Below are positions 1 to 64,000 of a DNA stretch of 64,000 nucleotides, piece after piece. The DNA comes from Acidobacterium sp. S8 (GTDB lineage: Bacteria > Acidobacteriota > Terriglobia > Terriglobales > Acidobacteriaceae), in contig NZ_LMUM01000028.1 of assembly GCF_009765985.1 (NCBI RefSeq), forward strand, positions 318,402 through 382,401. The letters run 5' to 3'. The translations under genes and the position numbers were made by a program. Below the pieces are notes generated by a model, which saw only the letters and a program-made list of their open reading frames with translations, did no database searches and was not told the origin of the DNA. Every line of letters begins with the position of its first letter. The first letter of the stretch is position 1.

Positions 1-2
1 GT

Positions 3-131
3 AGCCGGACGATGCGGTCGCCGCTTGATCACCGCAACTGGTATTACGCCAATGCTCCCAGCGCAGCCGTACCGGATGGTCTTGGCGACGAAGTTGCCAT
101 TCGCGCTATCTGGTCGGCTGACCAATCATAG
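3..131 (+). CDS. C-terminal tail of a gene cut by the window start
   Basis: An open frame runs from the window edge to a TAG at 129-131 and encodes about 42 residues containing NWYYANAPSAAVPDGLGDE. Composition and codon use look like real protein, whereas the two other forward frames do not. I do not recognise the family. It would be the 3' end of a gene lying upstream of the TonB receptor on the same strand. The call rests only on open frame and composition. Confidence 0.3.
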   Translation, partial: SRTMRSPLDHRNWYYANAPSAAVPDGLGDEVAIRAIWSADQS

Positions 132-683
132 AGTTATTTGAGTCAAAACATTCTTGGACAGCGTTTGCGAGGCTGGACACCGTGCCATGGACTTTTATCG
201 GATCTCCTCAGGTACGCGACTACGTAATTTCGAGCTTCTCGTGCGCCTCAACAATATGCCAGTTCAACCAGAACGATCGATATAGCGGACTGCCCCCGGC
301 TCTCGATTCTCAAAGCCAGCTAGCTTTTGGCAGCTCATCTGGTCGGCGCAGCTTCCCACCCAGGCTGAACCTCACTCGTCGTGGCTGATCCGTCTTTGCT
401 CATCGGACCTTCAGTTATGCTGCCAGCATCCCGAGGTGGCTACCGTTACGTGTGTCCCGCCCGAAACTGTCCAGCCATATCAAAGAGATACGGCATAGTT
501 AGGAACCGTCTCTAACCTTGCCAAAGCATCTTCCCACCGCCGTAGTGTGATCCGTGGAATGAAAAGCAGGAGATCGAATCACCGCTTTGACTCGATTCGA
601 CAGCAGGATAGCCATTTGTTTCCGGTCACAAATCGCTCCCTGCCGACTATTGCTGCACTTTGTAAGAACCCACGGAGGTCAGG
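132..683. other. intergenic region upstream of the TonB receptor
   Basis: About 550 bases. The short open frames here have no recognisable product or ribosome site. It presumably carries the promoter of the receptor gene. Only the GGAGGT ribosome site just before 684 is clear. Confidence 0.5.
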
Positions 684-3600
684 ATGACACAACGAAGAAG
701 TTGGCTTAAGCGCTTTCATTTGAGTTTCGTGCTCATTACAGTATGTTGCGCGAGTGTGTTGAGCTTTGCGCAAAGCGATCGCGGCAGTATATCGGGAATC
801 GTCACCGATCCATCAGGCTCCGGAATACCGGGGGTCAAGATCACCGCTACCAATATCGCAATGGGCACGCAGAACTCTACTGTCACGACTGAATCAGGAA
901 ACTATACGATCCCGCAATTAGCCGCAGGCGAATACTCTGTGACGGTAGTTGCGCCTGGGTTTGCTGAGCTGATCCACACCGGAATTACGGTTTTGGTTGG
1001 GCAGACAGCACGTGTCGATTTGAAACCGGGTGTTGGGCAAGTCACGTCGACGGTTACGGTGACAGCGGATGCTCCTCTGCTCCAGACAGAGAGTGCACAG
1101 AACAATGTCCAGGTCACCACGAGGGACCTCAATGAGCTTCCGATCAACATTACCGGTATCGGAGCTGTGCGCGACCCGATGGGTTTTGCCGCTTTGGTGC
1201 CGGGAACCATCGCGGGCGGCTGGAACGATATCCACATCAGCGGCTCGCCCGCGACGACCTACCGCGTCTTTATGGACGGACTGGATGACACCTCGGCGGT
1301 AAAGGGCGCGATCTCCGATGAGCAGCAGCCCTCAGTCGAATCGCTCGGGTCAGAATCCGTGATGATCAATAACTATTCCGCTAAATTTGGTCAGTCCGGC
1401 GGCGGAATCTTCAATTACACCTCGAAATCAGGCACCAGGAGACTGCATGGGTCGGCCTTCATGTACCTCGAGAATGAGGACCTGAACGCCGGACAGCCCT
1501 TCAACTACACCCCAAGCGGCGAGAAATATAACCCGGCGCAACGGCAGCTTGACTTCGGCGGTTCTTTCGGCGGACCGGTGGTGATTCCTCACCTTTACGA
1601 CGGCCGCAACAAAACTTTCTTCTTCTTCGCGTACGAGGAATACCACAACACGCAAACGCTCAACCAGGGAACCATCACGGTTCCCACGAACGCCTATCTG
1701 AATGGCGATCTGAGCTCTCTCCTGCTTGGTCCCATTGTCGATTCCAATGGGGCCCCTGTCCTCGATTGTCTGGGTCGGCCGATGATCAATGGCGCAGTGT
1801 ACAACCCGGCGACGACCAGAGTAGCAACCTGCACGGATGGCTCAACCAAAACGGTCCGGGATCCGTTCCCGAATAATTTTATCGGCGCGCCCAGCACATG
1901 GGATCCGGTGGCCCAGAAGGCTCTTGCTTACATGCCTACTCCCTCCGGGTCTACTGCCAATGCGCTGACCAACAACTATCCCAATTTGCAGCCGAACAAC
2001 AAGTACCAGTACCTGACGAGCATCAAGATCGATCACTCGATCGGTGAGAAGTGGCACTTCTCGGGTTATTACATTGCCGAGTATTCCAACAAAGACAATG
2101 CTGCTAACGGCATAAACACCGCGGGAGGCTCGACCCGCTGGAATATGACGCCCGCCCCGCAGATATATCTCAACGCGGACTATACGGCCACGCCGAATCT
2201 GGTGCTGCACGCCGGATTCGACTTTACGCGTCACAACGCCCTGCAGAATTCGGCGGTGCAGGATTTCAAAGCGTCAACTCTCGGGTTGAACACGGCGGCA
2301 AATATGCCAGGCGGCGCTGCGAATACTTTTCCGATCTTCTCCGGGCTTACCGTCAACCGTCAGAGTGTTCCGCAACTGGGAATAAACAACGCGCCGTTTA
2401 TTGACAATAACTGGTACAACACTGAGTCCGCGATCTGGGTTCACGGCCGCCATGTTTTCGAATTAGGCGGCGATTTCCGTCATCAGTCGTTTGGCACTCA
2501 CAACGACCTGTCGGCCGGGTCTTACGGTTTCTCTGCCGATCAGACGTCTCTGCCGTCGTCCCAGGGCCAAAACCTTTATGGAGCGAGCCTCGGCGACGGT
2601 TTCGCGAGCTTCGTTCTTGGCCAATTGAGTGGCGCAAGCATCGGGAACGATAACATTCAGTGGTTTCACCGTCTGGAAGGCGGGCTTTACGTGCTGGACA
2701 CCTGGAAGCTCACGCGCAACCTCACAGTGAACTATGGACTGCGCTGGGATCTCGAACAGATGCAACGTGAACAACATGACCGGGAAACGCAATTTAGTCC
2801 CACTGTCGTGAATCCGTCAGCTGGCGGCCTGCTGGGTGGAACCGAATACGAGGGATATGGGCAAGGACGTTGCAACTGCATTTTCGAGAAGTTCTATCCC
2901 TGGATGGTTCAACCTCGCCTTGGTATCAGTTATCAACTGGATCCAAAGACCGTACTCCATGCGGCGACCGGACTTTACTCTGGCCCGCAGCTCTTCATGA
3001 ACGAAGAGATCTACAGCAACCAGGGATTTGGCTTTAACCAGGTGTTCCTGACCAGTCCTTCGTATGGCATTGCCGCTGGACAGCTTTCTAATGGCATACC
3101 GTACTCCTCGGCTGCTCTGACAGCTACCGACTTCGACCCTGGCGCCTATCCGAACATCGGTCAACTCAACTCGCCCCCGCCGTTCATTGTTCCCAACAAT
3201 GGTCGTCCGCCACGTTTCCTGCAATCAACCGTTTCCATCGAGCGCGAGATTGCAAACAGCCTGGCGCTCAAAATATCCTACCTCAGTAACCGCGGTGCCT
3301 GGCTCAACTCCGACGGGCTCACGAATACTATAAACGAGCTCACTCCTACGGTCCTCTCACAGAAATATGGTTTAAATGTTGCCAACCCAAACGACTTCAA
3401 TCTGCTGACGCAGCCGATCTCTTCTCCTGCCGTGGCGGCAAGAGGCTTCGTGGCTCCGTACTCCACTTTCCCGTCTGGAGCCACACTGGCCCAGGCATTA
3501 CGGCCATTCCCGCAATTCGGTAATATTGGCGACTACTACGAGCACAATGGCAATTGGTGGTATGACGCGCTTCAAATCCAGGTTACCAAACGTCTCAAGA

Positions 3601-4358
3601 ACGGATTGTCGGGTGGTCTCGGTTACTCTTGGTCGAAGAATCTGGGAACCATCACCAGTACTGGAACTTACACCGTGGCGATGCCGGTACAGGATCCCAG
3701 CCAGCCGGCCAAGAACGCAAAATCCTATGTGGCCATCGACCAGCCGCACATGCTCAATTTTTACTTCAATTACGAGGTGCCGAGATTCAGTTTTGCGCAA
3801 ACGGGCTGGAAGCGCCTGCTATTAACCGGCTGGACAACTGATGGAATTTTCCATTACCAGAGCGGTTTTCCGATACAAACACCGAATTCGACGAGCCCTC
3901 TAACTTCTGTGACGTTCGGTAACGCAGTCTGGGCGAATCGCGTTCCAGGTCAGAAGCTCTTCCTGCACAGCCTCAACAGCCACAACGTCGATCCCCACAC
4001 TACGTTCTTTCTCAATCCCGCTGCGTGGGCAGAGCCGGCCCCCGGAACCTACGCTACTTCCAAGCCTTTCTATGGCGATTATCGTGGTCCGAGATATCCA
4101 AACGAACAGTTGGGCTTCGGCAAGGTCATCCCTCTTAAGGAGGGGCTGAAATTTTCGCTCCGCGCGGATTTCTTCAATGTCTTTAATCGCTGGGCGTATC
4201 CTAACCTGAATAACACGTCAAATCCTTTTCAGACTCCTCAGTATGCGAGCGACGGAAGCATTTCCAACGGTTTCGGCTTCTTCGGAGATGGCATCTCCGG
4301 CGCGGGCGGCAACTTTGCTCCGAGAAGTGGCGAGTTCGTCGCGAGAATCGAATTCTAG
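684..4358 (+). CDS. TonB-dependent receptor, Oar-like, with carboxypeptidase-regulatory-like N-terminal domain
   Basis: Outer-membrane receptor of 1224 residues, probably for uptake of an oligosaccharide or other large ligand energised by TonB/ExbBD. A signal peptide covers residues 1-29 (RR..WLKRF then a hydrophobic core, cleavage near SFA-Q). Residues about 33-115 form the beta-sandwich carboxypeptidase-regulatory-like domain (GSISGIVTDPSGSGIPGV). A plug-like segment follows, then a long beta-barrel with repeated FFFFAYEEY-type and GLRWDLEQ-type strands, ending in the aromatic C-terminus ARIEF typical of outer-membrane barrels. The ATG is preceded by GGAGGT with good spacing. Length and architecture match the large Oar-like receptors abundant in Acidobacteriota, which are often annotated without a known ligand. 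The next genes on the strand encode an FG-GAP protein and a TPR protein; the palindrome at 4383-4412 separates them from this gene. Confidence 0.9.
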   Translation: MTQRRSWLKRFHLSFVLITVCCASVLSFAQSDRGSISGIVTDPSGSGIPGVKITATNIAMGTQNSTVTTESGNYTIPQLAAGEYSVTVVAPGFAELIHTGITVLVGQTARVDLKPGVGQVTSTVTVTADAPLLQTESAQNNVQVTTRDLNELPINITGIGAVRDPMGFAALVPGTIAGGWNDIHISGSPATTYRVFMDGLDDTSAVKGAISDEQQPSVESLGSESVMINNYSAKFGQSGGGIFNYTSKSGTRRLHGSAFMYLENEDLNAGQPFNYTPSGEKYNPAQRQLDFGGSFGGPVVIPHLYDGRNKTFFFFAYEEYHNTQTLNQGTITVPTNAYLNGDLSSLLLGPIVDSNGAPVLDCLGRPMINGAVYNPATTRVATCTDGSTKTVRDPFPNNFIGAPSTWDPVAQKALAYMPTPSGSTANALTNNYPNLQPNNKYQYLTSIKIDHSIGEKWHFSGYYIAEYSNKDNAANGINTAGGSTRWNMTPAPQIYLNADYTATPNLVLHAGFDFTRHNALQNSAVQDFKASTLGLNTAANMPGGAANTFPIFSGLTVNRQSVPQLGINNAPFIDNNWYNTESAIWVHGRHVFELGGDFRHQSFGTHNDLSAGSYGFSADQTSLPSSQGQNLYGASLGDGFASFVLGQLSGASIGNDNIQWFHRLEGGLYVLDTWKLTRNLTVNYGLRWDLEQMQREQHDRETQFSPTVVNPSAGGLLGGTEYEGYGQGRCNCIFEKFYPWMVQPRLGISYQLDPKTVLHAATGLYSGPQLFMNEEIYSNQGFGFNQVFLTSPSYGIAAGQLSNGIPYSSAALTATDFDPGAYPNIGQLNSPPPFIVPNNGRPPRFLQSTVSIEREIANSLALKISYLSNRGAWLNSDGLTNTINELTPTVLSQKYGLNVANPNDFNLLTQPISSPAVAARGFVAPYSTFPSGATLAQALRPFPQFGNIGDYYEHNGNWWYDALQIQVTKRLKNGLSGGLGYSWSKNLGTITSTGTYTVAMPVQDPSQPAKNAKSYVAIDQPHMLNFYFNYEVPRFSFAQTGWKRLLLTGWTTDGIFHYQSGFPIQTPNSTSPLTSVTFGNAVWANRVPGQKLFLHSLNSHNVDPHTTFFLNPAAWAEPAPGTYATSKPFYGDYRGPRYPNEQLGFGKVIPLKEGLKFSLRADFFNVFNRWAYPNLNNTSNPFQTPQYASDGSISNGFGFFGDGISGAGGNFAPRSGEFVARIEF

Positions 4359-4382
4359 CGTCCATTCAGCCAAACTCTAACG

Positions 4383-4412
4383 AACAGGCCAGATGAATTC
4401 ATCTGGCCTGTT
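4383..4412. terminator. 30-bp perfect palindrome after the TonB receptor
   Basis: AACAGGCCAGATGAA is followed directly by its exact reverse complement, 24 bases after the receptor stop codon. As RNA it would fold into a strong hairpin. The downstream tail (AACTTG) is not a classic U-run, so it may act as a bidirectional or imperfect terminator or as an mRNA 3' stabiliser. It contains an EcoRI-like GAATTC centre. Confidence 0.6.
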
Positions 4413-4528
4413 AACTTGCACGAAAGTGTTTTGTACGGACAACATGTAGCAAAATTGGTATCCAAGAAAAGGATGGGTGTTATGGAGCTGACTGGTGCAA
4501 CCCCACCTGGAATGATTTGTGCGGAAGA

Positions 4529-6238
4529 ATGAAGTTGGCAATCACGCGACGTAACTTTCTAACAGGCTTGGCTGCTCTAAGTTCGGGAACATTGGACTCC
4601 CGGGCATTGTCGCTATTGCGCACTTCTTTTCAGGATGCCGAGCACGATTCCGAGAAACCTCGGGAGCAATATTTCGAGACATGGACAGCACAGAAAACAG
4701 GAATCACCTGGAAACACGACAATGCACTCTCGAGACTTCGCTATTTGCCAGAATCCATGGGGCCGGGGGTGGGTATATTCGACTACGATAATGACGGCTG
4801 GATGGATCTGTATTTTGTAAATAGCGGTCCTGCGGATTTCTTTCAGCCTGCAAAACCGCTACGCAATGCTTTGTACCACAACAACCGCGACGGAACCTTT
4901 ACCGATGTGACGGAAAAGGCAGGAGTGGCGGGAAGAGATTTCGGCATTGGCGTTGCAGCCGCCGACTACGATCGAGACGGATGGACAGATATCCTGGTAA
5001 CAACCTATGGACGGCTGATTCTCTATCACAACAATCATGACGGAACCTTTACAGATGTGACCAAAGCCGCAGGCCTGGATGAGCCGGGCCTGTTCACCAG
5101 CGCTGCCTGGTTTGATTCTGACAACAATGGCCTGCTCGATTTGTTCGTCTGTCACTTCGTAAAGTACGGCAAATCGCTGGAACAGGATTGCAGCGTAAAC
5201 GGGATTCGCCACTATTGCTATCCAAAGACATATGAAGCTTGGGCGAGCCGTCTCTATAAGAACAACGGCGATGGAACCTTCACCGACATAAGCGCTCCTT
5301 CCGGGATTGGGAAGTATTTGGGGAAGGCCTTTGGGGTTGTCGCGACTGACATCAACAACGATGGCCTGCTGGATCTGTTTGTTGCAAATGATTCCGTTCC
5401 CAACTTCCTGTATCTGAATAAGGGAGGCGGCAAGTTTGAAGAGATCGGTTTCCAGGCGGGTGTGGCATATAGTGCGGATGGTGCGGCGCGCTCGGGCATG
5501 GGCGTAGACGCGGCCGATTTTGATGGCGACGGCCGGGAAGATCTTCTCGTCGCTAATATTAGTCGTGAACGCGATTCTCTATACCGCAATACCGGGCACA
5601 ATACATTTGTGGATGCAGCCGGCGCGACTGGACTAGGCATGGCGACTGCGATGTATACGGGGTGGGGCTGTCGCTTTGTCGATTTCGATCTGGATGGAAG
5701 ACAGGATTTGATTTTGGTCAGTGGACACCCGGACGATCTCATCGAATCGGTCAACAGCAGCTTGCAGTATCGAGAGCCTCTTTTACTTTTTCACAACAAT
5801 GGCAATGGGTTTGACAATGTCAGTGCTGCAGGTGGTCCGGCCTTCAAAGAGTCGTATGCAGCCAGGGGGCTTGCTGTGGGAGATCTCGATAATGACGGGC
5901 GTGTCGATATGGTTGTCGGGATCAGTGGCGGAGCTCCCCTGGTCCTTCACAATGTAGTTAGCAATTCAAATCGTTGGATCGGTCTGAGTCTTACCGGACT
6001 TACAGTGGGCGCCAGGATCACGTGGTCGGTCAACGGAGCTGAGCACAGTATTTTCAAGCGAGGCGGTGGAAGCTATCTCTCTTCCTGTGATCCGCGCGAT
6101 GTATTGGGCCTGGGCGCGGCGGAATATGCCGACTGGATTCAGGTTCGATGGCCCGCGGCCATCGGACGCACAGACCGCTTCGAACATGTGCGCGCTGGCA
6201 AGTACTACTCCTTGTCGCCTGGGGGGAAGCTTCTATGA
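4529..6238 (+). CDS. CRTAC1-type FG-GAP repeat protein with ASPIC/UnbV C-terminal domain
   Basis: Exported protein of about 569 residues. I prefer the ATG at 4529 over an in-frame TTG at 4517 because it opens a Tat-like signal (ITRRNFLTGLAALSSG). Successive FG-GAP/VCBS beta-propeller blades carry calcium-binding loops such as DYDNDGWMDLYF, DYDRDGWTDIL, DINNDGLLDLF, DFDGDGREDLL and DLDNDGRVDMV. The last about 70 residues match the ASPIC/UnbV domain (GGGSYLSSCDPRDVLGLG, then WIQVRWP). Such proteins are frequent in Acidobacteriota and Planctomycetota and are thought to work in extracellular binding, but no biochemical role is established. The stop overlaps the start of the TPR gene by ATGA, so the two are probably translated together. 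A second copy of this pair type occurs at 54.4-57.3 kb. Confidence 0.85.
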   Translation: MKLAITRRNFLTGLAALSSGTLDSRALSLLRTSFQDAEHDSEKPREQYFETWTAQKTGITWKHDNALSRLRYLPESMGPGVGIFDYDNDGWMDLYFVNSGPADFFQPAKPLRNALYHNNRDGTFTDVTEKAGVAGRDFGIGVAAADYDRDGWTDILVTTYGRLILYHNNHDGTFTDVTKAAGLDEPGLFTSAAWFDSDNNGLLDLFVCHFVKYGKSLEQDCSVNGIRHYCYPKTYEAWASRLYKNNGDGTFTDISAPSGIGKYLGKAFGVVATDINNDGLLDLFVANDSVPNFLYLNKGGGKFEEIGFQAGVAYSADGAARSGMGVDAADFDGDGREDLLVANISRERDSLYRNTGHNTFVDAAGATGLGMATAMYTGWGCRFVDFDLDGRQDLILVSGHPDDLIESVNSSLQYREPLLLFHNNGNGFDNVSAAGGPAFKESYAARGLAVGDLDNDGRVDMVVGISGGAPLVLHNVVSNSNRWIGLSLTGLTVGARITWSVNGAEHSIFKRGGGSYLSSCDPRDVLGLGAAEYADWIQVRWPAAIGRTDRFEHVRAGKYYSLSPGGKLL

Positions 6239-7014
6239 TTCTGCTTCTCGCACTGCAACTCGCAGTCGGCGCAGCACAACATTATGAGAACGCCAAACAG
6301 GATTTTGCCCAACGGAAATTTTCCGAGGCCGTTAGCGAAGTTGATGCAGCCCTGCATGAGAACCCATATATGGTTCCGGCCCTGGTCCTCAAGGCTCGGC
6401 TAGCCACCTTTGCGCATCGTCCGGATGTTGCCAAGAGCTGTCTCATCACGGCCATCACAGCCGATCCAACATCCGAAGAGGCGCAGTTCTTTCTTGGGGT
6501 GTTTTACTACATGCAAAACGATTTCAAATTGGCGATCTCACCGCTGCAGACAGCCCAAACCCTCTCTCCTGAAAATCCACTGCCCGTCTTCTATCTTGCG
6601 ATGACCCATGAAGCTATGGGACAAGACGCCAACGCCTTGAAGCTCTACCAGCAGGCAGAGAATCTTTCCCCGCAGAAATCGGCGCAAACCGCGTCGATTC
6701 TTGTGGCATACGGCAGGTTTCTACTTTCACAGGGCCGCAACGAGGACAGTATTGAAAAAGATCGACGCGCCGTTGAGGCAGACCCTGACTCTCGCGATGC
6801 ACACTATGAATTGGCAAAGGGGTTGGATCGCGATGGAGATCCCAAGAATGCCGCACTCGAAGGAGAACGAGCCCTGACTCTGCCAGCGCTCGGCACCAGC
6901 GATGCCCAGATCCATTTTCTCCTGGCAAATGTCTATCGGAAATTGAATCAACCTGATTTAGCAAAGGCCCATTTGGAGAAATTCCAGGCTGCTCCCCAGA
7001 CAGCTCGCAGGTGA
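6235..7014 (+). CDS. TPR repeat protein, translationally coupled to the CRTAC1 gene
   Basis: A 259-residue protein. The start is the ATG at 6235, which shares ATGA with the stop of the preceding gene and has a GGGGGGAAG ribosome site just upstream. An upstream extension in the same frame would lie antiparallel to no evidence and inside the CRTAC1 gene, so I discarded it. The N-terminus (ILLLALQLAVGAA) is a short hydrophobic export or anchor signal. The rest is helical repeats with TPR signatures (A..P....A....LA, for example EAQFFLGVFYYMQNDFKLAI and VFYLAMTHEAMGQDANALKL), about five units. TPR proteins act as scaffolds. The coupling suggests that it works with the FG-GAP protein, probably in the periplasm. 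Function otherwise unknown. Confidence 0.75.
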   Translation: MILLLALQLAVGAAQHYENAKQDFAQRKFSEAVSEVDAALHENPYMVPALVLKARLATFAHRPDVAKSCLITAITADPTSEEAQFFLGVFYYMQNDFKLAISPLQTAQTLSPENPLPVFYLAMTHEAMGQDANALKLYQQAENLSPQKSAQTASILVAYGRFLLSQGRNEDSIEKDRRAVEADPDSRDAHYELAKGLDRDGDPKNAALEGERALTLPALGTSDAQIHFLLANVYRKLNQPDLAKAHLEKFQAAPQTARR

Positions 7015-7437
7015 GTTGTGCTTCGTCAGAGTGCACTGTGGAATGGCGCCGATAAAAAATGAATTGCTTCGTCTACCCGATTTCCTGATTGGTCTAATGT
7101 TCGGAAGCGCCGGCCAGAAGACGACACGCCGACACATTGATGTCGTGTGGCTAACCCCGATATCGTATTCGGCGCGGCAGAAGCTCGAAATCGCGCAAAG
7201 ATCTCGAATGCGCCTCTTCGCAGTGCTCGAGAGCTTTGCTGAAACGTGGCAGATTTGCCTTCGCTACATTGTCATAGCTATGAAGAGCTGCGGAACGTTA
7301 GGCACTGAAAAGGTAACCTAACAAAGGTACAAATCAGCGTTGCTTATACAAAGCTGAGGCCGGATTCGGTTCAATTAGCTGGATTTAGGCAAAGCAAAAT
7401 CTTTTGTAAATTGGTTGAGGATTGTCATCCCGGTATC
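7015..7437. other. intergenic region between TPR gene and MFS gene
   Basis: About 420 bases. An open frame at 7016-7321 has a TTG start, no ribosome site and no recognisable family, so I do not call it. Nothing else stands out. Confidence 0.4.
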
Positions 7438-9153
7438 ATGGTAATCGTTCATTCCCAGTCCACTAATCCTCTAATGCCTCTGCCTCCCGTTCCCAATCCG
7501 CCTCCAGTCACCGCACCCGAGCCGGCCAAATCTGTCACAGGTTTCGAGCCTTTGCAGTCGCCGCTCTTTCGCAAACTTTGGATCGCATCCACCATCTCAA
7601 ACCTTGGTGGATGGATGCAGGACACCGCCGGTACCTGGTTGATGACTGTTCTCACGTCATCCCCTCTCCTCATTGCCCTCATGCAAACAGCGGCCAGCCT
7701 GCCTGTAGTAGTGCTGGGTCTGTTGGCGGGTGCAACTGCGGATATTTTCGATCGGAGAAGACTCCTCATTTTCTGGCAGGCCTGGATGCTCACTGCCGTC
7801 GCGCTACTCAGCCTACTCACTTTTTTCAATGTTATTTCGCCATGGGTGCTCCTGATCCTCACGTTCCTGCTCAACATAGGAACGGCAATGAACAGTCCGG
7901 CTTGGCAGGCGATAATGCCGGAATTGGTGCCGCGCGAGCAACTCCCCGAGGCAGTCTCGCTCAACAGCGCTGGCTTCAACCTGGCTCGTGCCCTCGGTCC
8001 CGCGCTTGGAGGTCTGGGGGTCGCTGCTTTTACCCGCGCAGATACAGGGGCGGCTTCAGTCTTCCTTCTGAATTCACTCTCGTTCGTGGGAGTCATTCTC
8101 GTTCTCTATCAGTGGAAGCGCAATCCACTCTTCAAAAGTGCGCTGCCGGCTGAGCGCATCTTCGGATCCATGCGCGCCGGACTTCGCTATATCCAGTACA
8201 CTCCGTCGTTGAAGGCGACTCTGGCGCGCGCATTCATCTTCACCATTTTTGTTAGTGCTGTGTGGTCGCTTCTCGCAGTCGTAGCGGCGCGCGTGCTGCA
8301 TCAAGGTGCACTGGGTTACGGAATCCTGAACGGCAGTATGGGACTCGGTGCGGTTATAGGCGCCACAAGCCTGCCACGTGTACGCCGCAAATTCTCGGCA
8401 GACATGATTATCACGATGTCGACTGGCGTCTTCATCGGAACTTTGCTGGTACTCGCCTTCGTCCACTATGCGTTGATCATCATTGCAATGCTGTTGTTCG
8501 CCGGCTTTGCCTGGACCAGCACCATGTCCACTTTGAATCTTGCCGTACAAGTGTTAGCTCCAAACTGGGTACAGGCACGCGCGCTCGGCATTTACCAGAT
8601 GGTGTTTTCAAGTGGCATGGCGATCGGCAGCGTGATCTGGGGGATGATAGCCGAACATATTTCGACGCCAGTTTCTCTCACCAGCGCCGCCATCGGCCTG
8701 CTCGTGACGATACCCATTGGCAGCCGCTTGCATGTGCTACGTGGAGAGCAGCCTGACCTGACCCCCTTTCGCTCGAAATTCTTGCCCCCGCAACTCTCCA
8801 TCGAGCCGGAGATGACTGACGGCCCGGTGCGTGTCCTCATTGATTACTTGGTCGATCCGAAAGACTATAACGCATTCGTCCATGCTATTCACGAACTCAA
8901 GGATATCCGGCTGCGTGACGGCGCCATTCGCTGGGGCATCTTTCAGGATGCGGACAATCCTCGTCATCTCAATGAGACATTCGTCATGGAATCATGGATC
9001 GACTATCTACGCCAGCGTGAACGCTTCACAGCTTCGGATCGGACGATTAGAGATCGCGTGGTCAGTTTTCACCGTGGCGAAAATCCGCCCCGCATTACGC
9101 ATACGCTCTATGCCAAGGAACGCGCCGAATTCAAAAGCGACAATTCATCATGA
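7438..9153 (+). CDS. MFS exporter, EntS/MFS_3-like, with C-terminal soluble domain
   Basis: Inner-membrane major facilitator of about 571 residues. The core from about residue 35 to 425 has 12 predicted membrane helices. It carries the family pattern FRKLWIASTISNLGGWMQD at the start of helix 1, a DIFDRRRLL loop between helices 2 and 3, and NSPAWQAIMPELVPREQLPEA in the middle. The remaining about 140 residues form a soluble domain (VLIDYLVDPKDYNAFVHAI and MESWIDYLRQRERF) that resembles a dimeric ferredoxin-like/antibiotic-monooxygenase fold; this extension is typical of the EntS-like MFS_3 group. Substrate unknown; siderophore or drug efflux is usual for the family. The ATG at 7438 lacks a strong ribosome site, and one at 7474 is also possible. 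No operon partner is evident. Confidence 0.8.
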   Translation: MVIVHSQSTNPLMPLPPVPNPPPVTAPEPAKSVTGFEPLQSPLFRKLWIASTISNLGGWMQDTAGTWLMTVLTSSPLLIALMQTAASLPVVVLGLLAGATADIFDRRRLLIFWQAWMLTAVALLSLLTFFNVISPWVLLILTFLLNIGTAMNSPAWQAIMPELVPREQLPEAVSLNSAGFNLARALGPALGGLGVAAFTRADTGAASVFLLNSLSFVGVILVLYQWKRNPLFKSALPAERIFGSMRAGLRYIQYTPSLKATLARAFIFTIFVSAVWSLLAVVAARVLHQGALGYGILNGSMGLGAVIGATSLPRVRRKFSADMIITMSTGVFIGTLLVLAFVHYALIIIAMLLFAGFAWTSTMSTLNLAVQVLAPNWVQARALGIYQMVFSSGMAIGSVIWGMIAEHISTPVSLTSAAIGLLVTIPIGSRLHVLRGEQPDLTPFRSKFLPPQLSIEPEMTDGPVRVLIDYLVDPKDYNAFVHAIHELKDIRLRDGAIRWGIFQDADNPRHLNETFVMESWIDYLRQRERFTASDRTIRDRVVSFHRGENPPRITHTLYAKERAEFKSDNSS

Positions 9154-9645
9154 GGTGACTCAGAACCATGGCAATTCTGGATCACTGTTTTGATGCGATA
9201 TCGTCTTTGATTGAAACCGGCGCAACGCTTCGAGAAACTTGCGGGAATGTCCTGGAAACGAAGGCAAGCAAAGAAGCCATGGCTGCTCATAAGGATCGCA
9301 GAAACCAGCCCGGCGTGTTTGCTAAACCGCTTTCTTCTTTGCTCTTCCTTCACCAGCGCTGGTTTCCCGGATTCGGGGACTAATCGACTCTTCGATGAGT
9401 GACTTGGCGATTTACCACTCATCGAGGCAGCGGCTACGAGTCAATTACATCCATCTGTCCGAGATGCCGGTTTTTCGGCAACTTGCCAGAGGCATAGCCG
9501 ACCGGGGGTGAATGCATGCATGCATAGTCCTCTTTACTGCTACTCAACATCCTCTATTGACGTGATTGCTCTACGCGCAGAAGTGACGATCGAGCATCTC
9601 TGTTCATGTTGACATCCGACCCGAGCGGTGCAACACTTGGGTCGG
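9154..9645. other. intergenic region between MFS gene and padR
   Basis: About 490 bases. It holds an inverted repeat CGATGAGTG (9393-9401) / CACTCATCG (9416-9424), which could end the MFS transcript, and the repeat that covers the padR start (9613-9648). A 71-codon open frame at 9168-9383 has only a weak ribosome site and no recognisable product. Confidence 0.4.
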
Positions 9646-9648
9646 ATG
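9613..9648. promoter_or_regulatory. inverted repeat covering the padR start codon
   Basis: CATCCGACCC at 9613-9622 is repeated inverted as GGGTCGGATG at 9639-9648, a perfect 10-bp pair with a 16-nt loop. The right arm contains the ATG of the PadR gene. As DNA it could be an autoregulatory operator. As RNA it would form a GC-rich hairpin that hides the start codon. Which of these applies cannot be decided from sequence. Confidence 0.5.
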
Positions 9649-10017
9649 CCTTCCCAAAAAAATACCGATGCCCGTATCGCCCTTCTGCAGGGAACGCTGG
9701 ACCTGCTCATTTTGAAGACTCTCGTGTTGGGGCCGTGTCATGGCCAAGGGGTGGCGCGGTTGATCCAGCGCCAATCGGAAGAGGTTTTCTTTGTAGATCA
9801 TGGTTCGCTCTATCTGGCGCTGCAGCGGCTTGAAGACAAGAAATGGATCAGCGCCAAGTGGGGCGTGAGCGAGAACAACCGCAAGGCGCGGTTCTATTCG
9901 TTGACGGCGAAGGGTCGCGAGCAACTCGTCGAGAAGACGACGGAGTGGGAGCGGTTGACGAGGGCGATGGGGCTGATTCTGGGCGGGAGCACGGCGCCGG
10001 GTGGCGAGGAGGCTTAG
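9646..10017 (+). CDS. PadR family transcriptional regulator
   Basis: A 123-residue winged-helix regulator. The N-terminal PadR signature is clear ([28 protein letters not shown]), followed by the recognition and wing region ([24 protein letters not shown], then [15 protein letters not shown]) and a C-terminal helix with W..L. The ATG at 9646 is preferred over an upstream in-frame start because it fits the usual PadR N-terminus. The stop lies two bases before the ADOP permease gene. A PadR regulator directly upstream of a duplicated FtsX-like permease is the standard arrangement in Acidobacteriota, and the regulator is assumed to control that permease. An inverted repeat overlaps its start codon. 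Confidence 0.9.
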
Positions 10018-10019
10018 AG

Positions 10020-12623
10020 ATGTTCAAGCACAGGCGTAGCACAGAGGATTTCTCGGAGGAGATCAAGGCGCACCTGGAACTCGAAGCCGATGAACTCCGA
10101 CGTGAAGGCTTTAGCGACGATGAAGCGCGGCGGAAGGCGAGGGTCGAGTTTGGCAATGTTCCTGCGGCGCAAGAGCGTTTCTATTTGAAGAGTCGAATCG
10201 TGTGGCTGGACAATCTGGGGCGCGATCTTAAGTATGGGTTTCGCCAGCTGATGAAGAATCCGGGCTTCGCCGCGACCGCGATCCTCGTGCTTGCTCTGGG
10301 CATCGGCGCGAGTGTTGCGATCTTCGCTTTTGTGGATGCCGCATTGATCAAGCCGCTGCCATATAAAAGCCCATCGCGGCTCGTCAACATGTTTGAGAGC
10401 AATCAGACCGGGCCGAGGTTCCATCTGTCCTATTTGGATTATCTGGACTGGAAGAGACTCAATCACGTCTTCAGTTCGATGGCGGAGTACGAGCAGGACG
10501 ACCTTATGTTGAACACGTCCACAGGCACGCAACAAGCCAACGGAGCGCGGGTGAGCGATGGGTTCTTCCGGACGCTTGGGGTGATTCCGACGCTGGGTAG
10601 AGATTTCTATGACGGCGAAGATATTAAATCGGCTTCCGGTACGGTGTTGCTGAGCTACGCTGCGTGGCAGAAGTGGTTTGGTGGAAGGGCAGACGTAGTT
10701 GGGCAGACGGTAACTCTGAATGGGACTTTGGCGAGCGTCATCGGAGTGTTGCCGCGCAACTTTCATTTTGCTCCGGCGGGACCGGCTGAATTCTGGCTGA
10801 CGATCGATCCATCGAGTAACTGTAACAAAAACAGAGGTTGTCACAATTCCTTTGGAGTCGGCCGGCTCAAAGAGCGAATCTCCGTCACTGCGGCTGACGC
10901 GGAGATGAAGGAGATCGCGGGGCAGTTGCAAAAGCAGTATCCCGATTCGAATCTCACCCGCGACGCGCTGATCCTACCTCTGACAGACGTGATCGTTGGT
11001 GACATTCGCCCAATTCTGCTGGTGCTGTTGTGCGGCGCAGGTTTGTTGCTTTTAATTGCCAGCGTGAATGTTGCGAGCCTGTTGCTGGTGCGTTCCGAAA
11101 GCCGGAAACGAGAGATTGCCGTGCGCGGTGCTCTGGGGGCGACGCCGGGGCGGTTGATTCGCCAATTCATGGCGGAAGGTTTGCTTCTGGCGGCGAGTGG
11201 CAGCGTGCTCGGTATCGCATCTGCCTATGCCGCCACGCAGATTCTCCTGAAACTACTTCCGCCGGAGAGGCTCGCGGAGATGCCCTATTTGTCTGGAGTT
11301 GGGCTGGACGTTCGAGTAGTGCTCTTCGCTGGCGCAATTTCATTGCTGGCTGGCGCGATATTTTCTCTTACCCCGATGCTGCGGCTGTCATTGGTGACCG
11401 TGCAGCAAAGCCTGGCGGAGGGAGGACGGACAGGCGCGGGTGTCGTGTGGAGGCGCTTCGGCGCAAACCTTGTCGTCATCGAACTTGCCACGGCCATGAT
11501 GCTGCTGGTGGCTGCCGGTTTGCTGGGCAAGAGCTTCTACCGGCTGTTGCATGTGGAGATGGGTATCCAGCCGGAGAATCTGGCTATGTTACAGATCTGG
11601 GGACCAGCCTCCAGCTACGCGAAGGATCCGCAAAAGGTTGCGATGGAACGGCAGGTCTTGAGCAAGCTTGCGGCTATCCCAGGAGTGAAATCGGTTGCTG
11701 TCTCGAGCGATCTGCCAGTCGGGGATGGTGATGGTATCAAGGCGATCGGAATCGTCGGTAAGCCGAACCTGGGAGATTACAACGAAGTGAATGACCGGGA
11801 GGTGAGTTCCACCTATTTCACGACCCTGCAGGCACGGCTGTTGCGAGGCCGATATTTCACTGAGGCGGACGACGCCTCCCGGCCAGGGGTAATAATCATC
11901 AACGAGACGTTCGCAAAACGCTACTTCACGGGAGAGAATCCGTTAGGAAGCCGCATTAACTTCGGCGATGTGAAGTCTGTGCTGGAAATCGTCGGCGTCG
12001 TGGATGACATTAAAGAAGGGCCGTTGGATATCGCTACTCGTCCTGCGATGTATATGCCCTTCGCCCAGAGCCCGGACAATTCCTTCTTCGTCATCGTGCG
12101 CACGTCGCAAGATCCGAAATCCCTGCTACCTGCAATGGAGACCTCGATTCATGAGGTAGATCCCAACATTGCCACTCATAACGGCGTGACCATGACCGAC
12201 CACATTCGCGACTCGCCGGCAGCCTATCTGCACCGTTCCTCGGCGTGGCTGGTGGGAGGCTTTGCCACGATGGCACTGTTGCTTGGAGTGGTGGGGCTGT
12301 ATGGAGTGATTGCATATTCGGTAAGCCAACGGACGAGGGAGATCGGCATCCGGATGGCGCTTGGCGCGCAACGCTGGTCTGTCCACCAGATGGTTTTGCG
12401 AGAAGCGGGTTGGCTCACCACTACCGGAATCGCAATTGGAGCGGTTTGCTCGTTGGCTGCCGCCACACTCTTACGTGGTTTGTTGTTCGGGATTCATCCA
12501 TGGGACCTTCCAACTTTGGGGGGAGTAGCCGCAGTTCTAGGCGTTTCGGCCCTCCTGGCAAGCTATATTCCCGCTCGCCGCGCAGCATTGGTCGATCCGG
12601 TGATCGCGCTGCGTACTGAATAG
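10020..12623 (+). CDS. ADOP-type duplicated ABC permease (MacB/FtsX fold)
   Basis: Inner-membrane protein of 867 residues. The ATG at 10020 follows padR by two bases and gives the expected N-terminus. A longer open frame in this phase runs through padR and is an artefact. Residues about 1-60 form the soluble ADOP N-terminal segment ([20 protein letters not shown], then [13 protein letters not shown]). The first membrane helix follows ([21 protein letters not shown]), then a periplasmic MacB-type core domain, a first FtsX domain ([21 protein letters not shown]), a second periplasmic domain and a second FtsX domain ([18 protein letters not shown]). No ATPase is encoded nearby, as usual for this 'orphan' permease class. 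The function is unknown, with export or cell-envelope stress proposed for relatives. Confidence 0.9.
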
Positions 12624-12947
12624 ACTGGCGGTGGTGAATCTCGAGGTTGTCTCTAAATCAAATCGCCGAAGCTCGCTTTGAGCAAATCTGATCTCGAAAC
12701 GCGAGTTAGCCTGAAGTTATTATTCGCAAGAACGTCGTAGCTGGTCCTTGGCCATTTTAAGGTCGATCTTCTACCAACGTTTTTAATCGTGGGTCGTTCA
12801 TCGCCCACTTGAACTGGAGCGAATGGTAAACAGAAGCCGACATTTCGGTACTAATCCTGCTTTTGCCGTCTAAGTCATTGACCACTGCCGAGTTGGCCGT
12901 GATCTCCCGGAACTCTGAACTCCATCCCAAACGGCGCAAGTTCTGAA
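12624..12947. other. intergenic region after the ADOP permease
   Basis: About 320 bases. A 64-codon minus-strand frame at 12757-12951 overlaps the end of the methyltransferase-like pseudogene and has no recognisable product. I see no clear terminator. Confidence 0.3.
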
Positions 12948-13616
12948 TCAATAGACCCCCGGAATCAGCCGCCAGGTTCGCGCGACGTAGGCATCGTATT
13001 CGGCTCCGAAGTGTGCCCTCAAAAGGCGCTCTTCGGAGTGAATGCGTGGGATGAGCGGCATCAACAGTAGCAAAGCAATTACAACGCCGGACCAGCCGCG
13101 AAACGCAGCCCCCATCCCAGCATGTTGATAATCATTCCCAGGTAGCTGGGGTTGCGAACAAGGCTGTAAATGCCGTGTGTTTCCAGCCTATGGCCCGACT
13201 GGATGGTCACCAACCCACTGAACCGCGAACCCAGCACAAAGACCGGCCACAGTCGCAGTGCTCCGCCGAGCACATACAGAATCACGCCTATCCAGCGAGT
13301 TGTTTCTCCGTCGATGGTCCACAGTCCAAGCCGATCTGTATAGGGCGGCAGGATGGCGCTGGTCAACGCGATTAGGCCGAGGGCGACGAAGACCCAGCGG
13401 TTGGCGCGATCCTCCTTTTCGCCGGAACTCAGGTTTAGATTGCCGAAAGGGTGCGACAAACATCATCCCTAGGGTGGCTACCGCTAACACGATCAGTGCC
13501 GGATGGCTGAAGAACGCCGTCCATCCACCGAGTACGATCATCGCCAGCCCGAATTGCACGGTTCCAGCGATGAGGCTGAAGACAAGTACTCTTGCGGGAG
13601 TCAAATGGCTTTTCAT
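12948..13616 (-). pseudogene. isoprenylcysteine carboxyl methyltransferase-like membrane protein, two frameshifts
   Basis: Three pieces in different frames reconstruct one protein of about 222 residues. The N-terminus starts at 13616 with an AGGAGG ribosome site (MKSHLTPARVLVF, two membrane helices, ending near MMFVAPFR). The frame changes near 13445 into NLSSGEKEDRANRWVFVALG through HGIYSLVRNPSYLGMIINML. It changes again at a run of five G (near 13110) into GWSGVVIALLLLMPLIPRI and RAHFGAEYDAYVARTWRL, ending at the TGA at 12948. The RNPSYLG and RxHFGxEYxxY motifs are those of ICMT/PEMT-like methyltransferases that use SAM at the membrane. Both breaks are single-base events, so true decay and assembly error are both possible. 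It is divergent from the MarR/GbsR-type gene, 56 bases away. Confidence 0.75.
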
Positions 13617-13660
13617 GATCGGGAACCTCCTCTGTTATCGCTCAACGAGCATGCATTTAG

Positions 13661-13684
13661 TATATTCGGGATATGCCGAATATA
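13661..13684. promoter_or_regulatory. 24-bp palindrome over the start of the MarR/GbsR-type gene
   Basis: TATATTCGG at 13661-13669 pairs perfectly with CCGAATATA at 13676-13684, separated by six bases that contain the ATG of the regulator. It sits in the divergent region shared with the methyltransferase-like gene. A two-fold symmetric AT-rich site of this size is what a dimeric MarR-type repressor binds, so I read it as the operator for autoregulation and for the divergent gene. Confidence 0.65.
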
Positions 13685-14137
13685 AGAAATAAAGAACCGC
13701 AACAAATCCGTCACCGCTTTATTCAGGGCATGGCCGACCTTCTTGTGCCCCTTGGGGTTCCGCAGACCGCGGCACGGCTATACGGGTACTTGCTGCTCAG
13801 CGATGCCCCAGTCAGTTTGGACCGCATCGTGGCTGACCTCGAAATCAGCAAGAGCACGGCAAGCGTTGCGGCGCATCTCCTGGAGATGTATACCCTGGTC
13901 CGCCGGAGCGGCCAGCGCGGCACCCGCAGGGCATTGTTCGAGCCATCGGACGACTATAGCGGAATGATCAATGCACAAAAACGATCACTGGAACGATTGG
14001 CAGCTTTGATTAAGGAGGGCGCCCGAAGTTCGTCCAGCAGGAAAACGCGCGAACGTCTAAGAACTATGGCCGAGTTTTACCTTGCGAATCGCGACGCAAT
14101 GGAATCGGCGCAACGAGAGTGGTCGGCGCGAAAGTGA
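13673..14137 (+). CDS. MarR/GbsR-type winged-helix transcriptional regulator
   Basis: A 154-residue cytoplasmic regulator. The core (ARLYGYLLLSDAPVSLDRIV, ADLEISKSTASVAAHLLEMY, VRRSGQRGTRRALFEPSDDY) is the GbsR-like MarR fold: helix-turn-helix with the recognition helix around SKSTASVAAHLLE, then the wing. A C-terminal coiled segment (KTRERLRTMAEFYLANRDAM) should mediate dimerisation. It is divergent from an ICMT-like methyltransferase gene, an arrangement that suggests it controls that gene. The palindrome at 13661-13684 overlaps its own start codon. The ligand is unknown. Confidence 0.8.
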   Translation: MPNIRNKEPQQIRHRFIQGMADLLVPLGVPQTAARLYGYLLLSDAPVSLDRIVADLEISKSTASVAAHLLEMYTLVRRSGQRGTRRALFEPSDDYSGMINAQKRSLERLAALIKEGARSSSSRKTRERLRTMAEFYLANRDAMESAQREWSARK

Positions 14138-14522
14138 GGAATGCTCCTGCCGGTCAACAAAGATTCAGCTCCCGATTCGCAGAGGGAAGCCAGTTTGTGG
14201 TGACCGGATCTCTCGCACCTGGATTTCCGTTGGCGTGAAAAGGCAACGCGCTGATTGAGCAGGTGCGCAGGAGGGTTTCTAGCTGTTCCATACGTATGGT
14301 CGCCCAACCTCCCCCAATCCGCCCCGAGGCAGTCAAAATGGGAGTTCTGTCCGGAATGGTGGTGACACGCCCAGAACTCGAAGTTTTGAGTAGTTCGGCT
14401 TTGCTGAGTGCAGTGGCGATTTATCGTCAACTGGGTGCGTTCAGGTAGTCCAATATGTAGTTGATGATGGAACACCGGGAACAGGTGCTGCGTAGGTACT
14501 GGAACAAGGAGTGGACAGCCCT
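14138..14522. other. intergenic region upstream of the hydrolase
   Basis: About 385 bases. Short frames exist on both strands (for example 14154-14336 minus) but none has a ribosome site or recognisable product. An AAGGAG at 14506-14511 serves the hydrolase gene. Confidence 0.35.
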
Positions 14523-15533
14523 ATGTCTCGTCGCAGTTGTTTAGCTGGTTCTGTGCTGCTCGCTTTCCTCGCGGCTGTTCCCCTTCATTCGCAGAGCTTA
14601 GCCGTCTGGAGAGACCCATCACCACACACTACGCGATTTGTAACCGTAGACAAGGACGTTCGGTTGGAAGTGCTCGATTGGGGCGGTTCTGGCAGGCCGA
14701 TCGTTCTACTCGCCGGGGGCGGCAATACGGCTCACGTTTTCGACGATTTCGCGCCGAAGCTCACGGATCACTACCATGTCTACGGCATTACCCGGCGTGG
14801 GTTCGGCGCCTCCGGTTATTCAGCAACGGATCACCCGGCTGATCGCCTCGGCGATGACGTAATAGATGTGATTGACGCGCTCAATCTGGACAGACCTATC
14901 CTCGTGGGACATTCGATCGCTGGGGTGGAGTTGAGTTCAGTTGCAAATAGCCATCCACATCGAGTTGCGGGACTGGTCTACCTGGACGCCGCGTATTCTT
15001 ACGCATTTGACGACGGTAACGGAGGGAGCATTATGGAAATCCAGAAACTCCAGGGACCTCAACCTCCGCCGCCCAGTAAAAGGGATTTGTCCAGTTTCAG
15101 TGCATTGCAGAAATATTATGAGCGCGTGAACGGATTCCGCTTCCCCGAAGCAGAACTCCGCGCGCAGAGGGAATCCACTTCTGATGGAGGCGTGGGAAAA
15201 CAACGCGATCTTCCTGGTACCGCCTTGTTCATGCCACTGATGACGGGCACGAAGAAATACACTGCTATTCCGGCCCCGGCACTTGTCATTTTTGCAAACC
15301 CGCACAGCCAAGGAATGTGGGTTGACGAAAATACAGATCCTTCGGTGCAAACCGCAGCCAAGACTTATTCCACTGCATTGGAAGCTCTAACGGAGAGGCA
15401 GGAGGAGTCGGTGAAAAATGGCGTGCCCACGGTGCATGTGATTACACTGCCATGTGCGAATCACTATGTATTTCTGTCAAACGAGGCTGAGGTGCTGAAG
15501 GACATAGGTGCTTTTCGCGCTAGTCTGCGTTAG
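14523..15533 (+). CDS. secreted alpha/beta hydrolase
   Basis: A 336-residue exported hydrolase of the alpha/beta fold. Signal peptide: MSRRSCLAGSVLLAFLAAVP, cleaved near LHS-QS. The fold elements are an oxyanion-type loop (IVLLAGGGNTAHVFDDF), the nucleophile elbow GHSIAG with Ser131, an acid in the second half and a C-terminal histidine in CANHYVF (His314). These make a plausible catalytic triad for an ester or related bond. The GTG at 14511 is also in frame, but the ATG at 14523 gives the proper signal peptide with AAGGAG upstream. It stands alone between non-coding stretches; the substrate is not evident. Confidence 0.8.
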   Translation: MSRRSCLAGSVLLAFLAAVPLHSQSLAVWRDPSPHTTRFVTVDKDVRLEVLDWGGSGRPIVLLAGGGNTAHVFDDFAPKLTDHYHVYGITRRGFGASGYSATDHPADRLGDDVIDVIDALNLDRPILVGHSIAGVELSSVANSHPHRVAGLVYLDAAYSYAFDDGNGGSIMEIQKLQGPQPPPPSKRDLSSFSALQKYYERVNGFRFPEAELRAQRESTSDGGVGKQRDLPGTALFMPLMTGTKKYTAIPAPALVIFANPHSQGMWVDENTDPSVQTAAKTYSTALEALTERQEESVKNGVPTVHVITLPCANHYVFLSNEAEVLKDIGAFRASLR

Positions 15534-15885
15534 CTGCGAAGTACGATGGAGCAGTCCGCATCTCAAAGAATTCCATTCCAGATTTCTCAGTTGACGCTAT
15601 CAGGCCAAAGCACTCATTGAGGTTTCAACCTGCGCTATACACGGCTAACTAATACTGGCATCGAGCCACGCCTGGGCTGTTCCACGCTACTTCAGCGATG
15701 CCTTTGAGTGATCAAGCTACGGGGAACTTGCCAACCAGTCGATTAGCATTACCGATTGGAGCAAGATCCGAGCTAAGTGATATACGTATTCCCGACGTCG
15801 AAATTTGAATAGATTGCGTCTCAAACTGAGAAGGTTCCGTCCTCCTCGGAGCTCAAAGAATTCTTTGCAGCAGGTCAGGATAAGA
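15534..15885. other. intergenic region upstream of the GH54-like gene
   Basis: About 350 bases, relatively AT-rich toward its end, with no gene, repeat or motif that I can support apart from the AGGT/AGGA ribosome site near 15875. Confidence 0.35.
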
Positions 15886-18800
15886 ATGAAAAAGAGAATC
15901 GATTTTGTGCTTACGCTCGCACTTACGATTGTTGGCACCACCTTCGCGATGGCGCAACAGTCTCCTGCGGGTGGCGTCGTTCCTCCAGACAGGCCTCAAG
16001 GCTCGTGCGACATTTACGCGGCTGCCGGTGACCCATGTGTCGCGGCACATAGCACTACCCGTGCGTTATATGCGACCTATAACGGCCCCCTCTACCAGGT
16101 TTTGCGCCAATCGGACGGTAAGACCCTGGACATTGGCGTTGTCCAGGCTACTGCTACGCAAGTGCCGGATCCCGGCGGATACGCGGACGCAGCCGCACAG
16201 GATAAATTCTGCGCCGATACCTATTGCTGGATCAGCATCATCTACGACCAATCTCCCAAACACAACGATTTAATTCAGGCTCCCCGTGGCGGATTCAGCG
16301 GCACGGCCTTGGGCGGCTTCAACAACCTTCCTATTGCCGATATGGCGCCAATTACGATCATGGGGCACAAGGTCTACGGTGTCTTCATCGAACCAGGCAT
16401 GGGACTTCGCCAGAACAATGTGAAAGGCACCGCAGTCGACGACCAGGCGGAGGGGCAATACTGGGTCGTCAGCGGGAAGCATTTCAACGCCGGTTGCTGT
16501 TTCGACTACGGCAATGCCGAGATTGACAGTCGCGATGATGATAACGGCACTATGGAGACCCTCTACTTCGGTAACGCCACGCCGTGGTACAGCGGAGCTG
16601 GTGACGGGCCGTGGATCATGACCGATCAGGAAAATAATCTTGTCGGGTGCGTCAACGAGGATGGGACCAAAGGCTGTCCCAATTTACCGAGCATCCCCTG
16701 GCGCTTTGTAACCGCAATCGGTAAAGGAGAACCACACCATTGGACATCCATGGGTGGTGACGCGCAAAAGGGCGTTCTGTCACTCATGTTCGATGGGCAC
16801 CGTGTGAATCCAACCTACGACCCGATGCGCAAACAGGGGGCGATTCTCCTGGGCAACGGGGGTGACAATAGTGTCGGTTCACAAGGAACGTTCTATGAAG
16901 GAGCGATGACTGCGGCTGGCACGTTCCCATCGAACGCTAGCGACCAGCTTGTCCAGGCAAACATTGTGGCTGCTAGATACGATGTGGCTCCACTTAGTCT
17001 GGCTCCGGCTGCGACAGCAAAAACGCATGCAGGCCCGCAGACCTTTACTCCGGGATCCTCGCGAGACTTCACCGTGACATTCACGAATACAACAGGTGCG
17101 CCCGCATCGGACATTTCATTGAGCATCGCTGTACCTAGCAAACAGTGGACTGCTGTCGTTTCAGGCACGAACGAAAAGTCTAAGACGTTCGCTCAACAGA
17201 TCGCTCCAGGTGCGAGCGTGAGCGAGACTTTCACAGTCACCTCAGCGTCAGCAGCCTTCAACGGTGATCTCGTCGGCCATGCATTGTGGATGAATTCGAC
17301 CAATGGCAGAAAGCAGGTTGAAACGGCGGTTGAAAAGATTCGTAATGCAAGACCAGTCAAAATCAACGAGTTTCGAGTTAACTCAAGCGCTCCCGGCAAC
17401 CCGACAGATTCATTTATCGAACTCTACAACGCAGGTTCTCAAAGCGTCGATCTCTCCAACTGGACATTGACCGAGCACCCAGCCCACCAGGCAATCTTCT
17501 CGACGGTAAAGATCCCGGCCGGAACGAAGCTTGCAGCCGGTGGCTTCTACCTGCTCGGGCTCTCTAACTCGGGGCTGGCGGTTCCCGCACACGCAGGTGA
17601 CAGCACCATCCATGTCAGAAACACCGACGGAATGTCGGTCGGCGACACGATCAACATCGGCATCGGCTCCAGTATGGAAGCGCGCAAGATCGCAAGCCTG
17701 GGGACGGCTGTCAGCAACCATACAACGTTGTGGCAATCGCTTCCCGAAGAACCAGTGATCGCGATTCCTGCCGGCTCGACCAATGTGCCGGTTGAAGATG
17801 CATCTGGCTTTGTCATTGGTCAGAAGATTGCGCTTGGCTATGGCTCTACCTATCCGATCGTTGCTAATACTAGGGAGCAGTACGAGATTGCGACAGTGAC
17901 GGCAGTTGGTAAGCCTGGCACACAAGCATATCTGGCGATGGAAGCACCTGCGGGAGCCACCAACATCCAAGTGACGTCCCTCACAAATATCTCCACCGGT
18001 GACAAGATCAGGTTGGACATTGGCAGCGTTGGTCACGGGATCGAAACCGTAACGGTGGCCCATGTCGGTACAGCAGCGAATCAGACCAATCTCTCAGCTC
18101 CTGCGAGCGCCGGAGCAACCCGGATCAGCGTGCGCCGAGCGGAGGGTTTCGCCGCAGGCGACAAGATCACAGTCGGTACGCCAGCAAGCCAGCAAACCGT
18201 TACCGTTACCGCTGTGGGCACCCCGGAATCGGATGGTACGCCCATCGACTTCACACCCGCCCTTGCCAAACCTCATGTAGTCAGTGAATGGGTGGTATCT
18301 CCAGGAACCGGCCTGGACCTGGCAGCTCCCTTACGGTTTAATCATGCGGCCAACCTGCCGTTCAGCGATCGCGGCACGGGAATCAGCTTCCAGCCAGCAA
18401 CTGCCTTTGCCCATTCGAGCAACGAGCCAGTCCAGGCGCTCGGGACAGGCATAACGCTGGATAGACCACTGACCAACGATCACGCGATCCACGCGGCCGT
18501 ACGCGATGCCGCAGTAAAGACCGCCGGATACCAGGGTATGCCAACGCCCAACCAGTGGTTCGGCGGACCGGAATTAACCACGAAGTCTCCGCAATTCGGC
18601 CGTACTCTCACCGTCGAAGAAGGCAGCATCATACTACGCGATCCCTCGGGCGTGGTTGCCGACAGCCTTAACTATGGAGGCCTTGTCGATCCATGGGCCG
18701 CAGAAGGGGATCAGGCTGTCTCAGGAACTCAGTTAAGTGGCTGCTACGCCCCGGCACCTGGCTCAGTTTTCAACCCCTGGTCGACGGTTGTGGCGCCTGT

Positions 18801-19353
18801 TGCCATCAATACAAGCGCGGGACGGTTTCCTGACGGCGCCGATACCGACAGCAACTGTGCAGATTTTTCAACGCAGGCCGCTGCCTCTTTGTCGGCTACG
18901 TCGGCTGTGGGTGCAACGAACATCAAGGTCGCCAGTACGGAAGGCTTCCGTCCAGGCCAGACAGTTCATATTGATTCTGGTGCAGATACTGAAACTGCCG
19001 TCATCGCCGCGGTTGGAACGGCAGGTGCCACGACGGTACGCACTTCCATTGATGCTGGAGCAACTCTTCTGCCTGCCGTAAGCGTGACTGGCTTTGGTAA
19101 AGGCCAAACAATCACGATCGACGAAGGAGCAAATGCTGAAACGGCTGTTGTTTCATCGATCAGGGCCCGTGGTGCCGCCACCATTACCGTCGTCGCACCC
19201 CTCGCTCGTGCTCACACGGCAGGCGCTCAGATCTCGGGTAGCGGCATCAGCCTCATCACTCCACTAACTCGGACTCATACCAACGGAGCGCAGGTTTCCG
19301 ATAGCGTTCCAACTCCCGGCGCGCCGAACCAATATAGCGGTAGAAATCATTGA
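15886..19353 (+). CDS. GH54-like alpha-L-arabinofuranosidase with lamin-tail and repeat domains
   Basis: Secreted multidomain protein of 1155 residues. Signal peptide MKKRIDFVLTLALTIVGTTF, cleaved near AMA-QQ. Residues about 35-370 match the catalytic domain of fungal-type AbfB arabinofuranosidases: CDIYAAAGDPCVAAHSTTRA, paired cysteines, YNGPLYQVLR, and AGCCFDYGNAE with Glu212 at the position of the known nucleophile. Asp292 in GGDAQ is the likely acid/base. An NEW3-like domain follows (SSRDFTVTFTNTTG). A lamin-tail domain (INEFRVNSSAPGNPTDSFIE, about 490-580) resumes near 920 (EEGSIILRDPSGVVADSLNY). Between and after lie at least six copies of a beta repeat of the form GATNIxVxSxxGFxxGQTIxI. 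It would release arabinose from arabinans or arabinoxylan; the repeats probably bind surface or substrate. No partner genes are adjacent. Confidence 0.8.
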   Translation: MKKRIDFVLTLALTIVGTTFAMAQQSPAGGVVPPDRPQGSCDIYAAAGDPCVAAHSTTRALYATYNGPLYQVLRQSDGKTLDIGVVQATATQVPDPGGYADAAAQDKFCADTYCWISIIYDQSPKHNDLIQAPRGGFSGTALGGFNNLPIADMAPITIMGHKVYGVFIEPGMGLRQNNVKGTAVDDQAEGQYWVVSGKHFNAGCCFDYGNAEIDSRDDDNGTMETLYFGNATPWYSGAGDGPWIMTDQENNLVGCVNEDGTKGCPNLPSIPWRFVTAIGKGEPHHWTSMGGDAQKGVLSLMFDGHRVNPTYDPMRKQGAILLGNGGDNSVGSQGTFYEGAMTAAGTFPSNASDQLVQANIVAARYDVAPLSLAPAATAKTHAGPQTFTPGSSRDFTVTFTNTTGAPASDISLSIAVPSKQWTAVVSGTNEKSKTFAQQIAPGASVSETFTVTSASAAFNGDLVGHALWMNSTNGRKQVETAVEKIRNARPVKINEFRVNSSAPGNPTDSFIELYNAGSQSVDLSNWTLTEHPAHQAIFSTVKIPAGTKLAAGGFYLLGLSNSGLAVPAHAGDSTIHVRNTDGMSVGDTINIGIGSSMEARKIASLGTAVSNHTTLWQSLPEEPVIAIPAGSTNVPVEDASGFVIGQKIALGYGSTYPIVANTREQYEIATVTAVGKPGTQAYLAMEAPAGATNIQVTSLTNISTGDKIRLDIGSVGHGIETVTVAHVGTAANQTNLSAPASAGATRISVRRAEGFAAGDKITVGTPASQQTVTVTAVGTPESDGTPIDFTPALAKPHVVSEWVVSPGTGLDLAAPLRFNHAANLPFSDRGTGISFQPATAFAHSSNEPVQALGTGITLDRPLTNDHAIHAAVRDAAVKTAGYQGMPTPNQWFGGPELTTKSPQFGRTLTVEEGSIILRDPSGVVADSLNYGGLVDPWAAEGDQAVSGTQLSGCYAPAPGSVFNPWSTVVAPVAINTSAGRFPDGADTDSNCADFSTQAAASLSATSAVGATNIKVASTEGFRPGQTVHIDSGADTETAVIAAVGTAGATTVRTSIDAGATLLPAVSVTGFGKGQTITIDEGANAETAVVSSIRARGAATITVVAPLARAHTAGAQISGSGISLITPLTRTHTNGAQVSDSVPTPGAPNQYSGRNH

Positions 19354-19866
19354 GATGGCCAAAACTTGGACCTTTATGAACGGATCGCGTTGAGCAAATT
19401 TTTATGTTTTGAGTTCAGCGGTAGGGCCTTCTCGGTGGCTATCAGTCTGCCGGGCGACTTCGGGTTACCTCCTCCATGTATCGATGCCTAAGCTGGAAAT
19501 GCGGTGAGTGAAATCGCTATGGTTAGCCCCAGCAGAGAACTTTTTCATGAGCAACTCCTAGACGCGGCATTCAGTCGCGCTGTAGAGCCTAAACTGCCAA
19601 TTCTAAAAATTTAAAGAGAGAATTTTTTTCTCCATGAGTTCACGGCAGTTCCAAGCTTTGCGGAATATCCATTAGGGTAGGATCCGAGAGGATCAGCACG
19701 GAGCTTGGTCGAATTCACCATGCGCAAGACGGCGCGCTGAGCCGAGTTGCTGGATGCTATCAGCTTTAGGTGCCTTGCTTTTCTCCCCTCCGACGATAGA
19801 GTGCGATACGGTCGCGCAGTCGTTGCAATGCAACTGAGGCAACGTCCTCCCCGCTCACCGCCGAGG
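19354..19866. other. intergenic region with a possible gene-start remnant on the minus strand
   Basis: About 510 bases. On the minus strand a GGAG ribosome site and ATG (19546-19548) open MKKFSAGA. A +1 shift then reads TIAISLTAFPA and stops. This resembles the first residues of a signal peptide and may be a decayed gene start, but support is thin. Nothing else is recognisable. Confidence 0.25.
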
Positions 19867-20121
19867 CTATCTCAGTCCAATCTGGACCTTGTATGGAGAG
19901 TCCTGAACTCGGATGCTATTCGAATCTCCAGTTTTTTTAAGCTCTAGAATGCTGCCGGTGAATTCGGCAAAACATTCCGAACACGAAGCCACATGCAAAC
20001 ATGCCGGATGGTCGGGTGGCAGTCGTTCCTCTGCAAGCGCCATCGTTACCTCTTCTCCCGGACAGTCAACGCGTTGAGGATTGAGGAAAGCTCCTAGAAA
20101 GAACTGCCTAATTAAATCCAT
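19867..20121 (-). CDS. small zinc-finger (anti-sigma-like) protein
   Basis: An 84-residue protein. Its only recognisable feature is HVASCSECFAEF, the H-x3-C-x2-C pattern of zf-HC2 anti-sigma factors. No membrane segment follows, so a membrane-anchored anti-sigma is not indicated. Its ATG (20119-20121) overlaps the end of the sigma-factor gene by 10 bases, the usual sigma/anti-sigma arrangement. I infer that it binds that sigma factor. It is shorter than typical anti-sigma factors and may itself be truncated. Confidence 0.5.
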   Translation of the reverse strand: MDLIRQFFLGAFLNPQRVDCPGEEVTMALAEERLPPDHPACLHVASCSECFAEFTGSILELKKTGDSNSIRVQDSPYKVQIGLR

Positions 20122-20597
20122 TCTCTTGTGAGACCTTTTCGAAATGGATATCTCATTCTCTTTTCCTTTGGAAAATTTGCTGCGGTATCAAGGCATCCCG
20201 CGAGCCGTTGCCGCACCCGCTGAATAGCCTTCGTGGCGGCTTCGGTGCTGATCCCAAGAGCGTGAGCTACGTTTTTAGGGCCTGCATCAAGTTCGGTAAG
20301 GAGGATCAATATGAATCGATCGCGATCACTCAATTGCGTTCGAAGTTGCTGGAACAATACAGCCCGTTCTATGTCGGCTTCGAACGATTTCGCTGCAACG
20401 CCAAGTTTGTCGAGTTCATGCAATGTCATTGAGATTTCGTTCGCGGCCCGGGCTTTCATCAAGTCACGAACTCTGCCGTGCATGGCAGAGTAGGGGTAGC
20501 GCCTCGGCGATTTTAACTCCCCTTATTTGCTTCCCATGATCTTTGCCAAGCGTTCCGCCGCATTACCGAGGAGTGCCGTATCAATATTAGGAAACAT
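20112..20597 (-). pseudogene. sigma-70-like factor interrupted by an in-frame TAA
   Basis: The uninterrupted 3' part (start codon at 20483) encodes a clear sigma region 4: LSDRDRFILILLTELDAGPK, then NVAHALGISTEAATKAIQRV. Upstream, the same frame continues through sensible region-2-like sequence (GELKSPRRYPYSAMHGRVRD), interrupted only by a TAA at 20523-20525. It then reads LLGNAAERLAKIMGSK back to an ATG at 20595-20597. Still further upstream the frame stays open to an ATG at 20670-20672. Read through the stop, the protein would be about 160-186 residues, the size of an ECF-type sigma factor. It is therefore either a nonsense pseudogene or a short region-4 protein translated from 20483. The zinc-finger gene overlaps its end. 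Confidence 0.5.
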
Positions 20598-20672
20598 GGT
20601 TATCGCGGATGAGATGAAGCTGTGATTTCGCATAGCAGCCTGTCGCCCTAAAGTGGTAGACCCAGAATGCAT

Positions 20673-21004
20673 CCTTAGTGGTCAGATTTTAGGCCCATGA
20701 GAATTTTAAGTCGAGTAAGACTTAAGGGAGGCACCTAAGCCTAGTTTCGGGCCATAATACCGAAGGACAAAAGTTCGGACAGAGCTGCAGGTTGTGATAT
20801 CGCCTGAGTAAATCTGCTTAGTTGACCAGACGGGGAAGGTGCCAATCGATTTTCCTATTTGTGTTTTGATCGTTCACCCAGTAAATAACCTGAAGATCTA
20901 TGTCAATCGTTCCAGCCGAGTCAATTTAGCTCATTCCAAGTGAGGGATTCTTGGGGCCAAGTTGCAATAATGGTTCTAGCCGGACGTGCCGAGGACTTTT
21001 GATA
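20673..21004. other. intergenic region upstream of the unrecognised 444-aa gene
   Basis: About 330 AT-rich bases. No gene can be supported. GAGGA near 20990 serves as ribosome site for the next gene. Confidence 0.3.
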
Positions 21005-22339
21005 ATGCTGGTTATCAGAAACTATCCGGAGTATAGTGCCGAGGTGTCGAAACAAAGGAGGAAGTCCCCGATAGATGGCGTGACAATTGAGCAGAACGCG
21101 GGTTCATGCGCGGACTATGCAGGGGCTTGGATCACTATGAGCTTAGAAAAAAATCGTAAAGCACTTCATGAGGCGATCCTTGATCTCGACCTAAACGATG
21201 ACGATCAGGGGAAAGTCGCGGCAACCACTGTCATCCGGCAGGACTGGGGGAAGGCAGAGCGCCTGATCAAGGAGTGGTGGAGCGCCTACAAAGCTTGGGA
21301 AAGCGCCGACACCTTCAATCAGGCTGTTGCGGAACATCGAATGACGATGCGGTCGTTCAGCGGGGCTTTTGACAAACTGCTGAATAAGACGGGACCGATG
21401 AACATAGCCTCCGAAGATAGGTTCTATGCCAACTCTGATCGTCAACCTGTCGCGGGACCTCCCGCAGGGGCAACATGCCACAAAGAGAAGTTCAATGCGA
21501 TCGTCGACCCGAAGCCGACAGGCATGGGTTGGACCGTCCGCAACCCCAAACCACCGGTAGTGTACGGCGCTCCTAATCGCGGGATCAACACCACGGCGTT
21601 TATGAAGCCGGCGAATTTCAAGACCCGCAAGCTGAAGTACCAACTTGGCCTCCACGATCTCAGTGTAAAACTGGTGATACCGGGCCGTAAGTGGTACGCT
21701 GCGGCCCAGATCAAAGAGCCTGAGAGGATCAAGAATCTCGAGGACAAGGGCGTCAAGGCCCAGAGCCACCACAGCGGACCAGGGAAAGCGTACTTCTGTT
21801 TTCTACCCCTCTCGAAGCCGGAGGATCAATATGTGATCTACAAACTCGTTCGATATGCGAAGGCACTCAGGATGGAGATTCCGGAGCTGTACGAGTTGAT
21901 CCTCGGGTATCGCAGCGAGATGACGCGCGTGAAACTGGCACACGGCTTCGACATGGGTACTGGTTACATCGCGGTGGAGACAAAAGATCCCACCGACAAT
22001 ATCCCGTACAAAGTGAGCTACAGCATCGGAAATGCGGCCAAGGAAAGAAGAGCAGAGCCCGGTGCGATCGGTAAAGTTAACGAACCCGTCAACAGCGACC
22101 TTATTCGTAAGCGACAGCAGGCTTATTTCAAACACAATGCAGACGTCGCAATGCTTGGGAACGAGATCGTAATCGCGATGCGCGAGCACGCAGGCTCGTT
22201 CCCGGTCTACGCCTTTTCTACCGGCGCCGAGTTCACTTGCTTCACTATCCGAGAAGACGGCACAGCCGATTGCAACTCTGATGGCACACCAAAGCCCAAC
22301 GGCAAAACCATCACCGAGCAAGGAGTTGCCAGTTTCTAA
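21005..22339 (+). CDS. hypothetical protein of about 444 residues, no recognised family
   Basis: A long, well-composed reading frame that I cannot assign. The ATG at 21005 has GAGGA nine bases upstream. Alternatives at 20951 (GTG/TTG type) or 21137 are weaker. There is no signal peptide and no membrane helix. The N-terminal third is charged and helical (KAERLIKEWWSAYKAWESAD). The middle is rich in beta-type stretches (LKYQLGLHDLSVKLVIPGRK). The C-terminal part contains YRSEMTRVKLAHGFDMGTGY and VYAFSTGAEFTCFTIREDG. Immediately downstream on the opposite strand lies the tail of a tyrosine recombinase, so the gene may be mobile-element cargo. No function is proposed. Confidence 0.6.
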   Translation: MLVIRNYPEYSAEVSKQRRKSPIDGVTIEQNAGSCADYAGAWITMSLEKNRKALHEAILDLDLNDDDQGKVAATTVIRQDWGKAERLIKEWWSAYKAWESADTFNQAVAEHRMTMRSFSGAFDKLLNKTGPMNIASEDRFYANSDRQPVAGPPAGATCHKEKFNAIVDPKPTGMGWTVRNPKPPVVYGAPNRGINTTAFMKPANFKTRKLKYQLGLHDLSVKLVIPGRKWYAAAQIKEPERIKNLEDKGVKAQSHHSGPGKAYFCFLPLSKPEDQYVIYKLVRYAKALRMEIPELYELILGYRSEMTRVKLAHGFDMGTGYIAVETKDPTDNIPYKVSYSIGNAAKERRAEPGAIGKVNEPVNSDLIRKRQQAYFKHNADVAMLGNEIVIAMREHAGSFPVYAFSTGAEFTCFTIREDGTADCNSDGTPKPNGKTITEQGVASF

Positions 22340-22390
22340 ATAGCAGCAACAAGAACTGACGTCAGTTAAGAAACAAGATAAACCGGATTA

Positions 22391-22519
22391 TCACGCCGTG
22401 TTGGCAAGCAAGATTTGGAATCGTTCGTTGACCGCTTCTTTGAACTTCTGCCGGCAGCCGATGTATCGTTCGGTCGTCTGCACGGACGCGTCAAAGGGGT
22501 GCCGACAAACTATGTCACA
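22391..22519 (-). pseudogene. C-terminal remnant of a tyrosine recombinase (phage-type integrase)
   Basis: Read on the minus strand, 22519 to 22391 encodes HPFDASVQTTERYIGCRQ followed by KFKEAVNERFQILLANTA and a stop. This matches the end of tyrosine recombinases (LGHxSVQTTERYLGC...AVND), including the catalytic Tyr in TTERY. Upstream, the conserved R-x-x-R and LLGH parts appear only as degraded traces in other frames, with in-frame stops. The gene is therefore dead. It marks a former integration event near the unrecognised 444-aa gene. Confidence 0.7.
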
Positions 22520-22683
22520 TCCATTTGGATAAAGGTTTCAGTGGCCCGCACGAGCATGAGCGACGTGCTTTCTGGTTAAAGAAATGGCAAGTCCAACTTC
22601 ACGATCCTGACCAGCCCATTCGTGGCGGCAGCCATGCCAGCAAAGTCCAAGAGCTGAGCGTACACCCTGTAGCAGGATCGATT

Positions 22684-23610
22684 CTAGGAAGACTTGCTTG
22701 GTGGCACAATCGGCAGACCCGCTGCTCGCCATGCATGAAATCCACCGACCATATCCGTCGCGCGCCAGAGTCCGAGATCCTGCAGAGTTGTGGCCGCGAG
22801 GCTTGAGGCATAGCCCTCAGAACAGAACACGATCACCTGTAGGTCGTGATCAGTCGCGACAGCCAGCCGCGCACTGGAACCCGGGTCAAACCGCCACTCG
22901 AGCACGTTACGTTCGACAACCACCGCTCCCGCGATACTGCCCTCGCTCGCGCGCTGGCCCTCGGGACGAATATCGACGAGAGTCGCCTCTGCTTTGACCA
23001 TCGCCTCATAGGTCTCATTCGGAGATAGTCGTCGCAGCCGGGTACGTGCCGCTGAAAGCACGTGCTCAATGCTCACTACACCGGTCCGGTTTCCGGATTT
23101 CCGGATTTGCGCGTTCCACTCATCATCGAGCGTCTCTGCCCGCTCAGACCCGCCGTCACGCGGAACCAGTCGACTTCCATCCAGCTCATACTCGTTCATC
23201 TCATTGAGTGGAGGGGAGTATGCGTGAATGCTGATGGCTGGCGCGAGGGAGACGTTACGAACGTCATGCGCGTAGTCGGGGCCGAATGCGCGCGGCTTGC
23301 CCGGATGTATCACGCGGGTCCGCTCATCAACACAATGCTCCTCAAGAATCCCGGTTGCCACAACGAAAGCTCCCGATGATGGACCGTGATCGTGGAAGCC
23401 GGTGGATTGTCCTGGCATCCAGCTGATCACCCAAATGTCATAGTCGGGACCGTGATATAGGCGCTCATACCAGCGCCGTTCGGCACGCAGCCGAACCCGG
23501 TCCATCCATCCATCAGACGACGCGAAACGCGCAACGAAGCTGGCGAGTTCCTCAGGCGTTCTCGAGCCCGCGCCGGATAGGTCCAGAACATCATTCATAC
23601 TCTGATTCAT
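22684..23610 (-). CDS. cysteine dioxygenase-like cupin fused to a rhodanese domain
   Basis: A 308-residue cytoplasmic protein. The start at 23610 has GGAGGG seven bases upstream. An in-frame extension to 23691 would overlap the upstream gene and is discarded. Residues about 20-165 form a cysteine-dioxygenase-type cupin with iron ligands His73 and His75 (FHDHGPSSGAF) and His115 (DYAHDV). Residues about 200-305 form a rhodanese domain (LVDIRPEGQRASEGSIAGAV) with the active-site Cys263 in FCSEGYASS. The cupin half should oxidise a thiol to a sulfinate; the rhodanese half transfers sulfane sulfur. The fusion suggests linked thiol or persulfide metabolism. The secreted protein gene 14 bases upstream is probably co-transcribed. 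Confidence 0.85.
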   Translation of the reverse strand: MNQSMNDVLDLSGAGSRTPEELASFVARFASSDGWMDRVRLRAERRWYERLYHGPDYDIWVISWMPGQSTGFHDHGPSSGAFVVATGILEEHCVDERTRVIHPGKPRAFGPDYAHDVRNVSLAPAISIHAYSPPLNEMNEYELDGSRLVPRDGGSERAETLDDEWNAQIRKSGNRTGVVSIEHVLSAARTRLRRLSPNETYEAMVKAEATLVDIRPEGQRASEGSIAGAVVVERNVLEWRFDPGSSARLAVATDHDLQVIVFCSEGYASSLAATTLQDLGLWRATDMVGGFHAWRAAGLPIVPPSKSS

Positions 23611-23624
23611 GCTGTGCCCTCCGG

Positions 23625-24074
23625 CTACTCCGGTTGATTCAGGTTGACCCGATGAATAGGGAGATCCCAATGGTTCGCAGTCAGCTCCCATCGTCGGTTT
23701 TCGTCCCGTTTAAACGCTGCCTGGTCGGGAAAAAGCTGCTTTCCGACCTCCGCCTCGGATTGTCCAAGTGGCGCGTCGTGCGACGCCCGGGTGATGACGA
23801 CGCGATAGTCCCAACGTGATTCTTCGCTCGTGTGCAGGCTTGGTGTCCAGACCGTGTAATCGAGCACATACCCAAGCTGCTTCTGCCGCTCAAGGATGGC
23901 AAGCTGATATTTGCGGAAAATCTGAAGCCACTCGTCCTCGAAGCCATACCGGACTCTGTAAACCCATTCCACCGTCTCCGGTTTCGAATGGCTGGTCTGG
24001 GCGGCGATAGGGAGCGAAAGAATTCCCAGAAATGAGAGCAAGAAGATGCGCTTAGTGAAAGCAGCGAATTGCAT
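23625..24074 (-). CDS. secreted small protein upstream of the dioxygenase-rhodanese gene
   Basis: A 149-residue exported protein. The ATG at 24074 has GGAGAG six bases upstream and opens a signal peptide (MQFAAFTKRIFLLSFLGILS, cleaved near PIAA-QT). The mature part (VEWVYRVRYGFEDEWLQIFR, then KQLGYVLDYTVWTP) has the alternating pattern of a dimeric alpha/beta-barrel (NIPSNAP-like) domain, but this is a weak structural guess. It probably shares a transcript with the cysteine dioxygenase-rhodanese gene. No enzymatic motif is visible. Confidence 0.65.
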   Translation of the reverse strand: MQFAAFTKRIFLLSFLGILSLPIAAQTSHSKPETVEWVYRVRYGFEDEWLQIFRKYQLAILERQKQLGYVLDYTVWTPSLHTSEESRWDYRVVITRASHDAPLGQSEAEVGKQLFPDQAAFKRDENRRWELTANHWDLPIHRVNLNQPE

Positions 24075-24656
24075 AAGATCTCTCCATAGCTGAACGGTCG
24101 CAAACAAAGCGCGGAATTGGATATCTGCCTGTCGACGGACACCACGCGCTAACGATTGCGGATTTCGGATGAGCTTTGGAGAAGGCGTTTCAGGAATATC
24201 TGAGAATGTCGCGGCTCACCCAACGAAAGGCTGGTCGCAGCGACAACAATGGAACAAAGGAAACGCCATGACTTGACGCTAGCATAGCTCGAAGAATCGG
24301 GTCAATGTTTGAGCATCGGCCGGCGCTATGCCTTTGAGCAGATTCCAGCAATTCGCTGCCGGCGCCCAGCCAGAGGCAATAAGTCAACCGGGTTGATCCG
24401 CCCATTGCATTGCCGATCCGTCCGTCTTTGGTCCGCGATAATGACTCATTGGCAGCGGGCTGTCACGCAAAAGTCTGAATCGCCGAAAAATTGATGACGC
24501 CGCTCCATCCGTGCTTTAACGATCCCCGCGACATCCTTATGGGTAAACCAAGTCGGCATCTGATGACCAATTTGTTCGCACACTTGCGATATTTTTTCGC
24601 CACGAATGGAAGAGAACGGCGGACAACCTCTATGATTGCAATTGGAGGACTGTCGG
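24075..24656. other. intergenic region upstream of the CMD/AhpD gene
   Basis: About 580 bases between divergent genes. It should contain both promoters. The short frames here (for example 24190-24405 minus) have no recognisable product. GGAGGA at about 24644 serves the next gene. Confidence 0.35.
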
Positions 24657-25562
24657 ATGGCTACTGTAAAGCTCTGGACCGATGAGGAGGCCACAGCTGT
24701 CCCAGTCGTGAAAGCCGTATTCGACGATATACGCGCTACGCGAAAGTCAGATTTTGTGAATAATTTCTGGCGCGCTCTCGCGAATCAGCCTGCCATCCTT
24801 GAGCGAACGTGGGCAAGTGTCAAACAGGTGATGATTGAGCCCGGAGCGCTCGATCCTCTTACTAAAGAGCTGGTCTATATAGCGGTATCTATGGCGAATA
24901 GCTGCAGCTATTGCGTCCACTCGCACACGGCCTCGGCACGCGCCAAAGGTCTCTCCGATGAGCAATATGCTGAATTCCTGGCGGTTCTCGGCATGGCAGC
25001 CGAAACGAATGCCCTGGCCAATTCACTGCAGATCCCCGTAGATAAGAGTTCCTTATCGGCTAAATCCGGCCGTCGATCCGAAAAGAAAATTCATCTACTG
25101 TCATACCTGTGTGCGTCAAACCCAACGGAGCCGTCGTTCTATTGGTCATCGATATGGTGCTGGATCTGCTCACGGAGTTTTAATCGCTGGCCAACCGCGC
25201 CTGATACCGTCGCGCTTTCATCCGGTTGCCGCAAATCTTCATATCGCACCATCGCCGCGTGTGGTTCTTGCTGGTGTCTAGAAAGAGCCATCGGCAGGTA
25301 TCGCTGGCGCAGCAGCGGAGCCGCTCGGCCTGCTCCGACAGAAAGAACTTCTCTCCCTCTTGCGCCAGCAGCCACAATGGAGCAGATAGTTCTTCCCGCT
25401 TCGGCCAACTCCACGCCAAGCGCCTCCCATCGTCGCCCAGCAGCCGTGCCGCGTTGGCACGATGGAAATACTTTTGCAGCAAATGAACCTCATGCTTCCG
25501 CAGTTCTTCCTCGGTCAGTAACGCGTAACCCACGCCGGCTAAGGCCTCGCGCAACTCCTTAA
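24657..25562 (+). CDS. carboxymuconolactone decarboxylase/AhpD-like protein with abnormal 3' extension
   Basis: Residues 1 to about 135 are a normal CMD/AhpD-family protein: TKELVYIAVSMANSCSYCVH with the redox pair Cys83-x-x-Cys86 and the following His. Such proteins reduce peroxides through a CxxC disulfide. The start (ATG 24657, GGAGGA eight bases upstream) is secure. Relatives end near residue 140-150, but here the frame runs on for about 160 residues of serine- and arginine-rich sequence, most of it antisense to the CGNR gene. I infer that a one-base indel or a lost stop near 25050-25070 removed the original end. Either neighbouring frame would stop within a few codons there. The tail is unlikely to be functional. 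Confidence 0.7.
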   Translation: MATVKLWTDEEATAVPVVKAVFDDIRATRKSDFVNNFWRALANQPAILERTWASVKQVMIEPGALDPLTKELVYIAVSMANSCSYCVHSHTASARAKGLSDEQYAEFLAVLGMAAETNALANSLQIPVDKSSLSAKSGRRSEKKIHLLSYLCASNPTEPSFYWSSIWCWICSRSFNRWPTAPDTVALSSGCRKSSYRTIAACGSCWCLERAIGRYRWRSSGAARPAPTERTSLPLAPAATMEQIVLPASANSTPSASHRRPAAVPRWHDGNTFAANEPHASAVLPRSVTRNPRRLRPRATP

Positions 25563-25797
25563 CCTGCTCGAGAACTCGTCGGCGCTCTGCTTCCACACCT
25601 GCCGCTCTTCTCAGCCTGCGAATCTGCTCCGCGGTGAGCAGCCCGGCCTGCTGGACAAAGCGTAGCAGATCGTCATAGCTCACCAGCAGTTCATCCGGCC
25701 CGCTCTCGCGGAAGCGGTTATCGAGCGTATTCACCAAGTCCAGGGCCGTGTTTCCGGCCAGCAGCTGAAATTCTTTGACTGGCTTGTGAGGCTTCAT
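25180..25797 (-). CDS. CGNR zinc-finger (ABATE-type) putative regulator
   Basis: A 205-residue protein. The N-terminal stress-induced ABATE domain (FQLLAGNTALDLVNTLDNRF) leads to the C-terminal CGNR zinc finger (RCCASDTCRWLFLDTSKNHT, RRWCDMKICGNRMKARRYQA) with four cysteines and the conserved RWC..CGNR. The family is thought to bind DNA. The ATG is at 25797 with a G-rich ribosome site upstream. It is divergent from the EamA-type transporter gene, and an imperfect inverted repeat lies between the two. This suggests that it controls the transporter. Confidence 0.85.
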   Translation of the reverse strand: MKPHKPVKEFQLLAGNTALDLVNTLDNRFRESGPDELLVSYDDLLRFVQQAGLLTAEQIRRLRRAAGVEAERRRVLEQVKELREALAGVGYALLTEEELRKHEVHLLQKYFHRANAARLLGDDGRRLAWSWPKREELSAPLWLLAQEGEKFFLSEQAERLRCCASDTCRWLFLDTSKNHTRRWCDMKICGNRMKARRYQARLASD

Positions 25798-25850
25798 AAC
25801 ATCTAACCCCCTAAACTTATTTTACAGGTGAAGAAACTCCAAGTATAGTT

Positions 25851-25880
25851 ATAACCATCTATAGAGCATATGGTGGTTAT
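25851..25880. promoter_or_regulatory. inverted repeat between the CGNR and EamA genes
   Basis: ATAACCATC (25851-25859) is matched inverted by GGTGGTTAT (25872-25880) with one mismatch. The right arm overlaps the EamA start codon (ATG 25870-25872). It is a candidate operator for the divergent CGNR protein. Confidence 0.4.
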
Positions 25881-26765
25881 ATTGGTCACAGCCCCGGTCA
25901 CCCGCAGGCGCATTGACATCCGGATCATCTTGGCGTTCCTCGCCATTTACGTCATCTGGGGATCGACCTTCCTGGCCATCCGCACCGCCGTGCTGCTGGT
26001 ACCGCCATGGTTTTCGGCTGGGATCAGGTTTTTTACTGCCGGCGTTATCCTTTACGTCTTCGTTCGTCTGCGAGGCGCCGAAGCTCCATCGCTGCGCGAG
26101 TGGCGAAGCCTCGCCATCATCGGCTTTCTGATGTTTTCCGTCACTTACGGAGCGCTCTTTTGGAGCGAGCAATACGTCCCTTCGGGGATCACCTCCGTAC
26201 TCGAATCCACCTTGCCACTTCTCACCGTTCTGTTCGAAGTCTTTGTCTTCCGCCAACAAAGGTTTCGCTGGCGTGTCATGTTCGCCGTCACAATCGGATT
26301 CGCCGGAGTCGCGCTCATGCTGCTCCGCGATGGTGGTCCGGGCTTGCCCATTCTTCCCTGCTTCATCATTCTCGCTGGCTCCGCGGCCTGGTCGCTTGGC
26401 TCGGTGCTCACCAAAGCCCTGTCGCTACCGCGATCTCGTACCGTCACCGCCGCAGCTGAGATGATGCTCGGCGGCTAATTCTCTCCGCAGTTGCAGGCGA
26501 ATTGCGCCCTTTTCCCGCGTTTCCGGCCAAAGCCATTTTTTCGCTGGTTTATCTCATCACCGCAGGATCGCTCATCGGTTTCACCGCCTTTGTCTGGCTG
26601 TTGGGCCGTATGCCCGCCAGTAAAGTTGCTAGCCATGCCTATGTGAATCCAATCGTGGCCCTTGCCCTCGGTCACTTCCTCGCATCGGAGCAGCTCACCC
26701 TCCGAACTCTGTTCGGGGCGGCCCTGGTCATAAGTAGCGTCTTTCTCACCATGAGGCGAGAATGA
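25870..26765 (+). pseudogene. EamA/DMT-family transporter with a one-base deletion
   Basis: Two frames together make a full EamA permease of about 298 residues. The first (25870-26478) has the family start (LAIYVIWGSTFLAIRTAVLL) and membrane helices 1-7, then stops just after AAEMMLGG. One base missing near 26475 would restore LILSAVAGELRPFPAFPAKA and the remaining helices (LITAGSLIGFTAFVWLLGRM, ASKVASHAYVNPIVALALGH) through to 26765. DMT transporters of this type export amino acids or metabolites. It lies next to and divergent from the CGNR gene. Whether the deletion is genuine or an assembly error is open. Confidence 0.8.
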
Positions 26766-26812
26766 GCGCTCACAATGCATCTTTTTGAATACGAATGCAT
26801 ACCCGGCTCAGA

Positions 26813-29800
26813 TCAAAAAATAATTTTCAATCCAAATTGTGTATTGAAAGGCTCTCCTGGCCCAATGCCCGGGGCACCGTTGTAATCGCCAATCGTGTCG
26901 GAAATGATACCGAAGCCATCGCCGACTGTATTCGAGGGTGGAGCAAGATTCTTGCGATTGAAGACGTTAAATAGCTCCGCGCGGAACTGGATTTTGACCC
27001 ATTCTCCGATGTTGCCTGTCTTGAAAACGGAGAGGTCAACATCCTCAAATCCCTGCCCAAAGAGTTGATTGCGCCTTGAAGTTCCGACGAACGTGCCCGC
27101 CGGCCCATCTGCAAAGGCAGCAGGATTGACCCAGGTTACCTGCTGATCCGCGAACTTGTGACTAACGCCCGCATAAGGATCACGCAGTACCTGTACCGCA
27201 CGCTGGTAGCCCTCGCCTGTTCCTGAGTTGTCGCTGGAACTCAGTACAGAAAACGGCTCTCCGCCATGAAGTGAGACAAGACTGTTTACCTGCCAGCCAT
27301 GCGAAAGCCAATGTGGTCCGGAAGATAATCCGGGCACATCGTAGATGAAATAGGCACTGAAAGTGTTTCTGACGTCGTAGTCACTGTTGCCATAATCTCC
27401 CTGAATATTCGTGCTGTCTTGTGGAAGCACGTTGCGCCATTGAGTGCCTTCATCCAGGCTATGGCCCCATGTATAGGAGGCTTGAGAACTAAGCCCATGC
27501 CAACTCCTCAGACGCACTACGGCTTGCAGCGCGTTGTAATTGGAGTTGCCGGCGCTGGCCGCCTCGTTAATAGCGCCGTAGTTTGGAAATGCAGAATAGT
27601 AGGGCCGACTGATCTGTTGGGTATACGCATCTACATTTGCTCCTGCAGAATTGAACGCCGGTTGATTGATGTCCCGCAATAAAATCAGCTTCCTGCCTGC
27701 ACTTCCCACATAACCAAGCTGCGTAACTACTTTCGACCCGAAGCTCTTCTGGATATTCAAGCTGTAATTCACATCGTGAGGATTGCGGAGATTTTGATCT
27801 ACGGAGAAGAGTCCGCACGGGCTGACATTATCAGATGTGACGATGCAAGCGGTTTCGGGATCGACGCCCGTTGGAGCGAGCAATTGGTCAGGCACGATCA
27901 CTTGCGTTGGAATACCAAGTGTCAGGACAGGACTTGGGCCTGCCGGATTTCCCTGCAAACCAACGGCTCCGCCATTGCCAGGGTTCTGGGACAAGAAGAT
28001 ATTCAGATTTGGAGTATCAAAAAACAGTCCGACTCCGCCCCGAATCACTGTGTTGCCATTGTCCTCTGGCTGCCAGGCAAAACCTAAACGCGGGCTCAGA
28101 CTAATATAGTCCGCTGGATAAACCGAACCGATACCAGCGCCTTGAAAGACAATACCACCCTTGTCCGGAACAAAAACCGAGAGGTCCTTGGTGTCATTGT
28201 GCAGCGGACCCTCGTAGTCATACCGAATGCCATAGTTCAGGTTGAACTTATGAGAAAGCTGCCACGCATCCTGGCCGAAGAGAGCAAACGTGTTTACGAA
28301 CACCTGACGCTCTGGATCTCCACGGGCAATCGTACCTCGATCAAGATATCCGCCGAGAAAATCCGCCAGGATAAGAGTATTGGTGTCCGCATTCAAGTCA
28401 CTTGGAGTTGGCGCAGTTGCCCACGGTCCACGCTGGCCGGAGAAGGTAAATGTGCCACGTTGATTTGTGTGATAGAACTCGTCCAACTGCACTTGGCGAA
28501 ATTCGCCGCCAAACCGGAATTGATGCGCGCCGACCGTCCATGAAAGTGCGTCCGTTATGTGGCCAGTGATATCGTTACGGCCCAGCGGCGGAGTAAGTCC
28601 GACTTCTCCAAGTTGCGAAGTCGCCTGCTGACCGAGCTTGATTTCGGGCGCTCCAAGAATGCTAGCGCCAGTATTGAAGCCGAGTGCAATTGGATCGAAA
28701 TCGGTATTGAAATCCAGAAATACCTGATTAAAGTAATTCACACCGACAAGAACCTGATTTGTAATCGTAGGTGAGAGTTGTGAGTTCACAACGATCGCAT
28801 AGTTCTGAACATGTGTCGGTGCGGTCTGATAATACCACTGCAGTTGCGAGCCAACCGGAGCCGCGGAGTTTCCCTCACCTGAAAACCAGTGAAATGAAAT
28901 ACTGTTGTGATCGTTGATGTTGTAATCCGCTTTGATGATGCCGTTGTAGCTATAGCCATCCTCCGGATCGGAGCTGCTGTAATTGTTTGGAGATGCTGGT
29001 CCGTTGAGTGCGTTTGCTGGCCAAAGCGTGTTCAGCAGCGCTTGGGTGGCAGTATTGATCGGCACATTGTGCTCAGTGAGTAGAGCAGAAGCCTGTGCCT
29101 GGTAGGCGAGGGAAGGTTGCGTGGACCTGCCTGAAAGTCCTATGACAAACCTCTGCTTCTCAAAAGCTCCAAAGAAAAACAACTTGTCGCGAAGGATCGG
29201 GCCGCCGAAAGATCCGCCGACGTTATAGTTGCGAACTTTCTGTTTCGTGTCCTGGAATGGAGAGCCCGCTCCGAAGAACTCGTTCCGGTTGAAGTAATAT
29301 GCGGTGCCATGGAATTGATTTGTGCCTGACTTTAGGCCGAGGTTGACCGTGCCACCAGGATTGCGCCCCGCTTCCGGAGCGGACTGCGTTTGCACGGAAA
29401 AAGACTCGACCGCATCGACGGGCATTATCACACCGGCTATACCTGAGACACCACTTTGATTCACAGCTGGGATGTTGTGCCAAGCGTCATTGTTATCTAC
29501 ACCGTCGATCTGCCAGTTGATTTGATTGGTTCGAGTACCGTTCAGGGAACCGTCTGTGCCATTCGCCGAGTACCCTGCAAAACCAGGCGTCAGTGCAAGC
29601 AGTTGAGTAAAGTCTCTGCCATTTAGCGGAATATCCTGCACCGACCGTTCTGCAATTGTGCTGGTCTGCGTAGGAGACGTCGTATCCAGAGCCAGAGTGG
29701 AAGCAGATACTTCTACTGTCGTATTTTGCGAGGCGGGGGAAAGCTTGACTGGCAGGCTATAGACCGCCCCCGCCGATACGGGGACCCTGTTCGTCTTCAC

Positions 29801-30082
29801 CGTTTCAAAACCTGGCGCTGAAACAGTGATGGTATAGCTGCCCAGCGGTAGGTCCTGGAAAGTGAATTCGCCTGCACTGGAAGAAACGGTTTGATGCAAT
29901 TGCCCGGTGCCATCATTAACTGCCTGCACACTAGCACTAGAGACGGTTGCTCCTGAAGCATCCGTCACGATGCCACTGATTCCACCTCGAAATGTTTGCG
30001 CGTTTACTGGGAATGCCCAAATCGCGAACACTGCGACAGTGATAGTAATGTCCCGCAACCATTGCGTCATTCGTAAGTGCAT
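26813..30082 (-). CDS. TonB-dependent receptor, Oar-like, with carboxypeptidase-regulatory-like domain
   Basis: Outer-membrane receptor of 1089 residues. The start at 30082 has GGAGGT six bases upstream. A signal peptide covers residues 1-28 (cleavage at VNA-QT). The regulatory-like beta-sandwich (GGISGIVTDASGATVSSASV) spans about 32-115. The plug carries ERSVQDIPLNGRDFTQLLAL and INWQIDGVDNNDAWHN, typical of this receptor class. The barrel starts near GGTVNLGLKSGTNQFHGTAY and ends in GLKIIF. It is not preceded by the 20-bp motif that marks the neighbouring sugar region, so it may belong to a different regulon. The ligand is unknown. Confidence 0.9.
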   Translation of the reverse strand: MHLRMTQWLRDITITVAVFAIWAFPVNAQTFRGGISGIVTDASGATVSSASVQAVNDGTGQLHQTVSSSAGEFTFQDLPLGSYTITVSAPGFETVKTNRVPVSAGAVYSLPVKLSPASQNTTVEVSASTLALDTTSPTQTSTIAERSVQDIPLNGRDFTQLLALTPGFAGYSANGTDGSLNGTRTNQINWQIDGVDNNDAWHNIPAVNQSGVSGIAGVIMPVDAVESFSVQTQSAPEAGRNPGGTVNLGLKSGTNQFHGTAYYFNRNEFFGAGSPFQDTKQKVRNYNVGGSFGGPILRDKLFFFGAFEKQRFVIGLSGRSTQPSLAYQAQASALLTEHNVPINTATQALLNTLWPANALNGPASPNNYSSSDPEDGYSYNGIIKADYNINDHNSISFHWFSGEGNSAAPVGSQLQWYYQTAPTHVQNYAIVVNSQLSPTITNQVLVGVNYFNQVFLDFNTDFDPIALGFNTGASILGAPEIKLGQQATSQLGEVGLTPPLGRNDITGHITDALSWTVGAHQFRFGGEFRQVQLDEFYHTNQRGTFTFSGQRGPWATAPTPSDLNADTNTLILADFLGGYLDRGTIARGDPERQVFVNTFALFGQDAWQLSHKFNLNYGIRYDYEGPLHNDTKDLSVFVPDKGGIVFQGAGIGSVYPADYISLSPRLGFAWQPEDNGNTVIRGGVGLFFDTPNLNIFLSQNPGNGGAVGLQGNPAGPSPVLTLGIPTQVIVPDQLLAPTGVDPETACIVTSDNVSPCGLFSVDQNLRNPHDVNYSLNIQKSFGSKVVTQLGYVGSAGRKLILLRDINQPAFNSAGANVDAYTQQISRPYYSAFPNYGAINEAASAGNSNYNALQAVVRLRSWHGLSSQASYTWGHSLDEGTQWRNVLPQDSTNIQGDYGNSDYDVRNTFSAYFIYDVPGLSSGPHWLSHGWQVNSLVSLHGGEPFSVLSSSDNSGTGEGYQRAVQVLRDPYAGVSHKFADQQVTWVNPAAFADGPAGTFVGTSRRNQLFGQGFEDVDLSVFKTGNIGEWVKIQFRAELFNVFNRKNLAPPSNTVGDGFGIISDTIGDYNGAPGIGPGEPFNTQFGLKIIF

Positions 30083-31007
30083 TTTCTGACCTCCGTAAAA
30101 ATGAGAAAAGATCTCTGGCTAGTCACCCTACTCAGATCGTCATTTTCTGAGCAAAGCTAAGCGTCAGACGCTGTCCAGAGGCCGGGCTCATGCCAGATAC
30201 TCAGGCTTGGACAGAGAAGAAACATCGCCGAAAACAGACTCTTTGACCTTGCAAAGCAGACTCGAATGACGACGAATACATGTAGTCTCCGACGTATAGC
30301 AAAACAATGCACAGCGAGGAAGATACGCAACCCAAATGCTGGAAAAAAATTAGAACGATTTCAAGAAACGCACTGGGCAGGTCTTATGCGAGACGAAGAC
30401 AACAGGAAAGGCGGGATGTAACTTGCTTCAACATTGTCCGAAATTCAAAATAACGCAACTGCGCTTCGTTTTGCAATACAAACCAGAAATTGCTCGCGGG
30501 CTTCGATGCGATAACAGGATCGAAACGTAGCTCACGGATATCACCTAACTTCCGAATTCGGCCCTCTGTTCACGATCACACTGCCCCAGTTGATATGCAG
30601 TAGCGAAATGCCAAGAAATAGAGGGGTTTGTTCGCCAAGGAAGCACAAAACTGCCTCCTGCGGCCGGAGAATGAATGATCCTAAATAAAGAGAACAATGC
30701 GCCTGTCTTAGGTAGGAAAATGAGGGAGAATCCGGGAGCGTAGGTTGAGTCAGGGCGCCACACAGGATCAAGACGACCAGAAAACGCGGAAGATTCGCAT
30801 TGCGTTCCCACTGAATCCTACCTTGCACGAATCGACTTCCTTGCCTTGGAAACCGAGAACTCGGTTCCCGCGCTGGTTGCTCTCGCGCCCACACGTTACG
30901 GAAGCGGCGACCGAGCGTATAGACCGGGACGACATCGTTGCCGACCTCGTTCGAGATCAGGATCCCCTTGCGGGTATTTTCCGTCAAACTATTTGCCACA
31001 ATTCCAA
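30083..31007. other. long intergenic region upstream of the sugar operon
   Basis: About 925 bases between the divergent receptor and SMP-30 genes. Two overlapping frames (30541-30999 minus, 30745-31050 plus) lie on opposite strands. Neither has a ribosome site or recognisable product, and I do not call them. The right end carries the first copy of the 20-bp operator-like motif. Confidence 0.35.
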
Positions 31008-31027
31008 TTGGTATGATAGGTTAACAC
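31008..31027 (+). promoter_or_regulatory. operator-like motif, copy 1 (SMP-30 operon)
   Basis: TTGGTATGATAGGTTAACAC, 43 bases before the SMP-30 start codon. It matches the consensus YTGGYATNAYAGGTTRAYAY shared with four other sites in this window. The left part TGGTATNATAGG approaches the TGGTATNATACCA dyads bound by GntR-type regulators. Confidence 0.65.
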
Positions 31028-31070
31028 CCCTAAAGCATATCAATCACTAATTGCATGAACGGGGCAAGGC

Positions 31071-31949
31071 ATGAGTTGGGGTGAAATTGAATGTGTGCAG
31101 CAGGCGAATGCACTCTTGGGCGAAGGACCCACGTGGAGCAGCGCTGAAGACGTGCTTTATTGGGTGGACATCAAACGGCCTGCAATCTTTCGTTGGGATC
31201 CTATGCGTGGCCAAACGGGCCTCTGGCCGATGCCTCGACCAGTAGGGTTCGCTTCACCGACGCAATCCGGCGGCATGGTATTCGGAGACACCGAAGGATT
31301 GGGTTTTCTCGATCTCCAGACGGGAGAGGTCACACGCATCGGTGATCCTGAAAACCATCTTCCCCAGAACCGCTTCAATGATGGGAAAGTTGATCGCAGT
31401 GGCCGCGTCTGGGCAGGCACCATGAACGAGAAAGGCCCCGAGCCCACTGGAAGTCTCTATCGGCTCGATCCAGATGGCTCTATCAACCAAACGGCAACTG
31501 GGTTTGTATGTTCCAACGGATTAGGTTGGAGTCCCGACAATCGCACCATGTATTTTACCGATTCCATGGTCCGCACTATCTGGTCCTACGAATTCGATCT
31601 GGCGACTGGAACGCTCGGGGAGCGTCGAGTATTCGCTACATTGGCAGCGACTGACGGCTTTCCGGATGGACTGACCGTCGACAGCGAGGGTTTCGTCTGG
31701 TCTGCTGTCTGGGACGGTTGGCGCATCCTCCGCTATGCGCCCGACGGCACCATCGAGCGCACAATACGCATGCCAGTGCAGAGGCCGAGCAGTTGCATGT
31801 TCGGCGGCCTCGACCTGAAAACGTTATATATCACCTCGGCTTGCGTGGAGCTTGGCTGGAATGCGCTGAAGAACGGACCGCTCGCGGGCTCGCTTTTTGC
31901 CCTTTCGACGGATGTAGCTGGCCTGCCGGAAGTGCCCTTCGGCGGATGA
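31071..31949 (+). CDS. SMP-30/gluconolactonase-family lactonase
   Basis: A 292-residue cytoplasmic six-bladed beta-propeller. The metal ligands of the family are visible: the Glu in ALLGEGPTW, Asn in RFNDGKVD, Asn in VCSNGLGWSPD and Asp in DGFPDGLTVDSEG. It would hydrolyse a sugar lactone formed by a sugar dehydrogenase, giving the aldonate. The start ATG at 31071 follows a weak AAGG ribosome site. It is the first gene after operator copy 1 and is followed, 17 bases on, by the glycosidase gene at 31967. In the window its natural partner is the SDR dehydrogenase at 51.3 kb, which lies under a copy of the same motif. Confidence 0.9.
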   Translation: MSWGEIECVQQANALLGEGPTWSSAEDVLYWVDIKRPAIFRWDPMRGQTGLWPMPRPVGFASPTQSGGMVFGDTEGLGFLDLQTGEVTRIGDPENHLPQNRFNDGKVDRSGRVWAGTMNEKGPEPTGSLYRLDPDGSINQTATGFVCSNGLGWSPDNRTMYFTDSMVRTIWSYEFDLATGTLGERRVFATLAATDGFPDGLTVDSEGFVWSAVWDGWRILRYAPDGTIERTIRMPVQRPSSCMFGGLDLKTLYITSACVELGWNALKNGPLAGSLFALSTDVAGLPEVPFGG

Positions 31950-31966
31950 ATGGACGAGGAGACAAA

Positions 31967-34111
31967 ATGAATCGCAGAGATTTGGTGAAGCTCGGCGTCG
32001 CGCAGGCGGCTATGGTCGCAGTGCCAGGCGGCGTAGTTGTGCAAACAGCTGCTCAGGCCACTTCTAAAAATGCTGAAAGCGTAACAGTGAGCAATGCTCA
32101 ATTTCAATTAACTGTCACGCCGAGTGAGAACCTACAGTGCCGCCTGCTCCATGTTCCTACGGGCAGAGTCTTGGCAGAAGACGCCTATTCTTATTCTTTC
32201 GGAACCCCTGTTTTCTCCCGAGTGCAGAAAGAGGGAAACTCTTTGTTGCTTCAAGGCAGCATCCCTAAAACAGGCATGATGATTCAGCACCGATTTACGG
32301 CGGATCCTGCGAACCCATGGATCGAGGAACAACTGGGACTTAGCAATCACGGGGATATTCCTCTCGATCTTCATGATGTTCGAACAGGATTCGTGCTCCC
32401 GGTTCCATTGCAGGGAAAGCAGGTGCCGGCGAGTTGGGCTGGATTTAAGTTCACTGCGGTCCCTTTCAGAAGAGACCCAGCGGGGCATGATGAACAATAT
32501 GCAGATTTCACTTTAAACCAGGTGTTAAGCGAGCAGTATTTTTGTGAACTATGGTGGGATGAGACTACTGTCACCTCAGCTTTTGCATCGGAAGCGTGGG
32601 CATGGACCGATGGTAAACAAGGATTTCTGATTACGAAATACAGCCCGGGGGGATTGGAGCTTGCCCTCTTAGATCGTGTAATTATCTCTCCGGGAAAGCC
32701 AGGCTTGCGCTGGGGAGGCGTCGGCATTTATCGCGGAAATCCTGAACATGGAGCCTGGCTGCAACCGGGCGAGTCCCATCGCTTTGGGGCTACACGTATC
32801 AGTGCATATAAAGGCGACTGGCAGCAGGGCTATTACACTTTCCGCGCAGAGATGGAACAGCGTGGACATGGTTGCCCACCAGGATTCAACGCGCCCATTC
32901 ATTGGAACGAGATCTACGACAATAAATTATGGTGGTTGCCGGGCGATCAACAGGATGATCCTGCGATGCGCAAAAAATATTACTCACTAGACAGCATGAA
33001 AGAAGAAGCTGCAAAGGCTAAAGAGATTGGTTGTGAGGCGTTGTACATGGACCCCGGATGGGACACAAACTTTGGATCAAAGATCTGGGACGAAGAGCGA
33101 CTTGGCCCATACGATTCCTTCACTACCATGCTGCAGCGGGATTATGGCTTAAAGTCGTCGTTGCATACTCCGCTTTCCGGATGGTGTGATCCCAGTTCCT
33201 ATCCAACTTCTGCAAATCGCGTAGATCGCTTTGGACGACGGCGCATGTGGATACGAGAAAAAGGGTTTCTCGACTCGCCATTATGCGGATCCTCTGATCA
33301 GTACATCAACACTACAGCCGATCGTCTGAAAACCCTGGCGAGGGGCGGCGCGGCCTTTTTCATGTTCGATGGCACCAACTATCACGAAGAATGCTGGGAT
33401 CCAAATCACGGACACCGCTTGCCAGCACGCCGTGAAGAACACGATCAGGCAAAATGCCGTTTAGCGCGCATGGTCCATGCTGAATATCCGAATGTATTAA
33501 TCGAAATGCATAATCCAACTCCTCTATACTATGGACATGGACACTGTCCGGAAGGTCAAGGTGCTTGTCAAGGTGAGGGTTTCGATAGCATTTGGGGCTT
33601 CGAATTGATGTGGCAACCTATGCAGGACCTTCTCAGCGGTCATAGCATCGCGCTGTATTACTACAACCTGGCCTACAGCCTACCCATCTATTTGCACATC
33701 GATCTTAGAACGGATAATCAAAACGCTTTGGTCTTCTGGTGGAATGCTTCTACCTGCCGGCACCTGGGAATTGGCGGCACTCATCCCGATGCGGCGGTCC
33801 GCAAAGCGCAGAAGCAGGGCATGCTCAGCTACCGGCGGCTCAAGCATTATTTTGCCGCGGGAACATTTTATGGAATCGATGAACAGACACATGTGCACAC
33901 TGACGTGAAGACCAACACCGCAGTGATCAATTGTTTCAATCTCAGCAAGGTAACGGCCGAGAGGACAATTCGCTTCGCCCCGGCAAAGCTGGGCATGGCC
34001 TCTGGCAAAACCTATCAATTTTCCAGCGAAAGCTTTCATCGCTCTGGAGACACGTACATCGGCGAAGTGAGCATCCCCGCCGAAGGACACTTGCTCATAG
34101 AGGTCACGTAG
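31967..34111 (+). CDS. exported clan GH-D-like glycoside hydrolase, family not recognised (paralogue 1)
   Basis: A 714-residue protein with a Tat-like leader (MNRRDLVKLGVAQAAMVAVP). The start ATG 31967 has GAGGAG upstream. A long in-frame extension runs back through the lactonase gene and is an artefact. The N-terminal about 300 residues form a beta-sandwich typical of GH36/GH31-type enzymes. A TIM-barrel follows with CEALYMDPGWD (Asp362), FFMFDGTNYHEECWD (Asp468, candidate nucleophile), EMHNPTPLYYGHG and HIDLRTDNQNAL (Asp583, candidate acid/base). These positions parallel the DDGW / K-x-D / R-S-D motifs of alpha-galactosidase-like enzymes, but the motifs themselves differ, so I place it in or near clan GH-D without naming a family. 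A very similar gene is at 52.1-54.2 kb. It is co-transcribed with a lactonase and a GH2 enzyme. Confidence 0.7.
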   Translation: MNRRDLVKLGVAQAAMVAVPGGVVVQTAAQATSKNAESVTVSNAQFQLTVTPSENLQCRLLHVPTGRVLAEDAYSYSFGTPVFSRVQKEGNSLLLQGSIPKTGMMIQHRFTADPANPWIEEQLGLSNHGDIPLDLHDVRTGFVLPVPLQGKQVPASWAGFKFTAVPFRRDPAGHDEQYADFTLNQVLSEQYFCELWWDETTVTSAFASEAWAWTDGKQGFLITKYSPGGLELALLDRVIISPGKPGLRWGGVGIYRGNPEHGAWLQPGESHRFGATRISAYKGDWQQGYYTFRAEMEQRGHGCPPGFNAPIHWNEIYDNKLWWLPGDQQDDPAMRKKYYSLDSMKEEAAKAKEIGCEALYMDPGWDTNFGSKIWDEERLGPYDSFTTMLQRDYGLKSSLHTPLSGWCDPSSYPTSANRVDRFGRRRMWIREKGFLDSPLCGSSDQYINTTADRLKTLARGGAAFFMFDGTNYHEECWDPNHGHRLPARREEHDQAKCRLARMVHAEYPNVLIEMHNPTPLYYGHGHCPEGQGACQGEGFDSIWGFELMWQPMQDLLSGHSIALYYYNLAYSLPIYLHIDLRTDNQNALVFWWNASTCRHLGIGGTHPDAAVRKAQKQGMLSYRRLKHYFAAGTFYGIDEQTHVHTDVKTNTAVINCFNLSKVTAERTIRFAPAKLGMASGKTYQFSSESFHRSGDTYIGEVSIPAEGHLLIEVT

Positions 34112-34290
34112 TGATGCAATCCCCTGACGGGGTAAGGCCTTTTACAGGCTGGAAGGAAAACAGTTTCTTTCGCACCAGCGTGATCCGTGTGGCTTGCTTA
34201 AGCCAGACGATTTCACCCGCAGGAATCGGGGATGATGGAAGTGAAGAGACTCCGCGTAGCCGATAGCCTCATCCCAGGGAAAGGATACGC

Positions 34291-37200
34291 GTGAAGGACG
34301 AGCGGCCAACTTCGACTGGTCTCACTCGTAGAGACTTTCTTGCGTCGTCGACGGCAACCCTGGTCTTGGCTTCAGTAGGCCACTTCTCTTCCCGGGCGAG
34401 CTCCTTATCGGATCAGAACGGCAGCCACGTCGACCCGCAGTTATTTGACCGCACGTTGGTGTTGAGCGGTGCGGACTGGTGGATTCAGGCAGCTGGCACA
34501 AACAAACCTCAAATACCGGCGCAAGTGCCAGGAAATATCCAGACCGATCTCGAAAGAGCCCGATTGCTAACTCCTCTTTGGTATGGGACTGGCGATCCTC
34601 GCTTGGGGGAGGTCGCCACGAAGGATTGGTGGTATCACAAGGAGTTTGATTTACCTCAAGAATTACAAAATAAGCGCCTGCGCCTGATCTTCGGTGGCAT
34701 TGATTTCGAGGCAGAGATCTGGGTCAACGAACATCTTCTTGGCACTTGTGCGGGACAGTTTCGCCGGTTTGAATTCGATGTTACCGATGTCATGAAGACC
34801 AGCGAGAAAAATAAACTGGCGGTGAAGATCGCGCACATGCCGCAGGAGATTGGTCATTGCCTCGCCGTTTCTGACGGCGCATTGAGCGGTGCGGATACAC
34901 CAAATGACTTCATCGCTTGTTACGTTCATACACGCCAGGTATTGCAGGGTCTCAAGAGCGTTACAAATTTCGCTTACGACTGGGGATTTAACGTCTACAC
35001 CCTCGGTCTGTGGCAGGATGTTTGGCTTGAGGCCACCGGATCCAGCGCGATTCAATGGGTGCAGATAGAAACATTGCTTTCAGATGACTACCGTCACGCA
35101 ACGGTAAGAGTACGTCTCGAAGTCGATAGCAAGGTTGCTGTGAATACCCAAGCATCTTTCCTTGCCCAAGGGCACGGTCCCGACAATACCGTGGCTGTAG
35201 ATAGTCGATTGCAAGAGGGAAACAACTTTATTGAAGCTGAACTCTTATTCGATCAGCCCGCGCTTTGGTGGCCGAACGGTCAAGGAAAGCAACCGTTATA
35301 CAATTTAAAAGTCCGGCTGGTCGAGAGTACTTCTGGAAGCGTGCTTGACTTCAAAAGTACACGATTCGCGATACGGGAAATCCGCTGGCAGGCAACTCAA
35401 GGTGCCCCACCTGACTTTATCAATCCCTACTCTCTTCTAGTGAACGGCAGGCCAGTTCGCATGATGGGCTCGGATGTCGTTCCTCCCGACCTGTTCTTTG
35501 GCCGCAATGCTGAGCGTGCTACACGGCTGGTTCAACTGGCCCAAGCAGCAGGCATGAACACTCTGCGCATATGGGGCGGTGGAGTTACGTTGCCCGCTCA
35601 GTTCTATGACCAGGCTGACGAGCTCGGCATCATGCTTTCGCAAGAATTTCCCCTTGCTAACTCGTTGCCCGAAACAGGACCTGTCTTTCTCGCTAATTTA
35701 AGAGAGACCATCACCTGCATCGTAAAACAGCTGCGCAACCATCCCTCTATCGTTGAATGGGTCGGGGGCAATGAGATGCCCTGGCAACAAGGAACTGACC
35801 ATCCCGCTCTTCATGTCCTGGAACAAGTCTGCGCACTCAATGATTCAAGACTCTTCCGAGCCACAGATCCAATGCAGGGTTCGTTACACGGTCCGTGGAA
35901 TTACGAACCGCGAAGTCACTATCAGCACTACAACGCCGTCTTGGAGTCGATCTCTGGTGCCAATCCTGACTTGGGTGTTAATACCATAAACGCCATGCGC
36001 TATGGTGAATTTGGCACGCAGAGCCCGGCGAATCTTGAGGTCTTTCTGAGAGACTTCCCACCTGCATCACAATGGCCGCTGGATGATCTCCTTGACCCGG
36101 TACTGATTCACAAAAATGTTGTTCAAGCCGCGTTCACTCCTTTGTATTGGCTGATGAAGCCTGTAATACAAGAGCTTTTCGGCCCCATGGACGACCTCCA
36201 GACTCTTGTCGAGGCCGGTCAGTTTATTGGTGCCGAGGGACTTCGTTACGCCTACGATGAACTACGTCGCAAAGGAAACCGTATTGGAAGCATCACTAGC
36301 TGGGATTTCAATGAGCCTTGGACCAACGGAGCTGGCAGCTACTTGGTAGACTACGACGGCCGTACTTTGATGAAGTACGATTTTGTCAGGCAAGCTCTTG
36401 CTCCGGTTAGCGTGACGCTGCGTTACGATTCTATCCTCTATGATCCAGCGCAAGGACTGAATGCCACAGTGTGGCTTACCAGCGACGCGCCAACTCCGCT
36501 GTCACAACTGAACTGGCAGTGGGTCGCGCGAGATCGGCGTGGAGATGTGATCACGCAAGCAAGAGGAAACTCTTCAGTTCTTCCGCAGCAAGTCATTCCA
36601 TTAGGTCAACTGAATGTTAAGCCGCCCATGCAAACAGCCTTAGGGCCGATCTTTATAGAACTACAGTTGAAGGACAGTGAGGGGGCGCTTATGGCCGAGC
36701 GTCTTCATATCTTTGGGGCAGACAATACGTTCCTTTGGCCCTTTGATGGGCTGCTTCGAAATTCTGACATCGATGGCGATGATCAGACATTAATTGCATC
36801 CGGGGCACGCACCATCCGGGTTTTATGGATTCAAGATACAAATGAAGATCGATACCGGGATGTCGCGTGGTCTTTGCGTCGCTTTGGGGTTCGTTCCACC
36901 TTTATCTCCGCAAACCCCGAGGCTATCGAAAAAGTAGCCGCAGGACTGGCACAAGATTACGACGCCATCTGGTTAGGAGAAGGCGATTACAAGAAAGCGA
37001 CTTCGCTTGCCTCCAGGCTTGGCTCAAGGAGCCTTGCCATACTTGCCAAAGCTGTGGCTTCTGGCGTGGGACTTGGTATCGAGGGCGGATGGAGCGGTTA
37101 CGGGAACACAGGCCTGGAAAGCACCCTTTTAGCTCAGGCATTGCCAGTTACCTTTGCGGGGGCAGGAAATGCGCAAACACGTGGTCGAAGTGCCATTAAA

Positions 37201-38340
37201 GTTAAAAATAACGCTCATCCTCTCGTATCCGGAAAGGTAGGCGCTTCTTTTCCCAACGTCAGCGGCTATAACCTCGTTATGCCAAAAGATAAAGCGGATG
37301 TCCTGATTGAAACGACCAATGGGGACAGTCTTTTGGTCGCTAGCACCCACGGAAAAGGGCGGACCGTCGCATATGCATCGGGCCTCGTTGGCAACAATGG
37401 GTGGGTCAATTACCCCATGATCGACGGCTATGAAGGAGCCAACGTCGATTGGGGCTGGAGTCTTCAATCCTGGGATGGTTTTCCCTTTTTCATGGCACGT
37501 TTGCTCTTCTGGCTGTCAGGAGCTTCGGATGAAGTGGTGAGTGGATTTAGTCTTCCGGAAAAGGACACCCGCCTGATTCGGCCAGTGCGGCGGACGAACC
37601 TAGAAGCGCGTTGCACGCCCGCGATGACCGAAGGCGAAGACGAGACGATTAATATTCAAGTTAAGAACACGGGTAAGATGACGGCTCTCTTCTGCGAGCC
37701 GCACCCGTTATTGGAATACCGAACAGACATCACGATACTCAACAATCATGCTTTTGTTCCACCCGGAGAGTCCGGCACAATTTCGCTCCGTGCACCGATC
37801 AAGGACGAACTATCGTTGGTTCAGATCGGCTGGCGAATCTCCTGTTGGAATGCAGACGATATTTTGATTCAACCAAGCGAGGATATTCTGCTTTCGCTCG
37901 GAAGGCGGGACTCGACCTGTCGCGAATACGGAGCAGCCCTGCCTACAAGCGTAGTAGAGCTAAAAGGTGGTCGCCCGGATTCTTCTCTAGTTCCATCCTT
38001 GCTACGCGGTTCTAGACAACATATACGATTCTCCTTCGATGTCAGCCGCTCTAAAGCGACTCTTCAGTCGCGACTAAGAATTCATACTGCCGATCGCCAT
38101 AGCGGTGAGGGTCCGCTGATCGAGATAGGCATGAACGGTAAGAAATTCGAAGAGCATTTAGGATCCGGGCTCGGTATCCAACTCTCCGACCCCGCTCACC
38201 TGGCCTTCCCGGCAACCGCGCAATTCGCACTGCCTGCTGGGACGCTGAAAACGGGAACTAACATTCTTAATGTTCGCGTATCCAATGACTCTTGGTTTAC
38301 CTGGGATGCGATGGATTTACTCACCTTACCCATGGCCTAG
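34291..38340 (+). CDS. GH2-type exo-glycosidase fused to an amidotransferase-fold domain
   Basis: A 1349-residue exported enzyme with a Tat signal (LTRRDFLASSTATLVLASVG). The start is GTG with AAAGGA six bases upstream. Residues about 50-400 comprise the GH2 sugar-binding and Ig-like domains (WWYHKEFDLPQELQNKRLRL, IDFEAEIWVNEHLLGTCAGQ). Residues about 400-720 form the TIM barrel with Glu495 in VGGNEMPW (acid/base) and Glu675 in WDFNEPW (nucleophile). It resembles beta-mannosidase and exo-beta-glucosaminidase members of GH2. Residues about 840-1075 look like a ThuA/GATase-1-like fold (LGIEGGWSGYGN, HPLVSGKVG, THGKGRTVAYASGL). The rest is beta-type. This domain combination is uncommon. It is the third gene of the operon that begins at 31071, after a 179-base gap. 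Confidence 0.8.
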   Translation: MKDERPTSTGLTRRDFLASSTATLVLASVGHFSSRASSLSDQNGSHVDPQLFDRTLVLSGADWWIQAAGTNKPQIPAQVPGNIQTDLERARLLTPLWYGTGDPRLGEVATKDWWYHKEFDLPQELQNKRLRLIFGGIDFEAEIWVNEHLLGTCAGQFRRFEFDVTDVMKTSEKNKLAVKIAHMPQEIGHCLAVSDGALSGADTPNDFIACYVHTRQVLQGLKSVTNFAYDWGFNVYTLGLWQDVWLEATGSSAIQWVQIETLLSDDYRHATVRVRLEVDSKVAVNTQASFLAQGHGPDNTVAVDSRLQEGNNFIEAELLFDQPALWWPNGQGKQPLYNLKVRLVESTSGSVLDFKSTRFAIREIRWQATQGAPPDFINPYSLLVNGRPVRMMGSDVVPPDLFFGRNAERATRLVQLAQAAGMNTLRIWGGGVTLPAQFYDQADELGIMLSQEFPLANSLPETGPVFLANLRETITCIVKQLRNHPSIVEWVGGNEMPWQQGTDHPALHVLEQVCALNDSRLFRATDPMQGSLHGPWNYEPRSHYQHYNAVLESISGANPDLGVNTINAMRYGEFGTQSPANLEVFLRDFPPASQWPLDDLLDPVLIHKNVVQAAFTPLYWLMKPVIQELFGPMDDLQTLVEAGQFIGAEGLRYAYDELRRKGNRIGSITSWDFNEPWTNGAGSYLVDYDGRTLMKYDFVRQALAPVSVTLRYDSILYDPAQGLNATVWLTSDAPTPLSQLNWQWVARDRRGDVITQARGNSSVLPQQVIPLGQLNVKPPMQTALGPIFIELQLKDSEGALMAERLHIFGADNTFLWPFDGLLRNSDIDGDDQTLIASGARTIRVLWIQDTNEDRYRDVAWSLRRFGVRSTFISANPEAIEKVAAGLAQDYDAIWLGEGDYKKATSLASRLGSRSLAILAKAVASGVGLGIEGGWSGYGNTGLESTLLAQALPVTFAGAGNAQTRGRSAIKVKNNAHPLVSGKVGASFPNVSGYNLVMPKDKADVLIETTNGDSLLVASTHGKGRTVAYASGLVGNNGWVNYPMIDGYEGANVDWGWSLQSWDGFPFFMARLLFWLSGASDEVVSGFSLPEKDTRLIRPVRRTNLEARCTPAMTEGEDETINIQVKNTGKMTALFCEPHPLLEYRTDITILNNHAFVPPGESGTISLRAPIKDELSLVQIGWRISCWNADDILIQPSEDILLSLGRRDSTCREYGAALPTSVVELKGGRPDSSLVPSLLRGSRQHIRFSFDVSRSKATLQSRLRIHTADRHSGEGPLIEIGMNGKKFEEHLGSGLGIQLSDPAHLAFPATAQFALPAGTLKTGTNILNVRVSNDSWFTWDAMDLLTLPMA

Positions 38341-38633
38341 TCGTATGCGATAATTCCCCTCACCACCTTGCTCGCAAATACGCCCGTACGGGGCTTGTCA
38401 TACGCGATCATCACTAAACGGGCAAATGTCACCATGGTCGCGACTCTGCAGATCACATCTAGTGCAAAACCTCTCGTCGCCAGCCTGTGCTTCTCGGCAG
38501 AGTCGCCCCAAATCCAGATCACCGAGTAATGCGTCATACCAACATACAAGGGATAGGCGCACAGTTGCCTTGCCAGCGGATTTTGACGCCCGGCTGGCAG
38601 AGATCGCTTATAAATAATTTCTGCCGCTCGCGA
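38341..38633. other. intergenic region between convergent genes
   Basis: About 290 bases. Short frames on both strands look partly protein-like (for example VALPADFDARLAEIAYK on the plus strand, ending at 38617), but I cannot assign them. They may be remnants. Confidence 0.25.
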
Positions 38634-39842
38634 TCAAGCTAGAAAATCCCCACACCCGTCAGCCGAAATAAATACCGATGGACGATCGCTGACGCTGGAG
38701 AGGACTATCGTTGCACCTGCAGCCTCGATGTTTGTAATTGAGTCAATCCCAGTCGGCAGCTTGCACAGAAAGATAATGTAGTGCGCTATCTTCTTCCCGC
38801 CGGCAGGAATAACACACCGCTGGGGAGTGTCGAATAGGGGCCCGCGGCGAACTGTCTCCTCGGAGCCCAGCGGTAGCGGGGTTGTACCAAATTCCATGCC
38901 CCGCGCTTGCGTTCTTCCATTCCAGGGAGGGTCCAGCCGCGAGTAATTCTCTTCCCAGATGGTCATGTACGGGAAATCAGCCCGGCGGAAACAGTAGCCA
39001 ATCCCCAGACGCTCTTTCCAATTCACTGCCAGCATATACCCCTGCTTACGCTGCGGATCAAGTTGCACGCCGGCGATAAAGCCGAAACCTTTTTCAGCAA
39101 AAGGCTGACTCAAATCGGCGAATCCCTTCCCGTTGGCGAGCGGTGCATGAGGCCATGCAAACTCGTGATCGTTCGCGAGCATGGAGCCACCGTCGTAGTC
39201 GGCTGGCCAGGTTATTCCGCGGTTTCCGGAAGCGAATAGCGTGCTCTCGCCCTCCTTTAATAAGGGCGGACCGAAGGTGACATGTTGCACCCAATCGAAG
39301 GTATGCTCCGCCGCGCTCTCATTCGTGACTGTTTCGCGTACGTAGGCTACGCTCTCACCCATACCCAGGCGAATCTCTCGTTCGAAGGCAAGATGTGCTG
39401 TTGGAAGCCTTACCTGCCACCTCGCGAGGGCTTCACCGGACGGCGCCGGCGACAATAGGTTCCAGCGTGCATTGGCCGCTTCCCCATGCAAGCTCAGGCC
39501 AGCCGCAGCCTGCTCAGCCGAGGGTACGCCGAAGTAATCCAAACACAAGCAATGCCCAGTAAAGCTGACGAAAAACTTGCGTACGTCTGCCGGCCCATAG
39601 GTTGCCGGCAGATCTTCCCCTGGTGTCTCTTCCGGATCAAACGTAACCCACGGAGCCTTCCAAAGGGTGTTCAGTGACGCGTAACCGTCATGCTCTAGGA
39701 ACCGCAACTCGGCCACGTGCCCTCCGCTGGTCAGGGCTACAAGCTCAACAACACCGTTGCTCAGCCGCACGGCCTCGCGGTTATTCCAGCGGACCGATAG
39801 AGCACCGACATCAGTAGCCGACTCTCGCGAAGTTGATCCCAT
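38634..39842 (-). CDS. galactose-mutarotase-like sugar-binding/epimerase-type protein
   Basis: A 402-residue cytoplasmic protein with the beta-supersandwich pattern of aldose 1-epimerase-like proteins: VRLSNGVVELVALTSGGHVA near the start, several central strands with VRETVTNESAAEHTFDWVQH, and TPQRCVIPAGGKKIAHYIIF near the end. The best start is the ATG at 39842, behind a GGGGGATGGG ribosome site. Members of the fold interconvert sugar anomers or act as sugar-binding modules. The exact family is not certain. The gene is divergent from the GntR regulator, and operator copy 2 lies between the two, so it is probably part of the sugar regulon. Confidence 0.65.
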   Translation of the reverse strand: MGSTSRESATDVGALSVRWNNREAVRLSNGVVELVALTSGGHVAELRFLEHDGYASLNTLWKAPWVTFDPEETPGEDLPATYGPADVRKFFVSFTGHCLCLDYFGVPSAEQAAAGLSLHGEAANARWNLLSPAPSGEALARWQVRLPTAHLAFEREIRLGMGESVAYVRETVTNESAAEHTFDWVQHVTFGPPLLKEGESTLFASGNRGITWPADYDGGSMLANDHEFAWPHAPLANGKGFADLSQPFAEKGFGFIAGVQLDPQRKQGYMLAVNWKERLGIGYCFRRADFPYMTIWEENYSRLDPPWNGRTQARGMEFGTTPLPLGSEETVRRGPLFDTPQRCVIPAGGKKIAHYIIFLCKLPTGIDSITNIEAAGATIVLSSVSDRPSVFISADGCGDFLA

Positions 39843-40020
39843 AGCCCATCCCCCATTAGCCGATCGACGGAGACACAAACATAGTTACCTGAAGAATTCA
39901 TCTTCCAGTCATCATGCTGTTCAGGCCGTGCAGCGAATTCGGTTATTCATAACGCTCTGCATAGCCGCGGCTCCACTCGAAAGAGAGCAGCTTGTTCTAC
40001 CTCTCTTGATCGAGATTATA

Positions 40021-40040
40021 CTGGCATCACAGGTTAACAT
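40021..40040 (+). promoter_or_regulatory. operator-like motif, copy 2 (mutarotase-like gene / gntR intergenic region)
   Basis: CTGGCATCACAGGTTAACAT, in the 381-base region between the divergent mutarotase-like and GntR genes. It matches the five-copy consensus. It could serve autoregulation of the GntR gene or control of the divergent gene. The rest of the region shows no other repeat. Confidence 0.65.
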
Positions 40041-40223
40041 GGGGATACCTTGCCAAGTCTAATATTAGGAGGAGCACTCTCTGAGAAGCGTTGAGCGGCG
40101 ATGATGAAGACAATTCAGCCCGCAAAACGATACTCTGTTCTCGAAGCATCTTAACCAGGCAAGCTTAGAACGACATAATAAAATATGTCTGCGGTTGGAC
40201 CACTGTTCGGAGGAAGTCTTCAA

Positions 40224-40964
40224 ATGTGCCCTGATGGGACGCGCGATTTGATCCTCGAGCCAAGCCCTATACGGCGCTCAAAGCTCCACGAGTTGGTTTC
40301 GCAAAAGCTCGAAGAAATGATCCGGTCGGGCGAACTGAAACCTGGCGACAGACTGCCATCGGAGCGCGACATCATGGCCGCGTATGGCATCGGCCGGCCA
40401 GCTGTACGCGAAGCATTCCTTTCCCTGCAGAGCAAGGGTTTCATCACGACGGAATCGGGACGGCGAGCGCGGGTTACGGTACCCAGCGTCGACAATATCT
40501 TTACTACCCTTGATAGCGTCGTCGGCATGATGATCAGTAAGCGGGAAAGTCTCAAAAATCTGTTCGATGCACGCAGGTTCGTTGAGGCAGCCATGGCCAG
40601 ACAAGCCGCCGTAGTGATCGACAAGGTCCATCTGGCCGAGCTACGAAAGGCACTGGAAGACAATCGCCAGGCGATTGGCAATCGCACTCGCTTCATGGAG
40701 ACGGATATCGAGTTCCATCGCATTCTTTTTCGCGTTTGTGATAATCCGGTCTTCGATGCGGTGCATACCGCCGTCGTGAACTGGCTGATGGAGCGCTGGC
40801 GCAAGATCGAACGCACCGACACAACGGAAAAACTTGCCTACCAGGGTCACGTGCAAATATCCAACGCCGTCGGCAAGGGCGACCCAGATGCGGCTGAAAA
40901 AGCCATGAACAAGCACCTATCTTCTTCGTGGTCTGTATGGGCCAAGCAGCTGGAACAGCGCTGA
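40224..40964 (+). CDS. FadR-subfamily GntR transcriptional regulator
   Basis: A 246-residue regulator. The ATG at 40224 is preferred over 40185 because GGAGGA lies nine bases before it. Residues about 13-80 form the GntR winged helix (LHELVSQKLEEMIRSGELKP, GDRLPSERDIMAAYGIGRPA, VREAFLSLQSKGFI). Residues about 100-240 form the FCD effector domain with its metal-binding positions (FDARRFVEAAMARQA, METDIEFHRILFRVCDNPVF, then HVQISNAVGKGDPDAAEKAM). FCD-GntR proteins bind sugar acids or other carboxylates and usually repress catabolic genes. It lies centrally among the genes preceded by the 20-bp motif and has a copy upstream, so I infer that it is the motif's regulator. A decayed relative is at 47.2-47.5 kb. 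Confidence 0.9.
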   Translation: MCPDGTRDLILEPSPIRRSKLHELVSQKLEEMIRSGELKPGDRLPSERDIMAAYGIGRPAVREAFLSLQSKGFITTESGRRARVTVPSVDNIFTTLDSVVGMMISKRESLKNLFDARRFVEAAMARQAAVVIDKVHLAELRKALEDNRQAIGNRTRFMETDIEFHRILFRVCDNPVFDAVHTAVVNWLMERWRKIERTDTTEKLAYQGHVQISNAVGKGDPDAAEKAMNKHLSSSWSVWAKQLEQR

Positions 40965-40981
40965 GGTTTTCGACATAGACG

Positions 40982-41980
40982 TCACACAAACGTGTTGAAG
41001 ATGTCGTGATGCGGTCGCAGTAATCCGTCCTCCTCAATGAAAGCCATGTAGCCGGCGCCGCTCACGGGCCCGTATTTTGGGCGGTGACAGTCGGCCACTT
41101 GGCTATGGTGCAGGACGTGGGCTAGAAATCCAAGGTTTCTGTCTCGTAGTTGACCCAATTCCATGGCCACTATTCTTGCCCTCTCGGCATCGTCGAGCGA
41201 TCCCCAACAAGATTCGGTTGCCAGGACCGGCTTGCCCACCCTTTCTCCGTACGCGATGGCAGCATCAAGAAATTCTTGATTGCCATAAGGATGAATGGTC
41301 AGGACATCGCTTACCGGATCGAGCAGTCTTAAATTGTCTACGCTGGGCGCCATTCCCACAGTCAAGGGAGCCCGGACTTTCAGTTCTTTGCATTTGCGGT
41401 AAAGGGATGTAAGCCACTCCGAGAGCGCGGGCGTAACTCCGCTGTTGAAGGGTTCGTTGCATAGGTCCCAAATCAAAATACGGTCGTCGGTCGCATGCGC
41501 ACCAGCGAATGCCTCCAGATACGATATAAATACATTGACCGGAATGGTGTGATTGCGATCATGGTCGTTCATCCAGTACTCGATCATTTCGTTAGCGATG
41601 CCGCCAAAATCGGGCACGCTATGCCAGTTGTTGAATAGAACCGGAATCACCTTCAAGTGGTAACTATCTGCTATTTGCAACGCAGTCTGGAAATTTGCGG
41701 CGACAGTCTTCTGCACCGCCGCATCTGCGCCAGCATATGCATCGAAGGAGAGCCAAAGGCGGATGGTATTGATACCCGGGAAATATTTCTTTCCCTGACC
41801 CAGTTCCCGATGAAAGTCCTCCTGCTTGAATTGCCGCCAGATGGCAAACCCATTGGAACTCCAACTCGGTTGGTAATTGAACCCGCGGATATGTCTATAA
41901 GAATTGCTCGTTGTGCTCGCGCTGATGCGTTGGCTGAGTCCCCGGTGTCGAGGGAACGCAGCAGCCACAGCTAATCCCAC
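40982..41980 (-). CDS. clan GH-A glycoside hydrolase (GH5-like cellulase/mannanase type)
   Basis: Encodes about 332 residues of a (beta/alpha)8 barrel. RGFNYQPSWSSNGFAIWRQF at the start, LIWDLCNEPFNSGV with Glu176 as acid/base and PVLATESCWGSLD with Glu256 as nucleophile define a clan-A retaining enzyme acting on beta-linked hexosides. The exact family (GH5 or similar) is uncertain. The GTG at 41980 is the first usable start and has no good ribosome site. In-frame codons continue upstream (FSAQIVTCGVGLAVAAA reads like a signal peptide) back to a TAA, so the true start may be unusual or lost. The coding end lies 17 bases from the convergent GntR gene. Confidence 0.7.
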   Translation of the reverse strand: MGLAVAAAFPRHRGLSQRISASTTSNSYRHIRGFNYQPSWSSNGFAIWRQFKQEDFHRELGQGKKYFPGINTIRLWLSFDAYAGADAAVQKTVAANFQTALQIADSYHLKVIPVLFNNWHSVPDFGGIANEMIEYWMNDHDRNHTIPVNVFISYLEAFAGAHATDDRILIWDLCNEPFNSGVTPALSEWLTSLYRKCKELKVRAPLTVGMAPSVDNLRLLDPVSDVLTIHPYGNQEFLDAAIAYGERVGKPVLATESCWGSLDDAERARIVAMELGQLRDRNLGFLAHVLHHSQVADCHRPKYGPVSGAGYMAFIEEDGLLRPHHDIFNTFV

Positions 41981-42100
41981 TCCGCACGTAACAATTTGCG
42001 CCGAGAAACGGGCTTCGCATTATCAGTTGGTGTTAGAATTTGCGGCCCAGGAGCAGAAAGACGAAGCGATATTGCCGCCCCGTCTTTGCCGTTTTCTTTT

Positions 42101-45100
42101 TTAGAATTCTATTCGGAAGGTCGCCTGACCCTGTCGATTGCTGATTTGCGACGATAAGTTGGTGACTTGACCGAATGTCGTATCGTTGACAGTCGCGTCC
42201 GGACCTTGCAGCTGCGTTCGATTGAAGGCGTTGAAGTAGTCCACGCGCAGGCTGGCCGAAAATCCTTCGGTGATTGGGAAGCGCTTGACTGCGCTAAAGG
42301 ATTCTATCCTAAGAGGAGGCGAACGTAGAGCGCCATACGTCTGATAGGTGTTGCCCAGCGCGAATGGATTGGTGAGCGCAAATGCATTTGTTGAAAACTG
42401 TGTCGGGGCGGTCGAAGAGTGTCCAGTTAGATAGTTCTTAGTGCGGCTATAGCTGAAAGTTTGTATCTTGACTCCACTTACGAGGTTCGGCCGGTCAAAC
42501 CCGTTATTGACTGGGTTGAATGTTTCGGTCGGACCGAAGGGCATACCGCCCTCATAGTCCAGAATCGTGCTGACCTGCCACCCCCCAGCGAGCCGATTGA
42601 CGACATTGTCCTTGTTCAGGAACTTCTTACCCGGGCCGATGGGCAGCTCGTAGGTAGCCACATATTTGTTCGCGTAGGTCTGATCTAAAATCGAGGGTGA
42701 CCACTCAAGCTTTTGATTGAATTTGTTCAATGGTTTGGCTGCGAATGCTGCGAAACCCGAGTTCACATTCGCCAGGTTTCTCGATAGGGTAAAGGCTACC
42801 AGGAAGCTAAGACCGTTGGAGAAGCGCTTCTCTGCCTGTAGCTGCATTGCGTTATAGAAAGCACTTCCTTTGTAGTCGAAATTGTTCTGCAACCCGGCAT
42901 ACTGCGGATAAGGCAAGAGCGCTTGTGAGACAGTAGCCGAAGACCCGAAATCCGACGTGAAGTTAGTATAGGGAACCTTGATCCCGGCGGCGACGGCCTG
43001 AGGTGAAGTAACCAGCGAACCTAACAGGCCGCCATAGGATAGATAGCCTGGATCTAACTGGTCGTAGGGATTCAACTGAGAAGGAAGGTGAACATCCCGG
43101 TTACCGACATAGGCGGCCGTAAGAAACATATTCCAGCCAATATTCCTCTCGACGCTTACATTCCACGCTTCGTTATATGGCCACAAACCTGATGTCTTGA
43201 CATCGAAGCCATAAAGAACCGACCCGTTGCCCACAGAAGGACTGAAGGGAACCGGATTTGTGGGCGGAAGACTATTCGCGTCCCAGCTCCCAAAGGCTGG
43301 ACTAGCGGTACCGTTTGAGTTGCGGAAGAAAGTGCCGTTCAGAATGATGTCGTAGTCCTGGCCGACGCGGTTGTCTCCCGGGGCATAGGCGCCTCCGTTC
43401 AGGATAGACAGAAAGAATCCACTTCGGAGCATTGTTTTGTCATTGATTCTGTAGGAAAAACCAACTCTGGGTCCAAAGGCCGGCCAGTGGATGTCCGCAC
43501 GTCGTACGCCAGCGCAGCCTGTGCACGTGCCGAGCTTCGATGCCGCGCCATGCAGGCCGTCAGCCCCAGGGTTGGCAATGTTGGGATCAAAGTACGTAAT
43601 ACGGTTATCGATGTCCTCGGTCAGCGGGACTAGGATATCCCAGCGAAGGCCGAGGTTAACCGTCAGGCGGTCATTCATCTTGATGTCGTCTTCGATATAA
43701 GGCGACCAGCTATAGCTACGCATGGCAAGCGCGTTGTTGGATTGCCGGCTGGCTGCATCTGCTTGCCCCAAGAGGAAGCTCGCGAACGAACTGCCGTACG
43801 TGCCGAAATTAGGATCGTTTACATTGGGAACAGACGTGGTCCGCTGGCTGAAGTTGAAAGTACCGCCGCATGCCACCAAGCACTCATTGTCATCCATGAT
43901 GACCTTGCGGTATTCAAGACCGATATTGAAGCTATTCCGGCCTTTAGTCCACAAATAGTTATTCACTACCGAGATACCCAGCTTGCGGTTGACCAAGTTG
44001 ATCAAGCCCTGTCCCCAGGTCGACGGGGCGTTCTGCCCGTCGAAGAGGACGTTCGGAAAAATCACACTGTCGGCGACAGCGGGAAAGCTGACATTCTGCA
44101 GGGCGTTGTGTTGCGAGTTGATCGCTCCAATGACAGAAACTCCCCACGTCATAACCAGGTTGGGATTGAAGGTCTTGACATAGTTCAGCAGCCAGCCCGA
44201 TCCGAGGCTCGGCTCAATATTCAGACTGGAGATCGGACTGGTCGCGGGAGCCACATTTGCCGAGGAGAGAGTTGCGGAATCCAGCGGAGCGCGCCATTGG
44301 GAAAAGCGGATCGTCTGGGAATCGGTCAGCCTGTGATCGATAGTGTATCCCCACAAATTCTGCTTAATACTTAGCGACGGAATTTGTGGACCGATATTCG
44401 ATAGATTACCGCTATTGAGACCCGATCGATTGGGATCAGGAATATCCTGCAGAATCGATGCAGACAAGGGACTGAAGCGAGATTGCGGGATGATATTTCC
44501 CGGGAACGGCTGCCCGGTCAGCGGATCGTAAATAGGAATCACTGTCCCCGTAGCATCCACGAAATGGCTAAAGTCGCCTTGCTTCATCGCGGCGGTCGGA
44601 ACTGTTCCCACTTGCTTCTGGGCAAGATTCTCGCGGTACCAGTCGTCTGTAAACAGAAAGAATGTCCTGTTCAATCCCTTGTAGATTTTAGGTATCCAAA
44701 CTGGCCCGCTGACGGTGAATCCATAATTATTCTGCTGGTTGACCGGCGCTCTGGGGTTCCCATCAGGGCTGAATGCAGTAGGGAAAAACCCGGCGGAGTC
44801 AAAGAGCTGGTTACGAAGGATGTCATAGGCATCTCCATGGAGCCGATTGGTACCGGAAGCGGTTTGATAGGTAACGGCGCCTTTTGCCAGCCCATACTGC
44901 GCGGAGAAAGCCGAGCTGACCACGCGAAACTCATTGATCATTTCGAATGGCGGGTTGAGCAGAGTCTGGAAACCGGGAGTCTCCGCCTGAACCGCAGGAA
45001 TTCCATTGAACTCCACTTCACTCTCGAAATTGACTCCACCATTGATGGTTTTATTAAACGAGTTTCCCTGCACACCGGGTGCAAGGAAGACAAAAGCATC

Positions 45101-45607
45101 GATTTGACGGGCGCCTCCGTTAATTTCAATCGGCAGCTGGCTGACCAGCGCGGGTTCAAGAGTCGTGCCTAACTCGGGCGCGGCGGTGCTAATGGAAAGC
45201 GCCTGCGCTTCCACATTTACCGTCTCAGTAGTCTCACCTGGTGTCATATGCAGCTCGACTGGTGTCATCTTGCCGACTTCAACCAGGACATCCATCTGCA
45301 CTTGCTTCTTGAAGCCGCCTGCCGAAGCGGTGACCGTATAGTGCCCGGGATTTAATCCGGTGATGATGAAGTCTCCACTCGAATTGGCTGTTGTACTGCT
45401 GGCAAAGCCGGTCGAAGGGTTTTCAACCGAGACTGTTGCGCCGGGAAGTGTGGCCCCTGTGGCGTCGTCAACCGTTCCGTTGATACCGGATGCGACCTGG
45501 GCGTTAACCCGAAGGCTCGTCAACTCAGCGGCTACGCAAAACGTGAGGAGCACTAACAAAAAAACTGACTGTTGCCGGCAACGCATAAAGAAACTCGACC
45601 CCCGCAT
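42101..45607 (-). CDS. TonB-dependent receptor of the sugar region, Oar-like
   Basis: Outer-membrane receptor of 1168 residues. The start at 45607 (MRGSSFFMRCRQQSVFLLVL) has GGAGGG eight bases upstream and gives a proper signal peptide. An in-frame extension to 45715 lacks one. The order is the carboxypeptidase-regulatory-like domain (GINGTVDDATGATLPGATVS), a plug region (EINGGARQIDAFVFLAPGVQ), then a barrel ending QATFRIEF. Operator copy 5 lies about 150 bases before the start codon. Together with the Ldh-type gene upstream and the glycosidases around it, this suggests that the receptor imports the oligosaccharide processed by this locus. Confidence 0.9.
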   Translation of the reverse strand: MRGSSFFMRCRQQSVFLLVLLTFCVAAELTSLRVNAQVASGINGTVDDATGATLPGATVSVENPSTGFASSTTANSSGDFIITGLNPGHYTVTASAGGFKKQVQMDVLVEVGKMTPVELHMTPGETTETVNVEAQALSISTAAPELGTTLEPALVSQLPIEINGGARQIDAFVFLAPGVQGNSFNKTINGGVNFESEVEFNGIPAVQAETPGFQTLLNPPFEMINEFRVVSSAFSAQYGLAKGAVTYQTASGTNRLHGDAYDILRNQLFDSAGFFPTAFSPDGNPRAPVNQQNNYGFTVSGPVWIPKIYKGLNRTFFLFTDDWYRENLAQKQVGTVPTAAMKQGDFSHFVDATGTVIPIYDPLTGQPFPGNIIPQSRFSPLSASILQDIPDPNRSGLNSGNLSNIGPQIPSLSIKQNLWGYTIDHRLTDSQTIRFSQWRAPLDSATLSSANVAPATSPISSLNIEPSLGSGWLLNYVKTFNPNLVMTWGVSVIGAINSQHNALQNVSFPAVADSVIFPNVLFDGQNAPSTWGQGLINLVNRKLGISVVNNYLWTKGRNSFNIGLEYRKVIMDDNECLVACGGTFNFSQRTTSVPNVNDPNFGTYGSSFASFLLGQADAASRQSNNALAMRSYSWSPYIEDDIKMNDRLTVNLGLRWDILVPLTEDIDNRITYFDPNIANPGADGLHGAASKLGTCTGCAGVRRADIHWPAFGPRVGFSYRINDKTMLRSGFFLSILNGGAYAPGDNRVGQDYDIILNGTFFRNSNGTASPAFGSWDANSLPPTNPVPFSPSVGNGSVLYGFDVKTSGLWPYNEAWNVSVERNIGWNMFLTAAYVGNRDVHLPSQLNPYDQLDPGYLSYGGLLGSLVTSPQAVAAGIKVPYTNFTSDFGSSATVSQALLPYPQYAGLQNNFDYKGSAFYNAMQLQAEKRFSNGLSFLVAFTLSRNLANVNSGFAAFAAKPLNKFNQKLEWSPSILDQTYANKYVATYELPIGPGKKFLNKDNVVNRLAGGWQVSTILDYEGGMPFGPTETFNPVNNGFDRPNLVSGVKIQTFSYSRTKNYLTGHSSTAPTQFSTNAFALTNPFALGNTYQTYGALRSPPLRIESFSAVKRFPITEGFSASLRVDYFNAFNRTQLQGPDATVNDTTFGQVTNLSSQISNRQGQATFRIEF

Positions 45608-45757
45608 CGCACAATCCCTCCAAACAAAAATAGATCTGCGCCTCGATACGCTGTTTGCCCTTGTCTCTCTTCCCACCCCAGGTTTCTGCGTGCAACCCGG
45701 TAGCGACGCAAACATCCATTGATTTCGCGGACCAATAGTGTCACATAGGCTTTTGGG

Positions 45758-45777
45758 GTGTCAACCTGTTATGCCAA
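45758..45777 (-). promoter_or_regulatory. operator-like motif, copy 5 (TonB receptor)
   Basis: On the minus strand TTGGCATAACAGGTTGACAC, about 150 bases before the receptor start. The TTGACA inside the motif looks like a -35 box, so binding here could block RNA polymerase. Confidence 0.65.
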
Positions 45778-45838
45778 AAATAAAACTCCTTTTTTTACTG
45801 TTTAACCAGTTCCCTCTTTCGCGAGCGGCTCACCAGGG

Positions 45839-46939
45839 CTATAGATACTCAAGCCGCGCCACACCCAAGCCGTCGGCGATTTGGTCGAGGTCTATCTTGA
45901 GTTGGTCGGCGACAGGAATTCCGTATAACTGCCGGTCCTCCTCAACTGCCCATTCACGGTCTCCGGGAGCCATGACCATCATGTCCTTCCGTCCAGTCAT
46001 CGCTCTAAGATCGCCAAGATAGGCATCCATCGCATGGTTGTAGGCCTCAGAAGAAACAAAGCGGCTGGGATCGATGACGATGAAGAAGTGCCCCAAACGG
46101 CGATGTGTAGCAAAATCCGGGCCGGCCATGCCAAGCAAGCGACTGCAATGAGGCATTCCGGTCATGACTGCACTGAGCACTTCGACCATGCTTGCCAGAG
46201 CAGCGCCTTTGTAACCGTAGTTGATCCCACCTAGAGGCAAAAGAGCGGCGGAATGGGCTGGAACCTGGGTGGGCGCTCCATCGGTATCGACCGCCACATC
46301 CGGCGGAAGCGATAGCCCTTCATTCATCAGATCCTGCACACGGTTCCAGGGAATGACGCTGGTCGCCATGTCCATCAGAAACGGCCGCGCTCCCATAACT
46401 GGAGCGGCGAAAGCCAGTGGGTTGGTTCCATGGAACGGCTTGACTCCGTCGTGGGGCAGGACGAACGAATCTGAATTACACACCCCAAGCGCTACATATC
46501 CCCGCTGGGCCGCCTGGAGGACATAGCATCCAGCTGATCCGAAGTGTGAAGAGTTGATCACGGAAACCGCAGCGATACCGGATTCCTGCGCTAGCGTGAC
46601 AGCGTGATTTATGGCAAAGTAACTGGCGTGATGGCCGAAGCCGTTATCGGCGTCGACGATACCCGTACCTCGCTCCGTCCGGGTAAACGCGAGTTGAGGC
46701 CTAGGATTGATTCGACCCGTTTGAACCACCTTGGCATAGTGCACCAACAAGCGGATTCCGTGACTGTCCACACCGCGTAAAGACGTCTCAGTGAGCGCCT
46801 CAGCGACCGAGCGCGCTGCAGCGGGATCGGTTCCAGCGGCAACCAGCACAGCAGTGGCAAATTTATCGATTCGATCCGCGGTTGCCCGTTTTGGCCGCGT
46901 ACCTGCGCCTTCCCCGCGCTTGGCCGCCTCGAAGCTCAT
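45839..46939 (-). CDS. Ldh_2-family (malate/L-lactate-dehydrogenase-like) NAD(P)H oxidoreductase
   Basis: A 366-residue cytoplasmic enzyme. The family marks are clear: LRGVDSHGIRLLVHYAKVVQ, the catalytic-region VINSSHFGSAGCYVLQAAQR, KPFHGTNPLAFAAPV and LLPLGGINYGYKGAALASMV. Members of this non-Rossmann family reduce 2-keto acids or diketo acids to hydroxy acids (for example 2,3-diketogulonate reductase, ureidoglycolate and sulfolactate dehydrogenases). The ATG at 46939 has GGAAGAG upstream. Operator copy 3 is 37 bases upstream of the start codon. Here it may handle a keto-acid made from the sugar after dehydrogenation and dehydration; this is inference. Confidence 0.9.
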   Translation of the reverse strand: MSFEAAKRGEGAGTRPKRATADRIDKFATAVLVAAGTDPAAARSVAEALTETSLRGVDSHGIRLLVHYAKVVQTGRINPRPQLAFTRTERGTGIVDADNGFGHHASYFAINHAVTLAQESGIAAVSVINSSHFGSAGCYVLQAAQRGYVALGVCNSDSFVLPHDGVKPFHGTNPLAFAAPVMGARPFLMDMATSVIPWNRVQDLMNEGLSLPPDVAVDTDGAPTQVPAHSAALLPLGGINYGYKGAALASMVEVLSAVMTGMPHCSRLLGMAGPDFATHRRLGHFFIVIDPSRFVSSEAYNHAMDAYLGDLRAMTGRKDMMVMAPGDREWAVEEDRQLYGIPVADQLKIDLDQIADGLGVARLEYL

Positions 46940-46976
46940 GCTCTTCCTTGTACGGTTATTTGGCAGACTAGAATAA

Positions 46977-46996
46977 CTGGCATCATAGGTTAATAC
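46977..46996 (+). promoter_or_regulatory. operator-like motif, copy 3 (Ldh-type gene)
   Basis: CTGGCATCATAGGTTAATAC, directly upstream of the minus-strand Ldh-type gene but in the opposite orientation to the other copies relative to its gene. It differs from the consensus only at permitted positions. Confidence 0.6.
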
Positions 46997-47183
46997 GATA
47001 AAAGCCTAATACAAACACTGGCATTGGTCAAAGCGGTCGCTAGGGAAGACCTGGGGAGACGGAGGCGCCGACGCGTACCTGAGTTACTGTGAGGTTATGT
47101 CGACATAGGGCAGGTCGCTCGCCATCCGGGTACGTTGACGATGGGCTCTCTGAGTTCCCTCCGAATTGCCGAGCTCAATTCGA

Positions 47184-47515
47184 TCAGGCTGCGGAAAGAT
47201 GCTGGTTCATCGCCTGTTGTGCGGCATCCTGATCCCGTTGGTCAACGGCATCGTAGGCTTTGCATGGCCTTGAAATGCGAGCCGCTCAGTGATCTCGTCG
47301 CGTCGGTCTCTCCCCAACACTCATTGCTTCCAAGGCACCTTCAATTTGGCCAGGTCGGCATCGTTTATAGTCCTGGCGATCTGCCTCGCCATCGCCACTT
47401 CGACCTGTCTGCGCGCATTAAAGAGCGTCTTGCGGCTCTCTTTGTCTCCGGCAGGAATGTTCGGTGAGACGAACACGCTCCCGCCTGCGGGCATTGAAAT
47501 GTATCTGAGGTTCAT
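47184..47515 (-). pseudogene. decayed FCD-GntR regulator
   Basis: Pieces of the C-terminal FCD domain are readable in different frames. KTLFNARRQVEVAMARQIAR (before a stop at 47321) corresponds to NLFDARRFVEAAMARQ of the intact regulator at 40.2 kb. Further on, ERLAFQGHA and KAYDAVDQRDQDAAQQAMNQ with HLSAA and a stop at 47184 match its end. The DNA-binding half, the middle of the FCD domain and the frame are lost. The locus therefore once had a second related regulator immediately upstream of the Ldh-type gene. Confidence 0.65.
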
Positions 47516-47537
47516 GCCGTTTCCTCGTTCTGACCTC

Positions 47538-48800
47538 TCAATGATGCTCTGCACCCGTGGTTGAAGAACTGAAAAGCCGAGCGTTTCCCCTGACGTAGCT
47601 CAAAGCTCCGGATGGCGATTCGAGGTTGGTTGTTTGTCCGGAGAGAGGCGGCTTGGCCCCGGTCCAGGCCCAGTATTCCTGCGTGGGGTCGGTACTATTT
47701 GCGAAGTCGGTGATGAATTTCACCGCGAGTGACGGCTTTGTTTTTGCCAATGTGTAGGCGATCCATCCATTGGCAACCGACCAGGCGCCGTTGTCATATT
47801 GACCTGGACCAAAGGAACAAGCCCCGCCGTGGATGTAATAGCACTGGGCCCAGTCCGTCGAGCTTTCTCGCATGTAGCCCTTCATCGTCAGCTTGTCGTA
47901 GTTGTTGACCAGGTAGGTGCTGATCGCTGTTATTTGTGTAGCGTTCGCTGCGCCAACGAAGACCGCATAGGCTGAACCCTCGATATCAATCTGCTTATTT
48001 TGGCCCGTAGCTGCATAGAACATGCCTGTGCCGGAATCCCAAAGTTCGGAAAGACTAGCGCGAATCCTGCCGGCGCGCGCGGCGAACAATGCGGCATCTT
48101 GGGCGTCTCCGACGGCTTTATAGAGAAGAACCATGTCAATCGAAGCCTGATAGTACAACACCGAACCCATAAGATCGTCGCCCGTCTTTCGGACCATATC
48201 CTGGAAGCCCCACGGAACCCATTGGTCGCCGGCCAGTACCTGGACGAGACCATTCCCCTCATTCACAGGAACGGCAAGGAGGGCAGTCTTCATTGCAGCA
48301 GCGTCTTTTAAGAACGCCGACTTGTTTCCTGTTTTCTGGTAGTACAGGTACTCCATCTGCGGCACATAGAAAGCGCCATCTCCAGTGGCATGGTGGTGCA
48401 GCAGATCCCACGCCGAATAGTAGACCTCAGCAGCTCCTGTCTTCTTCAGGCAAATCGGAAATTCGCCGGAGGCATTTTTCGCGGCGATAAACTTCTCCGC
48501 AATATTCAGGATTTGTGCGGGAGTAAAGTAGCTGGGATAGTTCACCATAGTTATTCCTGTATCCGCCGCAAACGAGTAATCGTACAGTCCAGGAGAAGCC
48601 GTCCAACCGTCTGTTGAATCGGTAAAAAGAAAGTGGTTTGTCTTCAGGTTGTCATTCGCCGCTTTCGTGAGGCGGTCCTGAACGGAGGAGGACGAAGCCC
48701 GTCGAGTATCTGCGTTCGGAGTAGGAGGCGCTGCGGCATAGGTCATCAGAACGATCAGCCCCCCCGATAGGATTCCCAGAATAGACTTGAACTCCGTCAT
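47538..48800 (-). CDS. secreted six-hairpin ((alpha/alpha)6-type) glycosidase-like protein
   Basis: A 420-residue exported protein. The start at 48800 has GAGGAGAG upstream; an extension to 48863 does not fit a signal peptide. After the leader (GILSGGLIVLMTYAAA), repeated helical hairpins with aromatic and acidic motifs follow (YYSAWDLLHHHATGDGAFYV, QVLAGDQWVPWGFQDMVRKT, GQYDNGAWSVANGWIAYTLA, DPTQEYWAWTGAKPP). This is the look of (alpha/alpha)6-barrel enzymes such as GH15/GH63/GH78-type glycosidases, but I cannot name the family. The WVPWGFQ and YDNGAW motifs probably line the active site. It lies upstream, on the same strand, of the GntR remnant and the Ldh-type gene. Confidence 0.6.
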   Translation of the reverse strand: MTEFKSILGILSGGLIVLMTYAAAPPTPNADTRRASSSSVQDRLTKAANDNLKTNHFLFTDSTDGWTASPGLYDYSFAADTGITMVNYPSYFTPAQILNIAEKFIAAKNASGEFPICLKKTGAAEVYYSAWDLLHHHATGDGAFYVPQMEYLYYQKTGNKSAFLKDAAAMKTALLAVPVNEGNGLVQVLAGDQWVPWGFQDMVRKTGDDLMGSVLYYQASIDMVLLYKAVGDAQDAALFAARAGRIRASLSELWDSGTGMFYAATGQNKQIDIEGSAYAVFVGAANATQITAISTYLVNNYDKLTMKGYMRESSTDWAQCYYIHGGACSFGPGQYDNGAWSVANGWIAYTLAKTKPSLAVKFITDFANSTDPTQEYWAWTGAKPPLSGQTTNLESPSGALSYVRGNARLFSSSTTGAEHH

Positions 48801-49046
48801 TTGATTCTCTCCTCTGAGCATGCGTAACCGTCTCTTGTAGAAATTGGCTCGCAAGGGTGTCAAGCAAGTTCAATATTGTGAACGAAAGCTACACTCCGCA
48901 ATTGCGGCAGACAGGTTTCAAATGGAGTCGCGGCTTTTTCCAGTAGCATAGGACGCGCTACAGGTGCCTCACTTTTTTCGGCGTTTGCAAATTGATACAG
49001 TTGACGAACCAGGGCACCGCCAAACTGATTATCAAATCATGATTGA

Positions 49047-50126
49047 CTATTGGTTCGGCGTCTCCACCGATGAATGAGTCGCGTTGAGAGCCGCACAGCG
49101 ATCGAACTCTTGTTTTGCCTGCTCTTTCAATCCCTGTTCGCGATAGTTCATGGCTAGTTCAAAGCGCACGCTGGAACTGTTCGGCGCGAGTTGCACAGCC
49201 TCTTCAAACTCTACCTGGGCACTTTTCAGCTGTTTCAGCTCGGCGTAGGCACGTCCCAACGCCTCGTGACACTTGGGATTTCGAGGAGCCATCTCCGCTG
49301 CTTTCAGCAAGTAAAGTAGGCCTGTGTCTGCTTTCCCCTCTTGCGTAAGCAGACTCCCGAAGTTAAGAAACGGTTGCGCATTTTTCTCGTTCGTTCTCTC
49401 TTGCCAGCTGATCGCGAGTTGAAATGCCTTGGCGGCTTCTTCGGGACGATTCAAACCTTGCTCTGAAAGGCCAATGTTGTCTTCGGCTTTCACGTTGCGT
49501 GGTTCTAGCCTCAAGCAAAAATTAAAGGCGTCGATGGCCTCGGCAAAGCGATTCTCGTTATATTTGGCACGGCCGAGGTAATACCAACCCAAAGCATTTG
49601 ACGGCTCCCAGGAAAGCGACGTGGTCAACCAACGGTCGGCGTCGACGAAGTCACCTAGAAGCACATAGTCCAGAGCGACGATCTCCAACTCCAGCGCGGT
49701 CGGCTTTCGATCTTGCGCCGCGAGCGTGTACTCACTCAGGGATTCTTTCGCGCGAAGTTCGCGGTAGAGAATGTAGCCCAAGAGGTAATGTGCGTCTGCC
49801 GAAGATGGGTGCTGCCTGAGAAATTCTCGAATCGTAGCATCTCCGCTGGCAAACGATCCGTCTTCCGCAGCTTGGTGAGCACGCAGTAACAGCGGATCCT
49901 GCGTCTCCGACGATAAGGGTGGCACCACTTGCTGCGGCCGCTCGGGAGCTAAGGAAATCGTTGGAGTTTGCTTTGACTGATCCTGGGCCGGCACAATCGA
50001 TACGCTCGACAAAATCTGAGCGGAAATACACAGCGATACGTAAGCACGCCTTATCCGTCGACTTTTTACCACATCGACACCACACCAAAAATCAACCTCA
50101 GAAAGAATATAGTAGCGGCGACTCAC
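49047..50126 (-). CDS. secreted TPR repeat protein
   Basis: Up to 359 residues. The frame opens with a GTG at 50126. A second GTG near residue 19 would start directly at a signal peptide (VKSRRIRRAYVSLCISAQIL), so the true start is uncertain. The body has about seven TPR units (DAHYLLGYILYRELRAKESL, ALGWYYLGRAKYNENRFAEA, PKCHEALGRAYAELKQLKSA, SVRFELAMNYREQGLKEQAK). It is probably periplasmic and a scaffold. It follows the RhaT-type gene by about 90 bases on the same strand. No motif gives a precise role. Confidence 0.75.
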   Translation of the reverse strand: MSRRYYILSEVDFWCGVDVVKSRRIRRAYVSLCISAQILSSVSIVPAQDQSKQTPTISLAPERPQQVVPPLSSETQDPLLLRAHQAAEDGSFASGDATIREFLRQHPSSADAHYLLGYILYRELRAKESLSEYTLAAQDRKPTALELEIVALDYVLLGDFVDADRWLTTSLSWEPSNALGWYYLGRAKYNENRFAEAIDAFNFCLRLEPRNVKAEDNIGLSEQGLNRPEEAAKAFQLAISWQERTNEKNAQPFLNFGSLLTQEGKADTGLLYLLKAAEMAPRNPKCHEALGRAYAELKQLKSAQVEFEEAVQLAPNSSSVRFELAMNYREQGLKEQAKQEFDRCAALNATHSSVETPNQ

Positions 50127-50215
50127 AAATATTATCGCGTTTTGTAAGCAGCGATGTACAAGTATTCTTTGCGTTTCATGCTGCTTCTTCGCTTACACCA
50201 TTTGTGGAAAACGTT

Positions 50216-51241
50216 TTAGTGGCCCGCTCTGCTAAGGATCGTGATGGCGATCATTAAACAGACAACACCTGCCGTCATGGAAACTTTCGCCGTCTTGCCC
50301 GAGTTCTTCCATTCTCCAAATAGCGAACCCCACCCCGCACTGGCGATCACTGCTCCGGACATAAACACCGGCCATCCAACCACCAGGCCGAGCGCGCCGA
50401 TTTTTATTACCCCATTCCCATAGACCACAATGCTCCCCAGCCAAAGCAAGCCCATCATCACTACCAGCGGCCAATAGCCGGCCGTTCCGCCTGCGCGAAA
50501 GAGGCCGAAGGTACGATTTCGGACTAGGAGGCTGAGCGTATATACCACTCCCGGAATACCGCCTGCCAGAAGAACCGGAAGCCACACAGCAATGCTTGCC
50601 GCGGATGTTGAAGGATGTTGTTGTGCGACCGCGGCAGTAATGGTGGCACCCGCCGCAAGCGCCAAATTGAGAGCGGCGGTGAGCGTACCACCTATTCCGG
50701 CATACAAAAATCCTCGCATCGAGTGGCCCGCTATCATGGTTCCCGTTCCTTGATGTTGCTCACGCGCTCGCCCGGCGAATCCGCACACGCCTACACCGAT
50801 TAACACCATGAGAACGCCCAACGCAACTAGTACACTTGTCGATGCCTGCATCGATGTGCCGGCGTAGAGAATGGGCAAAAGCGTGCCCATGGCTGCCGCA
50901 CATCCCAGGCCGACTGCTGCTCCCACGGCAACCCCGACCAACGGAAAAGACATGCCCAGTAGCAGAACTCCCGCGCCCCATAACAAGCCCATCAGACCCA
51001 TGCGCAAAAGAGATGCTAACGGTGTTTGTTGGAAGGCATCGATCGGGTGAGGCACGGCAGCCCACGTCATCGCGACAGGAATAGCCCACAGACTCAACAC
51101 CGTCCACAATAGCCAGATGTTTTCCCATTTCCAGCGGGACATGAGCCGCATGGGAATGGCATAGGCGCCGTTCATGACCGCCGCGAGCAGAACCAGCAAA
51201 AAACCTGTGACGATGCCGATTTCCGTAAGACTTAGATTCAA
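50216..51241 (-). CDS. rhaT: RhaT-type L-rhamnose/H+ symporter family permease
   Basis: A 341-residue inner-membrane protein with about ten hydrophobic helices and the RhaT pattern: GFLLVLLAAVMNGAYAIPMR then WKWENIWLLWTVLSLWAIPV, GAAVGLGCAAAMGTLLPILY, PGVVYTLSLLVRNRTFGLFR and WPVFMSGAVIASAGWGSLFG. The family imports L-rhamnose with protons in enteric bacteria; other substrates are possible here. The start appears to be TTG at 51241, with AAGGA nine bases upstream, 15 bases after the SDR gene. It is the last gene of the operon glycosidase-SDR-permease behind operator copy 4. It is the best clue to the sugar handled by this locus. Confidence 0.8.
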   Translation of the reverse strand: MNLSLTEIGIVTGFLLVLLAAVMNGAYAIPMRLMSRWKWENIWLLWTVLSLWAIPVAMTWAAVPHPIDAFQQTPLASLLRMGLMGLLWGAGVLLLGMSFPLVGVAVGAAVGLGCAAAMGTLLPILYAGTSMQASTSVLVALGVLMVLIGVGVCGFAGRAREQHQGTGTMIAGHSMRGFLYAGIGGTLTAALNLALAAGATITAAVAQQHPSTSAASIAVWLPVLLAGGIPGVVYTLSLLVRNRTFGLFRAGGTAGYWPLVVMMGLLWLGSIVVYGNGVIKIGALGLVVGWPVFMSGAVIASAGWGSLFGEWKNSGKTAKVSMTAGVVCLMIAITILSRAGH

Positions 51242-51256
51242 GCTCGATCGTCCTTC

Positions 51257-52036
51257 TTATTCCGGTGAACCAGCAATCGGCACGAGAAGGCCGCCATCGA
51301 CGACAACGATAGAACCCGTCATGAAGCTGGCCCTGTCACTGGCCAGAAACGCGATCACTTCTCCTATTTCCGATGGTTGCGCAATACGCCCCAGAGGGTG
51401 CATTTTGTCTAGAATACTTTTCAGTTTGCCCGGATTCGTGTCGAGTTCAATGATGCTTTGGATCATGGGCGTGTTGACGGTGCCGGGGCAGACACAGTTC
51501 ACGCGAACGTTGCGCGACGCCATATCGACTGCCATCGATCGCGTCAGGCCAATCATGGCGTGTTTGCTGGTGGAATAGGCGACGACGTTCTTCTGAGACG
51601 CCAACCCCTGCACGCTGGAGACATTGACAATCGAGCCCTTGCCGCGCTTCAACATCTCCGGGATAGCGTACTTCGACATCAACCAGTGCCCTTTCAGGTT
51701 GACGTTCATGGTTTTGTCCCAGACTTCTTCCGTGGTGGTCACCGGATCGCCGAAGGTCTGAATACCAGCGTTGTTTACCAGAACATCGATGCCGCCAAAA
51801 CGATCGACCGTGGCCAGGATTGCTTTCTCAACGTCAGCCACATTGGAAATATCGGCAGCCACGGAATCGACGCCTTTGGATAGGGCAGTTAAACTCTTGA
51901 CTGCATCGGACGCCGCATCTCTGCTCCAATCCACAATCATTATCTCCGCACCCTGGCGAAGCATGCACTCCGCGCTGGCGAGACCAATGCCCTTGGCTCC
52001 GCCGGTCACAATTGCTACTTTATTGCTGAGATCCAT
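51257..52036 (-). CDS. short-chain dehydrogenase/reductase, probable sugar dehydrogenase
   Basis: A 259-residue classical SDR. TGGAKGIG (residues 11-18) is the NAD(P)-binding loop. DVLVNNAGIQTFGDP follows, then the catalytic Ser in VNVSSVQGLAS and Tyr-x-x-x-Lys in AYSTSKHAM. PGTVNTPM and the C-terminal FMTGSIVVVDGG complete the family pattern. In this setting, between a glycosidase and a RhaT-type permease and in one regulon with an SMP-30 lactonase, a role as NAD(P)-dependent sugar 1-dehydrogenase (L-rhamnose, L-fucose or similar) is likely. The substrate cannot be read from the sequence. Confidence 0.85.
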   Translation of the reverse strand: MDLSNKVAIVTGGAKGIGLASAECMLRQGAEIMIVDWSRDAASDAVKSLTALSKGVDSVAADISNVADVEKAILATVDRFGGIDVLVNNAGIQTFGDPVTTTEEVWDKTMNVNLKGHWLMSKYAIPEMLKRGKGSIVNVSSVQGLASQKNVVAYSTSKHAMIGLTRSMAVDMASRNVRVNCVCPGTVNTPMIQSIIELDTNPGKLKSILDKMHPLGRIAQPSEIGEVIAFLASDRASFMTGSIVVVDGGLLVPIAGSPE

Positions 52037-52056
52037 TCTCTTGACCCTCGATATTT

Positions 52057-54216
52057 CTAAGTGACTTCGACGAGTGTATGCCCTAATGCGGGAATGCTCA
52101 CTTTGCCCACGTAGGCATCGCTGGATCGGCTGAATGCGGCGCCGACAAATTGATAATTCTTACCCGATGTAAGGCCCAGCTTTGCCGGTTCAAATCGAAT
52201 CTCCTTTTCAATTGCATGGTTATCCAAGTTGAAGCAGTTCATCACTGCTGTCTTTCCCTGCCGATCTGCATGCACGTGCGTCTGCTCATCAATTCCATAA
52301 AACCCGCCCACTGCAAAATAGGGCTTCAGACGCCGATAGTTGGCCATGCCTTCTTTCTGTGCCTGGCGAACCGCGGGATCAGGGTGGGTGCCGCCGATGC
52401 CGAGGTGCCGATTGGTAGAGGCGTTCCACCAGAACACCAAAGCATTCTGATTGTCGGTCCTGAGATCGATGTGAATATATAGCGGCAAGCTATAGGCGAG
52501 ATTGTAGTAATAGAGGGCAATGCTGCGGCCGCTCGTGAGATCTTCCATCGGCTTCCACATCAACTCAAAGGCCCATACCGTATCAAAGCCCAGTGCCTGG
52601 CATACCTCCTCGCCTTCAGGACACTTTCCGTAACCGTAGTAGATCGGGCAGCCGCGCATCGGTGCCCCGCCGAGGGCCGGATCGTGCATCTCGATCAAGA
52701 CTTCGGGAAACTCAGCGTGGACCATCCGCGCCAGGCGGCATGTGGCCTGGCAATGCTCTTCCAGTCTCGACGGCACCTGATGCCCGTGATTGGGGTCCCA
52801 GCACTCCTCGTGGTACATCGTTCCATCAAACATGAAGAAGGCGGCGCCGCCTTGGCAAAGGGCTCTAAGGCGTTCGAGCGTGACGTTGAGGTATTGTTGC
52901 GATGCTCCGCAGAGCACTGGATCCTGAAACCCGCTGGAGCGATCCCACATGGCTCGCTCCCCAAAACGGTCGAGTCGGTGAGCATCCTGCGGATATGAGC
53001 TTGGGTCGCACCAGCCGGACAAAGGAGTATGGAGGGAAGACTTCAATCCGTAGTCTGTCTTTAGCATCGTTGTGAATGCCTTGTATGAACCAAGCCTCTC
53101 CTCATCCCAGACCTTCGAAGCAAAGCTCGTGTCCCAGCCGGGATCCTGGTAGAGAGCTTCGCAGCCGATAGCTTTCGCCTTGGCGGCCTCCTCCTTCATG
53201 CTTGCCAGGGTGTAATACTCTTTTCTCATTGCGGGATTATTCTGCTCGTCGCCGGGAAGCCACCATAGCTTGTTGTCATAGAGCTCGTTCCAATGAACCG
53301 GCGGGTTGAATCCGTCGGGAACTCCCTGTCCGCGTTTTTCCATCTCACCGCGAAAGGTATAGTAGCCCTGCATCCAATCGCCGGAAAAGGCCGTGACGCG
53401 CGTAACCCCGAATTTATGTGACTCACCCGGTTTGAGCCACGCTCCGTGCTCAGGATTGCCTCGGTAAATGCCGATGCCGCCCCAGCGGAACCCCACTTTG
53501 TTTTGCGGCAGAGCCACCCGGTCCAGAACGGCAAACTCCAAACCGCCTGGACTGAATTTCGAGACGAGAACGCCCTGCTTGCCATCCGTCCATACCCATC
53601 CTTCAGCAGCAAACCCAGGCGTCACGCTAGTATTCATCGTCCAGAGTTCAGATGAATATGGTCCAGTAAGAATCTGATCCAGAGAAAAGTCCGCATACTG
53701 CAGCCGGTGGCCATTGGGTTCCCGCCGGAACGGAATGGCAATAAGCTTATGTTGCGCCCAGCCGTCTTCTACCTTCCCGCGTTCGAGCTGCAACGGGAGC
53801 ACGAACCCACTTCGCGCATTGTGAAGATCGAGCGGCGCTGAACCAGTGTTCGTAAACGTAATCTGCTCTTCGATCCATGAGGACTCTGGGTCGACAGTAA
53901 ATCGATGCACGATTTCCAGACCCAGGTCCGTCTTTCCTTGAAGAACGATCGACGCACCGTCTTTTTTCGCCTCGGAAAAGACGGGAGAGCCGCCAGAATA
54001 CGAGTAAGCGTCTGCAAGGATCTTGCCGGTAGGCACATGGACCAGCTTGCACTGAAGCCCCGTCCCTGGGGTAACCGTCAATTCAAATTGAGCGTTCTTC
54101 AACGTCGAAGGAGCATACTTTGACTCAGCGCGTGCCGAAGGCGCTACTATGACGGCGGGCAATGCAACCATGGCCGTTTGGGTAGCTGCAAGCTTCATCA
54201 TGTCTCTGCGATTCAT
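52057..54216 (-). CDS. exported clan GH-D-like glycoside hydrolase, family not recognised (paralogue 2)
   Basis: A 719-residue paralogue of the enzyme at 31967, alignable from the leader (MNRRDMMKLAATQTAMVALP) to the last residues (PALGHTLVEVT against PAEGHLLIEVT). The start at 54216 has GAGGGA upstream. The candidate catalytic segments are conserved: ALYQDPGWDTSF, FFMFDGTMYHEECWD, EVLIEMHDPALGG and HIDLRTDNQNAL. The WNELYDNKLWWLPGDEQ region and the TPLSGWCDPSSYP stretch are nearly identical in both. This copy leads the operon with the SDR and RhaT-type genes, behind operator copy 4. The two copies may act on different linkages or positions of one polysaccharide. Confidence 0.7.
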   Translation of the reverse strand: MNRRDMMKLAATQTAMVALPAVIVAPSARAESKYAPSTLKNAQFELTVTPGTGLQCKLVHVPTGKILADAYSYSGGSPVFSEAKKDGASIVLQGKTDLGLEIVHRFTVDPESSWIEEQITFTNTGSAPLDLHNARSGFVLPLQLERGKVEDGWAQHKLIAIPFRREPNGHRLQYADFSLDQILTGPYSSELWTMNTSVTPGFAAEGWVWTDGKQGVLVSKFSPGGLEFAVLDRVALPQNKVGFRWGGIGIYRGNPEHGAWLKPGESHKFGVTRVTAFSGDWMQGYYTFRGEMEKRGQGVPDGFNPPVHWNELYDNKLWWLPGDEQNNPAMRKEYYTLASMKEEAAKAKAIGCEALYQDPGWDTSFASKVWDEERLGSYKAFTTMLKTDYGLKSSLHTPLSGWCDPSSYPQDAHRLDRFGERAMWDRSSGFQDPVLCGASQQYLNVTLERLRALCQGGAAFFMFDGTMYHEECWDPNHGHQVPSRLEEHCQATCRLARMVHAEFPEVLIEMHDPALGGAPMRGCPIYYGYGKCPEGEEVCQALGFDTVWAFELMWKPMEDLTSGRSIALYYYNLAYSLPLYIHIDLRTDNQNALVFWWNASTNRHLGIGGTHPDPAVRQAQKEGMANYRRLKPYFAVGGFYGIDEQTHVHADRQGKTAVMNCFNLDNHAIEKEIRFEPAKLGLTSGKNYQFVGAAFSRSSDAYVGKVSIPALGHTLVEVT

Positions 54217-54272
54217 GTCGTTCCCTCTTTCGTACATTCCTATGCGCAAATTTTGGCCTGCACACTGTTGTG

Positions 54273-54292
54273 ATGTCAACCTGTGATGCCAG
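54273..54292 (-). promoter_or_regulatory. operator-like motif, copy 4 (glycosidase-SDR-RhaT operon)
   Basis: On the minus strand CTGGCATCACAGGTTGACAT, 56 bases before the start codon of the glycosidase. It contains TTGACA, a possible -35 box. It also lies about 107 bases from the divergent CRTAC1 gene, which it might influence. Confidence 0.65.
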
Positions 54293-54398
54293 CATTATTA
54301 GCATGTTGGACAGAAAATGCGCAAGGAATGGCGGTTGATAGTTTCAACCGCTACGAATCCTGACCGAATAGACTGGCTTTGCGATACGATCAGGACCG

Positions 54399-56168
54399 AT
54401 GCTTGCCGGGCTTCAATACTTGTCATTGCGAGGGAACGTGGACTCCCTTGCCCACTGGGTCATCACCGCCTTCCTTCTGCTCCCTTCCCCAGCAACGACG
54501 CCAGTGAACGGCATCTATCCTGCCACTCGGGATCATCAACCTCCAGCATGGTTTGTCGATGTAGCCGATAGCGCCGGCGTCAGGATGACCGATGTGAACG
54601 GCGGCATTCAATCAAAGCGCTACATCATTGAATCCACCGGCAGCGGCGTAGCTATCCTGGACTATGACAACGACGGCTGGCCCGATATTTTTTTTGTAAA
54701 TGGCACAACGCTTGATGACTCATCACAAGGAATGTCTTCCAAGCCGAGTAGCCACCTCTTCCATAACAATCACGATGGCACGTTTACCGACGTAACGGAA
54801 CACGCCGGCTTACTTGGTACCGCGTGGGGGCAGGGGGTTTGCGTCGGCGACTACGACAACGATGGATACGACGATCTGTATGTAACCGCCTACGGCAAGA
54901 ACAGGCTCTATCACAATGCGGGAGACGGAACTTTCAAGGAAGTCGCGGGAGCTGCCGGAGTGGCCGGTACAGGAAAAGAGTGGGGCACCGGCTGCGCGTT
55001 TGTCGACTATGACCGCGACGGCAAGCTGGACCTGATAGTTGCCAACTATGTCCATCTCAATCTTGCAGAAACACCGGCACCCGGGCAGGCAAGTTATTGC
55101 ACTTGGAAGGGTGCGCCTACTTTCTGTGGGCCACGTGGCTTACCCAGCGCTCCCAACACCCTCTACCACAACCTTGGAAATGGCAAGTTCGAGGATGTGA
55201 GCAAAAGCAGCGGCATTCAGAATACAACCGGACACCACTGCTTCAGCGTTTCCACCATCGATTATGACGACGACGGGTGGCCGGATATTTATATCGCTTG
55301 CGATTCCACGCCAGCCCAGCTGTATCACAATAATCACAATGGCACTTTTACCGATGTGGCGGCCGATGCTGGTGTCGCTTTCGATGAAGAAGGCCGTGAG
55401 CAAGCTGGCATGGGCTCTACGATCGGCGACTACGATGGCGACGGCAGGCTCGACATATTCAAGACAAATTTTTCTGATGACAGTTCTACCCTCTACCACA
55501 ACGATGGGAATGGAAGCTTCTCAGACCTGACATTTCAAAGTGGGGTGGGCATCAATTCACAGGATCTTGGTTGGGGAACGACGTTCATGGACATAGACAA
55601 CGATGGCTGGCCAGATCTGTTAGTCGTGAATGGCCACGTATACCCGGAAGTGGACACCGCGAAGCTCGGATCTACTTATCGAGAGCCGCGCATCGTTTAT
55701 CACAATCTCGGCAACGGGAAATTTGAGGATATCTCCAAGACTTCCGGCCCAGGGATCACGGTAGCGGGACCGAGCCGCGGGCTTGCGATCGGCGACCTGT
55801 GGAATGATGGTCGGCTGGAGGCTGTTGTCAACAATATGAACGACCATCCGATGGTGCTGGTAAACCAGGCAAAGAATGCAAACCATTGGCTGGGAATGCG
55901 CCTGGTTGGCGTGCAGTCGAACCGCGATGGCATTGGCGCCAGGGTAAAACTGCGCGCGGGTGAACGCACCTGGGTCGATGAAGTACGCAGTGGTTCCAGC
56001 TACGATTCAAGCAACGATCTGCGATTGCATTTTGGCCTGGGCCAAAGATCGAAGGTGGAGTGGATCGAAGTTCGCTGGCCCGGTGGGCGAACTGAAATCT
56101 TCGACGTGGGCGACGCCGACCGCTTGGTGACTTTACGTGAAGGGTTCGGACACGTGAAACCGCAATAG
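54399..56168 (+). CDS. CRTAC1-type FG-GAP repeat protein with ASPIC/UnbV domain (second copy)
   Basis: A protein of up to 589 residues, similar in build to the one at 4.5 kb. The ATG at 54399 or a GTG at 54438 (GAGG upstream) could be the start. A hydrophobic leader (WVITAFLLLPSPATTPV) supports export. FG-GAP/VCBS blades bear DYDNDGWPDIFF, DYDNDGYDDLYV, DYDRDGKLDLIV, DYDDDGWPDIYI, DYDGDGRLDIFK and DIDNDGWPDLLV. The C-terminus is an ASPIC/UnbV domain (VDEVRSGSSYDSSNDLRLHF, then EWIEVRWPGG). It is convergent with a TPR gene 13 bases away, whereas the copy at 4.5 kb is co-directional with its TPR partner. Confidence 0.85.
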   Translation: MLAGLQYLSLRGNVDSLAHWVITAFLLLPSPATTPVNGIYPATRDHQPPAWFVDVADSAGVRMTDVNGGIQSKRYIIESTGSGVAILDYDNDGWPDIFFVNGTTLDDSSQGMSSKPSSHLFHNNHDGTFTDVTEHAGLLGTAWGQGVCVGDYDNDGYDDLYVTAYGKNRLYHNAGDGTFKEVAGAAGVAGTGKEWGTGCAFVDYDRDGKLDLIVANYVHLNLAETPAPGQASYCTWKGAPTFCGPRGLPSAPNTLYHNLGNGKFEDVSKSSGIQNTTGHHCFSVSTIDYDDDGWPDIYIACDSTPAQLYHNNHNGTFTDVAADAGVAFDEEGREQAGMGSTIGDYDGDGRLDIFKTNFSDDSSTLYHNDGNGSFSDLTFQSGVGINSQDLGWGTTFMDIDNDGWPDLLVVNGHVYPEVDTAKLGSTYREPRIVYHNLGNGKFEDISKTSGPGITVAGPSRGLAIGDLWNDGRLEAVVNNMNDHPMVLVNQAKNANHWLGMRLVGVQSNRDGIGARVKLRAGERTWVDEVRSGSSYDSSNDLRLHFGLGQRSKVEWIEVRWPGGRTEIFDVGDADRLVTLREGFGHVKPQ

Positions 56169-56181
56169 CTTGAGTTTCTGA

Positions 56182-57336
56182 CTAATGGGTGTCCTTCATG
56201 ATCTTCTGTTCTTCGGCAGCCCGCTTAGATTCCGACTGAGTCGCGCTGTCCATCAGCTTCTGATAAATCTGCATTTCATTGTGGGAGTCATCGGCGCGTC
56301 CCTGTGCCCGGTAAGCATTGGCAAGGTAGAAATGGATGGTGGGCTCGTCGGGGTTTGCCTTTTCAGCCAGGAGCAAATCTGGCAATGCATCCCCTGCTTG
56401 GCCCAGAGCAATCAAAGCCCGGCCGCGATCTACTCGAGCCTGCATCAGGTCGGAGCACTGCTCAATGACTCTATTGAGTTCTTTCAACGCCTGATCAGGC
56501 GGCTCATGCATGCTAAGCAACGAGTTCGCCATCTTCCAACGGGCCTGGCAATTATTTGGATCGTTGGCTAGCTCGGCTTGAAATTCATCGCGCGCCGATT
56601 CCCATTTTCCCAGCGTCCAATATTCATCCGCCAAATGCTCGTGCGTGCCGGGCTGCTGCGGAGCAATCTCGACCGCTTTCTTATAAGCGCCCAACGCCCC
56701 GTCGCTGTTTCCCATGCTCTGCATTACCTCGCCTGCAATCACCAGCGACAGGGCCGAGTTGGGATCGATCTCGTTCACTTTCCGCAGGGCGGACTCAGAG
56801 AGCTGCAAATGTGCTTTGCCCAGGAGGTACCACGCATCCTGATCTTTGGGATCGTGGGCAACCATCGTGCGCAACTGGACCACTGCACCTTCGTAATCCT
56901 TAAGGCTGATCAGATCACGGGCTAACAACCTGCGGGCATAATCGTCCTTGGGATTTCCGCGCACTGCCGCCTCGAGATGCGGACGCGCCTCCTTGTACTG
57001 CCCCATGGAAAACTGTGCCGACCCAAGCAATGCCGAAGTGGCGACGACGCTGGGATCGATCTTCAACCCCTTTTCCAACACGGCGACTGCTTGAGGAAAA
57101 TCATGCTGCTGCAAATACAACATGCCCAAGTTGTTGTAGGCCGCAGCCAGACGAGGAGCGATCTGCACGATTTTTTGATACTTGGTGATAGCGGTAGAAA
57201 GGTCGCCTTGCGATTGCGCCTGGTGCGCTTCCGCAACCAGTTGCTCGACCGCCGGGCTCACGGCGGCCTCCTGCGCCTGCGCAACTGCCAAAGGAAGAAA
57301 CAGAACCAGGAATCGAATCACACGCCAATTTACCAC
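56182..57336 (-). CDS. secreted TPR repeat protein, last gene of the GH36 operon
   Basis: A 384-residue protein with a GTG start at 57336, five bases after the preceding gene's stop. Signal peptide VNWRVIRFLVLFLPLAVAQA, cleaved near AQA-QE. It carries eight or nine TPR units (LAAAYNNLGMLYLQQHDFPQ, DYARRLLARDLISLKDYEGA, DAWYLLGKAHLQLSESALRK, TIHFYLANAYRAQGRADDSH). It is probably a periplasmic scaffold translated with the glycosidases upstream. It converges with the CRTAC1 gene. Confidence 0.8.
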   Translation of the reverse strand: MVNWRVIRFLVLFLPLAVAQAQEAAVSPAVEQLVAEAHQAQSQGDLSTAITKYQKIVQIAPRLAAAYNNLGMLYLQQHDFPQAVAVLEKGLKIDPSVVATSALLGSAQFSMGQYKEARPHLEAAVRGNPKDDYARRLLARDLISLKDYEGAVVQLRTMVAHDPKDQDAWYLLGKAHLQLSESALRKVNEIDPNSALSLVIAGEVMQSMGNSDGALGAYKKAVEIAPQQPGTHEHLADEYWTLGKWESARDEFQAELANDPNNCQARWKMANSLLSMHEPPDQALKELNRVIEQCSDLMQARVDRGRALIALGQAGDALPDLLLAEKANPDEPTIHFYLANAYRAQGRADDSHNEMQIYQKLMDSATQSESKRAAEEQKIMKDTH

Positions 57337-57341
57337 GCCGA

Positions 57342-58739
57342 TTACTTCTTGCGATCAATCAAGCCTGATTCGCACAGACAGCCATAAGGAAGATCGATCG
57401 TTGCGACATAAAGTGGATTTGCATTTCTGCCGGTGTCCGGGTTGAACCACTCCCACGACTCGGCTAGCCCATCCGCCCGATGGTGGTTTCGCAGGAATCC
57501 GATATAGTCACGCGCCATCGCCGCGGCGGCGGCGCGATCATGCTTGTACATTGCCACCAGATACCACCCCACCGGCGTTCCCCAATATCCGCCGTTCTGA
57601 TAAACGCCCGGAGCAGAAACTGTTTTTTGCCAACCGTTGGGGTTGGCGGTGTCGTTTGATAGCACGCTCCTTACGCATCCTTCGCGCACTGCCGTCTTCT
57701 CTCGGTAGCCGCGGACAAGAGCGCGGCCAATCTTCGTGGCCGTCGCGGGATCCACGGCACCACTGTACACCGCATAGGCGCTGCCCCAAACATCGGGTTG
57801 GTGCCCAACCTCGGTTGCCGAATCAAGCCATGCTTCTTTTCCATCGGATGAAGGATGCAAAAAAGTCGCGGGAATGGCGGCTTTAATCTTACGGGCGTCA
57901 CTACGGAGCGCTGCCGTTTTCTCAGCAAGGCCGGCGGCGCTCAACAGCTCCGCAAGCCGCAACGCAGCGATATATTTCAACACCGAAGCGAACAGCAGCT
58001 TTCCGCTCTTCGACACACTGTCACAAAAACCGAAGTCCTTCGCGTTCTCAGTATCCACATCACCTGCTATGCACAGCGCCGTCGCGGGATCGCTTGGCGC
58101 CACGTGATAGACACGTTGGCAAAGCTCCGCGAGCTGCATCTCACCAAACGCGGTTTTAATTTGAGAACGAAAGAAAGCCGTGTTGCCAGATTTTTTCCAT
58201 TGATAGTAGGCGGCAAAGATGTAATAGAAGTGATCATCCAACGGCGGATACTTTCCCCACGGATTTCCGCCCTGCTTGGAGCCTGTCTCGTAGTTACCGG
58301 GATAGAACGTGGGTTTGCCATCCAGATTGATGTGATCGGGAACGGCGTACGCCGGCACCACTACGCCAAGCCGCACATTCCAGTCCTGGTCTCGCAACAC
58401 CGATGACATCAGGCGAATCCACCCTTCGAGCTCGGCCAGTTCAATAAAATCACTCTCCAGCATCATCACGGCATCACGAACCCAAAAGGCTGGGTAGCCC
58501 ATGTTCCCGCCCGGCACGTGAACTTCATAGGGAGTAAGGTTGCGATACTTTCCTTTCTCTTGCCCCGGCATCAGACGGGCCGAGTCTAGAATGGCGCGTG
58601 CCTGATCGCCCAGAAACACCTGGTCCGTACGCGAAAGAAGCGGCTCCTCTGCATTTGCCGGCCAAGCGGTCATGACTGCCCGACCGAGACCCGCCATGGC
58701 CATGGCCGAAAGAAACTTTCTCCTGCTGATACTGGTCAT
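57342..58739 (-). CDS. Tat-exported six-hairpin glycosidase-like protein
   Basis: A 465-residue protein with a Tat leader (SRRKFLSAMAMAGLGRAVMT). Helical-hairpin sequence follows with GYPAFWVRDAVMMLESDFIE, YPPLDDHFYYIFAAYYQWKK, AWLDSATEVGHQPDVWGSAY and YQNGGYWGTPVGWYLVAMYK. The W-x-R-D motif and QPDVWG are seen in (alpha/alpha)6 glycosidases; I cannot settle on one family. The start codon overlaps the stop of the GH36-type gene by ATGA, so the two enzymes are translationally coupled. It is distantly comparable in type, but not obviously in sequence, to the protein at 47.5 kb. Confidence 0.65.
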   Translation of the reverse strand: MTSISRRKFLSAMAMAGLGRAVMTAWPANAEEPLLSRTDQVFLGDQARAILDSARLMPGQEKGKYRNLTPYEVHVPGGNMGYPAFWVRDAVMMLESDFIELAELEGWIRLMSSVLRDQDWNVRLGVVVPAYAVPDHINLDGKPTFYPGNYETGSKQGGNPWGKYPPLDDHFYYIFAAYYQWKKSGNTAFFRSQIKTAFGEMQLAELCQRVYHVAPSDPATALCIAGDVDTENAKDFGFCDSVSKSGKLLFASVLKYIAALRLAELLSAAGLAEKTAALRSDARKIKAAIPATFLHPSSDGKEAWLDSATEVGHQPDVWGSAYAVYSGAVDPATATKIGRALVRGYREKTAVREGCVRSVLSNDTANPNGWQKTVSAPGVYQNGGYWGTPVGWYLVAMYKHDRAAAAAMARDYIGFLRNHHRADGLAESWEWFNPDTGRNANPLYVATIDLPYGCLCESGLIDRKK

Positions 58740-61234
58740 TTTTTAGCGCTCTTTCTATACATGAGAAGTGCAGATGCGGGTTGATCCTGAAGCGTGACGG
58801 CGAGGCCTTCTTGCATCAGTACCTTACCGGTGAACTCTGTCGACGCCGGCGAATCCAGATTCTTCACGCTGTAGTGTGCCGCAGGATCCAGGCCTTGCAG
58901 CTTAAACTGCGCTGTCGTAAAGGGACTATTCTCGCGGCGAAACACCTCAATTACGCCGCTCCCATCCTCCGGCCGGTTCCATTGCCACGCCATCCATGTA
59001 CTACTTTCCAAACTATACGGAGTGAGCGGGATAAAGTTGGCATAAAAGTAGTCCACAATGTCGCGCCACTGCTTAAGCAGGTGAACCGCAATCGGATGCT
59101 GACCTTCGATTTGCTGGTGATCTAAGCCAAAACCAAGCGCGGGGGTCATTTGGCTGCGGAAGATATATGGGTCGAGCGAATTGATCGCCGTGCCGTAGAA
59201 AGGGATCCATAGCGAAAGGCCATAGGTCTCCGCTTGCTGGGATATTGGTTTGTATGGGTAGTCGCTGCGCCACAGCGGCACGGCGCGGCGGAGAGTTTCG
59301 AGATCATTGCGTCTACCTCCCGACGCACAGGTGTCAATCAAGAGGTTCGGAAATCGACGCCGCAACTCGTCGAAGTATGCCAGGTAGCCTTCGACATGTT
59401 TGATCTCAGTAATGCCCTGACGATCGGGAGCATCGTGGGCACGCCATATCTGCAGCGGCGGAAAATTGAAATCCTGGCGATAAACGTCTATGCCAGTATC
59501 GGCAATCATGCTGCTCACATGGTCAGCTAACCAATGCCAGGCTTCAGGATTTCCCAGGTCAAGCAGCTTGTCTTTTCCATCCGGGCCCAAAAGCCACTCG
59601 GGATGGTGCTGGTCGAGCCATGAGCCCTGGGTCACTCGCTCCGGCTCGAACCAGAGAATCACTTTTAAGTTCTTCGCATGAGCATAGTCCGCGACCGCTT
59701 TGAGCCCGTTAGGAAACCTCTTTAGATCCGGATCCCATGTTCCTGTCTTCCACCATCCCGCCGTAAAGGGATACCATCCGGCATCCATCCACCAGTAGTT
59801 GATAGGGATGCCGTCCTGCAGGGTCTGATCGATATATTTCTTTTGATTCTCTTCGGTCGCAAACTGCATCTCGATGGTGTAGCGGCTGCTTCCTCCGGAA
59901 ACAAAAGGCGCAGGAAGCTTTCCCCGGGAGCGGGGCAGATTATGCGCGAGCATCCATTGCCGCCAAACATTTTGGCCACAGATCCAATCGCCGTCCCAAA
60001 ACTGGACCACGGCGAGTGGTGTGCGGACTTCTTCCCCTGGCGCCAGCCAGAAGTGTGTTAATTCCTGCCCTCCTCTTACGTGTACCTGCGCTGACTGATC
60101 GCGTGAGAGATCGAGCGACCATTGTCCGGGCCAGCCAAGAGCAAAGATCACTCCCCTTCCGGGGGCGGCCAGGTTGAAGTAAGGCATCTCGCCATCGGTC
60201 CCACGGCCGCCTACCGATGCAAAATGCTCCTGTGCCCCCGCGGGCAGTGCTATTTCCAGTGGCTCATAGTCGTTCGCCGAGTCGCTGCTTCCCCGGGGAT
60301 GATGAAGCACCATCGTGCCCTGCGCGTCACCTTCGAAATCGGCGTCAAGGGCCTTGATATCTTGCAAAATCGGCGTTTGCTTCGATCCTTCATTTTTGAA
60401 GTAGACCGTCCATTCGACGATGGGAAAATCGTGATATGCAACGGCCACGCAGCGCACAACCAGGTGAGTCGCCGGATCCTGGTAGACCGATGTGTACTCT
60501 GTTCTCTGATCGTCCATCTGGCGGGTTTTACGATCGACGGGCCATTTCTTTAACAGGTCGGCAGATAACTGGTCCCCAAACTGAAAGGAGAAAGGCGGGT
60601 TGAGCGAATACTCCTGCGCTAGAGAGCTGGTGGGAAGAGATGACAGTAGCAGCTTGCTACCGTCGGCGAGCGTTATAGTGGCATCTCCCCAGTCCGCCTG
60701 ATCCCACTCGGCCTGATAGGTGGATGGGCGCTCGCCGACCGCTTTCAGCCGAAGAGTGATCTCGCGCGCGCCTCCAAGTTCAACCCGAAACGGAATACCC
60801 TTGATGCCTTCATGCAATACGGGTGACTCGAAGAGTTGCCGTCCTCCCGCTTCAACCGAAGCCACCACGTTACCTCGCCCGGTGTTGGCGTAATAACCGA
60901 GATCATTGCTGTCGACACCCACTGTCCCCTGGAAGCTGCTTGCGCTCGCAGACAAGCGGACAATAATCTCACCAGGTGAGCGCATTGCGATCCCGTTGTC
61001 GAATTTTTGGTCGACGATCAGTAGCGGGTGCCCCTCAATACGATCGCGCACCAGCGCATTCGGCTTGAGCCGGGCCTCTAAAAATGACTTTGCAGAAGGG
61101 GTCGGCTCGTTAACCCCGAGAAACCTGGCTGCTACCCACCGTTGTGCCGCAGTCGTGCTGTCACTCGTTGTCGCTGCGTGACAGATCCCGGTCAACAAAT
61201 AGGGCAATACGAGAAGCATGCGAATCGACTTCAT
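58736..61234 (-). CDS. NPCBM-containing GH36-like alpha-galactosidase
   Basis: An 832-residue secreted enzyme. The start at 61234 gives a clean signal peptide (MKSIRMLLVLPYLLTGICHA); the longer frame to 61303 does not. An NPCBM domain lies at about 60-170 (GIAMRSPGEIIVRLSASASS, VGVDSNDLGYYANTG), then the GH36 N-terminal sandwich and a barrel. The barrel carries NYWWMDAGWYP (Asp484), VILWFEPERVTQGSWL, DVYRQDFNF (Asp588, nucleophile), IDTCASGGRRND and LWRSDYPYKP (Asp658, acid/base). These are the canonical clan GH-D motifs, so alpha-galactosidase activity is likely. It heads a three-gene operon with the six-hairpin enzyme and a TPR protein. Confidence 0.85.
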   Translation of the reverse strand: MKSIRMLLVLPYLLTGICHAATTSDSTTAAQRWVAARFLGVNEPTPSAKSFLEARLKPNALVRDRIEGHPLLIVDQKFDNGIAMRSPGEIIVRLSASASSFQGTVGVDSNDLGYYANTGRGNVVASVEAGGRQLFESPVLHEGIKGIPFRVELGGAREITLRLKAVGERPSTYQAEWDQADWGDATITLADGSKLLLSSLPTSSLAQEYSLNPPFSFQFGDQLSADLLKKWPVDRKTRQMDDQRTEYTSVYQDPATHLVVRCVAVAYHDFPIVEWTVYFKNEGSKQTPILQDIKALDADFEGDAQGTMVLHHPRGSSDSANDYEPLEIALPAGAQEHFASVGGRGTDGEMPYFNLAAPGRGVIFALGWPGQWSLDLSRDQSAQVHVRGGQELTHFWLAPGEEVRTPLAVVQFWDGDWICGQNVWRQWMLAHNLPRSRGKLPAPFVSGGSSRYTIEMQFATEENQKKYIDQTLQDGIPINYWWMDAGWYPFTAGWWKTGTWDPDLKRFPNGLKAVADYAHAKNLKVILWFEPERVTQGSWLDQHHPEWLLGPDGKDKLLDLGNPEAWHWLADHVSSMIADTGIDVYRQDFNFPPLQIWRAHDAPDRQGITEIKHVEGYLAYFDELRRRFPNLLIDTCASGGRRNDLETLRRAVPLWRSDYPYKPISQQAETYGLSLWIPFYGTAINSLDPYIFRSQMTPALGFGLDHQQIEGQHPIAVHLLKQWRDIVDYFYANFIPLTPYSLESSTWMAWQWNRPEDGSGVIEVFRRENSPFTTAQFKLQGLDPAAHYSVKNLDSPASTEFTGKVLMQEGLAVTLQDQPASALLMYRKSAKK

Positions 61235-61944
61235 CTCGGGCCACCAAAGGACAGTAACGGTGGAGTATCGCAAATATGACCGCTTCGCGGCCACAGCGTT
61301 CAATTGGCTGAACTCCGCTTGGCCGGCGTCGGCTATTGATCTTCAAAGTCGTAATCAAAACCACGCCAGCGCGCCCATGGTCTCGAGGAGAAATTTGGTG
61401 GGTATGGGAAACTTTGTACTGAAAACTTAATTCCACTGGCTGCCGTTACATCGACGAGCTTCTAGCGAGTCGTAGCTTGCTTTGGATGGCGGTGCGAGGA
61501 TAGAGCCTCAAACCTACGACAACGAGAATATGAACCACGCATCTGGATGCAGAGTAGACTCAACAGACATGTCACAGCCTACAGGATTTTGAATTGCAGA
61601 AAAACATTTCTACTTAAGTTGACTCTGGGAAGAATGGCCGGTTAATGACGAACAGCGTTCAACCTTTTGGTAACAGCGGGAATTAACCTAATCTTCTATT
61701 TCATTAGGTTTGGGTTATTTGTGGACCTCTAAACGGATTCTTCTCAGGTTCTTCCGGTAGCACTTCGTACCATTGCGGCCGAATCACCGTCTAGCGAGAT
61801 CTGTTCAGTCGCTCGACCGCTATTACTCGGGAATGAGATTATTCTTGACGACGGGAAACTCGCGCCAGAATGACGTACAGCGTCTTCGATGTTTTTTGCG
61901 TACCCTCAAAAAGGTAACCATATGTATAGGGAGATTGCACAGCC
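61235..61944. other. intergenic region between divergent GH36 and Gfo/Idh/MocA genes
   Basis: About 710 bases. It has one clear element, the inverted repeat AACCTAAT (61685-61692) / ATTAGGTT (61703-61710) with a 10-base spacer, a possible operator. Otherwise there is no gene and no copy of the 20-bp motif. Confidence 0.4.
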
Positions 61945-63333
61945 ATGAAATTGTCCATGCAAGCCTCGGCGTCGCGCCGTGAATTCATTAAAAACACGGG
62001 CAAATTAGCCGCGGTTTCGGCTTTGGCCAACGTGACCATTCCCGCTGTCCACGCTGCCGGCAGCGACCTGATCCAAGTCGCCTTGATCGGCTGCGGTGGG
62101 CGCGGCGGCGGCGCAGCAGCCAACGCACTTTCCGTCAAGCGCGGCCCTGTCAAGCTGGTGGCCATGGCCGACATCTTCCCGGATCGCCTGCAGAAGGACC
62201 TGACCAAGTTGCAGACGCAATTTGCCAGCCAGGTGGACGTGCCGCAGGAACGGCAGTTCATCGGCTTCGACGCTTATCAGAAAGCGATGGATTGTTTGAA
62301 ACCGGGCGACATCGCCATTTTCGCTACGCCGCCGGCGTTTCGCTGGGTGCATTTTACTTACGCGATCCAGAAGGGTGTGAATGTTTTTATGGAGAAGCCT
62401 CTTACGGCTGACGGGCCCACCAGCAAACGGATGCTCAACCTGGGCCACGAGGCCCAGGCCAAGAACCTAAAGGTCGGCGTGGGGTTGATGTCGCGTCACA
62501 ATCGCGCGATGCAGGAACTGGCCAAGCGCGTCCACGATGGCAAGATTGGCGAGATCATTCTGCAACGGGGCTACCGGATGCACGGGCTGGGCGGATATTT
62601 CAACTCGCTTCCGAAACCGGCCGGTATCACCGACCTCCTTTACCAGGTGCAGCGCTTCCACAGTTTCATCTGGGCTAGCGGCGGCTGCTTCAACGACTTC
62701 TATATCCACTTGATCGATCAGTTAGGGTGGATGAAGAACGAGTGGCCCGTGAAGGCGCAGGCGCTAGGCGGCCGAGAGTACCGCTCCAGTCCTGAAGGAA
62801 TCATGTATGTGGATCAGAATTTCGACACATACTCAGTGGAATACACGTATTCCGATGGCACCAAGTTCTTTTTCGACGGGCGCACCATCCCCGGATGCGA
62901 ACAGATCTATTCCAGTTATCTGCATGGCACCAAAGGGTCGGGAATAGCCTCGAAGGCAGGCGATTGCGGACAGCCGTCAAGCCTATATGCAAGCCAGGAC
63001 CTGACCAACAAGATGTTTTGGGAATCCAAGGTGAAACCGGAAGAGCACGACCCTTATCAAAACGAATGGAATGATTTGGTGGACGCCATTCGAGACGATA
63101 AGCCCTACAATGAGGTGCAGCGCGGGGTGGAAGCCAGCCTGGTTTCGAGCATGGGCCGCATGGCCGCCCACACCGGCCGGGAAGTGACATTTGACCAGAT
63201 GCTCAACTGCGACTTCGAAATGTCGCCGAACACAGACAAGTTCACCATGGATTCCCCGGCGCCACTGGTTGCTGATGCCGACGGCCGATATCCTGTGCCG
63301 CAACCGGGGATCGTGACTTCACGCGAATATTGA
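61945..63333 (+). CDS. Tat-exported Gfo/Idh/MocA-family oxidoreductase
   Basis: A 462-residue protein with a Tat leader (ASRREFIKNTGKLAAVSALA). The Rossmann part holds VALIGCGGRGGG and VAMADIFPDRLQKD. NVFMEKPLTADG carries the family lysine (Lys151 in EKP). The C-terminal alpha/beta domain has SGGCFNDFYIHLIDQLGWMK. Members oxidise or epimerise sugars with tightly bound NAD(H); exported forms include the GH109-type NAD-dependent glycosidases. The ATG at 61945 has GGGAG about 12 bases upstream, and the ATG four codons later is also possible. Its codon use looks more GC-rich than that of its neighbours, which may indicate transfer. It lies between two GH36-type genes. Confidence 0.85.
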   Translation: MKLSMQASASRREFIKNTGKLAAVSALANVTIPAVHAAGSDLIQVALIGCGGRGGGAAANALSVKRGPVKLVAMADIFPDRLQKDLTKLQTQFASQVDVPQERQFIGFDAYQKAMDCLKPGDIAIFATPPAFRWVHFTYAIQKGVNVFMEKPLTADGPTSKRMLNLGHEAQAKNLKVGVGLMSRHNRAMQELAKRVHDGKIGEIILQRGYRMHGLGGYFNSLPKPAGITDLLYQVQRFHSFIWASGGCFNDFYIHLIDQLGWMKNEWPVKAQALGGREYRSSPEGIMYVDQNFDTYSVEYTYSDGTKFFFDGRTIPGCEQIYSSYLHGTKGSGIASKAGDCGQPSSLYASQDLTNKMFWESKVKPEEHDPYQNEWNDLVDAIRDDKPYNEVQRGVEASLVSSMGRMAAHTGREVTFDQMLNCDFEMSPNTDKFTMDSPAPLVADADGRYPVPQPGIVTSREY

Positions 63334-63590
63334 GCTTAGACGTGTCGCTGCGGTGTCTCGCTACCGACAGCGACGCTTGGCAAACCCAGCTGGTGATTCC
63401 GGTTTCTGGCTTGACGCGTCGTGGTTCGCCTGTGGGTTTACTTTGCCCGAAATGGCGGGATGGACTGGAGCGACGCAACCCGGGAGGCGTCGGTAACGAC
63501 CGCGAGTGTCCGAATTTCGGAAGGGCCGTCATTCCTTTTGGTAGTGGCTGTGATTGCCATTGGCACCACCAATTACTACAGCTTTAACCA

Positions 63591-64000
63591 CTACTTTTGC
63601 CGATAGAAAACAAGCTCGGAGCTCGGCGCATCCGCTAGTTCAATTCGCAGATGAGCAAGCTCGCTCCCCTTCATCTCTTTGATCAGGGCTTTGCCATAGG
63701 TGCGGCGTATTTCCACTTCGTACGATGCCCCAGGCTTCACATGTTGAATATCTAATTTCATCGCCGTGATTGTGCTCTTAGGCCGGCGCAGGACGATAAC
63801 TAGGCCATCTTTGTTTTCCAGTCTGTCCCATTGCCATGCCGTCCAGACGTCTGCTTCGAGGCTGTATGGCAGCAGCGGGTAGAAGTCGCCATAGAAATAG
63901 GGCTGCACTTGCCGATACTCGCCGACAGCTTGTTTGAACCAAGCCACCGACTCAGCCAGCTTGAGGCTGTCTTCGTACACTCCGCCAATACAACCATGGT
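63591..64000 (-). CDS. C-terminal part of a second GH36-like glycosidase, cut by the window end
   Basis: The frame is open to the window edge and ends in RQK at the TAG 63591-63593. AWFKQAVGEYRQVQPYFYGD, FYPLLPYSLEADVWTAWQWD and GLVIVLRRPKSTIT match, in the same order, LLKQWRDIVDYFYANFIPLT, PYSLESSTWMAWQWNRPEDG and IEVFRRENSPFT of the GH36 enzyme at 58.7 kb. It is therefore the end of a paralogous alpha-galactosidase-like gene whose catalytic part lies outside the window. Confidence 0.75.
   Translation of the reverse strand, partial: HGCIGGVYEDSLKLAESVAWFKQAVGEYRQVQPYFYGDFYPLLPYSLEADVWTAWQWDRLENKDGLVIVLRRPKSTITAMKLDIQHVKPGASYEVEIRRTYGKALIKEMKGSELAHLRIELADAPSSELVFYRQK

Follow-up and report, generated by a model that had tools for sequence, protein, structure and literature searches.

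A cluster-restricted set of putative NanR-type direct-repeat operators and a NanR-like FCD-GntR protein, probably their repressor, in Acidobacterium sp. S8

The E. coli FCD-GntR protein NanR controls several scattered transcription units from (GGTATA)n operators at nanATEK, nanCMS and nanXY, in which direct GG repeats lie 9 bp apart. In the same FCD group, the D-galactonate repressor DgoR binds inverted repeats, and metal-assisted aldonate binding in its FCD pocket is described in PMC7674646. NanR-like regulators from Rhizobium and Cupriavidus plasmid loci, 38-42% identical to the protein studied here, are encoded beside sugar-acid genes (oiaX, otnK/otnC), although these loci carry importers of the ABC or TRAP type and a different set of enzymes. 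The locus described here resembles the E. coli system in its FCD-GntR protein, in the 9-bp spacing of its direct GG repeats, in the base-contact arginines and metal ligands of the regulator, and in the distribution of several scattered units under one putative regulator. It differs from it in that the second half-site is AGGTTRA rather than AGGTATA, the third box is degenerate, weaker and differently spaced, the regulator scores below the NanR cut-off with most of its sialate contacts changed, the targets form a glycosidase, receptor and sugar-oxidation cluster, and a broken FCD-only sibling adjoins. Taking this together, we consider it probable that the five sites of this cluster are NanR-type direct repeats that act as operators of its NanR-like FCD-GntR repressor and are released by a sugar acid.

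The window analysed here comprises 64,000 nucleotides of contig NZ_LMUM01000028.1, within which the original prediction placed five copies of a 20-bp motif; all five were recovered at the positions and on the strands given, each as an exact match to YTGGYATNAYAGGTTRAYAY (Table 1). While the 20-base core stood, the full motif is longer than was thought, since columns 25, 27 and 31 are also invariant across the five copies. Conservation within the core had been put at 15 of 20 positions, identical or purine/pyrimidine-conserved; the count is 19/20, with 13 positions identical in all five copies and the purine or pyrimidine kept at six more. The site positions bear out the proposal that each copy lies upstream of a different unit, with copy 4 inverted relative to its own gene, Ldh_2, both here and in the two relatives. 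It was likewise correct that the motif is missing in front of the GH36 gene at 58736-61303 and of the TonB-type receptors at 684-4358 and 26813-30082, whose domains were assigned by a scan that did not extend to the 1182-aa ORF at 15805-19353.

Table 1. Putative operators and genes of the cluster, in window coordinates.
Feature	Position	Strand	Remarks
Operator 1	31008..31039	+	core 31008-31027 (20 bases) plus third box; 43 bp before lactonase start codon
SGL lactonase	31071..31949	+	closest solved structure 7plb (entry name Smp-30/Cgr1 family protein)
Glycosidase twin 1	31964..34111	+	67% identical to twin 2; no Pfam match
GH2-type glycosidase with GATase1-like domain	34291..38340	+	
DUF4432 protein	38634..39878	-	
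Operator 2	40021..40052	+	core 40021-40040; between DUF4432 gene (-) and GntR gene (+)
NanR-like FCD-GntR regulator	40224..40964	+	ORF opens 40185; relatives start at Met 40224
GH5-type (Cellulase) protein	40982..41980	-	
TonB-type outer-membrane receptor with CarboxypepD_reg domain	42101..45715	-	
Operator 3	45746..45777	-	core 45758-45777; before TonB-type receptor; conserved in three genomes
Ldh_2 oxidoreductase	45839..46939	-	
Operator 4	46977..47008	+	core 46977-46996; 37 bp before Ldh_2 start codon
FCD-only regulator sibling, broken remnant in two frames	47160..47515	-	
Rhamnosidase-like protein	47538..48863	-	weak match, below Pfam cut-off
RhaT-like sugar permease	50216..51241	-	
SDR, resembling sugar 1-dehydrogenases	51257..52036	-	
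Glycosidase twin 2	52057..54216	-	no Pfam match; predicted GH36-like fold
Operator 5	54261..54292	-	core 54273-54292; 56 bp before glycosidase MNRRDMM start (54216); conserved in three genomes

Allowing up to three mismatches, no match to YTGGYATNAYAGGTTRAYAY was found in the window besides the five sites (mean of 0.14 in shuffled sequences). The original prediction had proposed a genome-wide scan as its check, and across the 5.44-Mb genome the sole matches with two or fewer mismatches are the five cluster sites. Nine further matches appear at exactly three mismatches, as against 13 for a reversed control pattern, and these weaker sites were therefore rejected as additional regulon members; the one that was looked up lies inside a tRNA-Glu gene. 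ATGGTGTAAYTGGTTAACAC, whose copy in this genome sits in the tRNA-Glu gene, is present in all three genomes. The 60 bp upstream of the five copies contain no invariant column, and the flanks differ. Among phylum genomes the exact core occurs in 1/396, and in the family its 18-base form occurs in 3/398 (5, 5 and 2 copies), every copy being within this cluster. A small dispersed repeat or chance, in whose favour there is nothing beyond the similarity of the copies to one another, was rejected on the window, own-genome, phylum and family scans, and we give it next to no credence.

The conserved sites span genomes of three genera. Orthologous sites are conserved while their flanks drift, with 92/100 core positions identical between the window and palsa_350 (flanks 82/200 and 69/140) and 46/60 between the window and G523 (flanks 39/120 and 32/84). 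The regulator and the motif move together with the cluster in its entirety, G059 being the single exception, and in the one genome with the glycosidase (52%) but without a GntR ortholog the site is absent. At 80 loci encoding regulator relatives of varying distance, exact sites were found only at L043, which encodes a 94% ortholog, and four others have three-mismatch sites only; distant NanR-like proteins were thus rejected as carriers of the same operator. A search of 288 genomes from the order of G485 for close regulator relatives (E 1e-55 or better) returned none, an empty answer that is uninformative. In G523, 15 matches with up to three mismatches were found, compared to four for the control; 11 of them have three mismatches, and the two inspected, of which the first falls within overlapping ORFs and the second 378 bp ahead of an ORF, were not counted.

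How is the motif built? It consists of TGGYAT followed 9 bp on by AGGTTRA (GGYATN-AYA-GGTTRA), and alignment of 13 sites reveals a third, degenerate direct repeat about 16 bp from the second box, so that an earlier reading of this box as an inverted half-site was dropped. The layout is that of the direct GGTATA-type repeats of NanR, which are separated by 2-3 nt, with different hexamers. FadR-subfamily operators follow the palindromic consensus TKGT/ACMA, in which some 3 nt separate the GT box from the AC box, as given in PMC4494728; by inspection, no such palindrome is seen among the 13 aligned sites. When a matrix built from 10 sites was run over 20,003 bases of nan DNA, the three E. coli NanR operators ranked first at 10.9 bits, with the next-best sequence at 9.1. 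Matrices with permuted columns reached 10.9 bits in 0.0002 of trials, and scores at this level are expected by chance 0.23 times per 20 kb; since the E. coli operators are near-identical, the ranking counts as one success. Because the matrix puts these operators first and the best solved relative of the regulator is NanR, the motif is a NanR-type direct-repeat sequence and a putative operator.

According to the original prediction, copies 4 and 5 include TTGACA, making repression by overlap with a promoter plausible. Copy 5 does contain this hexamer; copy 4, however, has TTAATA, and it is copy 3 that shares TTGACA with copy 5. A consensus promoter scan of sites 2, 3 and 5 identified a promoter starting at the motif TTGACA at site 5, none at site 3 and none overlapping site 2, and repression by -35 overlap is hence not supported in the form proposed. 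Position 16 is A in 4/13 sites, and TTRACA is better understood as the closing bases of the second half-site. The same observations bear on whether the motif could itself be a promoter element, either a -35 box or an alternative sigma factor site, instead of an operator. TTGACA in copies 3 and 5 and the promoter at site 5 would fit this, as would the similarity of YTGGYA to the -24 box of sigma-54 promoters. But the TTRA box is, by inspection, one base off the sigma-54 spacing, the motif at Ldh_2 has the reverse orientation in each of the three genomes, a consensus promoter is absent at site 3 and from any overlap with site 2, and the motif is confined to one cluster, all of which make a promoter element very improbable.

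The closest solved relative of the FCD-GntR protein is E. coli NanR (165 bits; next 55.5), DgoR being only a weaker PDB match (7c7e, 53.6 bits). Against the NCBIfam NanR model (NF003011, PRK03837; cut-off 260 bits) it scores 249, and both orthologs score 244. Other GntR proteins are 60-70% identical to it. In 25/25 aligned proteins, the NanR base-contact residues Arg59, Arg69 and Arg73 (R61, R71 and R75 here), the metal ligands Asp172, His176, His222 and His244 (D174, H178, H222 and H244) and the carboxylate-binding Arg128 (R130) are present, while the equivalent of Asn89 is S in our protein and in 14/25, and N in 11/25. None of the six other polar Neu5Ac contacts (Asn165, Arg203, His214, Asn215, Ser218, Gln221; mapped by hand on the alignment) is kept, and among the relatives there is Arg at 205 in 2/25 and Gln at 221 in 2/25. 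About 20 residues precede the first helix if translation starts at 40224, and more if at 40185 (the N-terminal extension that serves cooperative binding in NanR has 32 residues).

That this protein is the regulator of a local regulon, as originally suggested, is well supported at the sequence level by NanR homology, by the recovery of the E. coli operators with the matrix and by co-occurrence, its ortholog being present in the same 3/398 family genomes as the exact core. It is improbable that the motif belongs to some regulator encoded elsewhere and that the GntR protein recognises different sites. Such a reading could draw on the absence of operator 2 from G523 and on the gene and motif both travelling with the whole cluster; yet none of the 395 family genomes that lack the GntR ortholog has the exact core, the motif is laid out in direct repeats like the operator of NanR, the nearest solved relative, and the scan of cluster proteins revealed no further regulator domain.

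For repression by the NanR-like protein, the sequence-based part comprises the sites, their restriction to the cluster, their conservation in three genera, the co-occurrence, the NanR homology and the 9-bp GG spacing. From these we infer that regulator dimers may cooperatively occupy TGGYAT, AGGTTRA and the weaker third box, and that occupied operators near start codons (sites 1, 4 and 5; Table 1) would block RNA polymerase. The five transcription units, probably including the regulator's own gene, would be kept silent until the regulator takes up a sugar acid; the case for autoregulation comes from two genomes, because operator 2, which lies 183 bp upstream of the likely GntR start at 40224, has no counterpart in G523 at three or fewer mismatches. 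Given that the metal ligands are kept and most sialate contacts changed, the inducer is likely a sugar acid other than sialate, of the aldonate type, for which DgoR offers a model. The cluster's own SDR and lactonase would probably make it, and its binding would free the operators, so that receptor, glycosidases, permease and oxidoreductases come on together. As to the sugar itself, three candidates were set aside: apiose/apionate, hinted at by the Rhizobium relative, with nil evidence in the cluster sequence; mannan, with support limited to GH5 and GH2 hints; and sialic acid, since the NanE gene of each of the three genomes lies away from the cluster. Given that NanE is present, these bacteria may still use sialate.

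NanR homology and the placement of the sites make repression likely. It is unlikely, if less so than a regulator encoded elsewhere, that the protein binds these sites and acts chiefly as an activator in the presence of the sugar acid. E. coli NanR is a dual regulator in RefSeq, CitO, another FCD protein, is described as an activator, and AT-rich sequence lies directly upstream of sites 2 and 5. Against activation, the distance from sites 1, 4 and 5 to the start codon is 37-56 bp, like that at E. coli nanA (40 bp), where the site from which NanR represses is reported to lie downstream of that of the polymerase (PMC8012715), and site orientation is variable, as the inverted site 4 illustrates.

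These sites and their putative repressor equip a glycan cluster of Acidobacteriota with a candidate operator and regulator that can be tested; among the paper titles listed in literature searches, none concerns one of this type in the phylum. If the assignment is right, the unusual direct-repeat reading by NanR is tied neither to sialic acid nor to enterobacteria, having been kept across phyla with a changed ligand. The cluster also points to an enzyme family of predicted GH36-like fold that has no Pfam match, a search having found no solved relative of the glycosidase, and to the regulator sibling without a DNA-binding half. The latter might, as a tentative suggestion that we hold to be less likely true than false, be a built-in antagonist that shares the ligand pocket and tunes the NanR-type operator array by pairing with the repressor or soaking up inducer, having been lost here and kept in the close relative. 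The sibling is intact in that relative and broken here, and the stand-alone FCD protein is conserved, in 29 protein clusters of 159-177 aa.

In a search of the window with the 20-base pattern YTGGYATNAYAGGTTRAYAY, the five coordinates of the original prediction all proved to be exact matches, and they were the sole matches at up to 3 mismatches (0.14 in shuffles). The genome scan that had been proposed found no other match at up to 2 mismatches in the Acidobacterium sp. S8 genome (5,437,681 bases, 38 contigs); at 3 mismatches there were 9 further matches, and a reversed control pattern gave 13. For genome collections we used an 18-base core, TGGYATNAYAGGTTRAYA, which occurred exactly in one of 396 Acidobacteriota genomes, that of Acidobacterium sp. 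S8, and in three of 398 family genomes: S8 (five copies), the metagenome-assembled relative palsa_350 (five) and a second relative, G523 (two). The reversed control of this core gave 2 matches across the 398. Entries G556 and G482 of the collections appear to be one genome, palsa_350, since they agree in contig number, coordinates and size. Taken as a whole, the comparative evidence of this analysis strongly supports the prediction of a real, local regulon of NanR type.

The core is laid out as TGGYAT-NAY-AGGTTRA, with 9 bp between the two GG boxes. Its conservation had been underestimated at 15 of 20 positions: 13 are identical in all five sites, and 19 when purine/pyrimidine conservation is counted. 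Beyond the core, A25, A27 and T31 are also invariant in the window (flank shuffles, P 0.0029 for the count of such columns and 0.0001 for their clustering). Across 13 sites, orthologs among them, A27 and T31 stayed invariant, with A25 in 12 and G28 in 10. We read this region as a degenerate third direct box, which would contribute to the operator; it lies ~16 bp from the second box, whereas the third repeat of the E. coli NanR operator lies 8 bp from the second.

In palsa_350 all five exact sites lie on a single 46.8-kb contig, the other 12 matches being at 3 mismatches (control 18), while G523 has one exact 20-base site and three at 2 mismatches, three of the four on the cluster contig, C32, and one on C4. 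Judged by gene order, the glycosidase-SDR-RhaT unit, the TonB-type receptor and Ldh_2 each have a site in front of them in every one of the three genomes; lactonase-glycosidase-GH2 and the GntR/DUF4432 region have one in two of the genomes. All three Ldh_2 sites are inverted with respect to the gene. The 397 bases on the G523 contig ahead of the GntR ORF contained no site, even with 3 mismatches allowed. Between window and palsa_350, 92/100 core bases were identical, as were 48/60 over the adjoining 12 bases, 82/200 upstream and 69/140 farther downstream (46/60, 18/36, 39/120 and 32/84 for G523). One control genome with the glycosidase (52%) and no GntR ortholog had no exact motif, its locus scoring 3.5 bits at best. 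Among 80 loci with regulator relatives, exact sites occurred in palsa_350 alone and four others had 3-mismatch sites only, which weakens a wide reading of the motif.

The proposed regulator has GntR and FCD domains. Its top NCBIfam match is NanR (249 bits, below the cut-off of 260), and among solved structures E. coli NanR is its closest relative (6on4, 165 bits; runner-up 55.5). Orthologs (E 1e-36 or better, up to six candidates scored per genome) occurred in the same three of 398 family genomes as the exact core, being 94% identical in palsa_350 and 80% in G523, in keeping with the regulator's proposed role. A handmade Fisher estimate for this co-occurrence (3/3 vs 0/395) is ~1e-7, which alone does not single out the regulator, since regulator, motif and cluster travel together. 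When all candidates were scored in 100 relatives, 21, own genome included, gave a hit that reached E 1e-20, the best outside the own genome being 34% identical.

NanR, unlike most FadR-type GntR proteins, is described in passages of PMC8012715, PMC3658417 and PMC4494728 as binding direct GGTATA-type repeats 2 or 3 bases apart. A weight matrix from ten sites (window and palsa_350) was run on the E. coli K-12 DNA around the three nan operons (20,003 bases); its top three scores were the NanR operators, at 10.9 bits each (next 9.1). Permuted matrix columns reached 10.9 bits in 0.0002 of 20,000 trials, and 0.23 such scores are expected per 20 kb when DNA is simulated with matching dinucleotide composition. 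As the three operators are near-identical, this counts as one independent success. The operator lies 40 bp before the start codon at E. coli nanA and 43, 37 and 56 bp at sites 1, 4 and 5, by coordinates (site 5 with the glycosidase starting at MNRRDMM).

From these sequence comparisons, the five sites are candidate operators at which the regulator is predicted to repress. TTGACA occurs in copies 3 and 5, rather than 4 and 5 as first proposed. A consensus scan gave TTGACA-18-CAAAAT at site 5 (chance expectation 0.3), no promoter at site 3, and at site 2 a sole promoter-like match (40151-40179), clear of the site; -35/promoter overlap is therefore only a possible mechanism.

The base contacts of NanR given in the excerpted text of PMC8012715, Arg59, Arg69 and Arg73, correspond to R61, R71 and R75, present in all 25 aligned proteins (24 chosen homologs plus the window regulator), as are the metal ligands and Arg128. 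At the Asn89 position, 14 of the proteins carry S and 11 carry N. By hand mapping on the alignment with NanR, the window regulator retains none of six further polar Neu5Ac contacts; among the 25, Arg at 205 and Gln at 221 each occur in two. NanE is present in all three genomes, always outside the cluster, which itself contains SDR, lactonase and Ldh_2 oxidoreductase genes. Two plasmid-borne regulator relatives adjoin sugar-acid genes. According to part of PMC7674646, DgoR, which belongs to the regulator's FCD group, uses a metal of this kind to bind D-galactonate. We infer that the inducer is likely an aldonate-type sugar acid.

In palsa_350, an FCD-only protein between a rhamnosidase-like gene and Ldh_2 matches the regulator's FCD half alone (62.7%); no copy was seen on G523 contig C32. 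A protein search with P0103 as query returned 56 proteins, the first 29 (159-177 aa, 65-100% identical) lacking a GntR domain. This count of 29 protein clusters omits FCD-only P0026 and P0092, nearer the full-length regulator (87%, 81%), and P0249 (coverage 51%). All 29 retain R130, D174, H178, H222, H244, W205, A218 and G221. With the same pocket and the DNA-binding half missing, the sibling would most naturally be read as a sink for the inducer or as a poisoning partner. A narrow literature query gave nothing on such a sibling; a broader one listed a single paper.

Coordinates of the sites, regulator-related genes and neighbouring features (window positions unless a contig is named)
Feature	Position	Strand	Remark
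Site 1	31008	+	core start
Site 2	40021	+	core start
Site 3	45758	-	core 45758-45777
Site 4	46977	+	core start
Site 5	54273	-	core 54273-54292
Regulator ORF	40185-40964	+	likely start 40224
Further NanR-like FCD-GntR genes, own genome	C14:179537, C3:288774, C30:12239		NanR model, 107-128 bits
Second NanR-like GntR, palsa_350	G482 C72:29241-30032		inside cluster
FCD-only protein, palsa_350	G482 C72:14381-14869
Remnant of FCD-only sibling	47160-47515	-	broken, two frames, same place as in palsa_350
Glycosidase twin	31964-34111	+
Glycosidase twin	52057-54216	-
FG-GAP / ASPIC-UnbV protein	54399-56168	+	divergent from site 5
G523 site off C32	C4:134063-134082 (locus L177)		2 mismatches

The glycosidase twins are 67% identical, neither with a Pfam match, and their relatives among the matches listed (120 of 742) are unnamed or hypothetical; their predicted fold appears GH36-like (pLDDT 75; best match 4fnr, TM 0.57, 12% identity). 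The palsa_350 cluster has extra genes (G482 C72:24000-39000), namely the second NanR-like GntR, an Ldh_2 relative and two SDR relatives. The G523 site on C4 lies ~100 bp before a contig-end gene that resembles window ORF 57342-58739 (45%); an ORF next to it has, by eye, the look of a mannonate dehydratase. The FG-GAP / ASPIC-UnbV gene, which adjoins operator 5 in G523 too (73% identical), may be an additional target.
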